Positions 1 to 64,000 of a DNA stretch of 64,000 nucleotides are shown piece by piece (positions within the stretch are counted from its first letter, which is position 1; every line of letters starts with the position of its first letter). The position numbers and the translations under genes are program-made. Origin of the DNA: Scenedesmus sp. ARA3 (Eukaryota; Chlorophyta; Chlorophyceae; Sphaeropleales; Scenedesmaceae); NCBI GenBank assembly GCA_004335835.1, contig RWJK01001160.1:123465-187464 (forward strand), given 5' to 3'. The notes under the pieces are model-generated. The model did no database searches. It was not told the origin of the DNA and worked only from the letters and a program-made list of their open reading frames with translations.

Positions 1-252
1 GTATGCTGCTGCTGTTCTGTGATGCAGCTCCCTAGAAGAAGGCTGACAGTTGAATGCCATCGTGCTCTCGTCCTCATGTTGAAGTTTGCAGCGCTGCACA
101 TTTGCCAATGTAAGGGAGCGTGCACTGCGGGTTATGCATAGCTGTGTTTCCGACTCCTCAACAGCCTGTGTTTGTTGATTGTTGCACGGCTGGCAGCTGC
201 AGAGTGCTCAAGTCAAGCCAGCAAACACATAGCAGCAATAGAAGATCCCTAC

Positions 253-444
253 TTTGGTTTCCTGTGCCAGCTGCTGCATGGTGGCAATGATTTGCTCCTC
301 GTCTCCCTGGATGTCTGGCAGCAGCGTTACATGCGGCTCAAACAATGGCGCACCATACTCCTTTGCCTGAGTTGCTATCTCCTGCTGTAGTTTGTTGTAC
401 ATGTAACCAGAGGGCTTGATCCAGATGGAGTAATTTTCACTCAT
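253..444 (-). CDS. Cyclic phosphodiesterase-like protein (2H family), first exon only, cut by window edge
   Basis: The reading frame from the ATG at 442-444 encodes a start MSENYSIWIKPSG, then a helix and FEPHVTLLPDI. The HVT triplet is the first HxT/S signature of 2H phosphoesterases, and the FEPHxT context is typical of plant cyclic phosphodiesterases, which open ADP-ribose 1",2"-cyclic phosphate in the tRNA-splicing by-product pathway (family knowledge). A good donor (AAA|GTAGGG) ends the exon at 253. The second HxT motif should lie in later exons to the left; I could not place an exon in 1-172 with confidence. An upstream in-frame ATG at 642 would add about 66 residues rich in Arg/Ser/Thr, possibly a targeting peptide; I preferred the ATG that matches the usual family start. 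It is divergent from the next gene. Confidence 0.6.
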
Positions 445-1051
445 GGTTGCTGCCAACTGCTGCCTGCGGTTTGCAGCAGTACAGGTACCAGTGCTGATGG
501 CAGGCACAACTGTGCGGGTGCTCTGTCTGGTGGTGTGCGGTTGAAGGAAGCAAGCGAGGCCTGTTCTGCTGCTTACTGCCGCTTGGTGCATGTTTTGAGG
601 TTCATAAGGATCGCTGGGGCGGATGGCGACAAGGAGTGCCATCTGCAGCAACTGAAGAGACAGCACTGAATGACTGACAGGGTACACCAGCACGCTTCCA
701 TCATGGCAACTGTGTTGCGCTGCACATGCAATTCAAAGGCCGCTTTTGTACTAAATGCGCTCGCAGTTGCATGCTATGCGCCTCCACCTTGCTTCTGTAC
801 GAAGTTGAACGACGTAGCTCTGCAGGAGTCACTAGTTGGTCTTCCAGCCCTTCGCTGCTAATCGGTGACAACAAAAACATCGGTGTTTTAGTTTTGCCTC
901 AGTTTTGCTCCTGCATAAGGGCTTTCTGCTGTCATGGAGCACAGGACTGTCTTGCAGCACAGGTCTGTCACACTCGCAAGCCACATGCTGGCAAGATTGA
1001 AACATAGTTCCCTGTGTAGCCAATTGGCAACAATTGACTGCTAACTTTGCC
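445..1051. other. Divergent intergenic region between cyclic phosphodiesterase and mTERF-like gene
   Basis: No convincing coding sequence. It may hold the N-terminal extension of the left gene (ATGs at 642 and 693 on the minus strand) and an unrecognised first exon of the right gene. Nothing else is recognised. Confidence 0.4.
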
Positions 1052-3049
1052 ATGCAGAACGTGCAGGTGCTGGCATCAGCAGCGGCAGTGCTTCAGACCA
1101 GCAGCAAAGCAGCGCAGACTCGCCCAGGCAGCAGCTGCGGCGGCGGAGCAGCAGCAGCAGCCTGCTTACCCTTACAATTCAGGGGACAGCAGACAACAGA
1201 AGGCAACAATAGAACACATCTTCAAGCCAGATGCAGATGGCAGCAGCAGCAGCAGTGCCAGCATAATCCAGGCGCCCTGGAATGTCAGCTGGCAGGTAGG
1301 GCAGAACAGAGTTTCAAGCTCCATGCATCCCCAAAAGCATTTTAAGGAAAGCATGATGCCGGAAGCGGATCGCTACCTCATTGTATGCGCAATCAAGTCT
1401 TGCAGAAAATCATGTTGTGCTGTCCTACATTCGCTTCCCTTGTGGTTTGACCACCCCCCCCCCATCCGGCTGGCCCTGTTTGCTCACTTGCAGATGAGCG
1501 AGCGCAACATCATGTGGAGCGATGACCTTAAGCTGCGGCTCATCAAGGTGAATTGCAGCATGAAGTACAGCCCCAACTACCAGCTGATTCTCATGCGGCC
1601 GCCGCCAAGAACGCGTGGCCACTGCTGCAATGTGCCAGGTGGCTACCAGCCTGCAGGCAGCAACACGCACCTGGGCTGCACTCAGCCTGCCGCGCGCTAG
1701 ATAACTTGACAAACTGTTGCAAACATGCTGCTGATCCCAGCATTTGTGCTTCTGTACTGCCGGTGTGTGCAGCGCATAGCCTCGCAGGAGCTGCAGGTGT
1801 CAGAAGACGAGCTTGAAGACAGGCTGCAGCAGCTGTACAACCTGCTGCCAGGCAAGTACAGCAGCCGCCGCCGCAGCAGCAGCAGCAGCAGCTGGCTGGT
1901 ATCTGACCATGCTTGTAGTTGCAGCAATGCTTTCACAGCAGGCACTAATGGTGCGTACCTCATGCACAATCGCCTGTGACAAACACATCGTGTGTCAAAA
2001 CATCACTGCTTTACCAGTTAGTGAGCAAGGTGAACCCGTGGCTCAGCTGTTGGAGGCATGTAGGTGTTGCTGCCTGATGTTGCAGCATTCTTTGTGCGGC
2101 AGTTGCGGTTGTCATCAGCTAAAGCGCCTGCCTATGTGCATGCTTATGCTTCTGTGTGTGCAGACCTGGCCAGCCGGCTTGTCAAGGCGCCACCTAAGCG
2201 GGTGGCACAGCTGGCAGCCAGCACAGAAATCATAGCAGAACGGTTGCTGCGCCTCCGGGACATCTTCCCTCAGGTGATTCAGCTTGCCATGGCTGCCAGT
2301 GCCGACTGATGCAATACTTGTAGTATGCATAAGAGGGCTGGCAGCGTCTTTTCTGATCAGTTGCAGTGGACTAATCTGTGTGACAGCGGACTTAGTCAGC
2401 ACCATCACATGCAGAGCCACCCCTTGCTGCGCCCACACATACCCAACTGACAGTGCTTCTGGGCATGCTGCCGCCCTGTACCCTGTGCGGCTGCGCAGGC
2501 CAACACCAGCAACATGGTGAACAACCGCCTGACACTGCTGCTAGACGATGACCTGGATGCAGTGGCAGCAGCAGCGGTGCGGCTGCGGCACCTGCTGCCG
2601 CAGATCCACGTGGACCGCTTTGTGGAGGGCTTCCCGCTGGTGCTGGACGTGGATGACTTTGAGCTGGCGCTGGAGGTGTGTTGTGGATCCAGGGTATTAT
2701 AGCGCTGTTGCTGGCATGGCACAGCATGGCAACGAGCTGCACATTCTGCAGAGTGCGGCAAGATCTGCCAGCATTGCCTGTATGTGCTGCATGTCCTACC
2801 GCACCTTAGCCGAGCCTTTCACCGCATCCTTAGCGTAAGGTACTTCCTGGTCGATGTGCACGCGGGTTGCAGTTACAGTGCCTTTTCACTGACAGGCATG
2901 TGCTGCTGGTGCTGCTGCAGGACGCCAAGCGAATCATGCCTGGAATGGACATCACCCAGATGCTGCGCAGCAACCCAGACATGATCCTCAGCCTGCAGAA
3001 AGGCAAGAATCTGATACCCTACGACCAGATAGACAACCCATGGTCGTGA
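1052..3049 (+). CDS. mTERF-like helical-repeat protein, probably organellar
   Basis: Six exons join in phase: (about 1058)..1295, 1494..1547, 1773..1851, 2164..2273, 2499..2675, 2921..3049, ending TGG TCG TGA. The C-terminal half has three successive units of the form (I/L)xP...(V/M)xxxxxxxLLL (at IFPQANTSNMV, LLPQIHVDRFV and IMPGMDITQML), resembling mTERF helix-turn-helix motifs of organelle nucleic-acid-binding proteins. The central part reads SEDELEDRLQQLYNLLP. Intron 3 uses a GC donor (CCAG|GCAAGT). The start is unsettled: the coding frame of exon 1 has no ATG, whereas ATG 1052 in the next frame begins a good transit-peptide-like stretch (MQNVQVLASAAAVLQ), so either an upstream exon or a one-base error or frameshift is involved. 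Exact family and target are unknown to me. Confidence 0.65.
1852..2163 (+). other. GC-AG intron
   Basis: The only phase that joins LLP to DLASRLVK needs the donor at 1852, giving AG|GCAAGT, the canonical context of rare GC-AG introns; the acceptor is gtgtgcag at 2163. Using the nearby GT at 1856 would break the downstream frame. Confidence 0.6.
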
Positions 3050-3613
3050 GAGGCAACTGCAGCTGCCTGGCTGGTGCCGCTCGGCTGTAAAAGCTTCCGT
3101 TGTTGTGCTCGAAGTGTCGGAACACGCTCTTGTTTGCGCTGGCCGGCATGTGCCTTCTTGCACCAAAGGCTGCTGTGCGCTCACTGAGCTGTTGGCTACA
3201 GGGGCGTTGCGTACGAACGCACATTCACCAAAATGGCATGGCTGGAGACTGCTGTGCTGAGCATACATGTGGCGTTTGATGGTAACATGACGGTCACCTT
3301 GTCATGCTTATGTGTGTTCACCCTAGTGCCCCAACACATTGCCACCGGTTTGCTGACCCTCCAGATCAAGCAGAATTTCTCCTGACTGCATCTTTCACCT
3401 CAGCTACACAGGCATTGCGTTGATTGCAGACAACTGTCAGACTGTCATCACGACTGTCATGACGAGTTTGAAGTATGGTCTTAATCGACTTCCACAGCAC
3501 ACCACCCCCTTCTGACCGCTGTGTCTCATGTCGTTGTTAGTATGAGTGATTATGCATTGGCAGTCGCCAGTGACCTGCTTCTCCATATCGATTCGTAGTT
3601 TGAACTCGGAGCA
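3050..3613. other. Intergenic spacer between two tandem + genes
   Basis: Presumed 3' UTR of the mTERF-like gene and promoter of the next gene. It holds short imperfect repeats around GACTGTCAT at about 3437-3463. No coding sequence recognised. Confidence 0.4.
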
Positions 3614-6600
3614 ATGGCGCCCGCACCTACAGCCGAGGCGGTGCAACAGGTGCTTGCACGAGTACTGCCGTCCCTCGATTGTGCTTCTCTGCCTGTCTTG
3701 GCCTGCAGCAGCAAGGGCCTGCGTGCGGCAGTAGATGCGCTGTTCAGCAGCAGCAGCACAGCATTGCTCCTGCTGCACAAAAGCGTGCGCACTGCAGCTG
3801 CCCGCAGCAAGAACTGCAGTGCCGCCGTGCAATGGGTTTGCCAGCACAGATGCTTTGAACCCTCCAGCATCCTGCAAGGCAGGGCTGCACTGCTGAGCAC
3901 ACCCATGGTGCCTGTGGCAGCAGCGGAAGCGCTGGCATCAGCAGGCCTGTGCTTCACATACCAGGAAGCGCTTGAGGCCTGTGCACGGCCAGTGGCTGGT
4001 GCCTGGGTGTGGATCCAGGCAGGTGCAGTGCCAGATGCCCCAGAGCTTGCCAAGCTGCTGGTCTGCGACAAGATATGGGTGAGTGCCTGAAAAATGGTCA
4101 AACATGTTGCTAGATGTGCAGGTGGGCTGTCAGATCAACCTCCTGCTTGTGGCAATCTTTGTGATGTTGTCAGCATCTGATTACAGGACATTGCATGTGC
4201 AAGCCGTCAATGTTGCAGGATGCCAACCAGTCACTGCTTCGCCTGCCACTCAGCTTCACACACAGCATCCTACGCGCTACAGAACACCTCTGCCCAACAT
4301 CTCAATCATCCCCGTGCACTGCTCATAATATAAACTTGCTCTTGTTGCAGGACGTTGAAGATACTGATGCCGTCTATGAGGGCATCAAGCAGCAGATAGC
4401 CAAGGCGCTAGATGCGCTGGACCCAGCACAGTTGCCTGGCATCCTGCAGCTTGCCGTCAACTTGCAACAACAGACCCGTACGATGCACAGCCTGCACTTG
4501 ACAGGCCTCATGAAGGCTCTGTCAAACGACAACCAGCAGCTGCGGCCGCAGCAGCAGCAAGCGCTGCAGCAGCAGGTCACGCCGCAGCTGCTGCAGCAGC
4601 TGCTGGACAGGATGAACAAGCAGTGCAGCCCTGCCTACAGGGATGAGATTTCAAGCACCCTGTGTCAGCTACCTGCCGGTGCTGCTATTACAGGTGAGCT
4701 AGCAGTCCTGCCGTGGGCGCCGCAAACCCCTCACAAGTGCTTGCAGAGCATCACAAAGACATGCGATGCAAAACAGCACAGTTATATGCCACGCCTTGGA
4801 ACAGCTGTCTTGTACCGTGTCTGGCTCTCTCAGCACATCTCTATGCATCCTTTTGCTTCCTTGCTGGTGTGATACGGTGCTGCTGCCTCACCATCAACGC
4901 GACGATGCTGATTTGCGTGCTGCCTGCTTCCTGGCGACGCAGTGGACGCCGTTGCCGCTCTTCTGAAGCAAGCAGTGCAGTGCGGAAACGCCAACGTCGT
5001 CCGCAGTCTGCAGTGGCTGCCGGCATCACACAGCCTGGACCCTGAGGCTGTTGCAGGAGTGCTGCAGCAGGTGCTGCTACAGGGGGCCGGAGACATGAGC
5101 TTTGCACTCTTGTAGCTTGCGGCCGCGCAGCACATCCCTGCGCAGCGCATGCAGCAGCTGCTGCAGCTGGTGCCAGCATTGTACCCGCTGGAGCCGGAAG
5201 CTTGCTTGCGCAGCAGCATACTATATCCAAAGCTGCTGAAGTTGCCTGGGGCAGCCGCAATGGTGAGTCACCCGCCGCACTCGCGCAATGCTCGCAGCAG
5301 ATTTGATCTTCAAACACCATTATCCATCCGTGCAGAGTCCGATGATTTGGTTTTTGAGAGGAGCTTGATGTCATGCATGCAAGTCAGCTGTTAGGCTTGA
5401 AGAGTGCTAGCATATACATAATTCAGCTTCGTGGGTGTAGCTGCTTGTGCCGCTGCTGTCTGCAGTTGCCTGCTAGTGTAGCAGCTGTGCTGCGCAGTGT
5501 GCTGGAGCATCAGCCAAATGATTTGCGCGCCGTTGACGGCAACAGAAACCCAGTGCTGCTGCTGCTGGCGATGCCAGCTGCGCAGCACATCGCCCCTGCA
5601 GACTACGTGTCCGTGATGATGGTGCCACTGCTCAAGGCAGACAGGTGCCACTTGAAGCTGCTGTGCGAGCAGCCAGCAGCAGAAGCACTGGAGGCGGAGC
5701 ACGTGTGCAAGCTGCTGGGTGTTCTGCTGCAGCACCGGGTGGTTGACAGCTCGAGCAGCACATGGCGGCCTGGGGCTGATCTGCTGCTGGGCCTGACGGC
5801 AGCAGGGGAAATGGGGTCGGAGCAGATTGAGGACCTGCTGCAGCATGTACGCTTCTGCCCCTGCGACAGGTGAGACAGGCTGCTTTGCAGTTTGCATGGT
5901 GGCAGATAGGCAGATGTGGGGAGGAGTGCGGTAGCTTTGCCTTACATTGTTGCCCAGTACGCTGCTTGCATGTTGCAACACTCTTTCAAGCGACTCATCA
6001 GCCTCGACATAATTACTTCATTGTAGCATGCTCTCGCACTTCATTGGCCTGATCGCTGCACTAGTAGATGATCTCACGTTGCTGCATTTGTCCTTGCTTC
6101 GTGCAGTTGGATGCTGCGGCAGCTACTGCTGCTGCCATGTGCAGAGTTTGTGGACATGGACGTACTTTGGTCTCTTCTGGAGCTGGCAGTGGCGCGTGGC
6201 GATGTTGACATGACGGAAACCCTTTGCGACATCTTGACAGAACATGCAGTGAGCCTGTCAATTGACGCAACCGCTGACCTGGCAGAGCAAGCACTGCAGC
6301 ACCATGAGCCTGTAGCAGGTGCGACTGCATAGGCATCTTTTCTTATCTGCATCCTTCCTGGCAGTAATTGGCTTTGGCAAAAAGCTGCTGTGTGCCGCAT
6401 CAGGTGTCCCTGCACAACCGGCATTGCGTGTGGCTAAGACAGTTCATCATGTTGAGTGACGTGTAAACGCGCGTCCTGCACAGAACCTGTACAGGCTGAG
6501 GCAAATCTGGCACTTTGTTGGAGCTCACGAACACTGGCTTGACCAACGAGCAGCAGGCATGAGTGTAAGCCGCTGTGCTTTGAAAACCTGCAGCTGCTGA

Positions 6601-7761
6601 CAGATATGCACCCGTCCTGTCCCACTGCTGCTGCTGCTGCTGCTGCTGCGTGTAGAGAGAGTGCTGCGGCTGCTGCTGGCAGTGAATGAAGAACAAGGGG
6701 CCTACCACTTTCACCCTTCCGATGCGCAGCTGCTGCGTGTGATGCGCATGCTGCGCACCGCAGCACACCGCAGGCATGTGCGTGCACTGCAGTGGATCTC
6801 CCAACTTCCTGGCAAAGCGGCAGTGCAGTCGCACCAGCTGGCCAGCTTGATGCAGGAGATTCTGCAGCAGAAATTATGCAGCAGCGCGAGTGCTGCTGCT
6901 GGAGCTGCCAGCTGTGCAGCGCCTGGCACCTGATGACGCAGAGCAGCTGCTGCTGCTAGCCATCGAGGTGGTGGGCGACTTGGCAGCAGATAAAAGCATG
7001 CTGGAGCATGACAGCATCGCAGCAGATGTTGTGCGGAACATCGCACTCCTGCCGGGTATTGGGCAGCTGGGCGCTGACCGGCTGAAGGTGGCGATGCGCG
7101 CAGCGCTGCAACGGCAGGCAGCTGCTGTGCGCTGCAGGATGAAGTCAGGAGGTTTAGCCGCAGCCAGAGCAGTGTGCAGGCTCCAAAGACAGCCTCGGAC
7201 AGCGCTGTTGCTGCGCTCTGCGGGGTCAGGGAGGCAGGTTCTACTGCCGCAGACGGCAGCATATGGATTACCAGCAGCAGCAGCAGTGGTGTCGATGACG
7301 GCAGATGTGCGGCGCTGCAGCTGCCTGCAGCAGTCGTGCAGGAGCTGCTGCTGCTGGCTCTGCAGCTGCACAGCTGGCATGCGGTGCAGAGCCTGTGTCA
7401 GTGCAGCAGCGCCCAGCAGTTCACCCCAACAGATGTGGTGCTGCTGCTGCAGCAGGCAGCACGAGTGGTGCCTGGCCATGTGTCCAATGATCAGGCGCAG
7501 CAGGCAGCAGCTGTGGCTGTGTGTGACGCTTTGTGCAGCTTGCCAGCTGTGAGGCAACTCAGCTGCGAGGGCCTTGCACCAGTGCTGCAGGTGGCAGTGC
7601 CGATCAACGGCCCTGTGAACAGGTTGCTGGTGCAGCGCCTGAGCCAGCTGCCTGCTGCCAAGCAGCTGAGCAGGTTTGTGGTGGATGGACTGCTGGTAGC
7701 GGCTGGGGCACCTGAGATGATGCAGGTGCTGCTGCCACTGTCTGCATTTCAGGATGTGTGA
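3614..7761 (+). CDS. Large alpha-helical repeat protein with F-box-like N-terminus; disrupted reading frame
   Basis: Exons 3614..4078, 4351..4693, 4943..5262, 5466..5869, 6107..6318 and 6656..7761 join in phase (ATG 3614, stop TGA 7759-7761). The N-terminus (LARVLPSLDCASLPVLACSS) looks like an F-box-type helix pair. The rest is Leu/Ala/Gln-rich and carries about ten or more degenerate units of the pattern LPAxxxLxxxxLxxLLxxAL spaced by roughly 35 residues, for example LPASHSLDPEAVAGVLQQVL, LPAVQRLAPDDAEQLLLLAI and LPAAKQLSRFVVDGLLVAAG. Three lesions are visible: an in-frame TAG at 5113-5115 inside a unit of exon 3, a +1 shift at the AAA run 6871-6873, and a second shift near 7125. Coding character continues through all three, so this is either a young pseudogene or low-quality sequence. 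A substrate adaptor or scaffold role would be inference only. Confidence 0.6.
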
Positions 7762-8647
7762 GTGGGGAGCTTCCTCCCTAAGCTCAGCACGTGTTCTGTG
7801 TTTGCACGTGTTGTAGAACACAGATCTGTGTTCTGTGGGTGGTCTGTGGGTAACTGTGAAGTTCACTAGGAGTGAGTGTCACTCTTCTTTCGACTCAGCC
7901 AAATAGCCGAGAGGCTCAGCACTAGTTACATGACACGGACCGTGCACATGCAGCCTTTGAGATGACCAGCCACTGGACCAGAGCCAGCTGGCTGCGGTAG
8001 CACTAGCCTGCAATGGGCACTGCACAGGCCAGCAGCGCATGCACGATGAATCCACGAGACATGCACACAGCTGGCGCTTGTTGCCGCTGCGCAGTCCAGC
8101 CACGCAACACAGGGGAAACCCAAAGCCAATGCACTGCAGACCGTGCTCTCAAAAGCACAGCTAGCACCACATACACGCGGTGACAGGAGTCATTGAGCTG
8201 GACCAGCAGCCCATCTACAGGGCAGTACACACCATGACTGGTACAGACCCACTAGCTGGCGTGAGGCCAGGCGCCTGGTACTACTGACGAACGCCTGATG
8301 GCATTGCTGCCCAGCCATCACTGCCAATCATGCCGCGCGAGCAACGCGTGAGCATAGTGGCATGGCTCAGCACCGCCGCATGTGACCTCTAGAGCAGATC
8401 TGCAGCAGCCTGAAACCGTGACCATGCAGGGCTCTTCTACACATAACATAACACACGGACCATGTTGCTAAGCCTAGTGTACACTACAACCCCATCTGCA
8501 GCAGCAGCCCTGCAGCAGCAGCTTCCCGTAGCTGTGCTGCCAGCCTGATTGAACTGACTGCTGCTGCGCTGTCCCGGCTGCGTTGCGCTGCCAGCCCTGC
8601 TGCGCTGGCTGCTGCCGTGCCAGCTATGCTGCATCGCATCAGCTGCA
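7762..8647. other. Convergent intergenic region with a 20-nt perfect palindrome
   Basis: Shared 3' space of a + and a - gene. Positions 7815-7834 form a perfect 20-nt palindrome centred on AGATCT, starting 54 nt after the stop at 7761. No coding sequence recognised. Confidence 0.5.
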
Positions 8648-9911
8648 TCAGCTGGAGGGCTTCTTGCCGCTCTTCCACTCCTTGTACATCTCCAGCGCCT
8701 TGTGGTTGTCCGGCTCACACACAAAGGTGCCCTCGTAGCCTGCAAGTGTGCACAGCACACAGACAACAGCAGACACGTCAGCACACACCGCGCTCCAGCA
8801 GCTGACTGGCCAATTGAGAGCATGCGCAGCTGGGCGCAGCAACAGCCGCTGCTCTGAATGCTGTATGCTGATGTTGTTGGCCAGCTGCTTGCCAAGGCAT
8901 AGCAGCAACTGCGATGGTACAACCCATGGCATCTCAATGCATTGGGGTGATACAGGGGGACTGGTGGCAACTCTGCTGACGTAGCTGCGAGAACAGCCCA
9001 ACAACAGATAGTCAATTGCATTGCTGGTGTACTGCTGCAAAGCCTTTGCCGGCAGACGGCTAGCCCAACACATGCCAGCCTTATGCACAAGTGAGTTAGT
9101 GTTGCACGCCGTGAAGGTGCTGCACAAATTTATTGATCGTCCAGCTGCTGCTTCAGATGCTGCTGTTGTTCTGCTGCTGTGCGATGGCACAGTGCTGGAA
9201 GTGCTGTGGGCTGAGCATGTGCTGCTGCAATGTTAGGCACATGAGCAGGCAGGTGTCTCCTGTGCTGCTGCTACAGTGCTGATGTCGCTGCTGCTGCTGC
9301 TGCATGTGCCAGTTAGTCAGCATGTACACACCCTTGGGGCAGAGTCCTGCAATGCACAAAGCACAGCACACAGCACTTGCGTCAGTTAAGCTCCCAAGTA
9401 CACATTGCCGAGGTCAGGATACACGACAGTGCAACAACAAGCCCATAAAAGCACGCTTGTGCACAAACTTTACCAGCATTTGCTGCGCCTGCTGACATTG
9501 CTTACACATCTGGACAATAACCCCAAATACTAAAGCGCATGCTGCTGCTAAATACCCCAGCCCAGATACGCTGCTGCTGTTCTGCTTCTGTTACCGTTGC
9601 AATGTTACGCTGCTGCTGCTATTGCTGCTGCTGCTTACCCATCGTTGGGAACGCTGGCTTGAAGGGGAAGGGTGCTGTCATCAAGAAGTAGAAGCCTGAT
9701 ACCAGCAGGAAGTTATGCCTCCTGTAAAGCCAAGAAAGCTGTCAGCAGGAAGCACATGCACCTGTTGGTGCTCCTACTGCACTTGCTTCAACACTCACAA
9801 CACCACATAGCGGTTGTAGTCCATCTTCTGGGCAAAGTGGGTCTTATACAAGCTAAAGTCATAGAAAAACTTCTCAAACAGCCTCTCGGCGAGCCCTACG
9901 CGGCCAGCCAT
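8648..9911 (-). CDS. Small (about 95 aa) probable organelle membrane protein, function unknown
   Basis: Three exons join in exact phase: 9799..9911 (ATG 9909-9911), 9639..9721, 8648..8739 (stop TGA). The product starts MAGRVGLAERLFEKFFYDFS, has one hydrophobic helix (FLLVSGFYFLM) followed by a Pro/Phe-rich turn (APFPFKPAFP), and ends in a charged tail (YKEWKSGKKPSS). A short basic N-terminus, one membrane helix and about 10 kDa resemble small accessory subunits of mitochondrial respiratory or ATP synthase complexes, but I cannot assign one. An additional in-phase exon (about 9283..9346, reading GLCPKGVYMLTNW) has a good acceptor but an unclear donor, so it may be optional or spurious. It is convergent with the repeat-protein gene and divergent from the kinase gene. 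Confidence 0.6.
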
Positions 9912-11108
9912 CTTTGCTCCTGGTGATCTGAGATCAGCGGGCAAAAGAGGCTGCTGCAGCTGTTTAGCAATCCTCACTTATCAAAGACAGTATTCGAGTG
10001 AACACGTCTGTCACATATCGCCCCTTGTCTGGGCCGTGTCCGTACCCTAAACACCTTTCACTCCTGGTGTATAGCAAGGCGCGACTGATTACAGGGCGAC
10101 GCAAACCAAGAGCACTTATGCGTAGGCTTTGACATTGTGCGAGTTCTTGAAGCCGCTCGATATGCATGGGCAGACCTGGGCGCCTGCTGCTGCAGACAGC
10201 TGCAGCTGGGAGGGGCAGCACGCCAACATTCAACAATGCTGCTGGCTCTGATGCCACAATCTGTTGCTGATATGGCATGTCTTTGCCTTACACGCTGCAC
10301 TGCTTATCTGCAGCTGGCTGCTTACTGCACATGATGTGCAGAATTCAATGCAAGTTGCCAGGCTCGCGCCGCGCCACGGTGGCTCAGCGCAACTGATGCA
10401 CTGGCTGTACGTGTAGACCATACACAGCTTCATGAATCATGCGCATGAGCTTCCAGGTTTATCTTGCTGTCCTGTATTTGCAGTAGCGCTTGTCATGGTG
10501 GTGGCAATTGCTCAATTGCCTTTGGGACTCCCTGGATCCCTCAGGGCCTGTGTACTGCTCTTGCAGCCCCATGTGCTCGTGGCACTGATGTGCTGCACGA
10601 CGTATGGAAACAAACACAGATACAAAATATATTCTGGTGGTGTTATCCAGAGATCAGGCGCCTAGGCCGCCGAGTCAGCAGTGGCCATCAGACACTGCCT
10701 GAAGCATGAACCTAGGTGCAGCTTTTGTTCATTGCCCAGGTAAAATGAAATCCAGGCGTTGTTATATATTCTGCTCAAAAGCACATCTGCTGAAGAAACA
10801 AGCCGTTTGAATTCATGCTGACTTGACTAAAGCGTCTGCTCGCTGCTAGGGCTGCTCATCGCTGTTTACGCATTGAAACAAAAGCACTTCGGTAGTTTCG
10901 GTTGAATTCACGTGTTGTGTCACAAGAACACCTGTTCTGGCAGCACCTTGGCCTGTGGCTTACACATCTGTTGAGCCGAGAGCAGGCAAAGGCAGGCATG
11001 CGAGTGCCTGAGAGGACTTTCTTGCCAAAACATTGAGTGCAGTTTTGGTTATGATAAGGCAGCAAGGCTGACTGCCCCCTAGGCAGAAAAACAGTAGCAG
11101 CAGGAGCT
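9912..11108. other. Divergent promoter region
   Basis: 1.2 kb between the starts of the 95-aa membrane protein and the RAF-like kinase. I see no coding sequence, RNA gene or clear repeat. Confidence 0.4.
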
Positions 11109-14100
11109 ATGGACAACCTGCTTGGCCAAATCAGCTCCAAGCTGGCAAGCAGCACAAAGAGCATGAACTTGACCATCAACACAAAGCAGGTGACTACTTT
11201 TCCTGCGTGTTGTGCTTGACGTACGTACCCAACTGGCCAAGATTGGCCATAGTTCTGCTACTAACCCCTTCGCTGTACACGCAGGCCCCAAGCTTTAGCA
11301 TCCCCTCCGCACGGGCAAAGACGTCACCAAGCCCCAGGCAGGCATCACCGCCACCGCCGGCTGATGATGAGGACCATCAGGTGCCCTGCTTATCCATGCT
11401 GTCCCAGCATAGCAATGTGCTTGTGTCATGGTACACCTCAGCATGGCGCAGCGGCGAGCATTCAACACATGCCGTGTTATTGCAGGTCTGCGATCGTGAG
11501 GACTCAGAGACATACGCTAAGCGCACCATCACAGAGATAGAGACCTGCTTGGGCTTTACATTCCATGGGGCAGCAGAGGAAGAGGCGCCAGAGACCATCA
11601 CCAACGCAGAGTTAGAGGTGTGCATGGTGATTGCTGCATGGCAACAGCAGGGATGGCGGCAGCCCAAGCAGCAGCAGCAATACACACCAGACAGCTACGT
11701 CCTGCAAGCGGCAGCAAACCATGCCGGAAGTAGCCAGCAGTAGCAGCTTCTTGGCGAGTTGCTTGCTCACCAGCAAAGCCCGATTTGACAGCTGCAGCTG
11801 TTACTCGACCATACGTAATAAACACCCAGTACGGCCCAAGGCACAACATGCCTGCTTAGCTGATGCGTGCACACCATCCACCACACCAGTATGTTGATCA
11901 GTCCATGTTGCCACTGTTGTACTGCAGACGCTAAACACCCAGGTTGAGGCAGCACTGCAGTCTGGGCTCAACTTCAAGGACCGCTTCCGCACCAACAGCA
12001 GAAAGCGGCTGCTGCTGGTGCCTGCCGACTCAGATGAAGCTGAGCAGGGTGAGCAGCTACCAAACCACTTGTTCATGTGTTCAGTTGCACCCTACAGTGT
12101 TCATCACAGTTGTGTGTGTGGCTGTGCAGCACAACATGCGTCCTTCAGCTGCCACAGCCACTCTTCAGCTGCCACAGCCACTCCAATATGCCTGGGCATT
12201 TTCCATACGTCTGAGTAGTCAACGTGAACCAATTATTGTGCTCAAGCTCAGCTTTTTGTCATGGTGTTTGCTGCAACACTGCAGACCACCCCGAGTCTGT
12301 TGCAGCAGAGCAAGACAGCGAACAGCAGCACATGCAGCAGCAGCCTGACAGGCAGCAACAACAGCAGCAGCAGGCCAGGCAGCAGCAACAGCAGCAGCAG
12401 CAGCCTGGCGGCAAGCCAGGCAAGCCAGGCTTGCCTCTTGTGGGTGGCTTGAAGCTGACCGTAGGTAGCAATCTGGAGACTGGGGAGTGGAAGACTGGTG
12501 GGGTGTGGCTGCAGAAAGATAAGGCGGAGCATGAAGCAGTTCCCAGCAACCTGCAGATCATATCAGCTGACGACCTGGTGAAGGTGAGCATCTGCAACTG
12601 CACTGTGCATCACGCATGTGTGGTGATGGAAATTTGGTAGTGTGGTGTTGCTGCCGAAGGTGTAGGCAGGTGCCACAGCAACCGCACAAGCCAGCAGGTT
12701 GCTTGCAGCCCAGTCCATGGCTGCCACTCCTGCTGGCTTCATGTCAGGCATGCCCCCAGTGCATTCGCCAGTATGAGAACATGCCACCCAAGTGTATGTG
12801 CTGTGATGGCAGCCGCCAAACTAGTTCTCCACTGTGGCACTGCAATGATGGTGCTGCCTGCAGGTAAAAGAGCTGGGGCGCGGCTGCTTTGGCAGTGTGT
12901 GGCTGGCCAAGTGGCGCGGCGTGGAGGTGGCGCTGAAGGAGCTGCTCAACTCCGGCGGGGGTGACACCAACCCTGTGGAGGTGTTCCAGGAGGCTGAGAA
13001 GCTGGCCAGCCTGCGGCACCCCTGCGTGATGGGCTTCTACGGCATTGTGACAGACAAGGGCAGCTGCGCAACTGTGGCGGAGTACATCTGCCACGGCTCG
13101 CTGCGCTCGGGGCTGCTGAAGATCAAGAAGAAGGTGGGCTGAGCAGTGCTGGCTGCAGCTGGAGGCTTTCATTGGTGCAGAAATCCTGCCGTGTTCATGG
13201 GCCTTCATGGTTTCAGGGGTTCAACAGCAAGTGCATGACAAGCACCGGTTTGATGTGCATATGCTAGCGTATGTACACGCTGACCTGTTACTGCAGTTGC
13301 GCTGCATGTCATCAAAAGCTGCTGAATCGCTGTCACACACATCTGCTGCTGCTGCACTGCTGTGTTGCTGTCGGCCCCCGTGCAAATCTGCAGGGCATCA
13401 ACGACAAGCGGTTGCGAGCCTATGTGGCGATGCAGAGCGCGTACGGCATGGAGTACCTGCACCTGCACTACATGGTGCACTTTGACCTCAAGTGCGACAA
13501 CCTGCTGTGCGACCTGCGGGACCTGAACAAGCCGGTGGTGAAGATTGGCGACCTGGGGCTGAGCAAGACCAAGAAGGGCAGCTTCATTAGCGGCAACATG
13601 CGCGGCACACTGCCCTGGTGGGTGGGTGGGGTCGGCTGCCAGCATCATCTACGCTACAACCACTGTTTGCTAGCTGCTCTGCACCCATCAACTGCTGCTG
13701 TCGGTGCTAATTCCCATGTTGTTGGTGCTGCTGCTTTTCAGGATGGCCCCGGAGCTGTTCCCTTCCGTGCCTGGAGCTATGTCTGGCATGACACACAGGG
13801 AGGCTGAGGACCGCGTCACTGAGAAGGTGAGCGGCAGCTGCCGCAGCTCTGTGCTGGTTTTCAAATGGTCAAGTTGACATGCCAGGCAGCCACAACAGCA
13901 ATCGCATAGGCAGAGCGGGCATTATTGTGCTTGAAGATACATGTCACCTTGGGTGAGTACTGCTATTATTAATGCTGCAAGTACCTCCTGCTGCTGCTGC
14001 TGCTGCTGCGCAGGTCGACGTGTTCTCGTTTGGCGTGGTGCTGTGGGAGATCTGGACGCTGGGCGACCAGCCCTACCCCAACCTCAGCCTGCAGGAGATC

Positions 14101-14582
14101 TTTGCAGGAGTCATGACGGGCACGCTGCGGCCGGCAGTGCCACCAGGCTGCGACCCCGCATGGGTGTCACTGATGCAGGTGAGAGGGTCAGACTTCGTTG
14201 CAAGCTTGCAAACGGTGCGGATACCTGCCTGCCTGTTGACTACACAACTCTATATGTGCCTGACGTTGCCCGCAGAGCAAAGCATGTATGGTTGTGCCGT
14301 GCTGTGATGCATGCATGCAAACACGGGCTCTAGTTCTCAGCCTGTTCCTCAAGCCATGGTGCACATGCGTGGCTGTGCCGTGTCATCTTGCAGGACTGCT
14401 GGCACGCTGTGCCCCGCATGCGCCCAAGCTTCACAGACATCATCACTCGCCTGGAGGCAATGCTGCAGCGCTGGTCACAGCAGGTGCCAGCTCCGGGCGC
14501 TGCTGGCCCCGGCTCAGGTGGCGCCGCAGCAGCACATGGAGCAGCGCACGGGCCTGGAGGTGTGCCAAGGGGAGCAGCCTAA
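11109..14582 (+). CDS. RAF-like (plant B4-type, TKL) protein kinase
   Basis: Ten exons close in phase to a 553-residue protein: 11109..11189, 11285..11380, 11486..11617, 11928..12048, 12285..12583, 12864..13133, 13394..13617, 13742..13826, 14014..14178, 14394..14582. Residues 1-243 are a regulatory region with a Gln-rich tract. The kinase domain (about 244-535) shows GRGCFGSV (248-255), VALK with Lys268, HFDLKCDN (362-369, catalytic Asp364), DLG in place of DFG (386-388), GTLPWMAPE, and [26 protein letters not shown] and RGTLPWMAPEL are the signature of plant B-group (B4) RAF-like MAPKKKs, some of which act upstream of SnRK2 in osmotic and ABA signalling. Substrate and pathway here are inferred only. 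The C-terminal tail is Gly/Ala-rich. Confidence 0.88.
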
Positions 14583-16058
14583 CACATGACGGACTAGCAA
14601 GGATGTTGGCTCCCGTGTTGGTTTGTGTGCTTGAAGTGGGGTATGGCTGGGGGGCACCATCTGTGCTGGTGAGTGCCACACATGGCCAGCAGCTGACTGA
14701 CGAGTAAGCTTGGCACTCACGAGTAATGGCACAGTGCTGGTAGGTAGTAGTTCTTGCAGGACTGATGATTGACATGGTACTTCAGGGTGTTTACAGCGCC
14801 GCTTGCATGCCAGGTTCTGAGCAAGACTTTGGAGTGCAGAGTCAAGTCGGTACGCATCCACATACCTGCTGGCATGCAGGAAGGTGCATGAGCAAGCCAG
14901 TGCCTGGAGAGATTGGCTTACCCACCCTGTGGGTAAGGTGTACACAGTGTGGGGAGCTCAAGCATGTTGCACATGCTATTCATACCGTCAAGCAGTTCTT
15001 GAACAGCATTGTGCTGCTGGATGAGGTTGGCAGCAGCACTGACGGGGAGAATCTTTGGCAAGTGCTGCAATGAGATGCAACTTACACCGGGTTATTTAGG
15101 CAGGTGCACTTGTCTGAGCACTGCTATTGTACTGCTGAAGTATGACATCGATGAGGATTTTCTCAACTGCCTGCAAGGAGTTCGCCAGCTGAGATCGTGC
15201 AGCATGGCGGCTTGGCTTGTGTGGTGCACGACTAGTGCCAAGTGTGCAACTTTGTGCTGCTGTATACGTTGGTCAATGCAGATGTTCAACATCCTTACAG
15301 CCGGTGCCTGTTGTGTCAGCTGGCAAAGTTCCATATCAAGCTCAACGTGGTGGTCATGGTTATGCATGATTGCTCAATGTTGATACAACGTGGGGGGAGA
15401 TCTCCTGTCTAGACACCTGATTGGACAAAAGCACAGGTTCCTTATGGATGAGGACGGATGCTGGCGAGGCAGTATCAGTCCTTTCTGCAGTTGCGTTGGG
15501 GAATTTTTTTTTGCGTGCTAGGCTGCCTGCTGGGGTGACCCCATGTCATGATGCGGCAGCGCCCGCATAGCGCAGCTGGTTGACACAGCGCAAGTGCTGT
15601 AACACTGCAAAAACCAGGCCGCATGGTAATCAAGAGTCTCTCGCAGCCCAGCAGGCTGCTGCGCTCTTGCCCGCCTGCACCACCAGTGTAACATGCCTTA
15701 GCCAGTCACTGATGCGGCACACACGGTGCGCGGTTCAAAGCACCTTATGTCGTTGTAGCCTTGGCTGCATGGCATGGCTCGTGGCTCGTATGATGTCCAG
15801 GTGGATGCGATTCCTGTAGTTACACCCACTACCTGGTATCAACACGACAGCCTCAGCCTGCGCACGCAAAACTGCAAGACCGTCGGGCATCTTCTGCAGT
15901 AGATAAATCAATCTCAGACAGCGCACTGGTGCGCATACTGGCAACCCTACAAGAAAGCCCGCGAACGACCTGCCGCATCAATTGTGCAAGTACTAAAGGT
16001 TGAAGTATCCTTGCCACCCTAATCATGGCATGCATCACCCATGCATCATCATGCACGC
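14583..16058. other. Convergent intergenic region, no gene recognised
   Basis: Shared 3' space of the kinase and the EF-hand gene. A short frame near 15000-15070 reads NSIVLLDEVGSSTDGE, which resembles the Walker B region of MutS-type ATPases, but no other MutS motif is nearby. Short repeats of GCATCACCCAT type lie at about 16025-16080. Confidence 0.4.
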
Positions 16059-19000
16059 TCATGCACCATCACCCATGACCGGCAGCAGGCACGCGCACAA
16101 GGTGCTGAATGTGATGCTGCCAGTGCCCTGCTTGTCCAGCTCCTGCCACAGCAGCGTCACCTCCTCATCTGACATGGCATCATTCAGCTGCTGGCAGAAC
16201 ACCCTGAACTGGCTGCCGTCCAGGGTGCCGCAGCGGCGCTGATCTGCTGATCTGAATGCCTCCACAGTGGTTTCCAGGCGACTCACATGCTGCTGCAGCT
16301 CCCACAGCAACAGTGCAGCCACCACGCTTGCGACGTTGAGGTCGCTGTTGCCTGCAAGGCAGCATCAATTATGGCAGCAGCCAGCAGACCGCTTCAGCTT
16401 CAGCAGGTTTGCACCACAACACAGCAAGGCTGTCACTTATGAAAGCTCCACTGCAGTTCATGACAATGCAACACCAGTAGCAATTCTTGCCAGCGCTGCT
16501 TCTTGCATTGTGGAGTGTGCAACAGCCAGCCACAAAAATGTGCCAACCCACTGGCTAATAGCAGCAAATGCTCACCTGTGCCGCAATGCCTGCTTATGTC
16601 TGCCAGCCATGCCTGCTGCAGCTGCACCAGCTGCTCCTGCTGCTCAGCACTGGGCACATCATCCTGCTGCAGCTTCCTATGCAGTATCAGCCGTGCTGTG
16701 CACCAGTCCTGAAGCAGCAAGTGCAGCTGCTGCTGGTCCATCAATGCTGAACCGCATGCGCCCAGCTCTTGCTCCTGCTGCTCTGTCTGCTCTTGCGCTG
16801 CTGCTGCAGCCACCAGGCGCTGCAACTGGCTGCTGAAAGCGCAGTGCTGCTGGAAGTAGTCCTCGTTAACCTCGCCAGCAAGGATCTGCAGAATGTAGTG
16901 TGTTGCAGCAAGCGGCCAGACATGTGCTCTGCATAAGGGGACTCATGCAGCCACAGCTGGCTCCATTACGCACAAGAAGGGCAGTCATAACAGCATTGCA
17001 TGCATGAAGTCAATGCTTCATCGTCATCATGTTTACCCATCGAGCCATAGCAGCAACGCTATCAGCCCCGCGCCCCACAGGAGCGGCAAGTGCTTCTTCA
17101 AAAAGCTTATGCCTACAGTCCACATGGACACCACCCATCCCAAGCCTTACCCTGCAGAACACAGCAATGTCCGGCTGCTGCTGCTTGTGTGCATCCAGGC
17201 CACACAGCAGCGCATTGAGGGCGTGGCTGTACGCACTGCTGTCGCCATGAACCTTGGCGCTCAGGTAGCGCTGCAGGTGCGCAGTGGGGGCAAGGCGAGG
17301 CAGCGCAGCAGCAGCACACCTGCAGGAGGCATCACACACAGCAGGGGCGGCCATTAGTGCTGCTGTGTTTGAACTGCTGCTTGGCATGCATGCTCCTCCA
17401 TCCATTAGCCACTTCACCAAACCAGCACAACTGCCACAGCAACAGCCGCGCAGCAGTAATCAGACGCGTACATTTCCGTAGCCTTGCACAGTACGCAGCA
17501 GCCCAGGCCACTTTTCTCTGCCGGCCGCACTGCGGGCAGCAGCTAGCCAGTGCCACTCTCACCTCTCGTCCTCCTCCTGCTTGCTGTGCATCACATCCAT
17601 GATGATCGCCACCAGCTCATCCAGGCTGAAGCTCAGCCCAGCACCTTCTTTCTCACAGCCTGCTTCCTCTGCAGCATCACCGCCTGCAGCAGCTGCTGCT
17701 GCTGCTGCTGGGGACCTGTCGTCATTGTCTGCTGCAGAGCTGCTGGCGTGTTGGCGGGTTGTAGGCAGTGCTGCATCGGCAGCTAGCGGGCCCGCTGCGA
17801 CCTCATTACCAGCGTCTGCATTGCCTGGCATCGTTGGTGCTGCGCCATCAAAGGTCCCTGCTGCGTCACCGCCATCATCATCATTACTAGCAGCAGTAGC
17901 TGTTGCCAGAGTCTTCTTGGCGTTGCTGCCGCCCTTGCCGCTCCTGTGAATGCTGCTTCTGCTGCCTGTTGGGATGCGCTCAGTTGCCGCAGCAGCCCCT
18001 GCGTCCCGCTGCACCCTGTCCCTGTCCCTCATGGGACCCACGTCATCTAGGGACACCTCTGCATACAGCTGCTGGTGCTGCTCGCTGCTGGTCGTGCTGC
18101 TGCCATGCTGCTGTAGCACTGGCTGCGCATTGCATTTAGGTCCTGCACTGGCAACAGGCTGCTGGGCATCCACCCTGTTGTCGGCTTCTGCGCCTGCAGC
18201 ACTGCCATCATTGCTGCTGCATCCTGCGGCTTGCTCAGCAGCAGCAGTGATGCCTCGGCTGCTGCCATCACCACTGGGCTGGTCAAGCCGAGGCATGGCT
18301 CCCTGCTCCAGCACAGCACTTGCCCTGAACCGCTTGCTCACGGGTGCATTGGGTGACGTGCAGTCCCCGCCAGTGGCAGCAGCAGCAGGTGCTACGCTGC
18401 TGGCATCAGCCGATGGCTGCACACTTGGCTGCTGCTGCTGGCCAGCTGCCGTCCTGCTGCTGCTGCTTGGCAGGCTGCGCTTGTCGCCACTTGCTCTCAT
18501 GCTTGCCTGCACTGCTGAGCTCCTGGCAGCAACAGCAGCTGCACCTGATGCCGCCTTGCGCGACTGTTTGGTGGGGCTGTCAGAGAGCTGCAGAGGCTTC
18601 ACAGCATCTGGAAGGTCACCTGCACTGACAGCAGCAGCTGCATCTGTCTCCGTCCCTTCTGCAGCTGCCCCTGCTGGTGTTGCCCTGCTGAGTATTGCTG
18701 CGCTGCCAGTGCTGTCCTGTGCAGCTGCGGCAGCTGCTGCAGCATTCAGCAGGCCAGTGTACGCTGCCTCGGATTGCGCGCGGGGCAGGCTTGCTGCTGC
18801 TACAGCTTCTTTCACCTCCTCCACCACAGCCGTGTTGGGTTTAGCATCTGCACCTGCCTGAGGTGAAGCAGCTGCGCCTGCTGCCAGTGCCTCGGCTGCA
18901 GCTCTTATTGATGGCCCTTCTGTCGCCTCTGCCGCTGCCTTTCTTGCAGCTGCAGCGGCTGCCTCGATGTCCTTCACATAGGTAGGGTTGTCCTGCCAGG

Positions 19001-22000
19001 ATGCTGTGCTGACCTCAGGGGGCGAGCTGATGTTGACAGCGCCTTCACACTTGGCTGCGGCTGCATTGCTGCCAGCCCCCTGCTGCCAGAAGCCAGCATT
19101 ACAGGAACCTAGCCGCACCAAGTCAGAGCCTATGCTGCTGCTGGCCATGCTGTAGGTCCTGCCGGCTGCCTTTCTGCCAGCAGCAGCAAGCACTGGCTCT
19201 GGAGCCAGTACACCTTCTGGCACAGGAGCCATCTGCTGCGGCTGCTGCTGCTGCTGTTGCTTCTGCACTAGCCGTTGGCTGTAGGCTTGCTGACGCTGCT
19301 GCTCCCACGCCGCGCGGATGCTGCTCCTGCTCTTGCCAGAATCAATGCATATGCGTGCTGCAGCTGCCTCCCCATCCACATCTGCAGCAGCAGGCCTAGC
19401 ACGCTCTGCTGCAGCTGCTGGCCTGCTGCTGGTCCTGCCAACTGCTGAGGCCCCTGCAGGGCATTGCAGCCTAGCAGCAGCAGCAGCAGCTGGCGCTGAG
19501 CCAATTGCCACGGCATGCCCTGCTGCTGCCAGCTGGGTGCCGGGCCCTGCTGCACCAACTAGCTGCCTGCCATGCACTGGCCTGCTCGCAAAACTCTGCT
19601 TGTGCAGTGCAGCTGTCAACGGCCCTGCAGGAACATAGCCTGCGGCAGCTGAAGGTGCAACTGCTGCCCTGCCGAAGGTATGGCTGCGGCCAAGAGCTGC
19701 TGCAGCTAGGCCGCTGCTGTTGCTGCGGTGGCTGTTGCTGCTGTAGCTGCGGCCACCGCTGTAGCTGCTAATGGGCCTGTCCCCATGCTGCGCCGCTGTA
19801 CCATCTAAGCCTGCAGCGCTGATGAGGGAGGCAGAGCTAGAGCGAGGCAGCCGCTGCTGCCGGGCACTGCGCATGCCGCCTGGCTGCTGGGCAGCTAGGG
19901 CATAGTTTGAATGGTCCGCTGGCTCTTCTGGCATGTACAGCGACTCATCTATGTAATCTGCTGCTGCTGCTGCTGCTGCTGGTGCTGGCGCTGCATCTTC
20001 ACGTGGCAGCAGCCTGGCATGCCGCTGCCCAGCGCTTGCAGCAGCAGGAACGTCTGCTGACCTGGTGTTGCTGCTGCCCCACCTAGCCCCTGTGCCGCCG
20101 CCACTGCTGTTGCTGCTGCAAATTTCGCCTGGAGACAGGACATCACGCGCCACAGCGGTGCCCTTGACACTGCCGGCGCTGCCAGCAGCTGCTGCAGCAG
20201 TGCTGCCACAGCCCCAATCAGCCACAGATGGCTCGTCATCCAGCTCAGCTGGGTTTGGGCGGAAGCGCACAGCAGCACGCACCGCCTGCAGGGCTTCTGG
20301 ATGCTGCAGGAGCGCCTCAACCAATGGCGACTGTCCCTTGCCCCTGCCAGCAGCGACAGGTGGCCCACTGCCGCCTGCTGGTGGGTCTGCGGCAGTCCTT
20401 GCAGGTGTGGCTGCATCAGTGGTTGTGCTGCCCTGCGCGGGCGAGCAAGAGTCAGTCGCCGACTGGCACACGCTGTCACCTGGCGACAGCACACCCAGCT
20501 GGCTGTCTGCTGGCGCTGACCCGGCACGCGCAGCAGGGGACGTAGCTGCTGACAGCGCAGCTCCTCCTGCTGTGCGCCCTGCGCGGCGTCCACTGCCCGG
20601 CCGGCTGCTCCCGCTGCTGCCGCCTTGTGCGTTCTGCAGGAACCATGCAAGGCTGTTGTCATAGGCGCTGGGTGGGTGTGACCTGTTGGGTGATGCTCCA
20701 ACTAGCGCCAGCAGTACGCTGTGGCGCATGGGTGGGCTGCTTGGGTCTGCTGACCTGGCAGTCGGCATGTTCCTGCAAGCCTTGCCCCTGCCCTGCTCTT
20801 TGCCCTGCTGGCTGGGCTTGCCCCTGGCTGCCGCTGGCACTGCTGGCGGCATGCCCGGCCTGAGCCTTGCAGGGCCTGCTTGCTCTGCTGCTGCTGCAGC
20901 AGCTGCCACCTGCTGGCTGGAGTGTTTGTTCTGCCTGCTGTCTGCTGCTGCAGCACCCAGTACTGCTCGTGCTCGTTGCTGCAGGCTCCCAAGTCCCTGT
21001 GTGTGTCGCTGCTGGTCTGACTGTGGTTGGCCGCTGGTGTCTGCAGCAGGGGCTGCACCTGCTGCTAGCTTGCCGGCTGCCTGGCACTCTGCAAACTGCT
21101 TGCTCATCCTCTCTATTGAGTGGATCAAGCTGTTCACTATGTCTGCAGAGCGCCTTGCAGGACCACCAGCTTGTTGTGATTGGCTGGAGTCTGATGCTGC
21201 AGATCCTGAGTTCCTGCTGCTGCTCCTGCTGCTGTCGTTGGCCCCGCTGTCGCTGCTGGCTATGCTGCCTGCTAGTGCTGCTGCTTCCTTGCCCAAGGGG
21301 CAGGCGGCATGCAGCAGTGCACCAACATCACCCAGCATGGCCTGCACGGTGAGCTTCAAAGTCTTCAGGTTAGACTTGAGCGCCTGCAAGAACAGAGGCG
21401 AAAGGTGGTCAAAGATGGGAAGCAGTCTGGCACCAAATGGTGTGCCTGTGGTTGCAGGTGCAGGATACAGCTCACTCAAGTAGCACAGATCAGAATCTAG
21501 AATCATGTACCTATCTTTGCTTGATATCTGAGGTGAGCGTGGCAGGCTCTATGCTGTCCTGCAAGCTGGACATGCTCAACAGTACTGACTGCACTCACTC
21601 GGTGCTCCTGCTGCAGGTGGATGTAGTCCAGTGTCAGGGACTTGATCTCCTGCTGCTCCTGCTGGTGCAGGTCCTGCCAGCCCTCCACAAGCAGCATGGC
21701 ATGGCGCCACAGCTTCTGCGGGTGTACAACCAGCCGTGTGACAGCACGTGCTTATCAACGGCAGTCAGTGGCACCATGCAGCTGCACTGTTGGTCATCTC
21801 AATATGACTTTACCACAAGCCATAGGATTGCTGCCTTTCGCCCCCTGTCCCACTGCCAGTGCGCTCCAGTGGAGCACAAGGCAGGAGTACAAGCACAGCT
21901 CAGTGTATGCTGACATGCAGCTGGTCTTCGAGCAGAGGTTGGGCATAGGGGTGCCACAAAGGTGCTGTGTACGGCGCTTGCAGGAAGCAGATGGCAAAGG

Positions 22001-22607
22001 CATACAAGAACTTTGCAAGCTGGAGATTTGCTTCACTCACTTGCAGCAAGTTGGTCTGCTGGCTTGGCAGGTGCATGTTGAGTGACTGTGCAAAAGCATC
22101 GAAGCACATCTCAAATGCCTCATGCTTGAGCAGCAGCTCCTTTGCCCTGCAGCACGTCAGATATGGCGGCAAACTCAAGTAAGAAGCAGAATATGCAGCT
22201 ACTCCGGTAACTGACCTGCACTTGGTGCTACATAAGTTCACCAGACAGGAGTAGCCATGCTGTGGTTGCTGTACTGTTGCAGTTGTGTACTGCGCTCCTC
22301 TGACCTGCGTGCGTTGGCTGTGGAGCACAGCTGCAGCTTCCCCTCATCTTGCTCGTCCCTTGAATCAGCCTGCAGCGACATTTCGGCTAGGTGAGAAGCA
22401 AGAATTCCTTGAGCTGGTGAAGGTAGTGCTTCTCACTGCTGCTGCTGAACTTACCTTGGCCTGCAGCTCATCAGTTATGTACTTTGCGTGCTGGTGCGCA
22501 CGATGCCCATTGAGAGCCAGGACATGCTCGAGCTCCGAAACTAGAAGCGCAAGATCCGCTGGCAAGGCGAATGTGGACATTTTGCAAGTCACATCTGCAC
22601 CACTCAA
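16059..22607 (-). CDS. Large (about 1725 aa) mostly disordered protein with C-terminal EF-hand pair
   Basis: Eight exons join in exact phase: 22455..22607, 22305..22369, 22041..22146, 21599..21715, 17563..21527, 17151..17319, 16576..16885, 16059..16351. The N-terminal 250 or so residues are helical and ordered (LVSELEHVLALNGHRAH, AKELLLKHEAFEMCFDAF, LWRHAMLLVEGWQDLHQQEQ). A single 3965-nt exon then encodes over 1000 residues rich in Ala/Ser/Gly/Gln without folded motifs. The last exons are again ordered and end with two degenerate EF-hands (FRSADQRRCGTLDGSQF and ELDKQGTGSITF). An in-frame ATG at 22580 is an alternative start. The architecture of conserved ends around a disordered centre suggests a scaffold or cytoskeletal/ciliary protein; I do not recognise the family. 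It is divergent from CHIP. Confidence 0.75.
17031..17080 (+). repeat. Dispersed short repeat (copy 1), in an intron of the EF-hand gene
   Basis: Shares about 50 nt with 39799-39850, with roughly five mismatches counted by eye. The two copies are over 22 kb apart, so this is not a local tandem duplication. It may be a fragment of a mobile element; no ends or target duplication were found. Confidence 0.55.
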
Positions 22608-23106
22608 GGGCAGCCGGAACCATGCATCGCAGGGCTAAAAAGCATGCGATCGACGTACTTCTTGACTTTGTTGTCGTCGCAATTCGACGCACTGCACGTT
22701 AAGAGACACAGCTGACAGAGGGTTTGAAGGGGCCGTTAACATGACTCTACCATGCACGTTTGCTCACTGGACAAGAACAGTCAAACACGCTTTACACAAA
22801 CTTCACTTTTCAAGCTGTCGCTGGAGGTACATGACATCCAAGTTCGCACTCGATCCAGCAGCTTGTCCTGCCATTCCCTTTTGCAGGTTGAGGAGGTGAA
22901 CACGACGATTCTAGTATAATAATTCCTTTCACAGTAGAATTGAAGGTTAACTACGCTACACAACGCTCGCTGCCCCTTCGACCTTCCAACACTGGCAGCT
23001 CAGCAGCTGCTAGAACGTCAGGATTAGCAGCTGGCTGGGCCAGTGCTGCTGGCCAGGAAAGCAGCCAGAACGGCAGTGCTCGTTCACCAGGCCATCAGCA
23101 GCTGGC
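22608..23106. other. Divergent promoter region (EF-hand gene / CHIP)
   Basis: About 500 bp shared between the two start codons. It contains AT-rich stretches near 22905-22930. No coding sequence or known element recognised. Confidence 0.4.
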
Positions 23107-25020
23107 ATGGCCCCTTCAACACGGCAGCGGGAGCAAGCAGAGAGCCTGAAGGCTGAAGGTGCGCACTGACTGCCAGTGCATGAGACTTGTGCGTGCTATC
23201 CTGCTGTTGTGCTGCGTTGCTGCGCATGTTGGCAGGTTGTGTTGGCTTGGAATCCCCATGGTTAGGTCAAGGTATGAGCCATATTTGCGCCTGTCTCTTC
23301 TGCAGGCAACAGTTTGTTCAGCAAAGGCAAGTATGGAGCAGCAGCTGACCTGTACACGGAGGGCATCACGCTGGACCCTTCATATGCAGTGCTTTACGTC
23401 AATAGAGGTATGCATGATGTAGTTTGATCTCACGATTGTTCACCTCGCAGTTGCTGAGTACTGAACGTGCGCACAGGCAGTGGTGTGCAGGCGGCAGCTT
23501 CTGTTCATATGTTGGCGCTGTGCTGAGACAGGCGCACAATGGCGACACCAAGGGTATCAGCAAACACTTGATTGCATCGAGCATATGATGTCTTGGCACA
23601 CTTATTGCATTTTCAGTTGCATACAAACACTTATCAGCAGGTGCATGAGTCAAAATCTCTCACTCGCCAGGCTTGTCTACCTAGCGCTGGCCCGTGCACT
23701 CACATGCTGCTTTGCTGCCTGCAGCGCTGTGCTACAAGAAGAGCAACCGCTGGGAGCAGGTGGCCAAAGATGCACAGACGGCACTGGGGCTCAGCAGAGA
23801 CCTCATGAAGGTGAGCCCTGCTGATGCACCTGCCAGTGCTCCACACCAGGGCAGCACTGCTGCCCTGGTGACTGGCAGTCATGTGCTGTCAGTGGCTGGC
23901 AATACGTGAAGTTGCGGCTGTGCCAGCAATGTGCATTGCTGGGAGCTTTGCAGCTGGCTCTTTTCAGACCTGACGGCATGCAAAACAGCAGATGTGGGTC
24001 AGCATAACGGTGGTTTTTGGGCCATCAGCACAACTCTTGTTCTGCATGATGCTACATTCCGCAATTTCTTCAGCCGTAAACTTGTGTCCCGTCGCTGCCA
24101 CCCAATCTATGCTGTTTCGCTGCCGCCTGCAGGCGCATTACCTGCTGGGTGTGGCGCAGCGTGAGATAGGGCAGCTCTCAGAGGGCATCAGCCACCTCGG
24201 CAAAGCCTTGGAGCAAGCACGGGAGAAAGGGGACAGCATAAAGGACGAGATTTGGCGGGAGCTAGCACGCGCCAAGTACCAGCAGTGGCAGCAGGACAGC
24301 CAGGCGCGCACAGCAACAGTAGCAGCGCTCAAGCAGCAACTGCAGTCGATGCTGCAGGCGCAGCGGTTGCAGGGTGAGGTGGCAGGTGCAGCAGCAGGGT
24401 GCGGTCCTGGTGGGGACTTCAAGGGCAGTCCAGAGCAGCAGCAGCAAGCAGCAATGCAGCAGTGGGAGGAGCTGTTGCAGCGAGCAGCACACCTGGACAG
24501 CAGAACGGAGGTGCCAACAGCCTTCACGTGCCCTCTGACCATGGAGGTAGGTCAACGTGCACCATCCCCGAGGTGTCACGTTTGATGCTCAGCAGTATAG
24601 CACAGGTTTGTTGCACGGCAATTTGCATGTGAACATAGGGAGCTCCGACATGTGCCGTCGTTATCTGTCACGTTGCCTGAACAACCTGGTGGCAGTACTC
24701 CTGTCTGTAGGTCCTGACTGTGACCTGACTTGCCGCGCCCCCTGCCGGTCTGCTGAGCATGTAGTGGCTTGTGCACCTATGTTATTTGCATCATCGTGCT
24801 CCTTTGCACCCTGCAGGTGTTCCGCGAGCCTGTCATCACGCCCTCGGGCTGCAGCTACGAGCGCAGCGCGCTGTTGGAGCACCTAGCCAAGGTGGGCAAG
24901 TTTGACCCCATCAGCAGGCAGCCCATGAGCGAAGCAGACATCACGCTCAACGTGGGGCTGCGCAACGCCACGCAGCAGTACCTCGACGAGCACCCCTGGG
25001 CCTGGGGCGAGGTGGTGTAG
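23107..25020 (+). CDS. CHIP: CHIP/STUB1-type TPR and U-box E3 ubiquitin ligase
   Basis: Five exons close in phase to 285 residues: 23107..23158, 23306..23407, 23725..23810, 24133..24546, 24817..25020 (stop TAG). The N-terminal half has three TPRs (GNSLFSKGKYGAAADLYTEG, ALCYKKSNRWEQVAKDAQ, AHYLLGVAQREIGQLSEGI). A charged coiled-coil-like middle segment follows, with a Gln-rich insert. The C-terminal U-box reads FTCPLTME then VFREPVITPSGCSYER, FDPISRQPM and LNVGLRNATQQYLDEHPWAW. CHIP binds the EEVD tails of Hsp70/Hsp90 through its TPRs and ubiquitinates their clients (family knowledge). The length agrees with plant (about 280) and human (303) CHIP. The ATG at 23107 is the only start giving the usual short lead before TPR1. 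Confidence 0.92.
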
Positions 25021-26105
25021 AGTAGAGTGAGGGCTGGCCACAGGCAAGGGTTTGCGCGCGCAGCGTTGCTCGGTAGGCGACGGTACTGCGCCCATGTGAT
25101 TGCCGGGCGGCGCAGCAGCAGGGTATTGTTAGTAGTGCTCATGGTTATGCATGCGGTTTATGCATTTACATAGCGTGCACAGGGTCAGCTGCAGGTGTGC
25201 ACTGCTGCTGGTATTTGATTGTTTGCTTTTCAACAGATGGTCCACTTGTACATGGTTTGCTTGTACATGGTCTGGTTGGGCCAAGGGGAAGGCAGCCTCA
25301 GTTTCTGACTAGCGTGGTGCACTGAGCATCGGTTGTATGACCGCCACATTGCGAGTGTGGTGTGACAGTCTTGCCGCCTCATGCGCCTGGAGTGAAGGCA
25401 AGGTGTTGCTGGTAGCTGCATTGCTATACATGCAATGAAGTGCATATGGTACAGCAGTCACTCATACCTGCTGCGCTCCTGCATAGCAGCTGCCTGTCCA
25501 GGACCTGCTTGGACTCTTTTGTTTGCAGCGATTGTTTGGCGCGAAATGACCGCAGCTGGCCTGCTTTACTCCACCAGCAGGGTGGTTGTCATGGTCCCAG
25601 CAACCGCAGCTTCAAGCGTCACGTGGTCCCATGATCACATGTGCAGTTTGCATGTTGTGATGCACAGCGTTGCTGCATAGCCTTGGCAGTCTGCGTGGCC
25701 ACAAGCCTTCACGCTGTGATGTGCTGTACGGCAGGATTTACTGAGCATGAAGTGCCAGTGCACCCCATGCCTTTTGCAATGTCTGATGTGTTCTTGTCAA
25801 TCTGGACTTGCATGGACAGTCGTGCCCATGCTAGTTCTTCGCATGTTGCTACGTAGCAGACTGTTCGTTGCAGGGCATGAGCCTTGTGAGGAACATGGTG
25901 TAACCCTTTTGGTGACAGATGGCCTGCAAAATGCATCTCTGTGTACGCGCTAGCGCCACAATGCTTTAATGGCCACCCGCCAACATAGCAAGGAACCAAA
26001 ATATTACAATTCCGCACACACTCCCTACAAATGTTCATTCTGAAAGAGCATCTAAAATTTCGGTTTGACCACCGTTCCCAAACCACCGTAACAATACGGT
26101 ACAGC
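25021..26105. other. Convergent intergenic region
   Basis: Shared 3' space of CHIP and the OPR gene. Two copies of CTTGTACATGGT lie at about 25239-25271. No coding sequence recognised. Confidence 0.4.
26004..26008 (-). terminator. Possible TGTAA polyadenylation signal of the OPR gene
   Basis: TGTAA on the minus strand about 100 nt after the downstream stop at 26106. TGTAA is the usual poly(A) signal in chlorophycean nuclear genes. A single pentamer is weak evidence. Confidence 0.3.
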
Positions 26106-27038
26106 TCAGTCCGCTCGACAGGCCCATGACAGATGCTGCTGCTTGCCGCCAGGCAGGTAGCCATCAGCCAGCGGCGCTGCAGCTGCAGCAGCTGCATCAA
26201 ACCCGGCTGCAGGCATGCCCAAGCTGCTCCACCCAGGCTGCACAACAGCAGCGCTGGCACCATTGAGCATCACACTGCTGCTAGCCACAACATTGGACGC
26301 AGCTGCCGGAGCAGCCTGCCCAACCTCCATGCTGCTAGCGCTGCTGGGTGTCAATTGGGCTGCCACGGCAGCCCCGTTAACACTTGCAGCAGCTGCACCA
26401 TTCAGGCCTTCGCCGGCTGCTGTTGGCTGCCCTCACACTGCTGCTGCTGCTGCTGCTGCTGCTGTCTTCACGTGACCCTACAGAGCTGCCACTGCCGCCG
26501 TCAGCACTACTGGTGCTGCTGCTGCTGCTGTCACCGTCTGCCTGTGTGTAGCGTGTTGGCCGCTGCACCAGCATGCTACTGCTCAGCTTCCTTCCCTCCA
26601 GGCTGGGGCCAGCATTGGACCCCATGCTACTGCCAGAGTTGGATGGTGGGTTAGATGCTGAGCCCACCAGAACACCAGGCACAGGCACGGTGCCCCTGTC
26701 AATGCTGCTGCTGGGGCTACCAATGCTGCTCAATGAGCTGAGGCTGCTGCTGCTGCTGCCACGTAACGCCGGGTATGAGCCGTTGACAATCGATCCAGTG
26801 CGCCAGACAGACCGCGCGCCCTCGGCTGCTGCTGCGGAGCGCCACTGGCGCTGCAGCAGCCGCTGCTGCTGCAGCTGCTGCTGCCGCTTCCACCAGCCGG
26901 TCAGGCGCACCATGCGGTGCTGCCGCCGCAGCTGCAGCAGCGCGCCGCCACTCAGCTTCCTAGGGTACTGCACAGCTGTTGTTGAAGCACCTGGGGCACT
27001 GCGCTTGGGCCGCCACTGACGACGCACAAGACGCACCA

Positions 27039-27085
<47 letters not shown>

Positions 27086-29768
27086 GTGTCCTGCTCCTGT
27101 AGCTGCTCTGCTGCACCAACTGCCGGCTGGGAGTTGCCGCTCAGCTGGCTGAGCCACTGACCCAGCAGCGGCGACTTGAACTGCTGCAGAGCACGAGTGA
27201 TTGCAGCTGCATCTGTCTGCAGCAGCCGCCGGCGCTTCGCCTGCCTCAGCACCTGCTGCAGCACCCGCTGCTGCCACGCCACAGGGGGAGCAGCGCCGCC
27301 GAGTGCAGCGACTGCAGACAGCACAGCAGCAGCCATGCTAGGCTGCCACTTGTGCAGCTGCTGCAGGGACCCCTTGCACCACAGCAGCAGCCAGGCCTGA
27401 TCAACAGGCAGCCCGACGGCATCTGCACTCCTGCCAGAGGTGGCATACAGCGCAACAGAAGATGCAGCTGCTGCATCTGCGGCTGCTGCCTCCCAAGCTG
27501 CCAGCGCATCCCGCGCTGCTGCTGCCGCTGCTGCGGCAGCAGCAGTACTGCTGGTAGGGTCGTGCTGCAGCTGCGCCAGCAGCCGCTGCTGCTGCTGTTG
27601 CTGCTGCAGTGCCGCACGTGCAGCTGCTGCTGCAGCGCTGGCCCGCTCTGCTGCCATCTTGCCGCGCCAGCGCATGCGCCGGACCGCTGACCTGCTGTAC
27701 TGCAGCTGCTGCTGCTGCTGCTGCTGCTGAGCTAAGGGTGCTGGTAGCGGCGCTTCACAGCCCTCCGCTGCCTCAGCAGCAGTCGGCTGCCGCAGCAGCA
27801 CCGCAGCCTGCAGCAGCTGCAGCTGCTGGTGTGGGCTGAGCTGCTGCAGCCCACCAGCTGCTGCTGTAGCAGCCATCAGTGCACCCAGCAGCACCTCCAG
27901 CAGCTCACCATCTGCTACAGCCCTAACCCCTAGCCGCGCCAAACCCCACAGCCCCATCGCCACGTCACGCAGTAACCAGCGCCGGATGCTGCTGGCTGTC
28001 AGCAGCGCAGCCTGCTGCAGCCAGGCCCGGTCCACATCGCAGCGCAGCGCAGCAGCAGCATACAGCGTCAGTGCCAGCTCGCCAGGTGTAGCAGCAGCAG
28101 CCTGCAGCCCTGTGCCCTGAACCCAAGCTGCTAACCAGTCAGGGCTGGGCCTGTGCCGCAGCACAGTCAGGGACCATCCAGATGAGGCCAGCTGAGCAGG
28201 CGTGAACTGCTGCAGCTGCTGCTGACTGTTCTGAGCCCAGCTGCATAGCCACTGCCGGCTCGGGCGGAAGCCTAGTGTTGCAAGGGCCCACAGCATCAAG
28301 CTGAGGTCGCAGGCACTGGCCGACTGCAGTGCAAACTGCTGCAGCATGCTGCTCGTCCACTCCAGCGGCGGCCGGTACCTCCGGCGCTGCTGCTGCTGCT
28401 GTTCTGCTGCTGCTGAAGTATCTGCTGCAGCTGCAGCCAGCCGAGCCACAGCCGCAACAGCAGCAGCGCTGCACCTGGTGTCTAGCCGCCGCTGCTGCGA
28501 AAAGTCCTGCAGCCGCTGCAGCACAGCTGGCATCAGCCGGGGTGGCAGGGGAGCCTGTGCTGCTGCTGCAGCCGACAGCACCATCAGCAGCTGCTGACTG
28601 CTGCAGCTGCTGAGCAACCGCGGCAGCGCCTGCAGCAGCTGCTGCATGGACGCACGAGCCTCTGCTGCCGCACTGCTGCTGCTGCCGTTTCGCCGCATGC
28701 GTGCCGTGCAACAAGCAGCTACTGCTAAGCTATGAGGGCTCAAGCCGCCGCGCCCTGTTGGCACTGCTGCTGCCGCCACTGCTGCTGCCACGAGCTGCGC
28801 TGCTGCAGCTTCCTTTGAGGACCCCTGAGGACCGGAGGGCAGCCGCTGCAGCGCCCATAGTGCCTTAGATGCTGCCTCGCCTGACATGTTTGCTGCTGCT
28901 GCTGCCAGTGCTGCATGCCATGCCAGCAGCCAGGGTACAGGCGGCCTAAAGCGCAGCGCGACCATGGCCCAGCCAAGACCTGCCAGCTGATCTCCAGTGA
29001 AAGATCCCAGCCTTGAACCGCTGGCAGTGCAAAACCCTGTCAGCCACTCCGAGTCGAAGCTGTGCTGGAAGCCAAAGGACAAGCTGCCCCGGCTGCTGCT
29101 GCTGCTGCTGCTGCTTCTGCTGTTTGCTTGCTTCGCTGCAGCTGCGGCCACCTCCGCTCGCCGCCTGATGGTAGCTAGAGCGCAGCAGCTGTCAGCCATG
29201 GATTGGCCCCCAGCTGCTGACAGGTAGTTGCGCCGCGCAACCTCCTTCAGCCAAGCTTGCAGGCAGGGCTCAGGGACCTTCAACCCTAGCCGTGCAACGC
29301 TCAGCAAGCTACTGCTCAGCGCCTGGCTGTTGTAGCCAGGCAGCTGCTGCTGCTGCGCCTCCAGCAGCTGCTGGATAGCATCCGGCAGCAGCACCTGCTG
29401 CTGCTGCTGTATAAGCTGTGAGAGGCCCCACAGAATGTTAGCGACTTGCTGGTCCTGATAGCTGGATGCGTGCGCCTGCAGCAGCTGCTGCACGTTTGCA
29501 AGCCACTTCTTGTTGGGCTGCAGCCGCAGCGCCCCAGCCGCCCACACCACGTTTGACAGGTGCTGCCCATTCAGCAGGTGCAAGCGAGGCAGGCTGAGCT
29601 GCAGCAGCAGCTTGCCACAGCTCTGCAAGAGAGCTACAGCATTACCAGGCGCTGCTCTGCCGATGCCGTCCCTCCTAATGCTGTATGTTCTGCTGTTGCT
29701 GCTGCTGCTGTTTGCTACGCTTTGTGACTCATCTTTGTCCCCGCTGCCTCTATCCAGACTGCCTTGTA

Positions 29769-29806
<38 letters not shown>

Positions 29807-30501
29807 GCAAGCTTTGCGACTGCCCACAGGCTGTTGGCCAGTGACTGGTTGCTCAGCTGCGGCACTTGCAGCGCAGGAGCGCCAGCCAGCTGCTGCAGCC
29901 ACGCCTGCACTGCCTCCAGCAGTGGCAGCGGCGGCAGGTGCTGCAGCTGCGCACACGACCACAGCAGGTTCGACACAGCCTGACTGCTGCTGCTGCTGCT
30001 GCTAGTGTGTGCCGCTTCATGCAGGCCAGATGCTGCTGCCAGCAATAGCTGATCCAGCCAGGCAGCTTGAGGCCTGCTGCTGCTGCTGCTGCTGCTGCCA
30101 CCGGGTAGTTGTGTGGTGCTCCAGACAGCACTCGACAACGCCTGCAGACTAACACTGCTGCTACTGCCGTCGCTGCTGTTGCTGTTGTGCAAGTTGGCTG
30201 CAAATGCAGCATACCATGCTTGCAGCCAAGCATCTGGAGGTGAGTGCTGCAGCTGCAGCAGCGCCCAAAGTGAATTTGACAGCTGCTGCGCATCAAACCC
30301 AGCTAGCAGCGGCTGGCTCACACTGCAAAACTTCACCAGCCATGATCTGCTGGGCTGCTGCACTGCTGCTGGCTGTAGCCGCGCAAACGCCCACACTGTG
30401 TTGGCTAGGCCCCGTGGGTCGTACTGCTGCAAGTGGCTGTCTATCAGCGGCATGACCTGAGACGCTACAAACAGCTGCAAGCACGGATCAAGCAAGGCTG
30501 C

Positions 30502-30534
<33 letters not shown>

Positions 30535-30611
30535 ACCGGTTCTGCTTTTGCCGCTGCTGCGGCTGCTAGCTCCAGCATTTGCCTGCGCAGCATCTGCCTG
30601 CAGGTCCAGGC

Positions 30612-30643
<32 letters not shown>

Positions 30644-30934
30644 AAGAAATCTGCTGGTCTGGCCAGCGCTGCCGCATGCTGCAGATGGTCTTCATACTGC
30701 TGCTGCTGCTGCCGTCGCCAGTGCCGCTGCTGCTGCTTGTCCGCGTGCTGCTGCTTACTGCTGCTGAGCTGTGCCAGGTGTGTCAGCAGTGCAGAGCTGT
30801 GCCTCCAGTTCAGCTGCTGACTGTGCTGCTGCACAAGCTGCTGCAGCTCCTGCCAATCACGTGCTGCTTTGAGGCGCTTCATTATCTCAGAGCCTGCCAG
30901 CTGCTGACTGCCGAGAGCTGCGCTGTGGGTGTGA

Positions 30935-30966
<32 letters not shown>

Positions 30967-31025
30967 GTTGACGGTGCTGCCGTTCCTGCTGCGTGGCCGT
31001 TCCTGGCCGGCTGCAGGTTGCACAG

Positions 31026-31063
<38 letters not shown>

Positions 31064-31263
31064 GTGTCGCTGCAGCACTCTCCGTGTACGTAGCTGCTGC
31101 TGTGGTGGCTGTGTGCAGCAGCTGCCACTGGCCAGCCATGGCTGCTGCACCTGCTGCTGCTGCTGCTGCAGCAGAGAGGCGGCCTGCCAGCAGCTGCTTG
31201 CTGCTGCATGCGTGCATGGGCCTGCAACACCAGCATTTTGGTCAGATGTGCAGCAGACTTCAA
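26106..31263 (-). CDS. OPR/FASTK-like repeat protein, probable organelle RNA-binding factor, with long Q/S/A tracts
   Basis: A nearly intronless 4.9-kb frame (ATG at 31263) of 1628 residues ends at 26377. From about residue 285 it has many units of the form LxNxxWAxAxLxxxPxxxWL, for example LANTVWAFARL, LSNSLWALLQLQHSPPDAWL, VSNLLWSCAQL, LSNVVWAAGALRLQPNKKWL and VANILWGLSQL. This is the octotricopeptide/FASTK-type helical repeat of nuclear factors that bind specific chloroplast or mitochondrial transcripts, a family strongly expanded in green algae. The N-terminus is basic and could be a targeting peptide. Gln, Ser and Ala runs encoded by CAG/CTG triplets interrupt the repeats. Near 26460 the frame changes: another frame continues with NGAAAASVNGAAVAAQLTPS to a stop at 26106, suggesting a short 3' intron or an indel in the triplet tract. 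Its RNA target is unknown. Confidence 0.8.
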
Positions 31264-32339
31264 AAGTCAAGCATGTGATAGCTGCAAGGGATAGCAGGCG
31301 TACATGTGACAGGGAAGCAGTGTGCACTTCTTCACAAGCATTTATCCGGAGCCTGTGGCAACCGGCTAGCATGGCTGTTGCCCATATGTTGCATGGCCCA
31401 TGCTGCAACTCACGTGGCATGGATCTGTTGCTGCTGATGCAGCCCGTAGGCCCTGAGCTGTCACAGCACGAATCCTGCAAGCAAGCAAACAGTTGACGGA
31501 GCTTGAGCATCATGAAACACGCGGATGGAAAGGTGTCAGGTGTGGCGTCCCACAACAAGACTGACAGGTGCCTTGTTCAAGCAGTATGCTGATAACGGTT
31601 GCCCAAACTGTGATTTCAGGGTGATGCTGCCATGCTGCAGTGACTAGGGGTGTGAAAGAGGGCCTAGCCTGTGGTTGGCAGGTGAGGCTGTGGCCAACAG
31701 CAGCAGCAGCAGCTGCAACAACACTGGCACCTTCCTGCACTTCCGGCGTATTTGTGCACGTTCAAGCGTATGATGTTCACCTGGTTTCGCTCGGCGGGCC
31801 GCAGATGCATTGAACTGGCCGCTTTGAGCTCAGCAGAGCCATGTGATAGAGCTGCTGCCGTCCAGGTCATGTACTACATTTGCTGAAAGTCCATATCAAA
31901 GTTTTCCTGAAATGAACATTCGCTGATTTGATAGGTATATTGAGGCAATCGCCAATGCGTGGTTGGAAGGAAGCCCTCACTGCCAGTCCTTGCCACAGAC
32001 GAGTGTCAACGCGACTGCAGCCAGCGGTCTCTAACAGAAAGCTTTACTAAGGCTTCAATGGTTCTTACTGAATTGCCATGTGCACTCGTGGGTCGAACGT
32101 GGACGCCCACCTCTTATGACCTGACTCCAAGTGTCACTCAAAAGACGCAGGAGCAGTGAACGCAGGTTCAATTGCTTTTACAATCGTTGTAATAGCTTGG
32201 TGCTGCTGGCAGTAGGACCAAGGCCAGCTTTAGCCCGCACTGGGTTAGGAGGGTCAGGGCTGCTGCTTGGGGTTATGCAGCTGCTGAGTGACACTTGTAC
32301 TGCGTGATCGCAAATACACTCTACACTTGAGTTGTAGCC
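31264..32339. other. Divergent promoter region (OPR gene / EF-G)
   Basis: 1.1 kb between two start codons. I see no coding sequence, RNA gene or long repeat that I can support. Confidence 0.4.
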
Positions 32340-33617
32340 ATGATGGGCCCTCTCGGCGCCATGCGCGCCCTGAGTGGCGCGGTAGCCAAGTCCTTCATGC
32401 TGGCTCAGCAGCAACACAGCAACAGCAGCCAACGTGTGCTGCTGCCATGCATCAGCAGCTTGGTGCGGCAGGCACACACAGCTCAGATCAAGCCGGTGAC
32501 TGAGAAGGAGCAGGCTGCCCTCAGCAAGATTAGGAACATCGGCATCAGCGCCCACATCGACTCAGGCAAGACCACCACCACTGAGCGCATCCTGTTCTAC
32601 ACTGGCAAGATCAAAGACATCCACGAGGTGCGTCATGTAACAGCTTGTCATATGAATGTTAGAAAGTCGAAGGCATAGGTATACAGAGCTTGTCTGTAGC
32701 CAGGTCTAGCTAGCAGCCAGGCCCTCGACATGGTGGCAGCCTGGCACTGGTTGCAACCTGCAGGCAGTACAGGTGCCAGGTGGACAACTTTAGGAGCAGC
32801 AACAGAGTGATGTCAGTATCCCGCTGATAAAGAATGATGTGCAGACGCCAGTGCAGGATATGGCGTTAATCTATTGATGTCAGCAATGCAAAACCGCCAG
32901 ATGTGATGCATGACATGAAAAGTGGCCTGACAGCTCTGGACCTGATACAGCAGTTGACCCTGAACAGCACAGAACCTGCATGCAGCACAACAGCTCTACA
33001 TCTGCAGCTGTGCAGCAGTCACCCAGCACACAGCACCTGCAGCTGTGCAGCTGCAACCAGGCAGCCAGGCCCTGCACCAGGCACCTTGCGGCAATGTTAC
33101 AGCTGCAACCAGGCTCGCAGCCTGGCTCCCTCAAGACTAGGCAGAAACATCCATGCAGCATCAAGCCTGGAAACAGCAGCAGCTGTAGCAGCATGCCTCA
33201 GAATCTCCCTCTTTGATGTCGTCGATTTCCAACTGTTCATTTATATCTGGCCAGGTGCGCGGCAAGGATGGCGTCGGGGCCAAGATGACAGCATGGAGGA
33301 GAGCGGCAAAACATCATGCTTGCATCTTTGCTGCAATCTGACCTATCCCCGTGGCCCCGCTGCTGTTGTTTTGTAACAGGTGCGCGGCAAGGATGGCGTC
33401 GGGGCCAAGATGGACAGCATGGAGCTGGAGCGCGAGAAAGGCATCACCATCCAGAGCGCTGCCACCTACTGCACCTGGAAGGACAAGCAGATCAACATCA
33501 TCGACACACCCGGCCACGTGGACTTCACCATCGAGGTGTGTTACTTTGGGTGGTTAGTAACGTGTCATGTTGTCAGCAAGCTGCTTTGTTGCGTCGGGCG
33601 CTGCATCAACAGCTTGG

Positions 33618-33650
<33 letters not shown>

Positions 33651-36504
33651 TGAGCGGTGGCGGTTTGCGCTGTGGTGGGACGTTGCAACGGTTGTAATTG
33701 CCAATCGCCAGTCGCAGTGCGAGCGCCACAAGAAGGGAACCCTGTTCCTTTGCTGACAGGGTGTTGGTGATGCTTGTTGCGAGCGTCAGGTCAGAACTGA
33801 AGGTCGCTACAGTCGGCATCGTCAGCTATCTTCCACCTCGTGCCATTTTCAACTGGACCTAAACACGTATCACCGCCCCGCTGCTGCCGCGCCCTGCTGC
33901 TGCGCAGGTGGAGCGTGCGCTGCGTGTGCTGGATGGTGCAGTGCTGCTGCTGTGCGGAGTAGGCGGCGTGCAGAGCCAGTCTATCACAGTGGACAGGCAG
34001 ATGCGGCGCTACAGCGTGCCGCGCGTGGTGTTTGTGAACAAGCTGGACCGCGTGGGTGCTAACCCCTGGAAGGTCATCCAGCAGGCGCGGGACAAGCTGA
34101 AGCTGAATGCGGGAGCTGTGCAGGTGAGTGGTATGGTGCAACGGCTGCTGGCATGCTGATGTGATAATCAGCATTGTGCCATGCGTGATGATGCACATAG
34201 GAACGGGCCCGTGCTGACAACTGCCGCCAATTGGTATGACATCTGAGTCCCTACTGTGCTGTGAGGGCAGATACCCATCGGCGCGGAGGCAATGCACGAG
34301 GGTGTGGTGGACATCGTGAGGCGCACACAACATGAATTTCAACACGGTTGTTTTCGACACAACACACCTCAAAAGTAATGCTGTATCCGGCGCTGCTGCA
34401 ACTGCAGATACCTATTGGCGTGGAGGAGTTCCACGAAGGTGTAGTAGACATCGTGAAGCGCAGGGCCATCACGTTTGGCGGCGCCAAGGGCCTGGATGTG
34501 GTTGAGGGCCCGGTACCGGCTGACCTGGCGGAGGAGGTGGAGGCGCGGCGCGCGGAGCTGATTGAGCGCGTGTCAGAGGTGCGGCATGTTATGTAACATG
34601 TTATGTAACATGACATGTTTGAAAGCATGAAGTACAAATTATGGTTTGTGGCGTTCACATCATTGGTGTTGTTGAGGGCCGGGTGCCGGCTGAGCTGGCA
34701 GTGGAGGTGCAGGCGCGGCGCACGGAGCTGGTGGAGCGCATGTCAGAGGTGCGGCATGTAGTAACATGGTAATGACAACATGACGTGACATATGGCTGTA
34801 ACAATATGATCGCTGCGGTGTTCGCCAGAAGGTCAAGCTGGTTGTCATAAGCTAGCTGTACATGCACGCCTCTGCAAGCTTCGCCAGAAGTGTTCCACTT
34901 CAACAGATCTCACTGCTACTGCTGCTGCTGCTGCTGCAGGTTGACGACCAGCTTGCGGAGCAGTTCCTGCTGGAGGAGCCTATCGAGGCTGAGCAGCTGG
35001 CTGCAGCCATCAGGCGCGCCACGCTGGCCAACAAGTTTGCGCCAGTCTTCATGGGCAGCGCGTACAAGAACAAGGGTGAGGCGCTTTTTATGTGTGAGGC
35101 ATGCGTGCCTGGACGGCACAGCCGCTGGGTGTCCCGTTTGGTGCTCTTAGTGTTTTGCGTCTGCTGTTACCTAGGTGATGTGTGGCTATACTTGACCAAG
35201 TAGCACTAGCAGCGCCTCAAGCTGTGCTGATTGCCTGAGCTTAGTTTTGTCACGCCACTTACAGCTGTTGTGTCATACTGTTGTCTGCTTGCGCTGGTGA
35301 TAATGGCCTGCAGGCGTGCAGCCGCTGCTTGATGGTGTGTCAGACTACCTGCCCTGCCCCACAGACGTGCAGAACATTGCGCTGGACATCGACAACAGCG
35401 AGCAGGAGCTGACGCTGCCCTGCAGGTGAGACCAGCAACAGCAAAATCAGCACGGACAGCCCGCCCGGCCCAGGCACCACCACAGCACTCAAGCTGTGCA
35501 GACTGCAGAAGCTGCACTTGCCACGCGTCACTAATGGTTTAAATGCACACAGTGAATGAAGAGTTCAGCCCTCCGCCGCAAAAACAAAGTCTTAACTGCT
35601 GTCTTGCCTATGCACATGCTGCTGCAGCACACCAATGTAGCACATCTTCTCTCGCTGTTGCTGCAGCCTTAGCGGCCCCTTTGTGGGTCTGGCCTTCAAG
35701 CTGGCGGCGGGCAAGCTCACTGCCCTTTTCCTGCACATCTTACACACACAATCACACACGTCCACGCGTGTCCCCCTTATGCTGCAGTGCTCCAGTGTAA
35801 CCCCTCTTCTTTGTGTCACTTCTGTCACTGCAGCCCCTCTGGCCCCTTTGTGGGGCTGGCGTTCAAGCTGGAGGAGGGCAAGTACGGGCAGCTGACCTAC
35901 ATGCGCGTGTACAGCGGCAAGGTGGCCAAGGGAGACTTCATCACCAACAGCAGCAGCGGCAAGCGCACACGCGTGCCGCGCCTGGTGCGCATCCACAGCG
36001 ACGAACTGGAAGACATCCAAGCCGCGGTGGGTGTTTAAAATAATTTCAACCAGGAGCAGGTTGTGACCGAACGGTGTAGGGCCTTGTGCTGTGTTGCTGC
36101 TGTGTTGAGTGGCTGGTGCTCATCCACAGCGGCTAACTGGAGGACGTTTGAAGCGCAGTTTGTGGGTTTCTGGTGGGGTCACACCCAGCAGCAGGAAGAT
36201 GGTTCAAAAATGTTAAGTGTTGTTACAGGTAGAGATGGGTGGTGGCTGATAGAAAGCGCTGTCAGCTGTGTGAGTAGTGGGATTGGCTGGCTAGGTCAAT
36301 GCGTCTCACACCTTGTGCCGCTCTTTCGTCGCTGTTCATATTGCAGAGTGCTGGTGACATCGTGGCGCTCTTTGGCATCGAGTGTGCTAGCAGTGACACC
36401 TTCACTGATGGCAGCGTGAACTTCGCCATGACCTCCATCAAAGTGTCAAAAGCCTGTCTAGTCACACTGTGACCGTGTCGGCTTCAAGCAACACCCACTG
36501 GCTG

Positions 36505-36539
<35 letters not shown>

Positions 36540-37305
36540 AGTCCTTACCGCTCATTCTTGATCCATATGCGTTGTGCCGCTCTCTCCTTGCTGTCTATGT
36601 GCAGAGCGCTGGTGACATCGTGGCGCTCTTCGGCATCGAGTGCGCCAGCGGTGACACCTTCACCGACGGCAGCGTGAACTTCGCGATGACCTCCATCAAA
36701 GTTCCCGACCCCGTGATGAGCGTGAGCCTCACCCCCAAGAGCACCGACCAGCTGGCCAACTTCCAGCGGGCCCTGCAGCGCTTCCAGCGGGAGGACCCCA
36801 CCTTCACTGTCAGCAACAACGCAGGTGGGGGAAGGGTTGTTTTGTTTGCGTTGCCGTGGTTGCTTGCTGTCAGCTGCTGCATCGTTGTCGCTTGCTAGCA
36901 CTATCAGCAGGGACCAGCGTGCCGAGCCGTTGGTGTTACAACGCATGGTTTGTGACTGTGAGGGCCCCACCTTCACTGTCAGCAACAATGCAGGTGAGGG
37001 CGGAGCGCTGCTCTGCGCTGTTACTGTTATTGCTGCATCTTCTGTAGTGCCATCATATGCCTGTAGTTGACAAGCCGACTTCAAGGGCCCTGCAGCGCTT
37101 CCAGCGGGAGGACTCACCGTCACTGTCAGCAACAACGCAGGCGAGGCCGGAGCGGTGCGCCGTTTCGTGGTGGCTGCATCTCCTTCAGTGCTTGTGCTGT
37201 GCAAAGTGTGATTTTGACCGTGTCACAATCTAGTCGAAGCCTGTGCCTGAGTCTCCGTCTTCATTTGAAGTGGTGCTGCGTTGTGTGTGCCCTGCCGCAG
37301 AGACT

Positions 37306-37343
<38 letters not shown>

Positions 37344-39007
37344 GGACATTTACGTGGAGCGCATGCGCCGCGAATACAAGGTGGGATCGATTTCTCAACA
37401 CGCATGTGCAGCCTGTGATGTTGCGCAGAAATCTGTGTGCAGCACTGCCAGTGGCGCTGTGTGTAGCTTATCCGCAAGCTTGTAGTAAGAATCCCCTGAA
37501 GCAAGCCAAGCATTGTGTGCAGAGCTTCCGGTGAACAGCGCTGTGTCACGTCAGTTGCTGCGGTGTCAACCGGTGACCATCTGGCTGCTGCTGCTGCTGC
37601 TGCTGCTGCTCCAGGTTGACTGCGAGGTGGGTCGCCCCAAGGTGAACTACCGGGAGACCATCCAGGCGCGCGCTGAGTTCACGTACCTGCACAAGAAGCA
37701 GAGCGGAGGCTCGGGTGAGCCGGCTGGGCCCCGAGCAGCATGGCTGGCTGACGTGTACGTGTTAATTATGTCAAGCTTGGCTTGGGTGGTGGCTGCTTGC
37801 TCGCTGTGCAGCTGGCTAGTTCAGCTTCACTGTGCATTGCTGCATGGTGCTGGTAGATGAAGGTGCTGACCTGTGGTGCTATCTTACAAGCACCACCTCT
37901 TTCAGCACACAATGTCACAGCCGCCATGTGCTGCAAAACGTTGCCTGACCTGTCACACCTGCCACATGTGAAACACGCCTGCGCCACCCCATGTGTTACA
38001 AACAGATTGCCGCTGATCATGCTGTTGTTGCTGCTGTGCCTGCAGGCCAGTTTGGTAAGGTCGGCGGCTTCATTGAGCCGCTGCCTGAGGACAGCACCAC
38101 CCGCTACGAGTACGCCAACGAGATTGTGGGCAACGTCATCCCCCCTGAATTCTACCCGGCTTGCGAGAAGGGCTTCAGGGAGGCTGCCAATGCAGGGTCA
38201 CTCATCGGAGCACCAGTGGAGGTAAGTGTTGGCTGTTTGGTCGCAAATTTGCGAACTTGTAAGCTTGCAGTTCTCCTGTCCTACTGTCCTACTGTGATTG
38301 TGCTGCATGGCAGCGCTCGGGTGTGTTTACCTGGGCTCTGTGATTTGCAGTCGTTGCACTGGCTGATTACGCACTGCGTGCCTGCGTCACTGCCGCTTGC
38401 TGACCCATGCTGAACTAATTGCCCTGCTGCATCACTGTGGTTGCAGTTTTCATATGCATGGTTCATTGCACATTTTATTGTTTTGAGCTCAGCATCCCCA
38501 TCTTCATACCATGCCAGCGCTGATTCCATCACAACCACAACCACCAACAACAAACTGAGCGTTACACCATGGAACCTGCAACATGTTTGCCTACTGCCGC
38601 AGGGCGTGCGCGTTGTGCTCAACGACGGCGCAGCGCATGCGGTCGACTCCAACGAAATGGCCTTTCGCCTCGCCGCAATCGGCGGCTTCCGGCAAGCCTA
38701 CGCATCTGCACGCCCCACTATCCTGGAGCCTGTCATGAAGGTGGAAGTAACAGTGCCGGTTGAGTTCCAAGGTATCGTCATGGGCGATCTGAACCGGCGC
38801 AAGGGCATGATCTTAGACAGCCGGCAGGAGGCTGAGGACGCTGTGATTGAGGCGATGGTGCCGCTGAACAGTATGTTTGGCTACAGCACGGTGCTGCGCA
38901 GCAACACGCAGGGCAAGGGAGAGTTTGCGATGGAGTACAGCCACCACGCGCCGGTGACTAAGGAGCAGCAGGAGCAGCTGACGTCGGCGGCTGGCAAGAA
39001 GGCCTAG
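32340..39007 (+). CDS. GFM1: Mitochondrial translation elongation factor G (EF-G1)
   Basis: Twelve exons close exactly to 750 residues: 32340..32627, 33380..33535, 33908..34123, 34408..34578, 34940..35075, 35314..35425, 35834..36026, 36605..36824, 37301..37380, 37615..37714, 38046..38221, 38603..39007 (stop TAG). An N-terminal presequence of about 50 residues ([20 protein letters not shown]) precedes the GTPase domain: AHIDSGKT (71-78), REKGITI (114-120), DTPGH (138-142), NKLD (192-195). Domains II to V follow ([40 protein letters not shown], and [27 protein letters not shown]). The [10 protein letters not shown] loop is typical of the mitochondrial GFM1 type, which drives tRNA-mRNA translocation on mitoribosomes. 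Several introns hold partial copies of neighbouring exons, described as repeats. Confidence 0.95.
33253..33652 (+). repeat. Partial intronic copies of EF-G exon 2 (beginning upstream, end downstream)
   Basis: 33253-33308 repeats the acceptor and first about 50 nt of exon 2 (true copy begins 33380) with one base deleted, which frameshifts it. 33617-33652 repeats the last about 30 nt of exon 2 and its GTGTG donor, downstream of the true end at 33535, with a single C to T change. Confidence 0.85.
34266..34760 (+). repeat. Partial intronic copies of EF-G exon 4 (beginning upstream, end downstream)
   Basis: 34266-34322 is a diverged copy of the acceptor and start of exon 4 (true start 34408). 34664-34760 is a diverged copy of its last about 80 nt, the donor and the following GCGGCATGT (true end 34578). 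Confidence 0.85.
35662..36157 (+). repeat. Partial intronic copies of EF-G exon 7 (beginning upstream, end downstream)
   Basis: 35662-35722 copies the acceptor and start of exon 7 (true start 35834). 36108-36157 copies its end region around CATCCACAGCG (true end 36026), now with a TAA in the original frame. Confidence 0.8.
36344..37157 (+). repeat. Partial intronic copies of EF-G exon 8 (one upstream, two downstream)
   Basis: 36344-36450 copies the acceptor and first about 100 nt of exon 8 (true start 36605). 36960-37004 and 37080-37157 copy the last 40-65 nt and donor of exon 8 (true end 36824). All are point-mutated, and the last one carries a small deletion. Confidence 0.85.
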
Positions 39008-39798
39008 GCTGTGTGTGCCTAGGTCTGACGAGGTTGGTTTAGGGTTGTTGGCGCGCAAGAGCGTGGCCGAGAGTGTAGGCCCAGCTAGGGTTTGGCGTGC
39101 AGGATATGCTGTGTGCTTGCGCAGGATGTGTGGGCTGAAGAGTTGTGATGTGATGTGTTTGCACTAAGTGTTTGCTGCAGCGATGCAGCTGCATGCTGCG
39201 TTGTGGCATGGTGGCAGGCCTGCAGCTGCAGGCCACCCATGGCTGGGTTGCACGAACTCAGCCACCAGGTTGGTGACATGTTTTGTTTGCCGCAGTTGAT
39301 GCATGGTGTGCTACCTGTTCGCATGGCTGTTGCACCAGCCAGACATGCCAGTTGTTGGCACTCAGTGGATGAGATTTAGTTCTGCTGCTTTCTTTTCGGA
39401 CCCAGGGGCCTATGGCCGCTGTTTGCAGCACTTGCATTTTTGCAGTCCATGTGCAGACTCTGTGTGCCCAGAGGGCCGTTAACTTTGTGGATTGTCTGGT
39501 TGTTTGATGTGCTGTCTGCTAGCTGTTCTCGATCTTCATCGATTTGAAGCAGCACGATGCTGCTTTGGAGCGTGGATCCATGCTGGATGGCTTGCAATCT
39601 CGCACCCTGCATGTGTGTGAACATGCACAGGTTCAACTGAGTGCAGCTGCCCTGCTACTGTGGTGTTGTGTTACGAATCACTGCTTGCGCATCCCATCCT
39701 GTTGTGACGATCTCAGTAACAGGCAACGCCGGGGTATTCACTAGCGCTTGAAGCAGAACGTTGCATGTACCACAGCTGCCTGTTAACATGTAACATCA

Positions 39799-39850
39799 TC
39801 ATGATGTTACCCATCAAGCCATAGCATCAACGCCATCGGCCCCGCGCCCC
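39799..39850 (+). repeat. Dispersed short repeat (copy 2)
   Basis: About 50 nt beginning GTTACCCATC and ending CCCCGCGCCCC closely match 17031-17080, inside an intron of the EF-hand gene. Shorter matches to its left end occur at 56676-56692 and, on the other strand, at 57183-57200. Confidence 0.6.
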
Positions 39851-40339
39851 AATGGAACATGTAACATGATGTAACGTTACATGGACTGCCTATTAAGGAA
39901 CTCCTCCCGGCGCTGGCGCCCTGCCGGCAGCTGCCAGCTGACAACAGTGTTGGCAACAGAGTACTCTGTTTGACTAGTCAAAAGCAACCTTCTTAGCCTG
40001 CCAGGCTGTGCGGCATCCACACACGCGCCATGCACTGTTGACCCTGCACAGATCAGTTTAAACTAGGCTGTCAGGTTCCAAGCATGCAACGCAGCAGTCC
40101 TTGCAAAGCTAGCGGCGACGAAACATAATCCCCAGTGGCAGCGTGCAGCGGCTCAACAGTCTTCAACATGAGCTGCTATAACCACATCATGCATGTTCAT
40201 TCTGAAAGGAAAGTTCAATGCAGATACTTCAAAACACTACTATTGCGTGACTGACCAGGCGGTGTACATGCGAGCGTCCTACTGACAGCCTCAGGCTGTC
40301 AATATGATGAGCATGGCAGCCTGGCGGCGTGGAACATCT

Positions 40340-41145
40340 TGATGTGAGACGTATCCGCTGACGGTGTGAAAGGACATGCACGCCATGCATGCACAAGACG
40401 CTATGCCCTGAACTAGAAACTAGTGGAAGGCAAGTTGATTTAAGCTGTGTTGTGTTTTGTTATCGCGCCTTTATGTGCATGGATGTGGCGTCCCTGGTTG
40501 GCGCCTGTGAACTGCAGTCGTGGGCGCGACAGGCGTTGCGAATGACGCATGCATGCTAGCACGCCCTCGATACCGCATTAGACGTTTTGAATGGGTTAAT
40601 CTAAGGAGTTAACGAGCATTGCGACTGCTCCAAGACTCGACTGGCGCCCCATTCGTGGGCGTCAGTGTCCTCGCCTGCAGGCGGGCATGCCGGCACGCCC
40701 TGCTACACTGCAGACCCTGACGTGGCGATGTTTACTGTTCCTATGTTTCTATGAAAACAGCGACTGTATCTGCGGCCCCAACACGACTACAGGGAAGAGC
40801 CGCGTGTTTGTAACAGGATTAGCTGCCTTTGGCGTCGTTGTTCACAAACGGAATGCAGCATCCGACATATGCAGTGCGTTTACTGTTTTTTTGCAAAGCT
40901 ACAGCATTTGATGAAAGCCGCTGACGGTGCCCCCTGCGTGGGCGCAATTTTCCCGGCCCGGGGGCAGGGCGTAATCGCACAAGACGCTAATGTCTCAACT
41001 TGCAACTAGTGGAAGGCAANNNNNNNNNNNNNNNNNNNNNNNNNNNNNNNNNNNNNNNNNNNNNNNNNNGCTTGTTGTAACAGGATTAGCTGCCTGTGGC
41101 TTCGTTGTTCACAACCGGAATGCAGCATCCGACATAATTCAGCTC
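40340..41145 (+). repeat. Diverged tandem repeat array around an assembly gap
   Basis: The block CCGCTGACGGTG ... ACAAGACGCTA ... CTAGTGGAAGGCAA occurs at about 40351-40433 and again at 40919-41019, where it runs into the gap. The block TAACAGGATTAGCTGCC ... GAATGCAGCATCCGACATA occurs at 40811-40870 and 41076-41135. The order is conserved, indicating a tandem unit of several hundred bases; the gap probably hides further sequence. Confidence 0.75.
41020..41069. other. Assembly gap (50 N)
   Basis: Fifty N in a row; true length unknown because 50 looks like a placeholder. Confidence 0.99.
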
Positions 41146-43411
41146 AGGCAGCTCAGGCTGCCATCATTGACACCAGCAACACCCACATGCAGCTGGCGGG
41201 ATTGAAGGCACCACTCGAGACGCATTGCCATACAACACTGCCACTGCTGGCACTGCAGCTGAGTGATGCTGCCTTTCTTTGCTCCTCACAAAACTACTGC
41301 TGCCACCTGCTGCGCTACTTCACATCATCTGCCAGATACATCACCAGAGACACTAACACGAGCACCTGCATAAGAGAAACAGCAGTATGCAGCTACCTCG
41401 CCTGATGATGATGTGCAGCAAGGCCTCGACAACAGGCGCTGTCATCACTACCCACCACATCCTGACAATGCACACACATCGCGGCAGTACCACTAGCAGT
41501 GCACCCCTTGCTTTGCCTGCTAGCATGCTCTCAGAAACTGCTGCCTGCTGAATGTTGCCCCCTTGATGTGTGATGCTGGAGCTTTCCAGCCTAGGTCGAG
41601 TAATAAACACATCAGCAGCGGAACAGCACGGGTGACGGACAAAGACACGGCACACGGCACGCCTCTCTAACAACCAGTGAGGCGCTTCCTACCACTAATG
41701 CACAGCACACTAGTGACACCTGCACGAGCAGCCGCCTGCAGCCACCACAGACTAAACGTTGCATGTCCATGCTGGCAAATCAGGTTCAACTTTGTGCGCA
41801 TATGGGCATGTGCGCAAGCAGCGCGTAGCCCTGTAGTGGCCAGCAGCAGGCACACAGTGGTATCTGATCAAGTACACAAGTACACACAAAAACACAACAC
41901 ACTCTCGCTGCTGCCCAGGGAAACATCAGCTTTACCCCAGCGTGATTTGACAGCAGCTCGTTAGCCATCGGCAAGAGCAGTATGCAACTAACAGCGCAGC
42001 TGCCATCAAAGTGCACAGAGTGTTCACATAGATTGTACATGCGCCATGCTCCATGCGCCATGCTCCTACATGCAAACGCAGCCGCTGCAGCAGGGTGCAC
42101 GCCAAGCACTCTCTTCATACCCATGTGAGCCCACAATGGAATCAACCCTAACAAGGCAAAAAAAGTGTCCAAGAGGTTGGCGCACACCCGCCGCCTCAGA
42201 CTGCAAGCTATGTCCCCGTCTTAGCTGCTGTAAGCACGCGCGCAGCCACGCACGTACACCCGGTTTGCAGAGCAGATTAACAGCAGCCACAGGGCAGGGC
42301 ACAGAACTGCCAGATGGTGCCATCAAACACATACATATGCGACAGCTGCCAAGTACAAGCCACAGGCAGCAGCACCGCTGCCAGTACAACATGCGTAACA
42401 CACAACAACTGACCATCTGACAAAACATGCCCCTGATGGTCAGAGCCATACTGCCAAGGATGAGGCTGCTTCATCAGGACACCTCACACGAGTGAGCTCT
42501 GACATGGCATGCAGCAACCACCTGCGATCAACAGTGCAACAGCCATCGCTGCAGCATGCAACCACGCAAGTCACAAGCAATGCCAGCAAGAAAGACTCTA
42601 CGCGTCTAACAACCCGGCCTCCTCACAGCAGCTGTGCCAGGAACAGGCAGCTGGCACCAAAACAGTGCAGTGAGTCACAACGGGTTACCAAATCCACTGC
42701 AAGCTGCTGCAGTGTTATCATACATAGATGCTGCACACCTCCAGCAAAGAAAGGCGCAGCACACACCTGCCGCTGTGCTGGCAAAATGCACACTTTTCCA
42801 TGTCACTGCTCAGGCCCTGCTTGCCTGGCTGAGCATGTTGTGATAAACACACGTTGCAACTGTGGCTGCGGTGACAAACTGCTTGGTGTCTGCTGCATAC
42901 AACAGCTCAAATGAGCCGCAGCACAACAGTACGGACAACACCACGCACACCGCACATACAGCCATGCATACTGACTGAGTGACTGCAGTGCGACCATACA
43001 ACGCACACACGCAGATAAAGAAACATGGCACACAGCACAACAGCCAGAGGCCAGACACAATGCACTTCCACTCTGCGGCCTGGTAGTACTACACCCAAGC
43101 AACACACCCAATCATGTCAACTTCACCAACTGCATATCAACTGTTGTGATACCAAGAGGCCAGCACCCGCTGGCCCAAATTCTGAGTACAAAGCAGAACA
43201 CACGGACCTGCTTTTCTGCGACCTGTACGCACGAAGCCAACACACGACTACTTCTGCACAACTACCACAACATCAACGAAGTGCACAGTTGATAAAGCAC
43301 ACCCGCAAGAAAGCTCCCAATGCACCTCATCGTACTGCAAAATCCCGCTGGCAACTCGACTACACAGCCTGCCTGTTTGCAGCAGCAAGGGAAGTCCCTG
43401 CTGTGAAGTTC

Positions 43412-46400
43412 TCACTGCAGCTTCACCTTGCTCAGCTCCTTGGCTGCTCCATTCAACTGCTGGCCATCGTCCGAGCCGTTCACACCATGCCCGTTCACGT
43501 TGAACTGCGCACCGCTGCCGCCGTTCACGCTGCTGGCACTGCCAGCCTTGCCACTCTGCTGCAGCTGGCCGTTCACAGCAGCAGCCACATATGACTCCAG
43601 GCTGCCGCTGCTGCTGCTAGCATGAACGCCATGGCTGCTGCTGCTGCTGCCATTGACGTGGCTGCTTGCAGCTGCCACTGCATGGCTGCTATAAGCTGCC
43701 CCATGCCCTGACGCATGTTCCGATGACTCAGAAGCTGCTTGATCAGAAGGCGACCCAACCCTGCTGCTGCTGTTGCTGCTGTCGCTCTCCTCATCTGGCT
43801 CTGTAAACTCGCCTCCAGCAGCAGCAGCAGCTGGCACACCAGCCGCACCCACAGCCACACCCACCGCAGCAGCAGCAGCGCCGCCGGCGCCCAACGCCGC
43901 AGCCGCCGCAGCCTGCTGCTGCTGCTGCTGGGCTAGCCGGGCTTTCTCAACCTCCTGCATCTGGCTGTGCAGGCCCAGTGTGGCCTTGATCCAGGTGATG
44001 ATCACGCCGGCGAAAATAACGCCCGTGAAGGGCATGGCTGCTGCGATGCTGCCGCAGCCCAGCAGGAACGCCTGCGTGATCCAGCTGGCGCCAGACTTGC
44101 CGATCTGCAGGCATAAAGACCCATAGAAGACATAAAGACGCATAGAAGACACAACCCGAGAGGTCAATGACACCAACACACGGGAATGTGCCTATGCTAT
44201 TAGGAAGGCCTGCGTGATCCAGCTGGCGCCAGACTTGCCGATCTGCAGGCATAAAAAGGCGTAGGAGAAACAACCTCAGTGGTGAGTCACACCAACACAC
44301 GAGAATGTGCGTATGACTATTAGGAAGGCCTGCGTGATCCAGCTGGCGCCAGACTTGCCGATCTGCAGCAGCAGATAGGTTTGAAAAGAGATGAGAATGA
44401 GCGCAAATGAAATTACTGTGCATCACTGTGCCTTGGTGCCAGCCAGTGCTGTGAGGAGCTATATCTGCTGCAAGAACCCGGTTGCGCAGCCGCAAAAGGA
44501 CACACTAATGCGCCTGTGAGTAATGTAGATCCCTGGCAGAAGCATAATTTGGCACCCAGTGTGGCAGCAGCAACCGCAGCTGCATCATGCGCCAGGCCCA
44601 GAACACACGGCACCCACCTGGCTGCCCACGAGGTCCACTGCTGCCTTGCCCTGCTTCTTCTCGTCAGCATCCATCTCGATGTACACCTGGAAGCAGCAGC
44701 AGCAGCAGCAGCAGCAGCGATGGAGGCAGCACGCAGGGTGCGAGCAAGTGATCTGAGGTAGCTCACGGGGTGCTGAGCTGGCGCATAAACATACAGCACA
44801 CTGAGAGATACGGACAGTGGCTGTTGCTAAAAGCCCTTGTGGCAATCCAGAGCCATATCGGGCTGTGTGATTTGTTTGAAAGCAGCCTGTTGCCACATTC
44901 AAGCATCTATGGAGCGCCGATACCAACGGCTAGTTGCCTGCTGGCTCACCATCTCCTTGGCTGGGTCGAACAGCGAGTACTTGCTGGCGCGGGCAAACAC
45001 CTGCAGCAGCAGCAGCAGCAGCGGCGACGCCGATGGTCAGCAAGGCGGGGATCAGCAACGCAAATGGTGCATCACCGTTGCCGTGCACGCTCGCAGCGTG
45101 TAGGCACGTGCGCCGCGTGCTGGCAATCACAAGCACCAGCATTAAATGTGACGGCGGGCTGATGCTGCGTCTCACTGCTCAAGGTACGATGGGCTGCCGT
45201 GCATACATGAGCTTGTACGGCGTGAAGCTGTGACTGCTGTGGGGGCTGCAGCTATAGCCTAGGCATAGCCACAATACATATGTGTCCCAGTCATACAGCC
45301 TGTAATTCTGTCAATGCATCTTGTGTAGTGCCTGCTCCACACATTGAAGCACACAGTGCACAAGGTGTGCTTACAAAATTACTACAGGGCATAACTCATG
45401 CCCTACGCCCCAATGCGTCACACGGCCCACCACGACTGACGCCCTGCAACCCACCTGTGTCACCAACCCGGCTGTGGCGCCCACACCACCAACTGTCGCT
45501 CCCATCTCCGGCGACAGGCTCGGCAGGCATGCCACCACTTTCCCGCAAATCAAAAAAATCGTGCTTGCTACACCCAGCCACTACTACTATAAACTTTCAG
45601 CGGTGGCCCCGATGCCCGCAATACTCGTTGCTACCGCTATCAGTACTGCTATGTCTGCCGCCACGCGCGACATGACTGCACACAACCCACCTGCGTCACC
45701 ACGCCGGCCGTAGCTCCAATGCCCGCAATCGTCGCTGCCATCTCCGGCGACAAACTCGGCAGGCCTGCCAGCAGCGTGCCCGCAAAGAACATCGTGCCGG
45801 CGACACCCATCACGGCCGGCGTGACAGATGCTGCCACGCCCCAGCCCGCGTGCTGGAAGACTAAGCGGCTCACAACCATGCTCGCAAGTGTGAGCATGCC
45901 GGTGTATGTTGCTACATCTGCGAGGACTGACTGGTAGCCCTGCACGGTGGGGTACAGCAGCCGCAGCTGGCCCTTCCAGGCAAACTCAAACAGCCTGCAG
46001 AGTGAGGAGCAGGAGCAGGCGCAGGGAAAGCAGCAGCGGAAACAGCGTCAGTACAGCACAGTTGAGCACGGTGGGGTACAGCAGCTGGCCCTTCTACACA
46101 AACTCAACCAGCCGGCGCAGGAGTGAGAGGAGCAGCAGGGTGGAGGCAGCGTACAGAGCATAAGTGGGGCACGGTCCGGATACAACAGTTGCAGTGAGAC
46201 CTTCCATGCATAAAGAAACAGCCTGCGCAAAGCAGCATGCACAAGCATAGCATGCCGGTGTATGTTGCTACATCAGCGAGGGCTGATTGGTAGCCCTTTG
46301 CATAAAACTAACCACTTTGGTTCACCTGTGCCCCACGCCGTAGCTCATCACCAGCAGCGCAAGGTTGCGGATCTTGGGGCTCTTCTTCAGCACCGCAATG

Positions 46401-46804
46401 CCCTCACCAAAGCTGCCCTTGCTCTTCTTCTTCTTGCCAGCCGGCTTGGCAGCACCACCTGCTGCTGCTGCTGCACCGTCGGCTGATTTCAGAGCAGGCT
46501 GCAGCACCTTTGCGTCTATGAAGGCCTTGGCAGCAAACATGGCGCCTGTCATGGCCATGACGGTGCCGATGAGCACGCGCAGGCTGAGCAGCTGCGTGTC
46601 GCCTGCAGCAGCAGCAGCAACAGCGGTGGCAGCAGCAGTGGCGGCAGTGGCAACAAGCAGGCGTCAGGCTGCACCTTGCAATGCTGTTGCAGCCGTGTTG
46701 GTATGCTTGCCTGCTGACCTGTGCGTGCTGCATGTATGAGCTGACAGGTACAGAGCTGCCTGCAATTGAAGCCGGCTACAGCCCAAACGCATATGTACAC
46801 GGGC

Positions 46805-46845
<41 letters not shown>

Positions 46846-48329
46846 ATCACACCTGCCACAGTGGTTGACAGCGTGTGGTTGACCAGGCGGATGTAGCAGC
46901 CTGCAGCCACCAGCGCGATGTTGGCCCCAATGGCCATGAAGGGGTACACTGCTTTGGCCTCATCCACGGTGCACACCTCGTTTGCCAGCGACCTGCAGCA
47001 AACATAACAGTGCGACAACATGGAAAGTGACATGTCAGCGCATGTCGGTCCCAATGGCCATGAAAGGGTACACCGCTTTTGCTTCGTCCACTGTGCACAC
47101 CTCGTTCGCCAGCGACCTGCGGCAAATGTAAAATGACATGTCAGTGCTGAGTGGTGCGATGCGCTGCACATCACCGGCATGATTGTTGGGTGCTCCGGGT
47201 CAACTGCACCAAAGAGGTACGTGCATGCGTGCACAGCTACCTGCGAGCAACGGAACAACATGCGGGCACGCTAGCTTTGCACAATCTTTGAAGCTGTTTC
47301 AACTCACCAGAACAGCACGCTGATGACGACAGCGCCCCACAGCTCCGCCATGCAGAAGAACAGGCTGTAGGTCCAGTTGCCCACCACCTTGAGCAGGCCA
47401 TGCAGCCCCAACAGCCCCACAGGCACACCAGGGCCAACCCTGGCCATCAGCTCCAGCAAGTGCAGGCTGCCGGCAACAATTCCAGGATCACACACCACTA
47501 AACACACCAAACACACCACGGAAGCCGTCAAAGAACCTGATCGGCTCACCAGAACAGCACGCTGATCACGACTGCGCCCCACAGCTCCGCCATGCAGAAG
47601 AACAGGCTGTAGGTCCAGTTGCCCACAACTTTCAGCAAGCCATGCAGCCCCACTGGCACGCTGGGAGCTATCTTTGCCATGAGCTCCAGCGGGTGCAGGC
47701 TGCCAGCAATGGGGTAGATGGCTGCTGCAAACAGTGCGTAATAACCCAGCAGCGGGGTTACTGCCGCATAGAACACGGCCTTCTCTGGCAGGTGGGCCAC
47801 CTGCACGGCGCATTACAAGGCAGAGAACAGCAAACGTGGTTACGGCAATTAGCGGAGCAGAAGTGGGGAACCGCGTAGAAAACGGCCTTTTCTGGCAGGT
47901 GGGCCACCTGCGTGTGCGGAAGACAGACATACACAGTACAGCACACACCAGGCTTGTTGTTGCAGCTGCTGCTGCTGCATCCCTGCAGTTGAAAGGTGGC
48001 GCTGCAGACGCGCCAGTTTGCCTCACAGCACAATGCAGGTCACCGACTGTAAAGCATTGCAGGGGCCTGCTGCTGCTGTTGCTGCTGGCGCAGCTGGCGC
48101 TGAAGCCGACACAATTGTGGAGCCTATGTCTGCCACTGCTGCTGCCATTGCAGTTGCTGCCGCAGTCGCCACACACCAGCTTGTCATACAGCAAGATCAG
48201 GCTTGCTGCTGCTGCTGCTGTTCCGGTACATCTGCTGTATGTCTACTTCTTTGCTGCTGCAACCCAAACGCACCAGCTTGCCGTACAGCACAAAGAGGGC
48301 CACCGAAGCCGGCAGCATATCAAAGGGGC

Positions 48330-48369
<40 letters not shown>

Positions 48370-50580
48370 GACTTGCTTGCTGCTGGCACAGTCAACACAA
48401 GCACGACCAGCTCAGTTGGCGAACCACACGCACCAGCTTGCCGTACAGCACAAAGAAGGCCACTGATGCCGGCAGCACTGTGCATAAGGCATGCCGTTGC
48501 TGTTGCTGCTGCCGCAACTGGCTCTGAATTATGTGATCAGCCGACGCACCAGCTTGCCGTACAGCACGAAGAAGGCCACCGAAGCCGGCAGCACGCAGCA
48601 TGAGGCCAGGAAGGGCAGCACCTCCGCGCCGCCAGCTGTCACCATGATGGAGTCCTTCAGGCTCTGCAGCAAATAACATGTTGTGATAAGCTATGACATG
48701 TTATGTTATTGTTGGTTTGGGTGTTGTAACACGACATGTGGCCAGGCAAGCAATCATGCGCTGTGGATGTGTGTTGCGCAACAGGGGCTGCTTGTGACGT
48801 GCAAAAATGCCTGCAGCATTATGAGGCTCAAGCAGCAGTGCTTGACGGCTGCTGCTGCTGCTGCTGCTGCTGCTCCATGCACTGAAGCACGCTGCTGCTG
48901 CACACTTGAGCAAACTGGCTCGATCCAGCTGAGCACAGCAGACAGAGTCTGCCGCGCACGCCTAAGCACTGCCACTGCACAACACTGCCCTGCTGCTGCT
49001 GTTGCTGATGCTGCACTCTCTGCTTCAATGTGTCGGTTTCCTGCACTCCTTCCACACACCTGCAGGATGGTCAGGTTGAAGCTGGCGCAGAAGAATGAAG
49101 GTCACTGCCGCTGCTCAACACACTGCTGCTGCTGCTGCTGCTTCACCAGGCCATCCGTCTCTTCTCCACTCTGATATTCATATTATCACTTCACTTCACG
49201 CACCTGCAGTACAGTCAGCTTGAAGCTGGCGCAGAAGAATGAAAGTCACTGCCGCTGCTCAACACACTGCTGCTGCTGCTGCTGCTGCTGCTGCACCAGG
49301 CCTTCGTCTCTTCTCCATTCTCATATTCATATTAATATTTCACTTCACGCACCTGCAGGATGGTGAGGTTGAAGCTGGCGCAGAAGAAGATCATGCCCAG
49401 CGGCAGCACCTTCTGCCACAGCTCCACAGCAGGCTCCGGCAGGTGGTCCATGTTCTCACTCGGCACCTGCAAACATAACAACATGTGATGATTAAACCAC
49501 AACGCACGAAGCCGCAGCGTGTGAATACCAAACAGCAGACATTAAGAGGACAATTGAATGAGCTGGTATGGTCGGAGCAGGCAATCGTGGTGGTTGACCA
49601 GCAGCAGCAGCACCACATGTGATGTGAACAAGCATCAGCGGTGAGCACCCGTCGCTGCTGTGTGCCTCAGCACCTAGAGCGCAGCGTCATACATCCAGCA
49701 GCTGGCACGTATTGCAGATATGTGAACACAGCAATAACATGCTGCACGCGCCACGCGCTGCACACCAGCACTCGGCACAAGAGCCCTGCCAGGCCCAGTG
49801 CAACAGCTGATGTAAACATTTCCTACCCCACCTTGGGCTCGCCCCTGTTGTTCGTCTTTGGCAAGCTCACACGGTGCTGGTACACACTAGCATCTGCAAA
49901 ACGACCTCCAGCTGCACGGTCAACTCAAGGTGCCAGCACCATGCCGAATGTCGCCCACCTTGGGGTAGCCCCCCAGCTTGTTCCACCACTTCCACTTGTT
50001 GCCCACACCACACACCAGTTGCTTGCAGGAACACATCCCTAGGTGCACAGAAGATGCCAGCTCATGCAGTTGTCGCTCCCCGTGATGGCTCGCAAACACC
50101 TGCCTGAATGTCGCCATAACAAACTTCACACGATGCTGGCACACACCATCATCACGGTCAAACTACAGTGCCAGTTTTCAAGTAAAGGTGCACTGTACAG
50201 TGCCAGACATCTAAACCCACCTTGGGGTAGCCCCCCAGCTTGTTCCACCACTTCCTCCTCCTGCGCATCTTGATGTACTGCCTGTTGACATGCGACAGGC
50301 TGGACGCCAGCAGCAGCGGGAACTCCAGCGCAGGGTTGTCATGCGAGCCCTGGCTGCTGCTGCTGCTGTTGTTGGCTGCCTGCCGCTGCTTGTCCTGCTC
50401 GCTGTTGCTGCCAGCAGAGCCGCCTGGCTGTGCAGCAGCTTTCGGCAGCACTTGCCGTCTGAGGCCGCTCCATTGCGTCAGGCCTGGCAGCTGCGAAAGT
50501 GGGCGCGATGTGCCTGACACTGCAGCAGCATGCACAAGGCAGCAACCCTGTTCAGAACGCTGCACGCTTAGCTGTGACAT
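43412..50580 (-). CDS. NTT: Plastid ATP/ADP translocase (NTT/AATP family)
   Basis: Ten exons close in phase to about 790 residues: 50221..50580, 49353..49466, 48550..48663, 47550..47800, 46853..46992, 46326..46602, 45691..45994, 44950..45000, 44618..44686, 43412..44104. The first 100 residues are Ser/Gln-rich with a transit-peptide character. The core has the TLC-family pattern: WQKVLPLGMIFFCASFNLTIL, LKDSIMVTAGGAE, FFVLYGKL, NWTYSLFFCMAELWGAVVIS, NEVCTVDEAKAVYPFMAIGANIAL, ASKYSLFDPAKEM, VYIEMDADEKKQGKAAVDLVG and GKSGASWITQAF. NTTs exchange cytosolic ATP for plastid ADP plus Pi in the inner envelope (family knowledge). The C-terminus extends about 200 residues beyond usual NTTs as Ala/Gln/Ser low complexity. 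Many introns contain partial exon copies. Confidence 0.93.
44204..44370 (-). repeat. Two upstream copies of the beginning of NTT exon 10
   Basis: 44204-44250 and 44325-44370 repeat the acceptor and first about 40 nt of exon 10 (true first base 44104). They are nearly identical to it and are separated by similar spacers containing ACACCAACACACG, so the unit is about 120-140 bp. Confidence 0.9.
45432..45665 (-). repeat. Two downstream copies of the end of NTT exon 7
   Basis: 45596-45665 and 45432-45545 resemble the last 70-110 nt of exon 7 (true last base 45691). The further copy keeps the GTGGGTTG-like donor side but is strongly diverged. Confidence 0.75.
46053..46296 (-). repeat. Three diverged copies of the first part of NTT exon 7, upstream of it
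   Basis: 46053-46112 and 46160-46218 match the acceptor-proximal part of exon 7 (true first base 45994). 46228-46296 matches a slightly more internal part (GCATGCCGGTGTATGTTGCT). All lie between exons 6 and 7. Confidence 0.75.
47046..47120 (-). repeat. Upstream copy of the beginning of NTT exon 5
   Basis: Matches the acceptor and first about 70 nt of exon 5 (true first base 46992) with a few substitutions; the reading frame is intact over the copied part. Confidence 0.85.
47305..47478 (-). repeat. Downstream 170-nt copy of the end of NTT exon 4, frame intact
   Basis: Encodes LKVVGNWTYSLFFCMAELWG and ends in the same VISVLFW plus GTGAG donor as exon 4 (true end 47550). It is about 170 nt long with no stop in the original frame. 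It lacks an evident acceptor of its own. Confidence 0.85.
47868..47912 (-). repeat. Upstream copy of the beginning of NTT exon 4
   Basis: Encodes VAHLPEKAVFYA with an intact CAG acceptor, upstream of the true exon start at 47800, then diverges. Confidence 0.8.
48013..48478 (-). repeat. Ladder of four downstream copies of the end of NTT exon 3
   Basis: Copies at 48425-48478, 48264-48312, 48168-48200 and 48013-48040 match the last 30-55 nt and GTGCG donor of exon 3 (true last base 48550). Similarity falls with distance from the exon. Spacers contain (CTG)n tracts. Confidence 0.8.
49058..49346 (-). repeat. Two downstream copies of the end of NTT exon 2 in 140-150-bp units
   Basis: Each unit has the last about 40 nt of exon 2 with its donor, then a CTCAACACA(CTG)n segment and CGTCTCTTCTCCA. 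The true exon ends at 49353, so three end copies stand in tandem. Confidence 0.9.
49824..49998 (-). repeat. Copies of the end of NTT exon 1, downstream of it
   Basis: 49950-49998 nearly duplicates the end of exon 1 and its GTGGG donor (true last base 50221). 49824-49850 is a weaker second copy. The flanking intron (GCTGGYACACACYA) is repeated with them. Confidence 0.8.
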
Positions 50581-51677
50581 GTCGTAACCATACGTAAAAT
50601 GCTTTTAGTCCAAGTAAGGGAGACAGCGGCTGCCAAACAAACCCAAAGTTTGTCCGACACACTGCTCCTCACCTGAGTGCAGCGAGCGGCTGCCTAGACC
50701 GAGTACGGCTGCTGATGCGGGTCTACCAGGAGTCTGTCTAAAAGCAGGGGTGTTGAAGGCTGCTCGGCCCAGCTGTGCAGGGCCCGCAGCGCACTGCATT
50801 CGTGTGCAGCGACCAGTACAGTGCTCGAAGGGGATCCCAACAGCTAAGATCAATTGATCCTCGCTTTCAACACGTTGATGTAGCAGGCTCTGCAGGAATT
50901 TCGCTCAAGTGAGATGCACTGGTTCACAGCTGGCGGGTAAGTTCAAAGGTGCAAGCTCTGGCCTGTTTGATCCTTCACAAACAAAGAGTGGATTTGTCGC
51001 TGCAGCAAGATGCACAGAATTGGGCATCCAAGCTCATTTGCAGGAAACTGTCATGTCAAAAGCAAGCAGTCACTGCAGTCAGTGCATTATGACCAGCGCT
51101 AAACAGCAGTAGAGGAGGTGTGATATTTCTCATTTCTAGATGAAACAGAGGGACTGTGAGATGATTGCGATACACGATCATTTGCCAGGTTTGCCCGCGC
51201 CTGGTCCCAGCAGCACATGATCTCGCCATTTCCACTGTGATCAACAACCTTAACGATAGCTATACTTACTTAATAGTTTTGCATTGTTTATCTTACATGT
51301 TTGGTACATAAGCAAGTGCCACATCAGCAGTTACTCTGTTCGAATTATGAGACCGTGGTAGAATGCCACGCTCAGCACGACCGTAATCGCCAACCGGCGT
51401 GTAAGCTACTGTTATATCTGTGCATTCTAGCTGCGAGGCATACTACAAGTATCACGGCAGCAGCAGCAGCAGCAGCAGCACCAGCACCAGCACCAGCACC
51501 AGCACTGGCAACAACACCATCACCAGCAGCACCACCTCAGTGGATTGCTTCGACTCTCATCATGGGTACGAAGCCGCCCCATGTTTGCGTTGCCTTGTGT
51601 AGCTATAACTGAAGCAGGCTGCTGCACGGAAGGCGGCAGTATTGTGTGGTCGCAGCAGCAGCAGCCGCAACAGCATC
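50581..51677. other. Divergent promoter region (NTT / mitochondrial carrier)
   Basis: About 1.1 kb between start codons. It includes (CAG)n followed by CACCAG repeats at about 51458-51510, probably leader or promoter of the carrier gene. No gene recognised. Confidence 0.4.
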
Positions 51678-52090
51678 ATGGCGAAGAGGGACCCCTTCCC
51701 TGGGTGAGCTCCAGACAGCAGAGAGCAGTGCTGCGTCAGCATCTAATGCAAATGCATGGTCAATGCATGCTTAGTGAAATTGCATGTGTCGGCTGACAAC
51801 TGCAAGCAGAGATAGCATTTGTGTGCGGCCAGCAATCCTAAGTGTGACAGCTGGCAGTGGCAGACTGGCAGAGTTGTCAGCCAGTCACGCGCAGCAACTG
51901 CAACTCTCATACAATCAGGCAGAACCACAAGCAATTGCACCACCTTGTCGCTCAGCATCACCACTGCTCCTTTGCATGCTCTCTTATACATATCAGTAAT
52001 GATAGGTATACGCTGTGTCATCTCGCCTGCTGCTGTCCTTGCAGGGAGAAGTTCCTGTATGGAGGCATGGCCAATGCACTTGGAGGTCCG

Positions 52091-52121
<31 letters not shown>

Positions 52122-52757
52122 GTCTACTTGCAAACATCAGCCAGTTAGCTGCAGTAAATCCTGCTGCTGCAGTTGCTGCTGAGCTAGCTGGTGACCCTGC
52201 TTGCCACGATTTTCCTGGGGGCCTGACATGCAGTGGCAGCTGGGCACAGCATGCTTACTTAAAGGTGGCTCAGCTGCTGTGTTTTGTAACTGGGAACTGC
52301 ATGCTGTGAATGCAGCTGCTCTCAAGGCTGCTTCACAGCTGCGGTGTTGCATCTGTCTGCTGAGTGTCACCCTGCTTGTCTGCTGGCTGCTGCTGTCCTG
52401 CAAGCAGGGCTCGGCACCAACCCTGCTGATGTGCTCAAAGTACGGCTGCAGATGCAGAATGAACTTGGCGCAGCAGCAGGCAGGCAAGCAGCAGGGCCGG
52501 CAGCAGCAGCAGCAGCAGTACGGCCGCAGCTAGGGCTGCTGCAGATGCTGAAGAAGGTTGTGAACGCGGAGGGGCCTGCTGCACTGATGTATGGCTGGCA
52601 GGTGAGCCGGCACAGACACAGCTGCAGACCTGTAACAGCGCAATCGAGCCAATACATAAACTGCACCTCTAGATGAGGTGTCTTAGGGCTAGCTGGGTGC
52701 TGCTTCCACCGAGTAGGTTGCATCGTGAGTGCGGGACAGTACACGTTTGCAGGCCTC

Positions 52758-52807
<50 letters not shown>

Positions 52808-52810
52808 TAG

Positions 52811-52850
<40 letters not shown>

Positions 52851-54144
52851 GGCAGCAGCAGCGGCAGCAGGAGGAGGGGCTTTGCCTGCTGTCAGCAACT
52901 CAGCTCTCTACTGCAGCATTTACCTGATTGGCATCATGCTTAGTCCTGCTGCGAGAACCTATTGCGATTTTGGTTTCTGAGACGCCCCCATGTTTCCTTT
53001 CATGTGGGATGTTATATGGTATGTTATGTAATGCTTGCAGGCATCTGCTATGCGTGAGCTGAGCTACAGCGCCATCCGTATGGGGCTGTACGATGAGGTC
53101 AAAGAGCTGCTGGCTGGTGAGGCAGGTCAACTGCAGCTCTGCTCAAAATGCAGTTTATGCAGACCCCGCAACAGACCGTGTTCAACAGTGCAGCACAGCG
53201 TCTGCCTTAGAACTTGCGCTGTCCTGCAGCAGATGCTGGTGTCAGCTGCAGCAGAGGCAGCGAGTGCTGAACGTGCCGCAGCAGCGCTGCAGCTCGTGTG
53301 CTGACCACACACATCATCACAGCTCACATATCTGCTTTCAACACACCATCATTGCTGTCACTGAGGCTGCACCAGTGCTTCTGCAACTGCCTGCTGCTCT
53401 GCTCCATCAGTCCATGGTGATGACCGCTACAGCTTCCCCTTGTGGAAGAAGATTGTGGCTGGCGGCATCTCAGGCTGCATCGGCGCAGCAATAGCCAGCC
53501 CCACAGGTGAGGCGATGTCCGCTGAGGGCCAGCCCCATGCATGTCATTTATCTTTTGTAACAGTCTCACCTGCTGTCAGAGATCTGTGAGGGGTTGTGGT
53601 CGCGACTGTGCTTCAGGCTCATTCTGTCTTTCATTTAACACCAGCATGGCTAGCAATTGATTTGGTGAGCTGGGGGCAGCCAGTGCTCAGCGCTGCTGTC
53701 AGACAATCGCTACTTGCCAAGTCAGAACCCGAAGACACAAATGGCAACGCAGTGGCGGACATGTAACGCTGCCTTGTAACACAGATCTGGTGAAGATCCG
53801 TGCCCAGGCGCTGAACCCCGCCACGGGCCGGCCCTTCTACAGCTACCCCAGCCCCTGGGCAGCACTGGGCATCATCTACCGCACAGAAGGAGGCATTGCA
53901 GGCATGTACAGGTGAGCCTGCTGCTGCTGCTGCTGCTGCTGCTTCTGAGTCTGTTTCTGATGGGGCTGCTGCTTCGTGTATCATCTATCGCACAGAGGGT
54001 GGCATAGCAGGCATGTACAGGTGGGCCTGCTGCTCCTGCTGTTGCTGCTGCTGCTGCTGCTGAGTCTGTCCTTGATGGGGTCGCTGCTTGGTGTATCATC
54101 TACCACACAGAAGGAGGCATCGCAGGCATGTACAGGTGAGCCAT

Positions 54145-54238
<94 letters not shown>

Positions 54239-56428
54239 GCCTGCTGCTCTGGTTGGCAAGGCAATGAGTTGCGACTTGGATTCATCCTTGCAAAGCGCTT
54301 GATTGATACCAGCTAGTGTCTCTGCTGTCTGCCTGAGCAATGCCAGGAATAGTATCTGCAGTAATGCCTTATGTTCTGACACGCTCCTGTACGCTGTTCC
54401 CTGCATATTGTGTCCGCCTGCCGCTGCAGGGGTGTGGTGCCTACCGTGCAGCGAGCAATGGTGCTGACAGCAACCCAGTTTGCGACGTATGGTGAGAGCC
54501 AGCATCATTGCACAATGGCACCTGCTCTGCTGCTTCATTTGTGCCAGCACAAGCAGCAGCAATGACATGCTATGCAGTACAGCCATCTTATTGGTGATGG
54601 TTTTTACATCTTGAAGTTGATGTTCGGCTACAACCTCTGTTTTATGTCACATGTTACTTAACATGCTGTGTGGCATGTCTGCTGCAGATGAGGTCAAGTA
54701 CCTGCTGGTAGGCAACGGCTTATTAAAGGAGGGTGTGGGCGCACACATTGCTTCCAGCATCACTGCCCCTGACAACCACAACCACAGTCTGTCATAACAA
54801 GTGAATCTGTCATATTACAAGTTATGTATCATGTTGTGTTGCAGATGAGGTCAAGTACCTGCTGATAGGCAATGGCTTATTGGAGGAGGGCGTGGGTGCA
54901 CACATCGCCTCCAGCATCACTGCCCCTGACAACCACAACTACAGTCTGTCGTAACATGTTATGTGACATGTTGTGCTGCAGATGAGGTCAAGTACCTGCT
55001 GATAGGCAACGGCTTGTTAGAGGAGGGCGTGGGAGCACACATTGCTTCCAGCATCACTGCTGGCCTGGCTGTGGCCACCACCACCAACCCCCTGGACCTG
55101 GTCAAGTCCCGCTACATGAACCAGGAGTTTGATAAGGTGGGTTTAGGGGGTTTTAAGGGGTTGCGGGTTGATTAGCATTATTGTTCATATGTTTTGGGTC
55201 GTAGATTGGCGTGGTGGCCTGGCTGTGGCCACCACCACCAGCCCCCTGGACCTGGTCAAGTCGCGCTACATGAACCAGGAGTTTGACAATGTGAGGCAAG
55301 CGTTGAGGATTTGATGTTGTAGGGTTTGGGGTGTAATTGATGGTTCAGGGCCTCCTGTGGCCACCACCACCAACCCCCTGGACCTGGTCCAGTCGCGCTA
55401 CATGAACCAGGAGTTTGACAAGCTGGGTTTAGGGGTGTTGCAGGGGTTGCGAGTTGATCAGCATAAGGGTTTGGATGTTGTGGGGCTTAGGTTGATGGCC
55501 TGGCTGTGGCCACCACCACCAACTCCCTAGACCTGGTCAAGTCGCGATACCAGGAGTTCAACAAGGTGTGTTTAGGTCATTCAGGCGTTGAAGTGCAGTA
55601 GCATATGAGCGATGATGTTTGCGTGTCAGGTTGATGGGCTGGCCACCACCACCAACCCTTTTTGGAAGCCCCTGCCACGCTACTGAACCAGGAGTTCAAC
55701 AAAGTGGGTTTAGGGGCAGTCGTTGAGAGTGAGGTGGAAAAGGTGAGGATTTGCCTTTGTCAGTGTGTGGTTAACCGACGTGCATGCTGCAAGTGCAACA
55801 GCATGTCTGAGTTCGTTTACTCAGTTGATGACGGGTGTTGCTGCTGCAACACTCGCAAGGGGCTGCGCTACAGCAGCATGGGTGACCGCGCAACGACGTC
55901 GCTGCATTGGTGCCGCAACTATCTGTCTGTGGCACGTTGATTGCCGTGTGTGCTGCTGCTGCCGCAGGTGACGGGCAAGGGTCTGCGCTACAGCGGCGTG
56001 GCTGACTGCCTGATGAAGACGCTGCGGGCGGAGGGGCTGCGCGGGCTGTACAAGGGATGGCTGCCCAACTGGCTGCGCATCGGGTGAGGCTCCAGCTGTC
56101 AGTTTTTCAAATGTTTGACCAGGTTCGACCAGGTTCGACCAGGTTTGACTGTTGAGTTGCCGTCATCACACGTCCTGTCTGGTTCCTCTGACGAAACATT
56201 GTAGGAGAGCTGGATACAGCAGCTGCTTGCAGCCTGTCTTGAGGCTGCAGCTGGGCAACAGCCAGCGTCCGTCAACGCTGGCAAGGCATCCTCACACGCC
56301 GCCTGGATGCTCAGTCGGAATACGTGTGTGTTTGCTGCCTGCTGTTCGCCTGCTGCAGGCCGCACACCGTCATCACCTTCCTCAGCTTTGAGGCTCTCAG
56401 GAAGGCCGCAGGACTGGAGGCAGTCTAA
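51678..56428 (+). CDS. Mitochondrial carrier family (SLC25) protein, uncoupling/dicarboxylate-carrier-like
   Basis: Ten exons close in phase to 320 residues: 51678..51703, 52045..52085, 52408..52601, 53041..53116, 53411..53506, 53785..53911, 54430..54491, 54982..55136, 55968..56083, 56359..56428 (stop TAA). All three carrier signatures PxDxxK are present: NPADVLKVR, SPTDLVKIR and NPLDLVKSR, each one repeat (about 100 residues) apart, with GGISGCIGAAI, GGIAGMYRGVVPTVQRA and GLRGLYKGWLPNWLRIGPHT in canonical places. The combination resembles the UCP/DIC/oxoglutarate branch of the inner-membrane carriers; the substrate cannot be fixed from motifs. The first exon is tiny (26 nt, MAKRDPFPG across the junction). 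Intron 3 has a long (CAG)n tract, and exons 6, 8 and 9 have partial copies around them. Confidence 0.9.
52759..52870 (+). repeat. (CAG)n microsatellite in carrier intron
   Basis: About 110 nt of almost pure GCA/CAG triplets with occasional ATA, ACA and GCG interruptions. Confidence 0.95.
53972..54138 (+). repeat. Two downstream copies of the end of carrier exon 6
   Basis: 53972-54022 and 54087-54138 copy the last about 45 nt (ATCATCTAYCRCACAGA ... ATGTACAG) plus donor of exon 6 (true end 53911). Each is followed by a (CTG)n tract and GAGTCTGT...GATGGGG, giving a unit of about 115 bp. Each copy could act as a donor-bearing decoy. Confidence 0.9.
54148..54237 (+). repeat. Pure (CTG)30 tract in carrier intron
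   Basis: Thirty uninterrupted CTG units, directly after the second copy of the end of exon 6. Confidence 0.97.
54685..54977 (+). repeat. Two upstream copies of the beginning of carrier exon 8
   Basis: 54685-54770 and 54839-54925 repeat the acceptor and first about 80 nt of exon 8 (true start 54982), then both switch to the same sequence CCCCTGACAACCACAA and a spacer. The unit is about 145 bp. Confidence 0.92.
55212..55712 (+). repeat. Four downstream copies of the end of carrier exon 8
   Basis: Copies at 55212-55296, 55350-55424, 55497-55570 and 55632-55712 carry GTGGCCACCACCACC ... ATGAACCAGGAGTTTGA (true end 55136) followed by donor-like GTG and GGGTTTAGG-type intron sequence. They become shorter and more mutated with distance. 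Confidence 0.92.
55842..55905 (+). repeat. Upstream copy of the beginning of carrier exon 9
   Basis: Diverged copy of AAGGGTCTGCGCTACAGC and its surroundings; the true exon starts at 55968. Confidence 0.7.
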
Positions 56429-58184
56429 GTAGTGGTTGCACTTGACCCCTGCTGCCAGGGTTCACGATTTGCCAGTCAACGGTTGAAACCTACTGGAGAG
56501 GGCGGGCACTTTGGATTCCTTCGGCTGGGGCGCAGTGAGCTGCTAAACGCAGTGCCTCAATCTAAGTTCCCTGCTGTGTGGGAGCTGGTGTGTTGCCATT
56601 GGGGTGGTTTTGAGTCACGCGGTCATTGTTGCACTGCATGTATCTAAACCCCCATGTGATTGCTTGAGTCATCATCATGTTACTCATCAAGCCATGTGAT
56701 TGCTTGAGTATAAGACCTGCAGCTTAAGCTGTGTGCCCTTTTTTTTTCTGTGCTGGCATCTGATGCATCATGATCTTGCATAAGTCAGCAGCAGCATTTG
56801 GATATGCCTCAGAGCAAGATTGTAAATGTGGGACTTGGCGCACCGAGAGAGCACCGTTTGACTATGTACGACTTTACTATAGTGTTTCGCCACAAGGCGC
56901 ACGTGGCAGTAACATCAGCACTTGGGTCGTTACATCACAGCGCGGCGCATCATCGGTGCAGACAACATGTTCAGCACTCTCCTGCTGCGGATGCGGCACC
57001 ATGACCACCCAGTGCATGCAGAGACAAGGCACAGAGCTACTGCTCTGTGTAACCCTGGACGTGCTGACGGAGTTGCTGCTGCCACAGCCCTGGCGTGTAC
57101 AGGCACAAATAGCTGTTTGGGCTGCAGCTGCCGGTTGCGATCAGCACTGTGTAGCAGCATATGGCACTGACGCTATGGCTTGATGGGTAACATGATGATG
57201 GCACTGATGCCGAGAACAACCTGAAACTCCCAGCAACACATTGACAACGTGTCGGGCTGAACCCAACAATAAATTTGACAACCACAGGTTGTCGGTGACA
57301 ACTGAAAAGCTCCAAGCTGGGATCTAGCGCATGCTATGCTACAACACGAGCTTGCATGCTCGAGCAAATGCCATGCCTGCCGCCCACCAACAAAACCGCA
57401 GCAACGCGTACGCAGCACAGCAGCCATTCCACAGCACCATGCTGTGCAACATACTGCACAAAGTCGCAGTCTGAACTGCAATACACCCCACTCGCAACAC
57501 ACGCACACACCACATTGCACTCAACGCCTGCCTGAAACCAGCACCCAACTTGTGTTGATCAATTTTGCACCTGTTCAAGATTGACTCAGCGTCCTGCAAG
57601 CCCTTCGTAGCACAACTTGCGTCATGAACACCAGCTGCCAGGCACGGACCCCTCTCACCCATAACACCATGTTACAATGCGGCTTCTGTTATCATCAGCG
57701 CAGCTCCGACTGCGAGTGCACCGCTCAGTAGCAAGCCTTGCGGCACCGCCAGTGCTGCTGATGCCCATCCGCGTAGAGTCAGCTGCGCAGCAAATGCGAG
57801 TACCAGAACAGCATGAGATGCGCTCATCAGCACAGCACCGCCTGCGCTTGACAGCACAGCACTGCATGCACTCAACAGACCAGCGAGCAGCAGAAGATCA
57901 GCACAGCACTACACTTGACACCTGACTCAGCACTCACAGCCATTCACAAAATCCATCACAGCCGCAACACAGCCACTCTCACTCACCCCGACACACAACT
58001 GCAACTCAATGCTGTTGCATTCTGGTGGTGGTCCTGCTCCCTCTGCATTAAAGTCAACACTCAGCTCAGAAGCAGATACACAGGCAAACCAGCGCAGTGT
58101 CTGAACACTGCAGGTGACCCTCACACACAACTGAATCTACTTTTACTCCGGTTGCATATATCAGCGCGACATCCGATTGTATCA
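56429..58184. other. Convergent intergenic region, 1.75 kb
   Basis: Between the stops of the carrier and the rhodanese gene. It contains a 9-T run at 56740-56748 and short fragments related to the dispersed repeat (56676-56692, 57183-57200). I recognise no gene. Confidence 0.4.
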
Positions 58185-58271
58185 TCAGCGCGAAAACACG
58201 GACGCCAGCTGTGGCAGCCGCAGGGCCCCCACCCTGAAACCGCCAGACATGTCATCATCGTCATCCTCATC

Positions 58272-58302
<31 letters not shown>

Positions 58303-58442
58303 AGGCCTGGTACTGCTGCTGGATCCTCAGGCCCCTGGGCCATCGGCAGCTGCTCACGGCGCCACTCCGCAATTCCGCCGCTGACATATGCAATGTTCTT
58401 GAAGCCTGCCTGCTGCAGGAAATAGACAGCCTTCAGCGACCT

Positions 58443-58481
<39 letters not shown>

Positions 58482-61400
58482 CAAGCCGCAGCAGCAAGGT
58501 GGTTCCAAGCGTCAGGAGCGACAGTGCTGGCAGCCGCAGCTGTTAGAGGCAAGAGAGCTGTTGCAAGGCAAGCAGCGGCACTGCCAACAGGCCTCAGCCA
58601 TGGCGGGCTATGCAACAGAAATGTTGCCCACTCGGAGCGCCAGGAGCCCTAGGGCGGGGGGCTTCTGGACCAGCATTGCTTGAAGGTGCGCAGTTATGCT
58701 TTTACTATGCCTAGAATCGTCCTATTTAGACATGTTTCTTGGCGCCATTTGACAACTCCTCATCCAAAGACTGCACTGAACAGTGCAGTACGCTGCACCT
58801 GGCCAGAGTAGCTTGGCCTCACACCATGGCCAACAGGCGCTACAGCTGCGCAGCTTTGACACACAATGCATGCCGTGGCTGATTTGGCACCAGTCGCTCA
58901 GCATATCGCTCTTTGCTGCTTGTCCCTTTTTGCCAGTTTCCACGTGTATGTGCATATGTCTGTTGCTGGTTGCTTGTCGCTTGCATGTGTGGCTGCTCAC
59001 CGTGACTGGAAGCCGTACTTGGTGCCTGACTTGTTCTCCAAGCTGCCGCCATTCTCACACATGACCACCAGCTGCTTGCCTGCGGCACAGAGAAACACAC
59101 GTATACACGTCTGTACTTCACTAATTCAAGGCTGCACAAACTCTTCTAACATATGCTGGTGTTCTGGCCTTTTTGATAGGCGTGCATTGCAGGCCAGCCG
59201 CTCAAAGCAGCTCCAAACCACGCAGCAAGCTAGCTTTGGGGCGAACACTGCAGCAAAAGGGCATGCATGTGTGTGCAAGTTGTGCGCTCACCCTTGGGCA
59301 CTCGGCTCAGCACATCATCTCCAAAGTTGGTGTTCAGCTCTGCAGCGGCAGCAGCAGCAGCAGCAGCAGAATGCATCAAGTTGCTTTGGCCATGCAGAGC
59401 AACAAAGGAATCGCATGCAGGGTGCGCATACATGGCATTGCTCAGTACAGAAACCACCAGCCATGCCGCAGCATCCACAACCTGACCTGGAAATGATCGC
59501 AGATCATCCAGGACTGATTACACCTGCGCAATATGCAGCAGCTGCTGCAGCCAACGCGCAAGGCCAGACCCACACGCGACAACCCGCCTGCTATTGCTGA
59601 CAGTTTGCTGTAGGTCAACTATTAGAGGCGCTACACCTCCACATGTGCTGTAGAAGATGCTGAGAAGGCAAAGCCGGCCTGTTGTTACTGACGCCTGCTG
59701 CCATGCTGGTGTTAGCTCAATTTCCAGACAAAACAACTAGACCTCACACACACCTGTGCCATAAATGCCGAAAAGGCAAAGCCGGCACGGCGCAGCCTGG
59801 AGAACAGGTCCCACGTCAACAACAAAAGCACCAGCATCAAACCTGTGTGCCCTGGAACCCACCTGTCCCATAGATGCCGAGGAAAGCAAATCCAGCGCGG
59901 CCCAGCGTGGTGGGCAGGTCCCACCTCCAATGAGATAGCAAATCATTATGTATTTCAAACTGTAATACCCAGCCCCACCTGTGCCATAACAGTCGAAGAA
60001 AGCGAACCCAGCGCGTTGCAGCGTGGAGGGCAGGTCCCACCTCCAACACTTGCAAGATCCACCAAGAGCATCAAGCCTGTGTGCCCTGAAACCTACCTGT
60101 GCCATAGATGCCGAAGAAAGCAAAGCCAGCGCGGCGCAGCGTAGAGGGTACGTCCCACTTCCAAGAAGATAACAAAATGTATTACAGAACTGTAAGACCC
60201 AGCCCACCTGTGCCGTAGATGCCGAAGAAAGCAAACCCGGCACGGCGCAGCGTGGAGGGCAGGTCCAACTTCCAACACATACGAATCCACCAAGAGCATC
60301 AAACATGTGTGCCCTAAAACCCACATGTGCCGTAAATGCCGAAGAAAGCAAAGCCAGCGCGGCGCAGCGTGGAGGGCAGGTCCCACTTCAACAGCAAAGC
60401 ATCATATCGATCACAACCCAGGCACTAAAACACACACCTGTGCCATAGATGCCGAAGAAAGCAAAGCCAGCGCGGCGCAGCGTGGAGGGCAGGTCCCACT
60501 TCTGGATGGGGTTGTACAGCGGCGTGCTGAGCGAACATGCCGCGTGAGAGGCCTCATACTTGTTGCCTAGGCGCACATCCAGCAGCACCGCTGACCCACT
60601 GCACTTTGCGGAACAAAGCGTGGATTGGGAAAGCAGGGATTCATGCATGACAGCGTTTGCCTGATATGTGAGAGGTCTCAAACTTGTTGCCAAGGGCACA
60701 TCCAGCAGCGCCGCTGACCCACTGCAAATGGAAAGGCAGGCGAGGAAGGGAGAAGTGGCAGACGACTGAAAAACCACATGTGTAAAGACACCTGGTGCCG
60801 TTGGCAGCTTCCCAGAGACACCCAGGCAGGATCCTGCTATGACACGAATGCATGCATTGTGCAAAATTTTACAGGGTTTACAGCGGCGCGCTGAGGGAGC
60901 ATGCCGCGCGAGAGGCCTCAAACTTGTTGCCCAAGCGCACATCCAGCAGCACCGCTGACCCGCTGCATTTGTGAAACAAAGCGTATATTGGGAAAGCAGG
61001 GATCAGTGCATGACAGCTGGTGCCTGATATGTGGGAGGCCTCGAACTTGTTGCTAAGGCGCACAGCCCGCAGCACTGCTGACCCGCTGCATAGGTGAAGG
61101 CAGGCAAGGCGAGGGAGAGAGAGAGTGGCAGAGAGAGGGGCAGAGAGAGAGAGAGAGAGAGTGGCAGACGACTGAAAAACCACAGGTGTACAGACACCTG
61201 GTGTGTTGCAGCTTTCGAAGACACCCATGCAGGATGCCTCCATGACCCTCAAGCACGGGCGAAGCACACTTCCGGGGGCCGCCACACATGAAGGGCACAC
61301 CCCACACACATCCTCCAACATTCACTACATTGCTTTGGTCAGCCCTGCGGGCTCCAGCATGACTGACTCTACACAATAGCCCCTGGAGATGTGCATGATA

Positions 61401-61840
61401 ACACTGCAACAGCTGCTGTTGCTCACCGCCAGCATGTGGGGTAGGCAGTCTTAGCCCCCTGGCCGCTTCAGCTGTTAACAATTTGAAAGCTGCTGCACTG
61501 CTGTCACGCCATTCCCACTGCCTCCCCCAGGCCTGTTCATGCCACCATCTGCCAGCCTGGGCCATAGCAGGCACTTTGTTTCAACTGTTGCTGTTTGTGT
61601 ATGCCTCCTAATGGGACCCCAGCTGGTTCACACCTGACTCGCTCAATGCTGCATCGTGCTACTCTACTCTTGAGACCAAACAAAAGCCTTACCTCTTGCA
61701 CTTGGCGTATGCCTCCTTGGGTTCCAGCTGCTTCACGCCTGTGCTGCTGAGTGCCTCATAGATGTCGCGCCACTCCAGGTCCTCCTTGAAGCTGTCCTTA
61801 AAGCGCGGGATGACAAAGAAGGTGCCCACAAAGCTGGCGC
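58185..61840 (-). CDS. Chloroplast rhodanese-like sulfurtransferase (plant STR9/10/11-like); N-terminal exon unresolved
   Basis: Exons 61693..61840, 60438..60598, 59292..59339, 59001..59079 and 58185..58440 join in phase to the stop. They encode a lead (EDLEWRDIYEALSSTGVKQL), then the rhodanese fold: VLLDVRLGNKYEASHAACS, LPSTLRRAGFAFFGIYGTG, ELNTNFGDDVLSRVPKGKQLVVMCENGGS with the presumed active-site Cys, QSRSLKAVYFLQQAGFKNIAYVSGG and IAEWRREQLP. The RRLGFAFFGIF-like insert and CxxGGS loop are features of plastid STR9-11 proteins of plants. A thiosulfate or persulfide sulfurtransferase role is expected for the family; substrates are unknown. The C-tail is Ser/Asp-rich. The transit-peptide exon is not fixed; an ATG at 62564 (MALQGRCLCVLRCLGPASSS) is a candidate. 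Confidence 0.85.
59748..60390 (-). repeat. Six downstream copies of the end of rhodanese exon 60438-60598, in alternating (dimeric) units
   Basis: Copies at 60325-60390, 60208-60272, 60096-60163, 59979-60045, 59862-59930 and 59748-59814 match the last about 60 nt (RRAGFAFFGIYGTG) plus donor. Two spacer types alternate: one contains CCACCAAGAGCATCAA, the other AGATAACAAAATGTATT-like sequence, so the array grew as a dimer of about 230 bp. Confidence 0.93.
60666..61091 (-). repeat. Three upstream copies of the beginning of rhodanese exon 60438-60598
   Basis: Copies at 60666-60725, 60880-60967 and 61026-61091 repeat the acceptor and SAVLLDVRLGNKFEAS segment; the longest copy runs into a TAA after SAPL. 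Spacers alternate between two types (GGAAAGCAGGGAT... and GTGGCAGACGACTGAAAAACC...), again a dimeric unit. Confidence 0.9.
61111..61165 (+). repeat. (GA)n-rich microsatellite
   Basis: Runs of GAGAGA interrupted by GTGGCA and GGGGC, inside a spacer of the exon-copy array. Confidence 0.9.
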
Positions 61841-61925
61841 CTGCAGCGGGAAAAAAAGGGAAACAAGGTGCATGCCAAAGGGCGCAGCCAGGCTTGGTCA
61901 AACAGCACAGTGTCACAGGCAGTGG

Positions 61926-61982
61926 GCATTTTTGAAGCGCGGGATGACACAGAAGGTGCCCACAAAGCTGGCGCCTGCGGCA
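61926..61982 (-). repeat. Upstream copy of the beginning of rhodanese exon 61693-61840
   Basis: Repeats the acceptor and GASFVGTFxVIPRFK coding segment with few substitutions; the true exon starts at 61840. Confidence 0.88.
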
Positions 61983-62564
61983 GGGCAAAAGGAGCGGAAA
62001 AGAAAGTGAATATATTGAATGGTAAAAAAACAAAGGTGCTAGCTGCGGAGCATAGAATGCAGCCAGGCATGGCAGCGTGTCACGGGCAAAGCGCATTGCT
62101 TGCGCATTGGCCACACTATCACGCCACCCTGCAGAATGGCTACAGCTGGCGCTAGCTTTCTGCGCATGCAGCTGCTGGGGAGCCAACATATAAGAGACCA
62201 CGTCGCACCAGATATGATGCTGTACAAAGATGCTGGCGCAGGTCACATGCAACTGGTCTGCATGTGGCAAGCCTGTGCACACTGTGCACTCGGTGCATAT
62301 CTCTGGCTCACTGGCAGTTGAGACAAATATCTGGCAGTCACTGCAGCAGATGCACTTGTGATCGCTGCTGCTGCGAATATATTATTACTGTTTCATGTAA
62401 GGAAGGCTGCGAGACCGACAGAATGGCTACAAACCTGCTGCGCCCAGTGCCCAGTATGTGCCGGTCTGCACAGCAGCAGGATCCAGGGCACAGGTCACAT
62501 GCAGCTGCTGCTTGCGGGCCCTAGACACCGTAGGACGCACAGACACCGGCCTTGCAGCGCCATG

Positions 62565-62962
62565 GCTCTGCTGGCTTGCACTCCGCAGCCGAGTGTTTGT
62601 GTGGTGACGAACCGCTGTCTGCATGGTGTCAAACGGAGCGGACCGGCTGTATGAAAATGGTCAAACGCTTGACACACAACACGAAAATGCTTATCTGCCA
62701 GGGATCTTTGTTCTGGGGCACCGAACTGCACGCAGCACTTGTCACGCCAAACCCCACTTAGTCACAGAGTTCCGGGGCAACCTCTCTCAACGATTGAGCG
62801 GCTTCAATGCTGTCAGACTTGTTTCTAAGATCGCTGACTGTATAACGCAGGCTGCATATGGCACACACACCGGAGATCAACAGTTGCTTCTGACCGGTGC
62901 TGTGAAAACTCTCTTCGCTCAAGGTTCACGTGTTGATCTGCAAGGTTGTGCAAGTCACAACA
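62565..62962. promoter_or_regulatory. Divergent promoter region (rhodanese / DUF92 gene)
   Basis: Inferred from two head-to-head starts about 400 bp apart, if ATG 62564 is the rhodanese start. No specific element recognised. Confidence 0.35.
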
Positions 62963-63742
62963 ATGCTTCAGTGTAGACCTAACGCGCAGCTTGGGAGTCG
63001 GAGCTGCTCTCCAGCAGTTTCAGTACCACCCCCTCAGCTGCAACTAGCACAGAGGGCACGCAGCAGAAGACAACCACAGCACACTGCTCAAGCAGTAGCG
63101 GTGCCAGATGGCTTACAGGTGTGACAACTGAAATGACAGCATTGACCACATACAGCGCGCAGCATATGCTCTGCTTACCGTTCCAGCAGTTGTGCAAGGA
63201 CAGCAAGCACGTCAGCAGTACCGCGCAAGCATATGGCTGTGCACAAACCGCCTGCTTACACATGTAGTTGCTGCATTCATGTGCAAAGAGTGGGTACGCA
63301 TGCGAAGCATGCGCTGCAACTTAGCCGTCAGTCGCCAGCTTCTCTTCTACTCAGCTGTCTGTCTCTGTCCCGTGTGCTATGGTTCATCGTCAATGACGTG
63401 CCTGACCAACATGCATTGCAGGCAAAGCCCATCAACCCAACGACTAAACACTGCCACTCGGTACTGACCCTCACAACCTGCAGTAACCATCCAAACACCC
63501 TGCCTCACCAACTTCTGTGCGTTCTGCAGGCCTTGGTTGAATCAGCAGGAGCAGCACACCCCGGCCTCGCCACGGGTGCAGCAGTAACAGGCCTAGTAAT
63601 GACAGCAGGCGTGCGGGTGCTGCAGAAAGGCCTGACACCCTCAGGGATAGTGAATGCATTTGCGCTTGGGACGCTGCTGTATGGGGCCTTTGGGGCCGGC
63701 GGCTTCTCTCTGCTGTGCCTGTATTTCATATTTGGCACTGCG
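62963..63742 (+). CDS. VTE6: DUF92/TMEM19 family membrane protein, VTE6-like phytyl-phosphate kinase; 5' part, cut by window end
   Basis: Exon 1 62963..63118 encodes a 52-residue Ser/Arg/Gln-rich plastid transit-like peptide (MLQCRPNAQLGSRSC). Exon 2 63530..63742 follows in phase 0 and encodes ATGAAVTGLVMTAGVRVLQ, then GIVNAFALGTLLYGAFGAGG and SLLCLYFIFGTA, two hydrophobic segments with the G(T/L)LxxGAFGxxGF and YFxxGTA pattern of the DUF92 family. Plant VTE6 in this family phosphorylates phytyl phosphate to phytyl diphosphate for tocopherol synthesis in plastids. The donor GCG|GTGAGG ends exon 2; the remaining exons lie beyond the window. Assignment to VTE6 rather than another DUF92 member is inference. 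Confidence 0.7.
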
Positions 63743-63941
63743 GTGAGGCTGAATGGTCCGTAGGGAAGAGTTTGATGGATGGCTTTAACACTGCCTTGCG
63801 TGGCAGCAGCAGCAGCAGCAGCAGCAGCATCAGCAGCAAAAGCATTGACATCAGACAGCTTGTACATGAGACACACTTAGCATGCTGTTGCACTGCACTG
63901 CATTGAGTGGCACATGTAGCAGCTGTGCACTTGATATCAAC

Positions 63942-64000
<59 letters not shown>
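63942..64000 (+). repeat. (CAG)n tract running off the window end
   Basis: At least 19 uninterrupted CAG units in what should be an intron of the DUF92 gene; full length unknown. Confidence 0.97.

Follow-up and report, generated by a model that had tools for sequence, protein, structure and literature searches.

Internal duplications that cross an exon-intron boundary are already known as single cases (PMC3443670, PMC4974935; this and the following comparisons draw on extracts of the papers cited). Internal gene duplication places segments of a gene, some with introns, in tandem (Gao and Lynch, 2009, as cited in PMC3443670 and PMC4974935), as at the locus described here, which differs in holding dozens of partial exon copies ("echoes") within four adjacent genes, with a size mode of ~125 bp, arrays at exon edges and a cliff of identity at the splice site. 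The potato RdRp gene carries a tandem duplicate that runs from the 3' portion of an intron into the 5' portion of the following exon (PMC4974935); it crosses a boundary as the echoes do, but was a single event that made a new intron, whereas here there are many echoes and no new intron is shown. Under the tandem genomic duplication model of intron gain (Rogers, 1989; Hellsten, 2011; in PMC3443670 and PMC4974935), local duplications likewise survive according to their splice sites, but the model requires exonic AGGT and yields a new intron, whereas existing introns are enlarged here. Repair is a further source of short direct duplications: Pol alpha-primase fill-in at staggered breaks gives small tandem duplications (PMC8355091), in mammalian cells where the overhangs measured 43 and 50 bp and, in the extract of that paper, with no link to exons. 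Introners, found chiefly in rapidly evolving lineages, green algae among them (PMC9860276), resemble the echoes in being widespread intron sequence but consist of one element copied into many genes, whereas 13 spacers here match only their own locus in a search that passes over very common words. An earlier note on this DNA knew of no named description for such a system: boundary-crossing duplication as such is in print, and for the echo density, the ~125 bp mode, the splice-site cliff and the exon-edge arrays we found no description in the literature searched.

Copies of exon edges in four adjacent genes

The window, that is, the whole stretch analysed, comprises 64,000 nt of Scenedesmus sp. 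ARA3 (GCA_004335835.1, contig RWJK01001160.1, positions 123,465-187,464, forward strand). Repeats in it were sought by masked self-BLAST (E up to 1e-3), and echoes by local alignment of 34 curated exons, exon by exon, against neighbouring introns, with a shuffled-target threshold. Copies of an exon beginning are termed BEGIN and copies of an exon end END, an edge being scored as reached if the alignment ended at most 12 bases away. Exon models were curated by hand from reading frame and protein homology; a home-made gene finder fused genes and called echoes exons. PDB matches for the ATP/ADP transporter (NTT) and the mitochondrial carrier come from protein queries that still included echo pieces; later Pfam queries were echo-free, and the proteins still match Pfam and are intact once echoes are omitted. 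A search of the sequence found no RNA families or tRNAs. The echoes listed below rest on exon alignment, together with any other method named.

32340..39007, + strand: EF-G gene, 12 exons (gene finder; Pfam GTP_EFTU 7e-60, EFG_III 3e-30)
33255..33316, + strand: BEGIN echo of exon 2 (33380-33535), 125 bp upstream (also self-BLAST)
33605..33647, + strand: END echo of exon 2, donor GT retained
34271..34325, + strand: BEGIN echo of exon 4 (34408-34578)
34621..34748, + strand: END echo of exon 4, intron flank homologous (also flank comparison)
35674..35715, + strand: BEGIN echo of exon 7 (35834-36026)
36113..36145, + strand: END echo of exon 7
36347..36535, + strand: BEGIN echo of exon 8 (36605-36824), close match 36313-36444 (also self-BLAST)
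36960..37140, + strand: two END echoes of exon 8

EF-G exons 2, 4, 7 and 8 have echoes on both sides, and the other eight exons are without a clear echo; one weak mid-exon match lies near exon 1. Echoes also occur in the three genes that follow.

43840..50407, - strand: NTT gene, plastid-type ATP/ADP transporter, 10 curated exons (Pfam TLC 1.5e-97; PDB 9j3j 3e-65)
44202..44362, - strand: two BEGIN echoes, 0.98 identical across 41 bp, of the final NTT exon in the curated set (43840-44104)
45455..45576, - strand: END echo of NTT exon 7 (45691-45994)
46066..46297, - strand: BEGIN echo and mid-exon piece of NTT exon 7
47036..47116, - strand: BEGIN echo of NTT exon 5 (46853-46992)
47308..47476, - strand: END echo of NTT exon 4 (47550-47800) (also codon comparison)
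47858..47907, - strand: BEGIN echo of NTT exon 4
48274..48490, - strand: two END echoes of NTT exon 3 (48550-48663)
49060..49315, - strand: two end copies of NTT exon 2 (49353-49466), the nearer a weak alignment (0.69) across nearly the entire exon
49959..50005, - strand: END echo of NTT exon 1 (50221-50407)
53041..56428, + strand: mitochondrial carrier gene, 7 curated exons, model without the 5' part (Pfam Mito_carr 7e-46; PDB UCP1 2e-35)
53963..54135, + strand: two END echoes of carrier exon 3 (53785-53911)
54688..54923, + strand: two BEGIN echoes of carrier exon 5 (54982-55136)
55212..55696, + strand: four END echoes of carrier exon 5
55855..55905, + strand: BEGIN echo of carrier exon 6 (55968-56082)
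58250..61840, - strand: gene with a rhodanese domain, 5 exons delimited by eye (Pfam Rhodanese 4e-8)
59754..60389, - strand: six END echoes of rhodanese exon 2 (60438-60598)
60668..61084, - strand: three BEGIN echoes of rhodanese exon 2
61585..61669, - strand: END echo of rhodanese exon 1, weak (identity 0.69)
61932..61974, - strand: BEGIN echo of rhodanese exon 1 (61692-61840)

We confirmed that intronic copies of exon edges are real: the earlier note had claimed at least 40 partial copies in the introns of these four genes, and we counted 44. Its positional rule, with beginnings upstream and ends downstream, was borne out by all 16 BEGIN and all 24 END copies, so that 40 of 44 reach a splice site on the matching side; in five chaperonin genes elsewhere in the genome, 58 of 58 echoes lie on the side expected. 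The other four window copies are neither BEGIN nor END: two weak mid-exon matches (0.62 and 0.63 identity), an upstream mid-exon piece (0.78) and a long weak alignment (0.69) that includes an END copy. Apart from one weak alignment (0.69), none of the 44 is a complete exon copy with both splice sites, as tandem exon duplication or mutually exclusive exons would require. Masked self-BLAST returned 48 direct repeat pairs less than 1 kb apart, all within 33,252-61,990, and no direct local pair in the first 33 kb, as had been claimed for the left half of the window.

Could haplotypes or unmerged overlaps have been joined in tandem during assembly? One pair does flank a 50-N gap (40,812-41,136), and diverged alleles would likewise give high exon and low intron identity. 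We give this very little weight: sidedness is strict, up to six copies stand at one edge, codon changes are too frequently nonsynonymous for two working alleles, a 401-bp piece matches once in the assembly, and 13 spacers, searched with very common words passed over, match once apart from local siblings.

Orientation, spacing and spread

In a wider survey of 242 kb (E 1e-4), 78 direct families stood against a single inverted pair, and the chaperonin loci, our second gene set from outside the window, gave 60 direct and 0 inverted. Spacing was 110-139 bp in 35 of the 78 families, with a peak near 125 bp, and the fullest bin at the chaperonin loci was 120-129; total spacing is narrow, whereas block length is variable. 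By period, 64 tandem arrays fall at 13-24, 4 at 50-99 and 16 at 100-139. The earlier suggestion of a local process did not hold, since echoes occur at other loci across the genome too, although patchily (11 of 22 10-kb bins are without copies). Within the window, 2 of 31 families fall outside both exons and mapped echoes: the first is at the N gap, the second within a longer exon-bearing repeat.

When 13 spacers were compared with the genome, in a search that passes over very common words, they matched only their own locus and local siblings, and on this ground we discarded mobile spacers. Insertion of a whole exon, leaving one half-exon on each side, was likewise rejected: block and exon length are uncorrelated (Spearman -0.19 and 0.05), and the counts on the two sides are often unequal.

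The identity cliff at the splice site

Similarity between exon and echo drops abruptly from ~0.94 to ~0.35 at the splice site, a cliff seen in most pairs, and the break coincides with the splice consensus. In 21 pairs no more than one of the 24 exon-edge bases differs, and in 15 of these the flank at +7 to +20, compared without gaps, is at most 0.43 identical; the EF-G exon 2 BEGIN echo is identical on the exon side (24/24) with an intron flank of 0.43, and an END copy at L019 (66 bp, 97% identical) is followed by a dissimilar flank. Because of this cliff, we dropped simple repeated tandem duplication as the sole cause: the tandem-duplication reading in the earlier note accounts for orientation, side and the preserved protein, but the flank break requires more. 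Nor did similarity generally decay with distance as claimed, this being seen at 4 of 11 edges with at least three copies, and strictly at two.

Such flanks would be expected if repair of a break at an exon edge copied that edge and attached it by way of newly made, unrelated filler of ~60 bp, the spacer never having been homologous to the other flank; fill-in of staggered breaks makes small tandem duplications experimentally (PMC8355091, in extract). However, the own-partner intron flank ranks above all mismatched partners for 12 of the 25 nearest pairs (for 14 when first rank on one of two scores suffices), total spacing is narrow although block length varies, and, with very common words passed over in the search, the 13 spacers have no source elsewhere in the genome. 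We consider this origin unlikely.

Echo splice sites are largely retained: GT in 19 of 21 and AG in 13 of 14 in the window, and 20 of 21 and 14 of 16 in the chaperonin genes. Together with equal median donor scores (10.5 in echoes and real sites) and a cliff directly beyond the splice consensus, this retention speaks for selection on functional decoy or alternative exon edges. That selection seems improbable, as a block identity of 0.92-0.95 would by itself predict most of the retention, the median acceptor score of echoes is 7.7 against 10.5 for real acceptors, copy number ranges from 0 to 6 per edge, and differences confined to single echoes are close in synonymous share to a neutral prediction (see below). 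If an exonic AGGT segment had been duplicated to give a new intron, with the echo as half of it, the same sidedness would by reasoning result, but each echo's splice site is of the same kind as that of its parent edge, and echoes sit within introns ending at another exon; we attach hardly any weight to this route.

Codon changes and proposed origin

Between exons and echoes of the window, 105 of 208 changed codons are synonymous, where 0.304 would be expected from purely neutral change and, by our own arithmetic, ~0.47 from a neutral echo and a silently changing exon; chaperonin differences (201 synonymous to 179) slightly exceed the latter. In both gene sets together, variants common to several echoes are mostly synonymous (49:12, against 151:198 for single-echo variants; p 6e-8), and the echoes therefore retain older exon states. 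Three of the four carrier exon 5 END echoes, for instance, agree with one another at two sites where they depart silently from the exon. Single-echo variants (151/349, 43%) exceed the purely neutral 30% and lie near the value for a neutral echo plus silent exon changes; those of the window alone (32/70) are also above neutral (p 0.009). The introns of many genes in this alga probably record former exon states in part.

Selection on echo-coded protein was considered and rejected: some echoes seemed by eye to have a synonymous bias, but the pooled count fits that of a neutral echo and a silently changing exon. Window echoes do differ from one another (p 0.003); the NTT exon 4 END echo has 11 synonymous and 5 nonsynonymous changes in 52 codons compared.

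We favour, at a probability of about 0.55, old duplications whose intron parts have diverged and whose exon blocks have been renewed and multiplied by exchange. Tandem duplications would arise, the favoured unit size being ~95-170 bp (mode near 125). Those within exons would be lost, and those over one splice site would persist since the complete exon still functions and the extra edge ends up in the intron; from the strict sidedness we infer such selective survival, the positional rule following from splice-site-crossing duplication and selection for intact mRNA. The founding duplications would be mostly old, with many intron parts diverged past recognition, while exon-derived blocks and splice consensus would stay alike because the functional exon is nearly unchanged and because gene conversion or unequal exchange among neighbouring blocks renews and multiplies them over short range. 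In a young array at L022 (98%), two spacers are near-identical by eye and the sequence past the last block differs, as expected if multiplication took place within the exon blocks of an older pair. The END array of rhodanese exon 2 has spacers of two alternating types, with clear likeness solely within type, and blocks 0.77-0.95 alike along its whole length.

Several points sit less easily with this reading. Exchange is deduced from the pattern, and echoes that still lack exon changes indicate that it would be incomplete; the unlike flanks of the near-identical pairs require strong homogenisation or spacers non-homologous from birth; the synonymous excess of single-echo variants in the window, the differences among echoes and the chaperonin ratio slightly above ~0.47 also count against it; and uniform duplication predicts, by our rough estimate, far more exon-free families (about half) than observed, unless these have decayed beyond recognition.

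More tentatively, exon edges may be permanent seeds of local recombination, edge and echoes exchanging and multiplying while nearby intron is free to change fully, so that introns would grow as self-renewing arrays of edges with intact splice sites and older coding versions kept. Introns in such genes may lengthen largely through exon-edge copying. The echoes form a dense natural record of duplication, splice-site selection and local recombination; their preferred size hints at a specific, identifiable lesion or repair step, and past exon states would allow silent change to be read within a single genome. Echoes can also pass as exons in annotation: three chaperonin profile matches were judged to be echoes.

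Sidedness of the exon echoes

Partial copies of a gene's own exon edges inside the neighbouring introns (echoes) were counted in the window (contig C829, 123,465-187,464, in an 87.3-Mb assembly) by aligning each of 34 curated exons of the EF-G, NTT (plastid-type ATP/ADP transporter), mitochondrial carrier and rhodanese genes to its neighbouring introns, with a cut-off taken from shuffled targets. These exons, which were hand-curated using the output of a home-made gene finder together with the sequence, reading frames and protein homology, are most likely the working ones, because when joined with the echoes omitted they match the corresponding Pfam families (GTP_EFTU, 7e-60, for EF-G; TLC ATP/ADP transporter, 1.5e-97, for NTT; mitochondrial carriers, 7e-46; rhodanese, 4e-8). 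We found 44 copies, in line with the at least 40 seen in the earlier note, which had also held that copies of exon beginnings always lie upstream and copies of ends downstream: all 16 beginning copies were upstream and all 24 end copies downstream, but 4 copies were of neither kind (two weak mid-exon matches of 0.62 and 0.63 identity, a weak long alignment of 0.69 that includes an end copy, and an upstream mid-exon piece of 0.78). One echo is a candidate alternative exon:

47308-47476, minus strand: NTT echo, open in frame, with a donor and a start resembling an acceptor; of its 16 changed codons, 11 are synonymous

Sidedness must hold if duplications cross a single splice site: a unit crossing an acceptor would join a second copy of the exon start to the rest of the exon and strand the first copy upstream, a unit crossing a donor would strand the surplus exon end downstream, and a unit wholly inside an exon would break the protein. 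Intron gain by duplication would be expected to give the same sidedness. On this reasoning, the rule favours local tandem events over dispersed copying and is not a new law in itself. As a point against the earlier note, related kinds of event have been published: duplication within genes, and one case in potato of a duplication that crosses a boundary (PMC3443670, PMC4974935).

Self-BLAST of the window, run after triplet and other short-period repeats were masked, gave 48 direct repeat pairs less than 1 kb apart, confined to 33,252-61,990, and none in the first 33 kb. Masking as CTG/CAG-type or other short-period repeat took in 7,749 bases, about 12% of the window, and part of the masked sequence encodes long stretches of Q, L, S or A in predicted exons. 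The GC content of the DNA (0.568) resembles, as a matter of composition only, the 57% given for Tetradesmus obliquus, whose mean intron is put at 462 bp (PMC5966456). Repeats of note in the window were:

40812-41136: 58-bp direct repeat (one of the 48 pairs), 95% identity, on both sides of a gap of 50 N bases (41,020-41,069), possibly an unmerged scaffolding join
17019-17077, 39794-39851 and 57161-57200: dispersed repeat of 40-59 bp, two copies direct and one inverted, different from the local echoes
End of both the window and its contig: falls inside a GCA repeat

Chaperonin genes on other contigs

Although the earlier note had thought that it might be local, the process extends beyond this region: local repeats and echoes also occur on other contigs, including in chaperonin genes. 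These were located with PF00118, which matched on 11 contigs, and stretches of 5 of them were used; the first two loci were chosen partly for match lists hinting at doubled exon pieces, so that their echo density is not that of a random sample. Exon cores (n=31) were the Pfam matches themselves, after three matches had been dropped as echoes (a longer match of the same part being kept, or from the repeat list) and one core shortened at a stop. Counted by side, all 58 copies in five genes obeyed the rule (26 upstream, 32 downstream); one gene (L027) had no echoes and another (L026) three.

L023 1513-1596, L023 8187-8294 and L024 1666-1761: Pfam chaperonin matches judged to be echoes
L023 4771-5621 and 6681-7592: dense repeats lying between the known exons, perhaps echoes of further exons undetected by Pfam

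Because those three Pfam matches were judged to be echoes, profile-based annotation could call echoes as false exons.

The cliff at the splice site and the history of the echoes

When real edges and echoes were compared ungapped, position by position, identity in the window set (35 of 44 copies, identity above 0.72 and reaching to within 3 bases of the edge) was 0.93-0.94 over the final ten bases of the exon, 0.95-0.96 at GT/AG, 0.71-0.79 and 0.43-0.52 over the next two groups of four bases and 0.29-0.43 beyond, and in the chaperonins (37 of 58 copies usable, splice sites picked by score and open frame independently of echoes) 0.94-0.95, 0.91-0.95, 0.74-0.77, 0.41-0.51 and 0.23-0.49, the demand that copies reach the edge favouring intact edges and the ungapped comparison depressing far values. 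The NTT exon 1 flank scores 0.07 ungapped, yet ranks first with gaps. In 21 pairs the exon edges agreed at 23 or more of 24 bases, and 15 of these pairs had flank identity of 0.43 or less; by our arithmetic, a neutral echo about 5% diverged should have flanks about 90% alike. Many duplicated units nevertheless appear to have taken in intron sequence, because the own-partner flank ranked first against mismatched partners in 12 of 25 nearest pairs (14 when ranking first by either of two scores is enough; 24 pairs from the window and one from L019, on another contig).

We think that the cliff reflects old founding duplications, whose intron parts would since have diverged, the exon blocks meanwhile being renewed by exchange. 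Two arrays fit this reading: in L022, on another contig (98% identity), two spacers are by eye near-identical but what follows the last block is unlike them, and in the rhodanese array blocks are 0.77-0.95 alike throughout with spacers of two types. Alternatively, filler could have been made at the birth of an echo, or selection could maintain echo splice sites, whose GT is intact in 19 of 21 and AG in 13 of 14, with donors as strong as real ones; but echo acceptors score lower (7.7 vs 10.5 for real ones), and block identity alone predicts most of the echo-site retention. Of the 11 edges that have at least three echoes, just 4 showed the decay of similarity with distance described earlier, two of these strictly; at exon 7 of the chaperonin locus L024, the nearest copy has 0.85 identity and the three farthest 0.98.

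Among 740 codons compared (copies below 0.75 identity or without a frame excluded), 105 changed codons were synonymous and 103 nonsynonymous, and the chaperonin differences were 201 and 179; the expected synonymous share is 0.304 for purely neutral change and about 0.47 for a neutral echo compared with an exon whose changes are all silent. Variants common to at least two echoes of one edge were mostly synonymous (12:3 in the window, 37:9 in chaperonins), unlike single-echo variants (32:38 and 119:160, the latter including sites that just a single echo covers; pooled p 6e-8, with variants within an array not fully independent), so the natural reading of these comparisons is that exons changed, mostly silently, after the echoes formed. 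As complications, window single-echo variants exceed the neutral synonymous share (p 0.009) and window echoes differ among themselves (p 0.003). That the echoes are instead haplotypes joined by assembly is unlikely: nonsynonymous codon changes are more frequent than working alleles would allow, a 401-bp piece is present once in the assembly, 13 spacers have no matches beyond themselves and two local siblings, and a single edge can have as many as six copies beside it, unlike a haplotype pattern.

Size, orientation and spread of local repeats

A 242 kb sample (the window with its flank, plus pieces of other contigs; not strictly random) held 78 local direct-repeat families against 1 inverted pair at E 1e-4, with spacing of 110-139 bp in 35 of 78 and below 80 bp in none; loosening to E 1e-3 added a single pair spaced 57 bp apart and a small number of further inverted pairs. 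Chaperonin loci held 60 families, none inverted, spaced from the 70-79 bin upward with the fullest bin at 120-129 bp. Tandem Repeats Finder arrays over 282 kb numbered 64, 12, 4 and 16 for periods of 13-24, 25-49, 50-99 and 100-139. Exons do not seem to be required for the size mode, because some repeats that look non-coding by coding score have similar spacing (on other contigs, L009 1729-2099, 127 bp; L005, 134 bp). Families were clustered (11 of 22 10-kb bins empty; variance 15.7 vs mean 2.95), and upstream and downstream echoes co-occurred by exon (both 17, upstream only 9, downstream only 7, neither 32, with window matches below 0.72 identity excluded; p 0.0002, or 0.001 without L027). 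Two further arrays on other contigs were seen by eye:

L019 5640-6960: row of about eight beginning-like copies on the upstream side of an exon, with a single end copy on its downstream side, in what we take to be a phosphofructokinase gene
L013 4116-4236: minisatellite of about 30 bp, unlike the 125-bp kind
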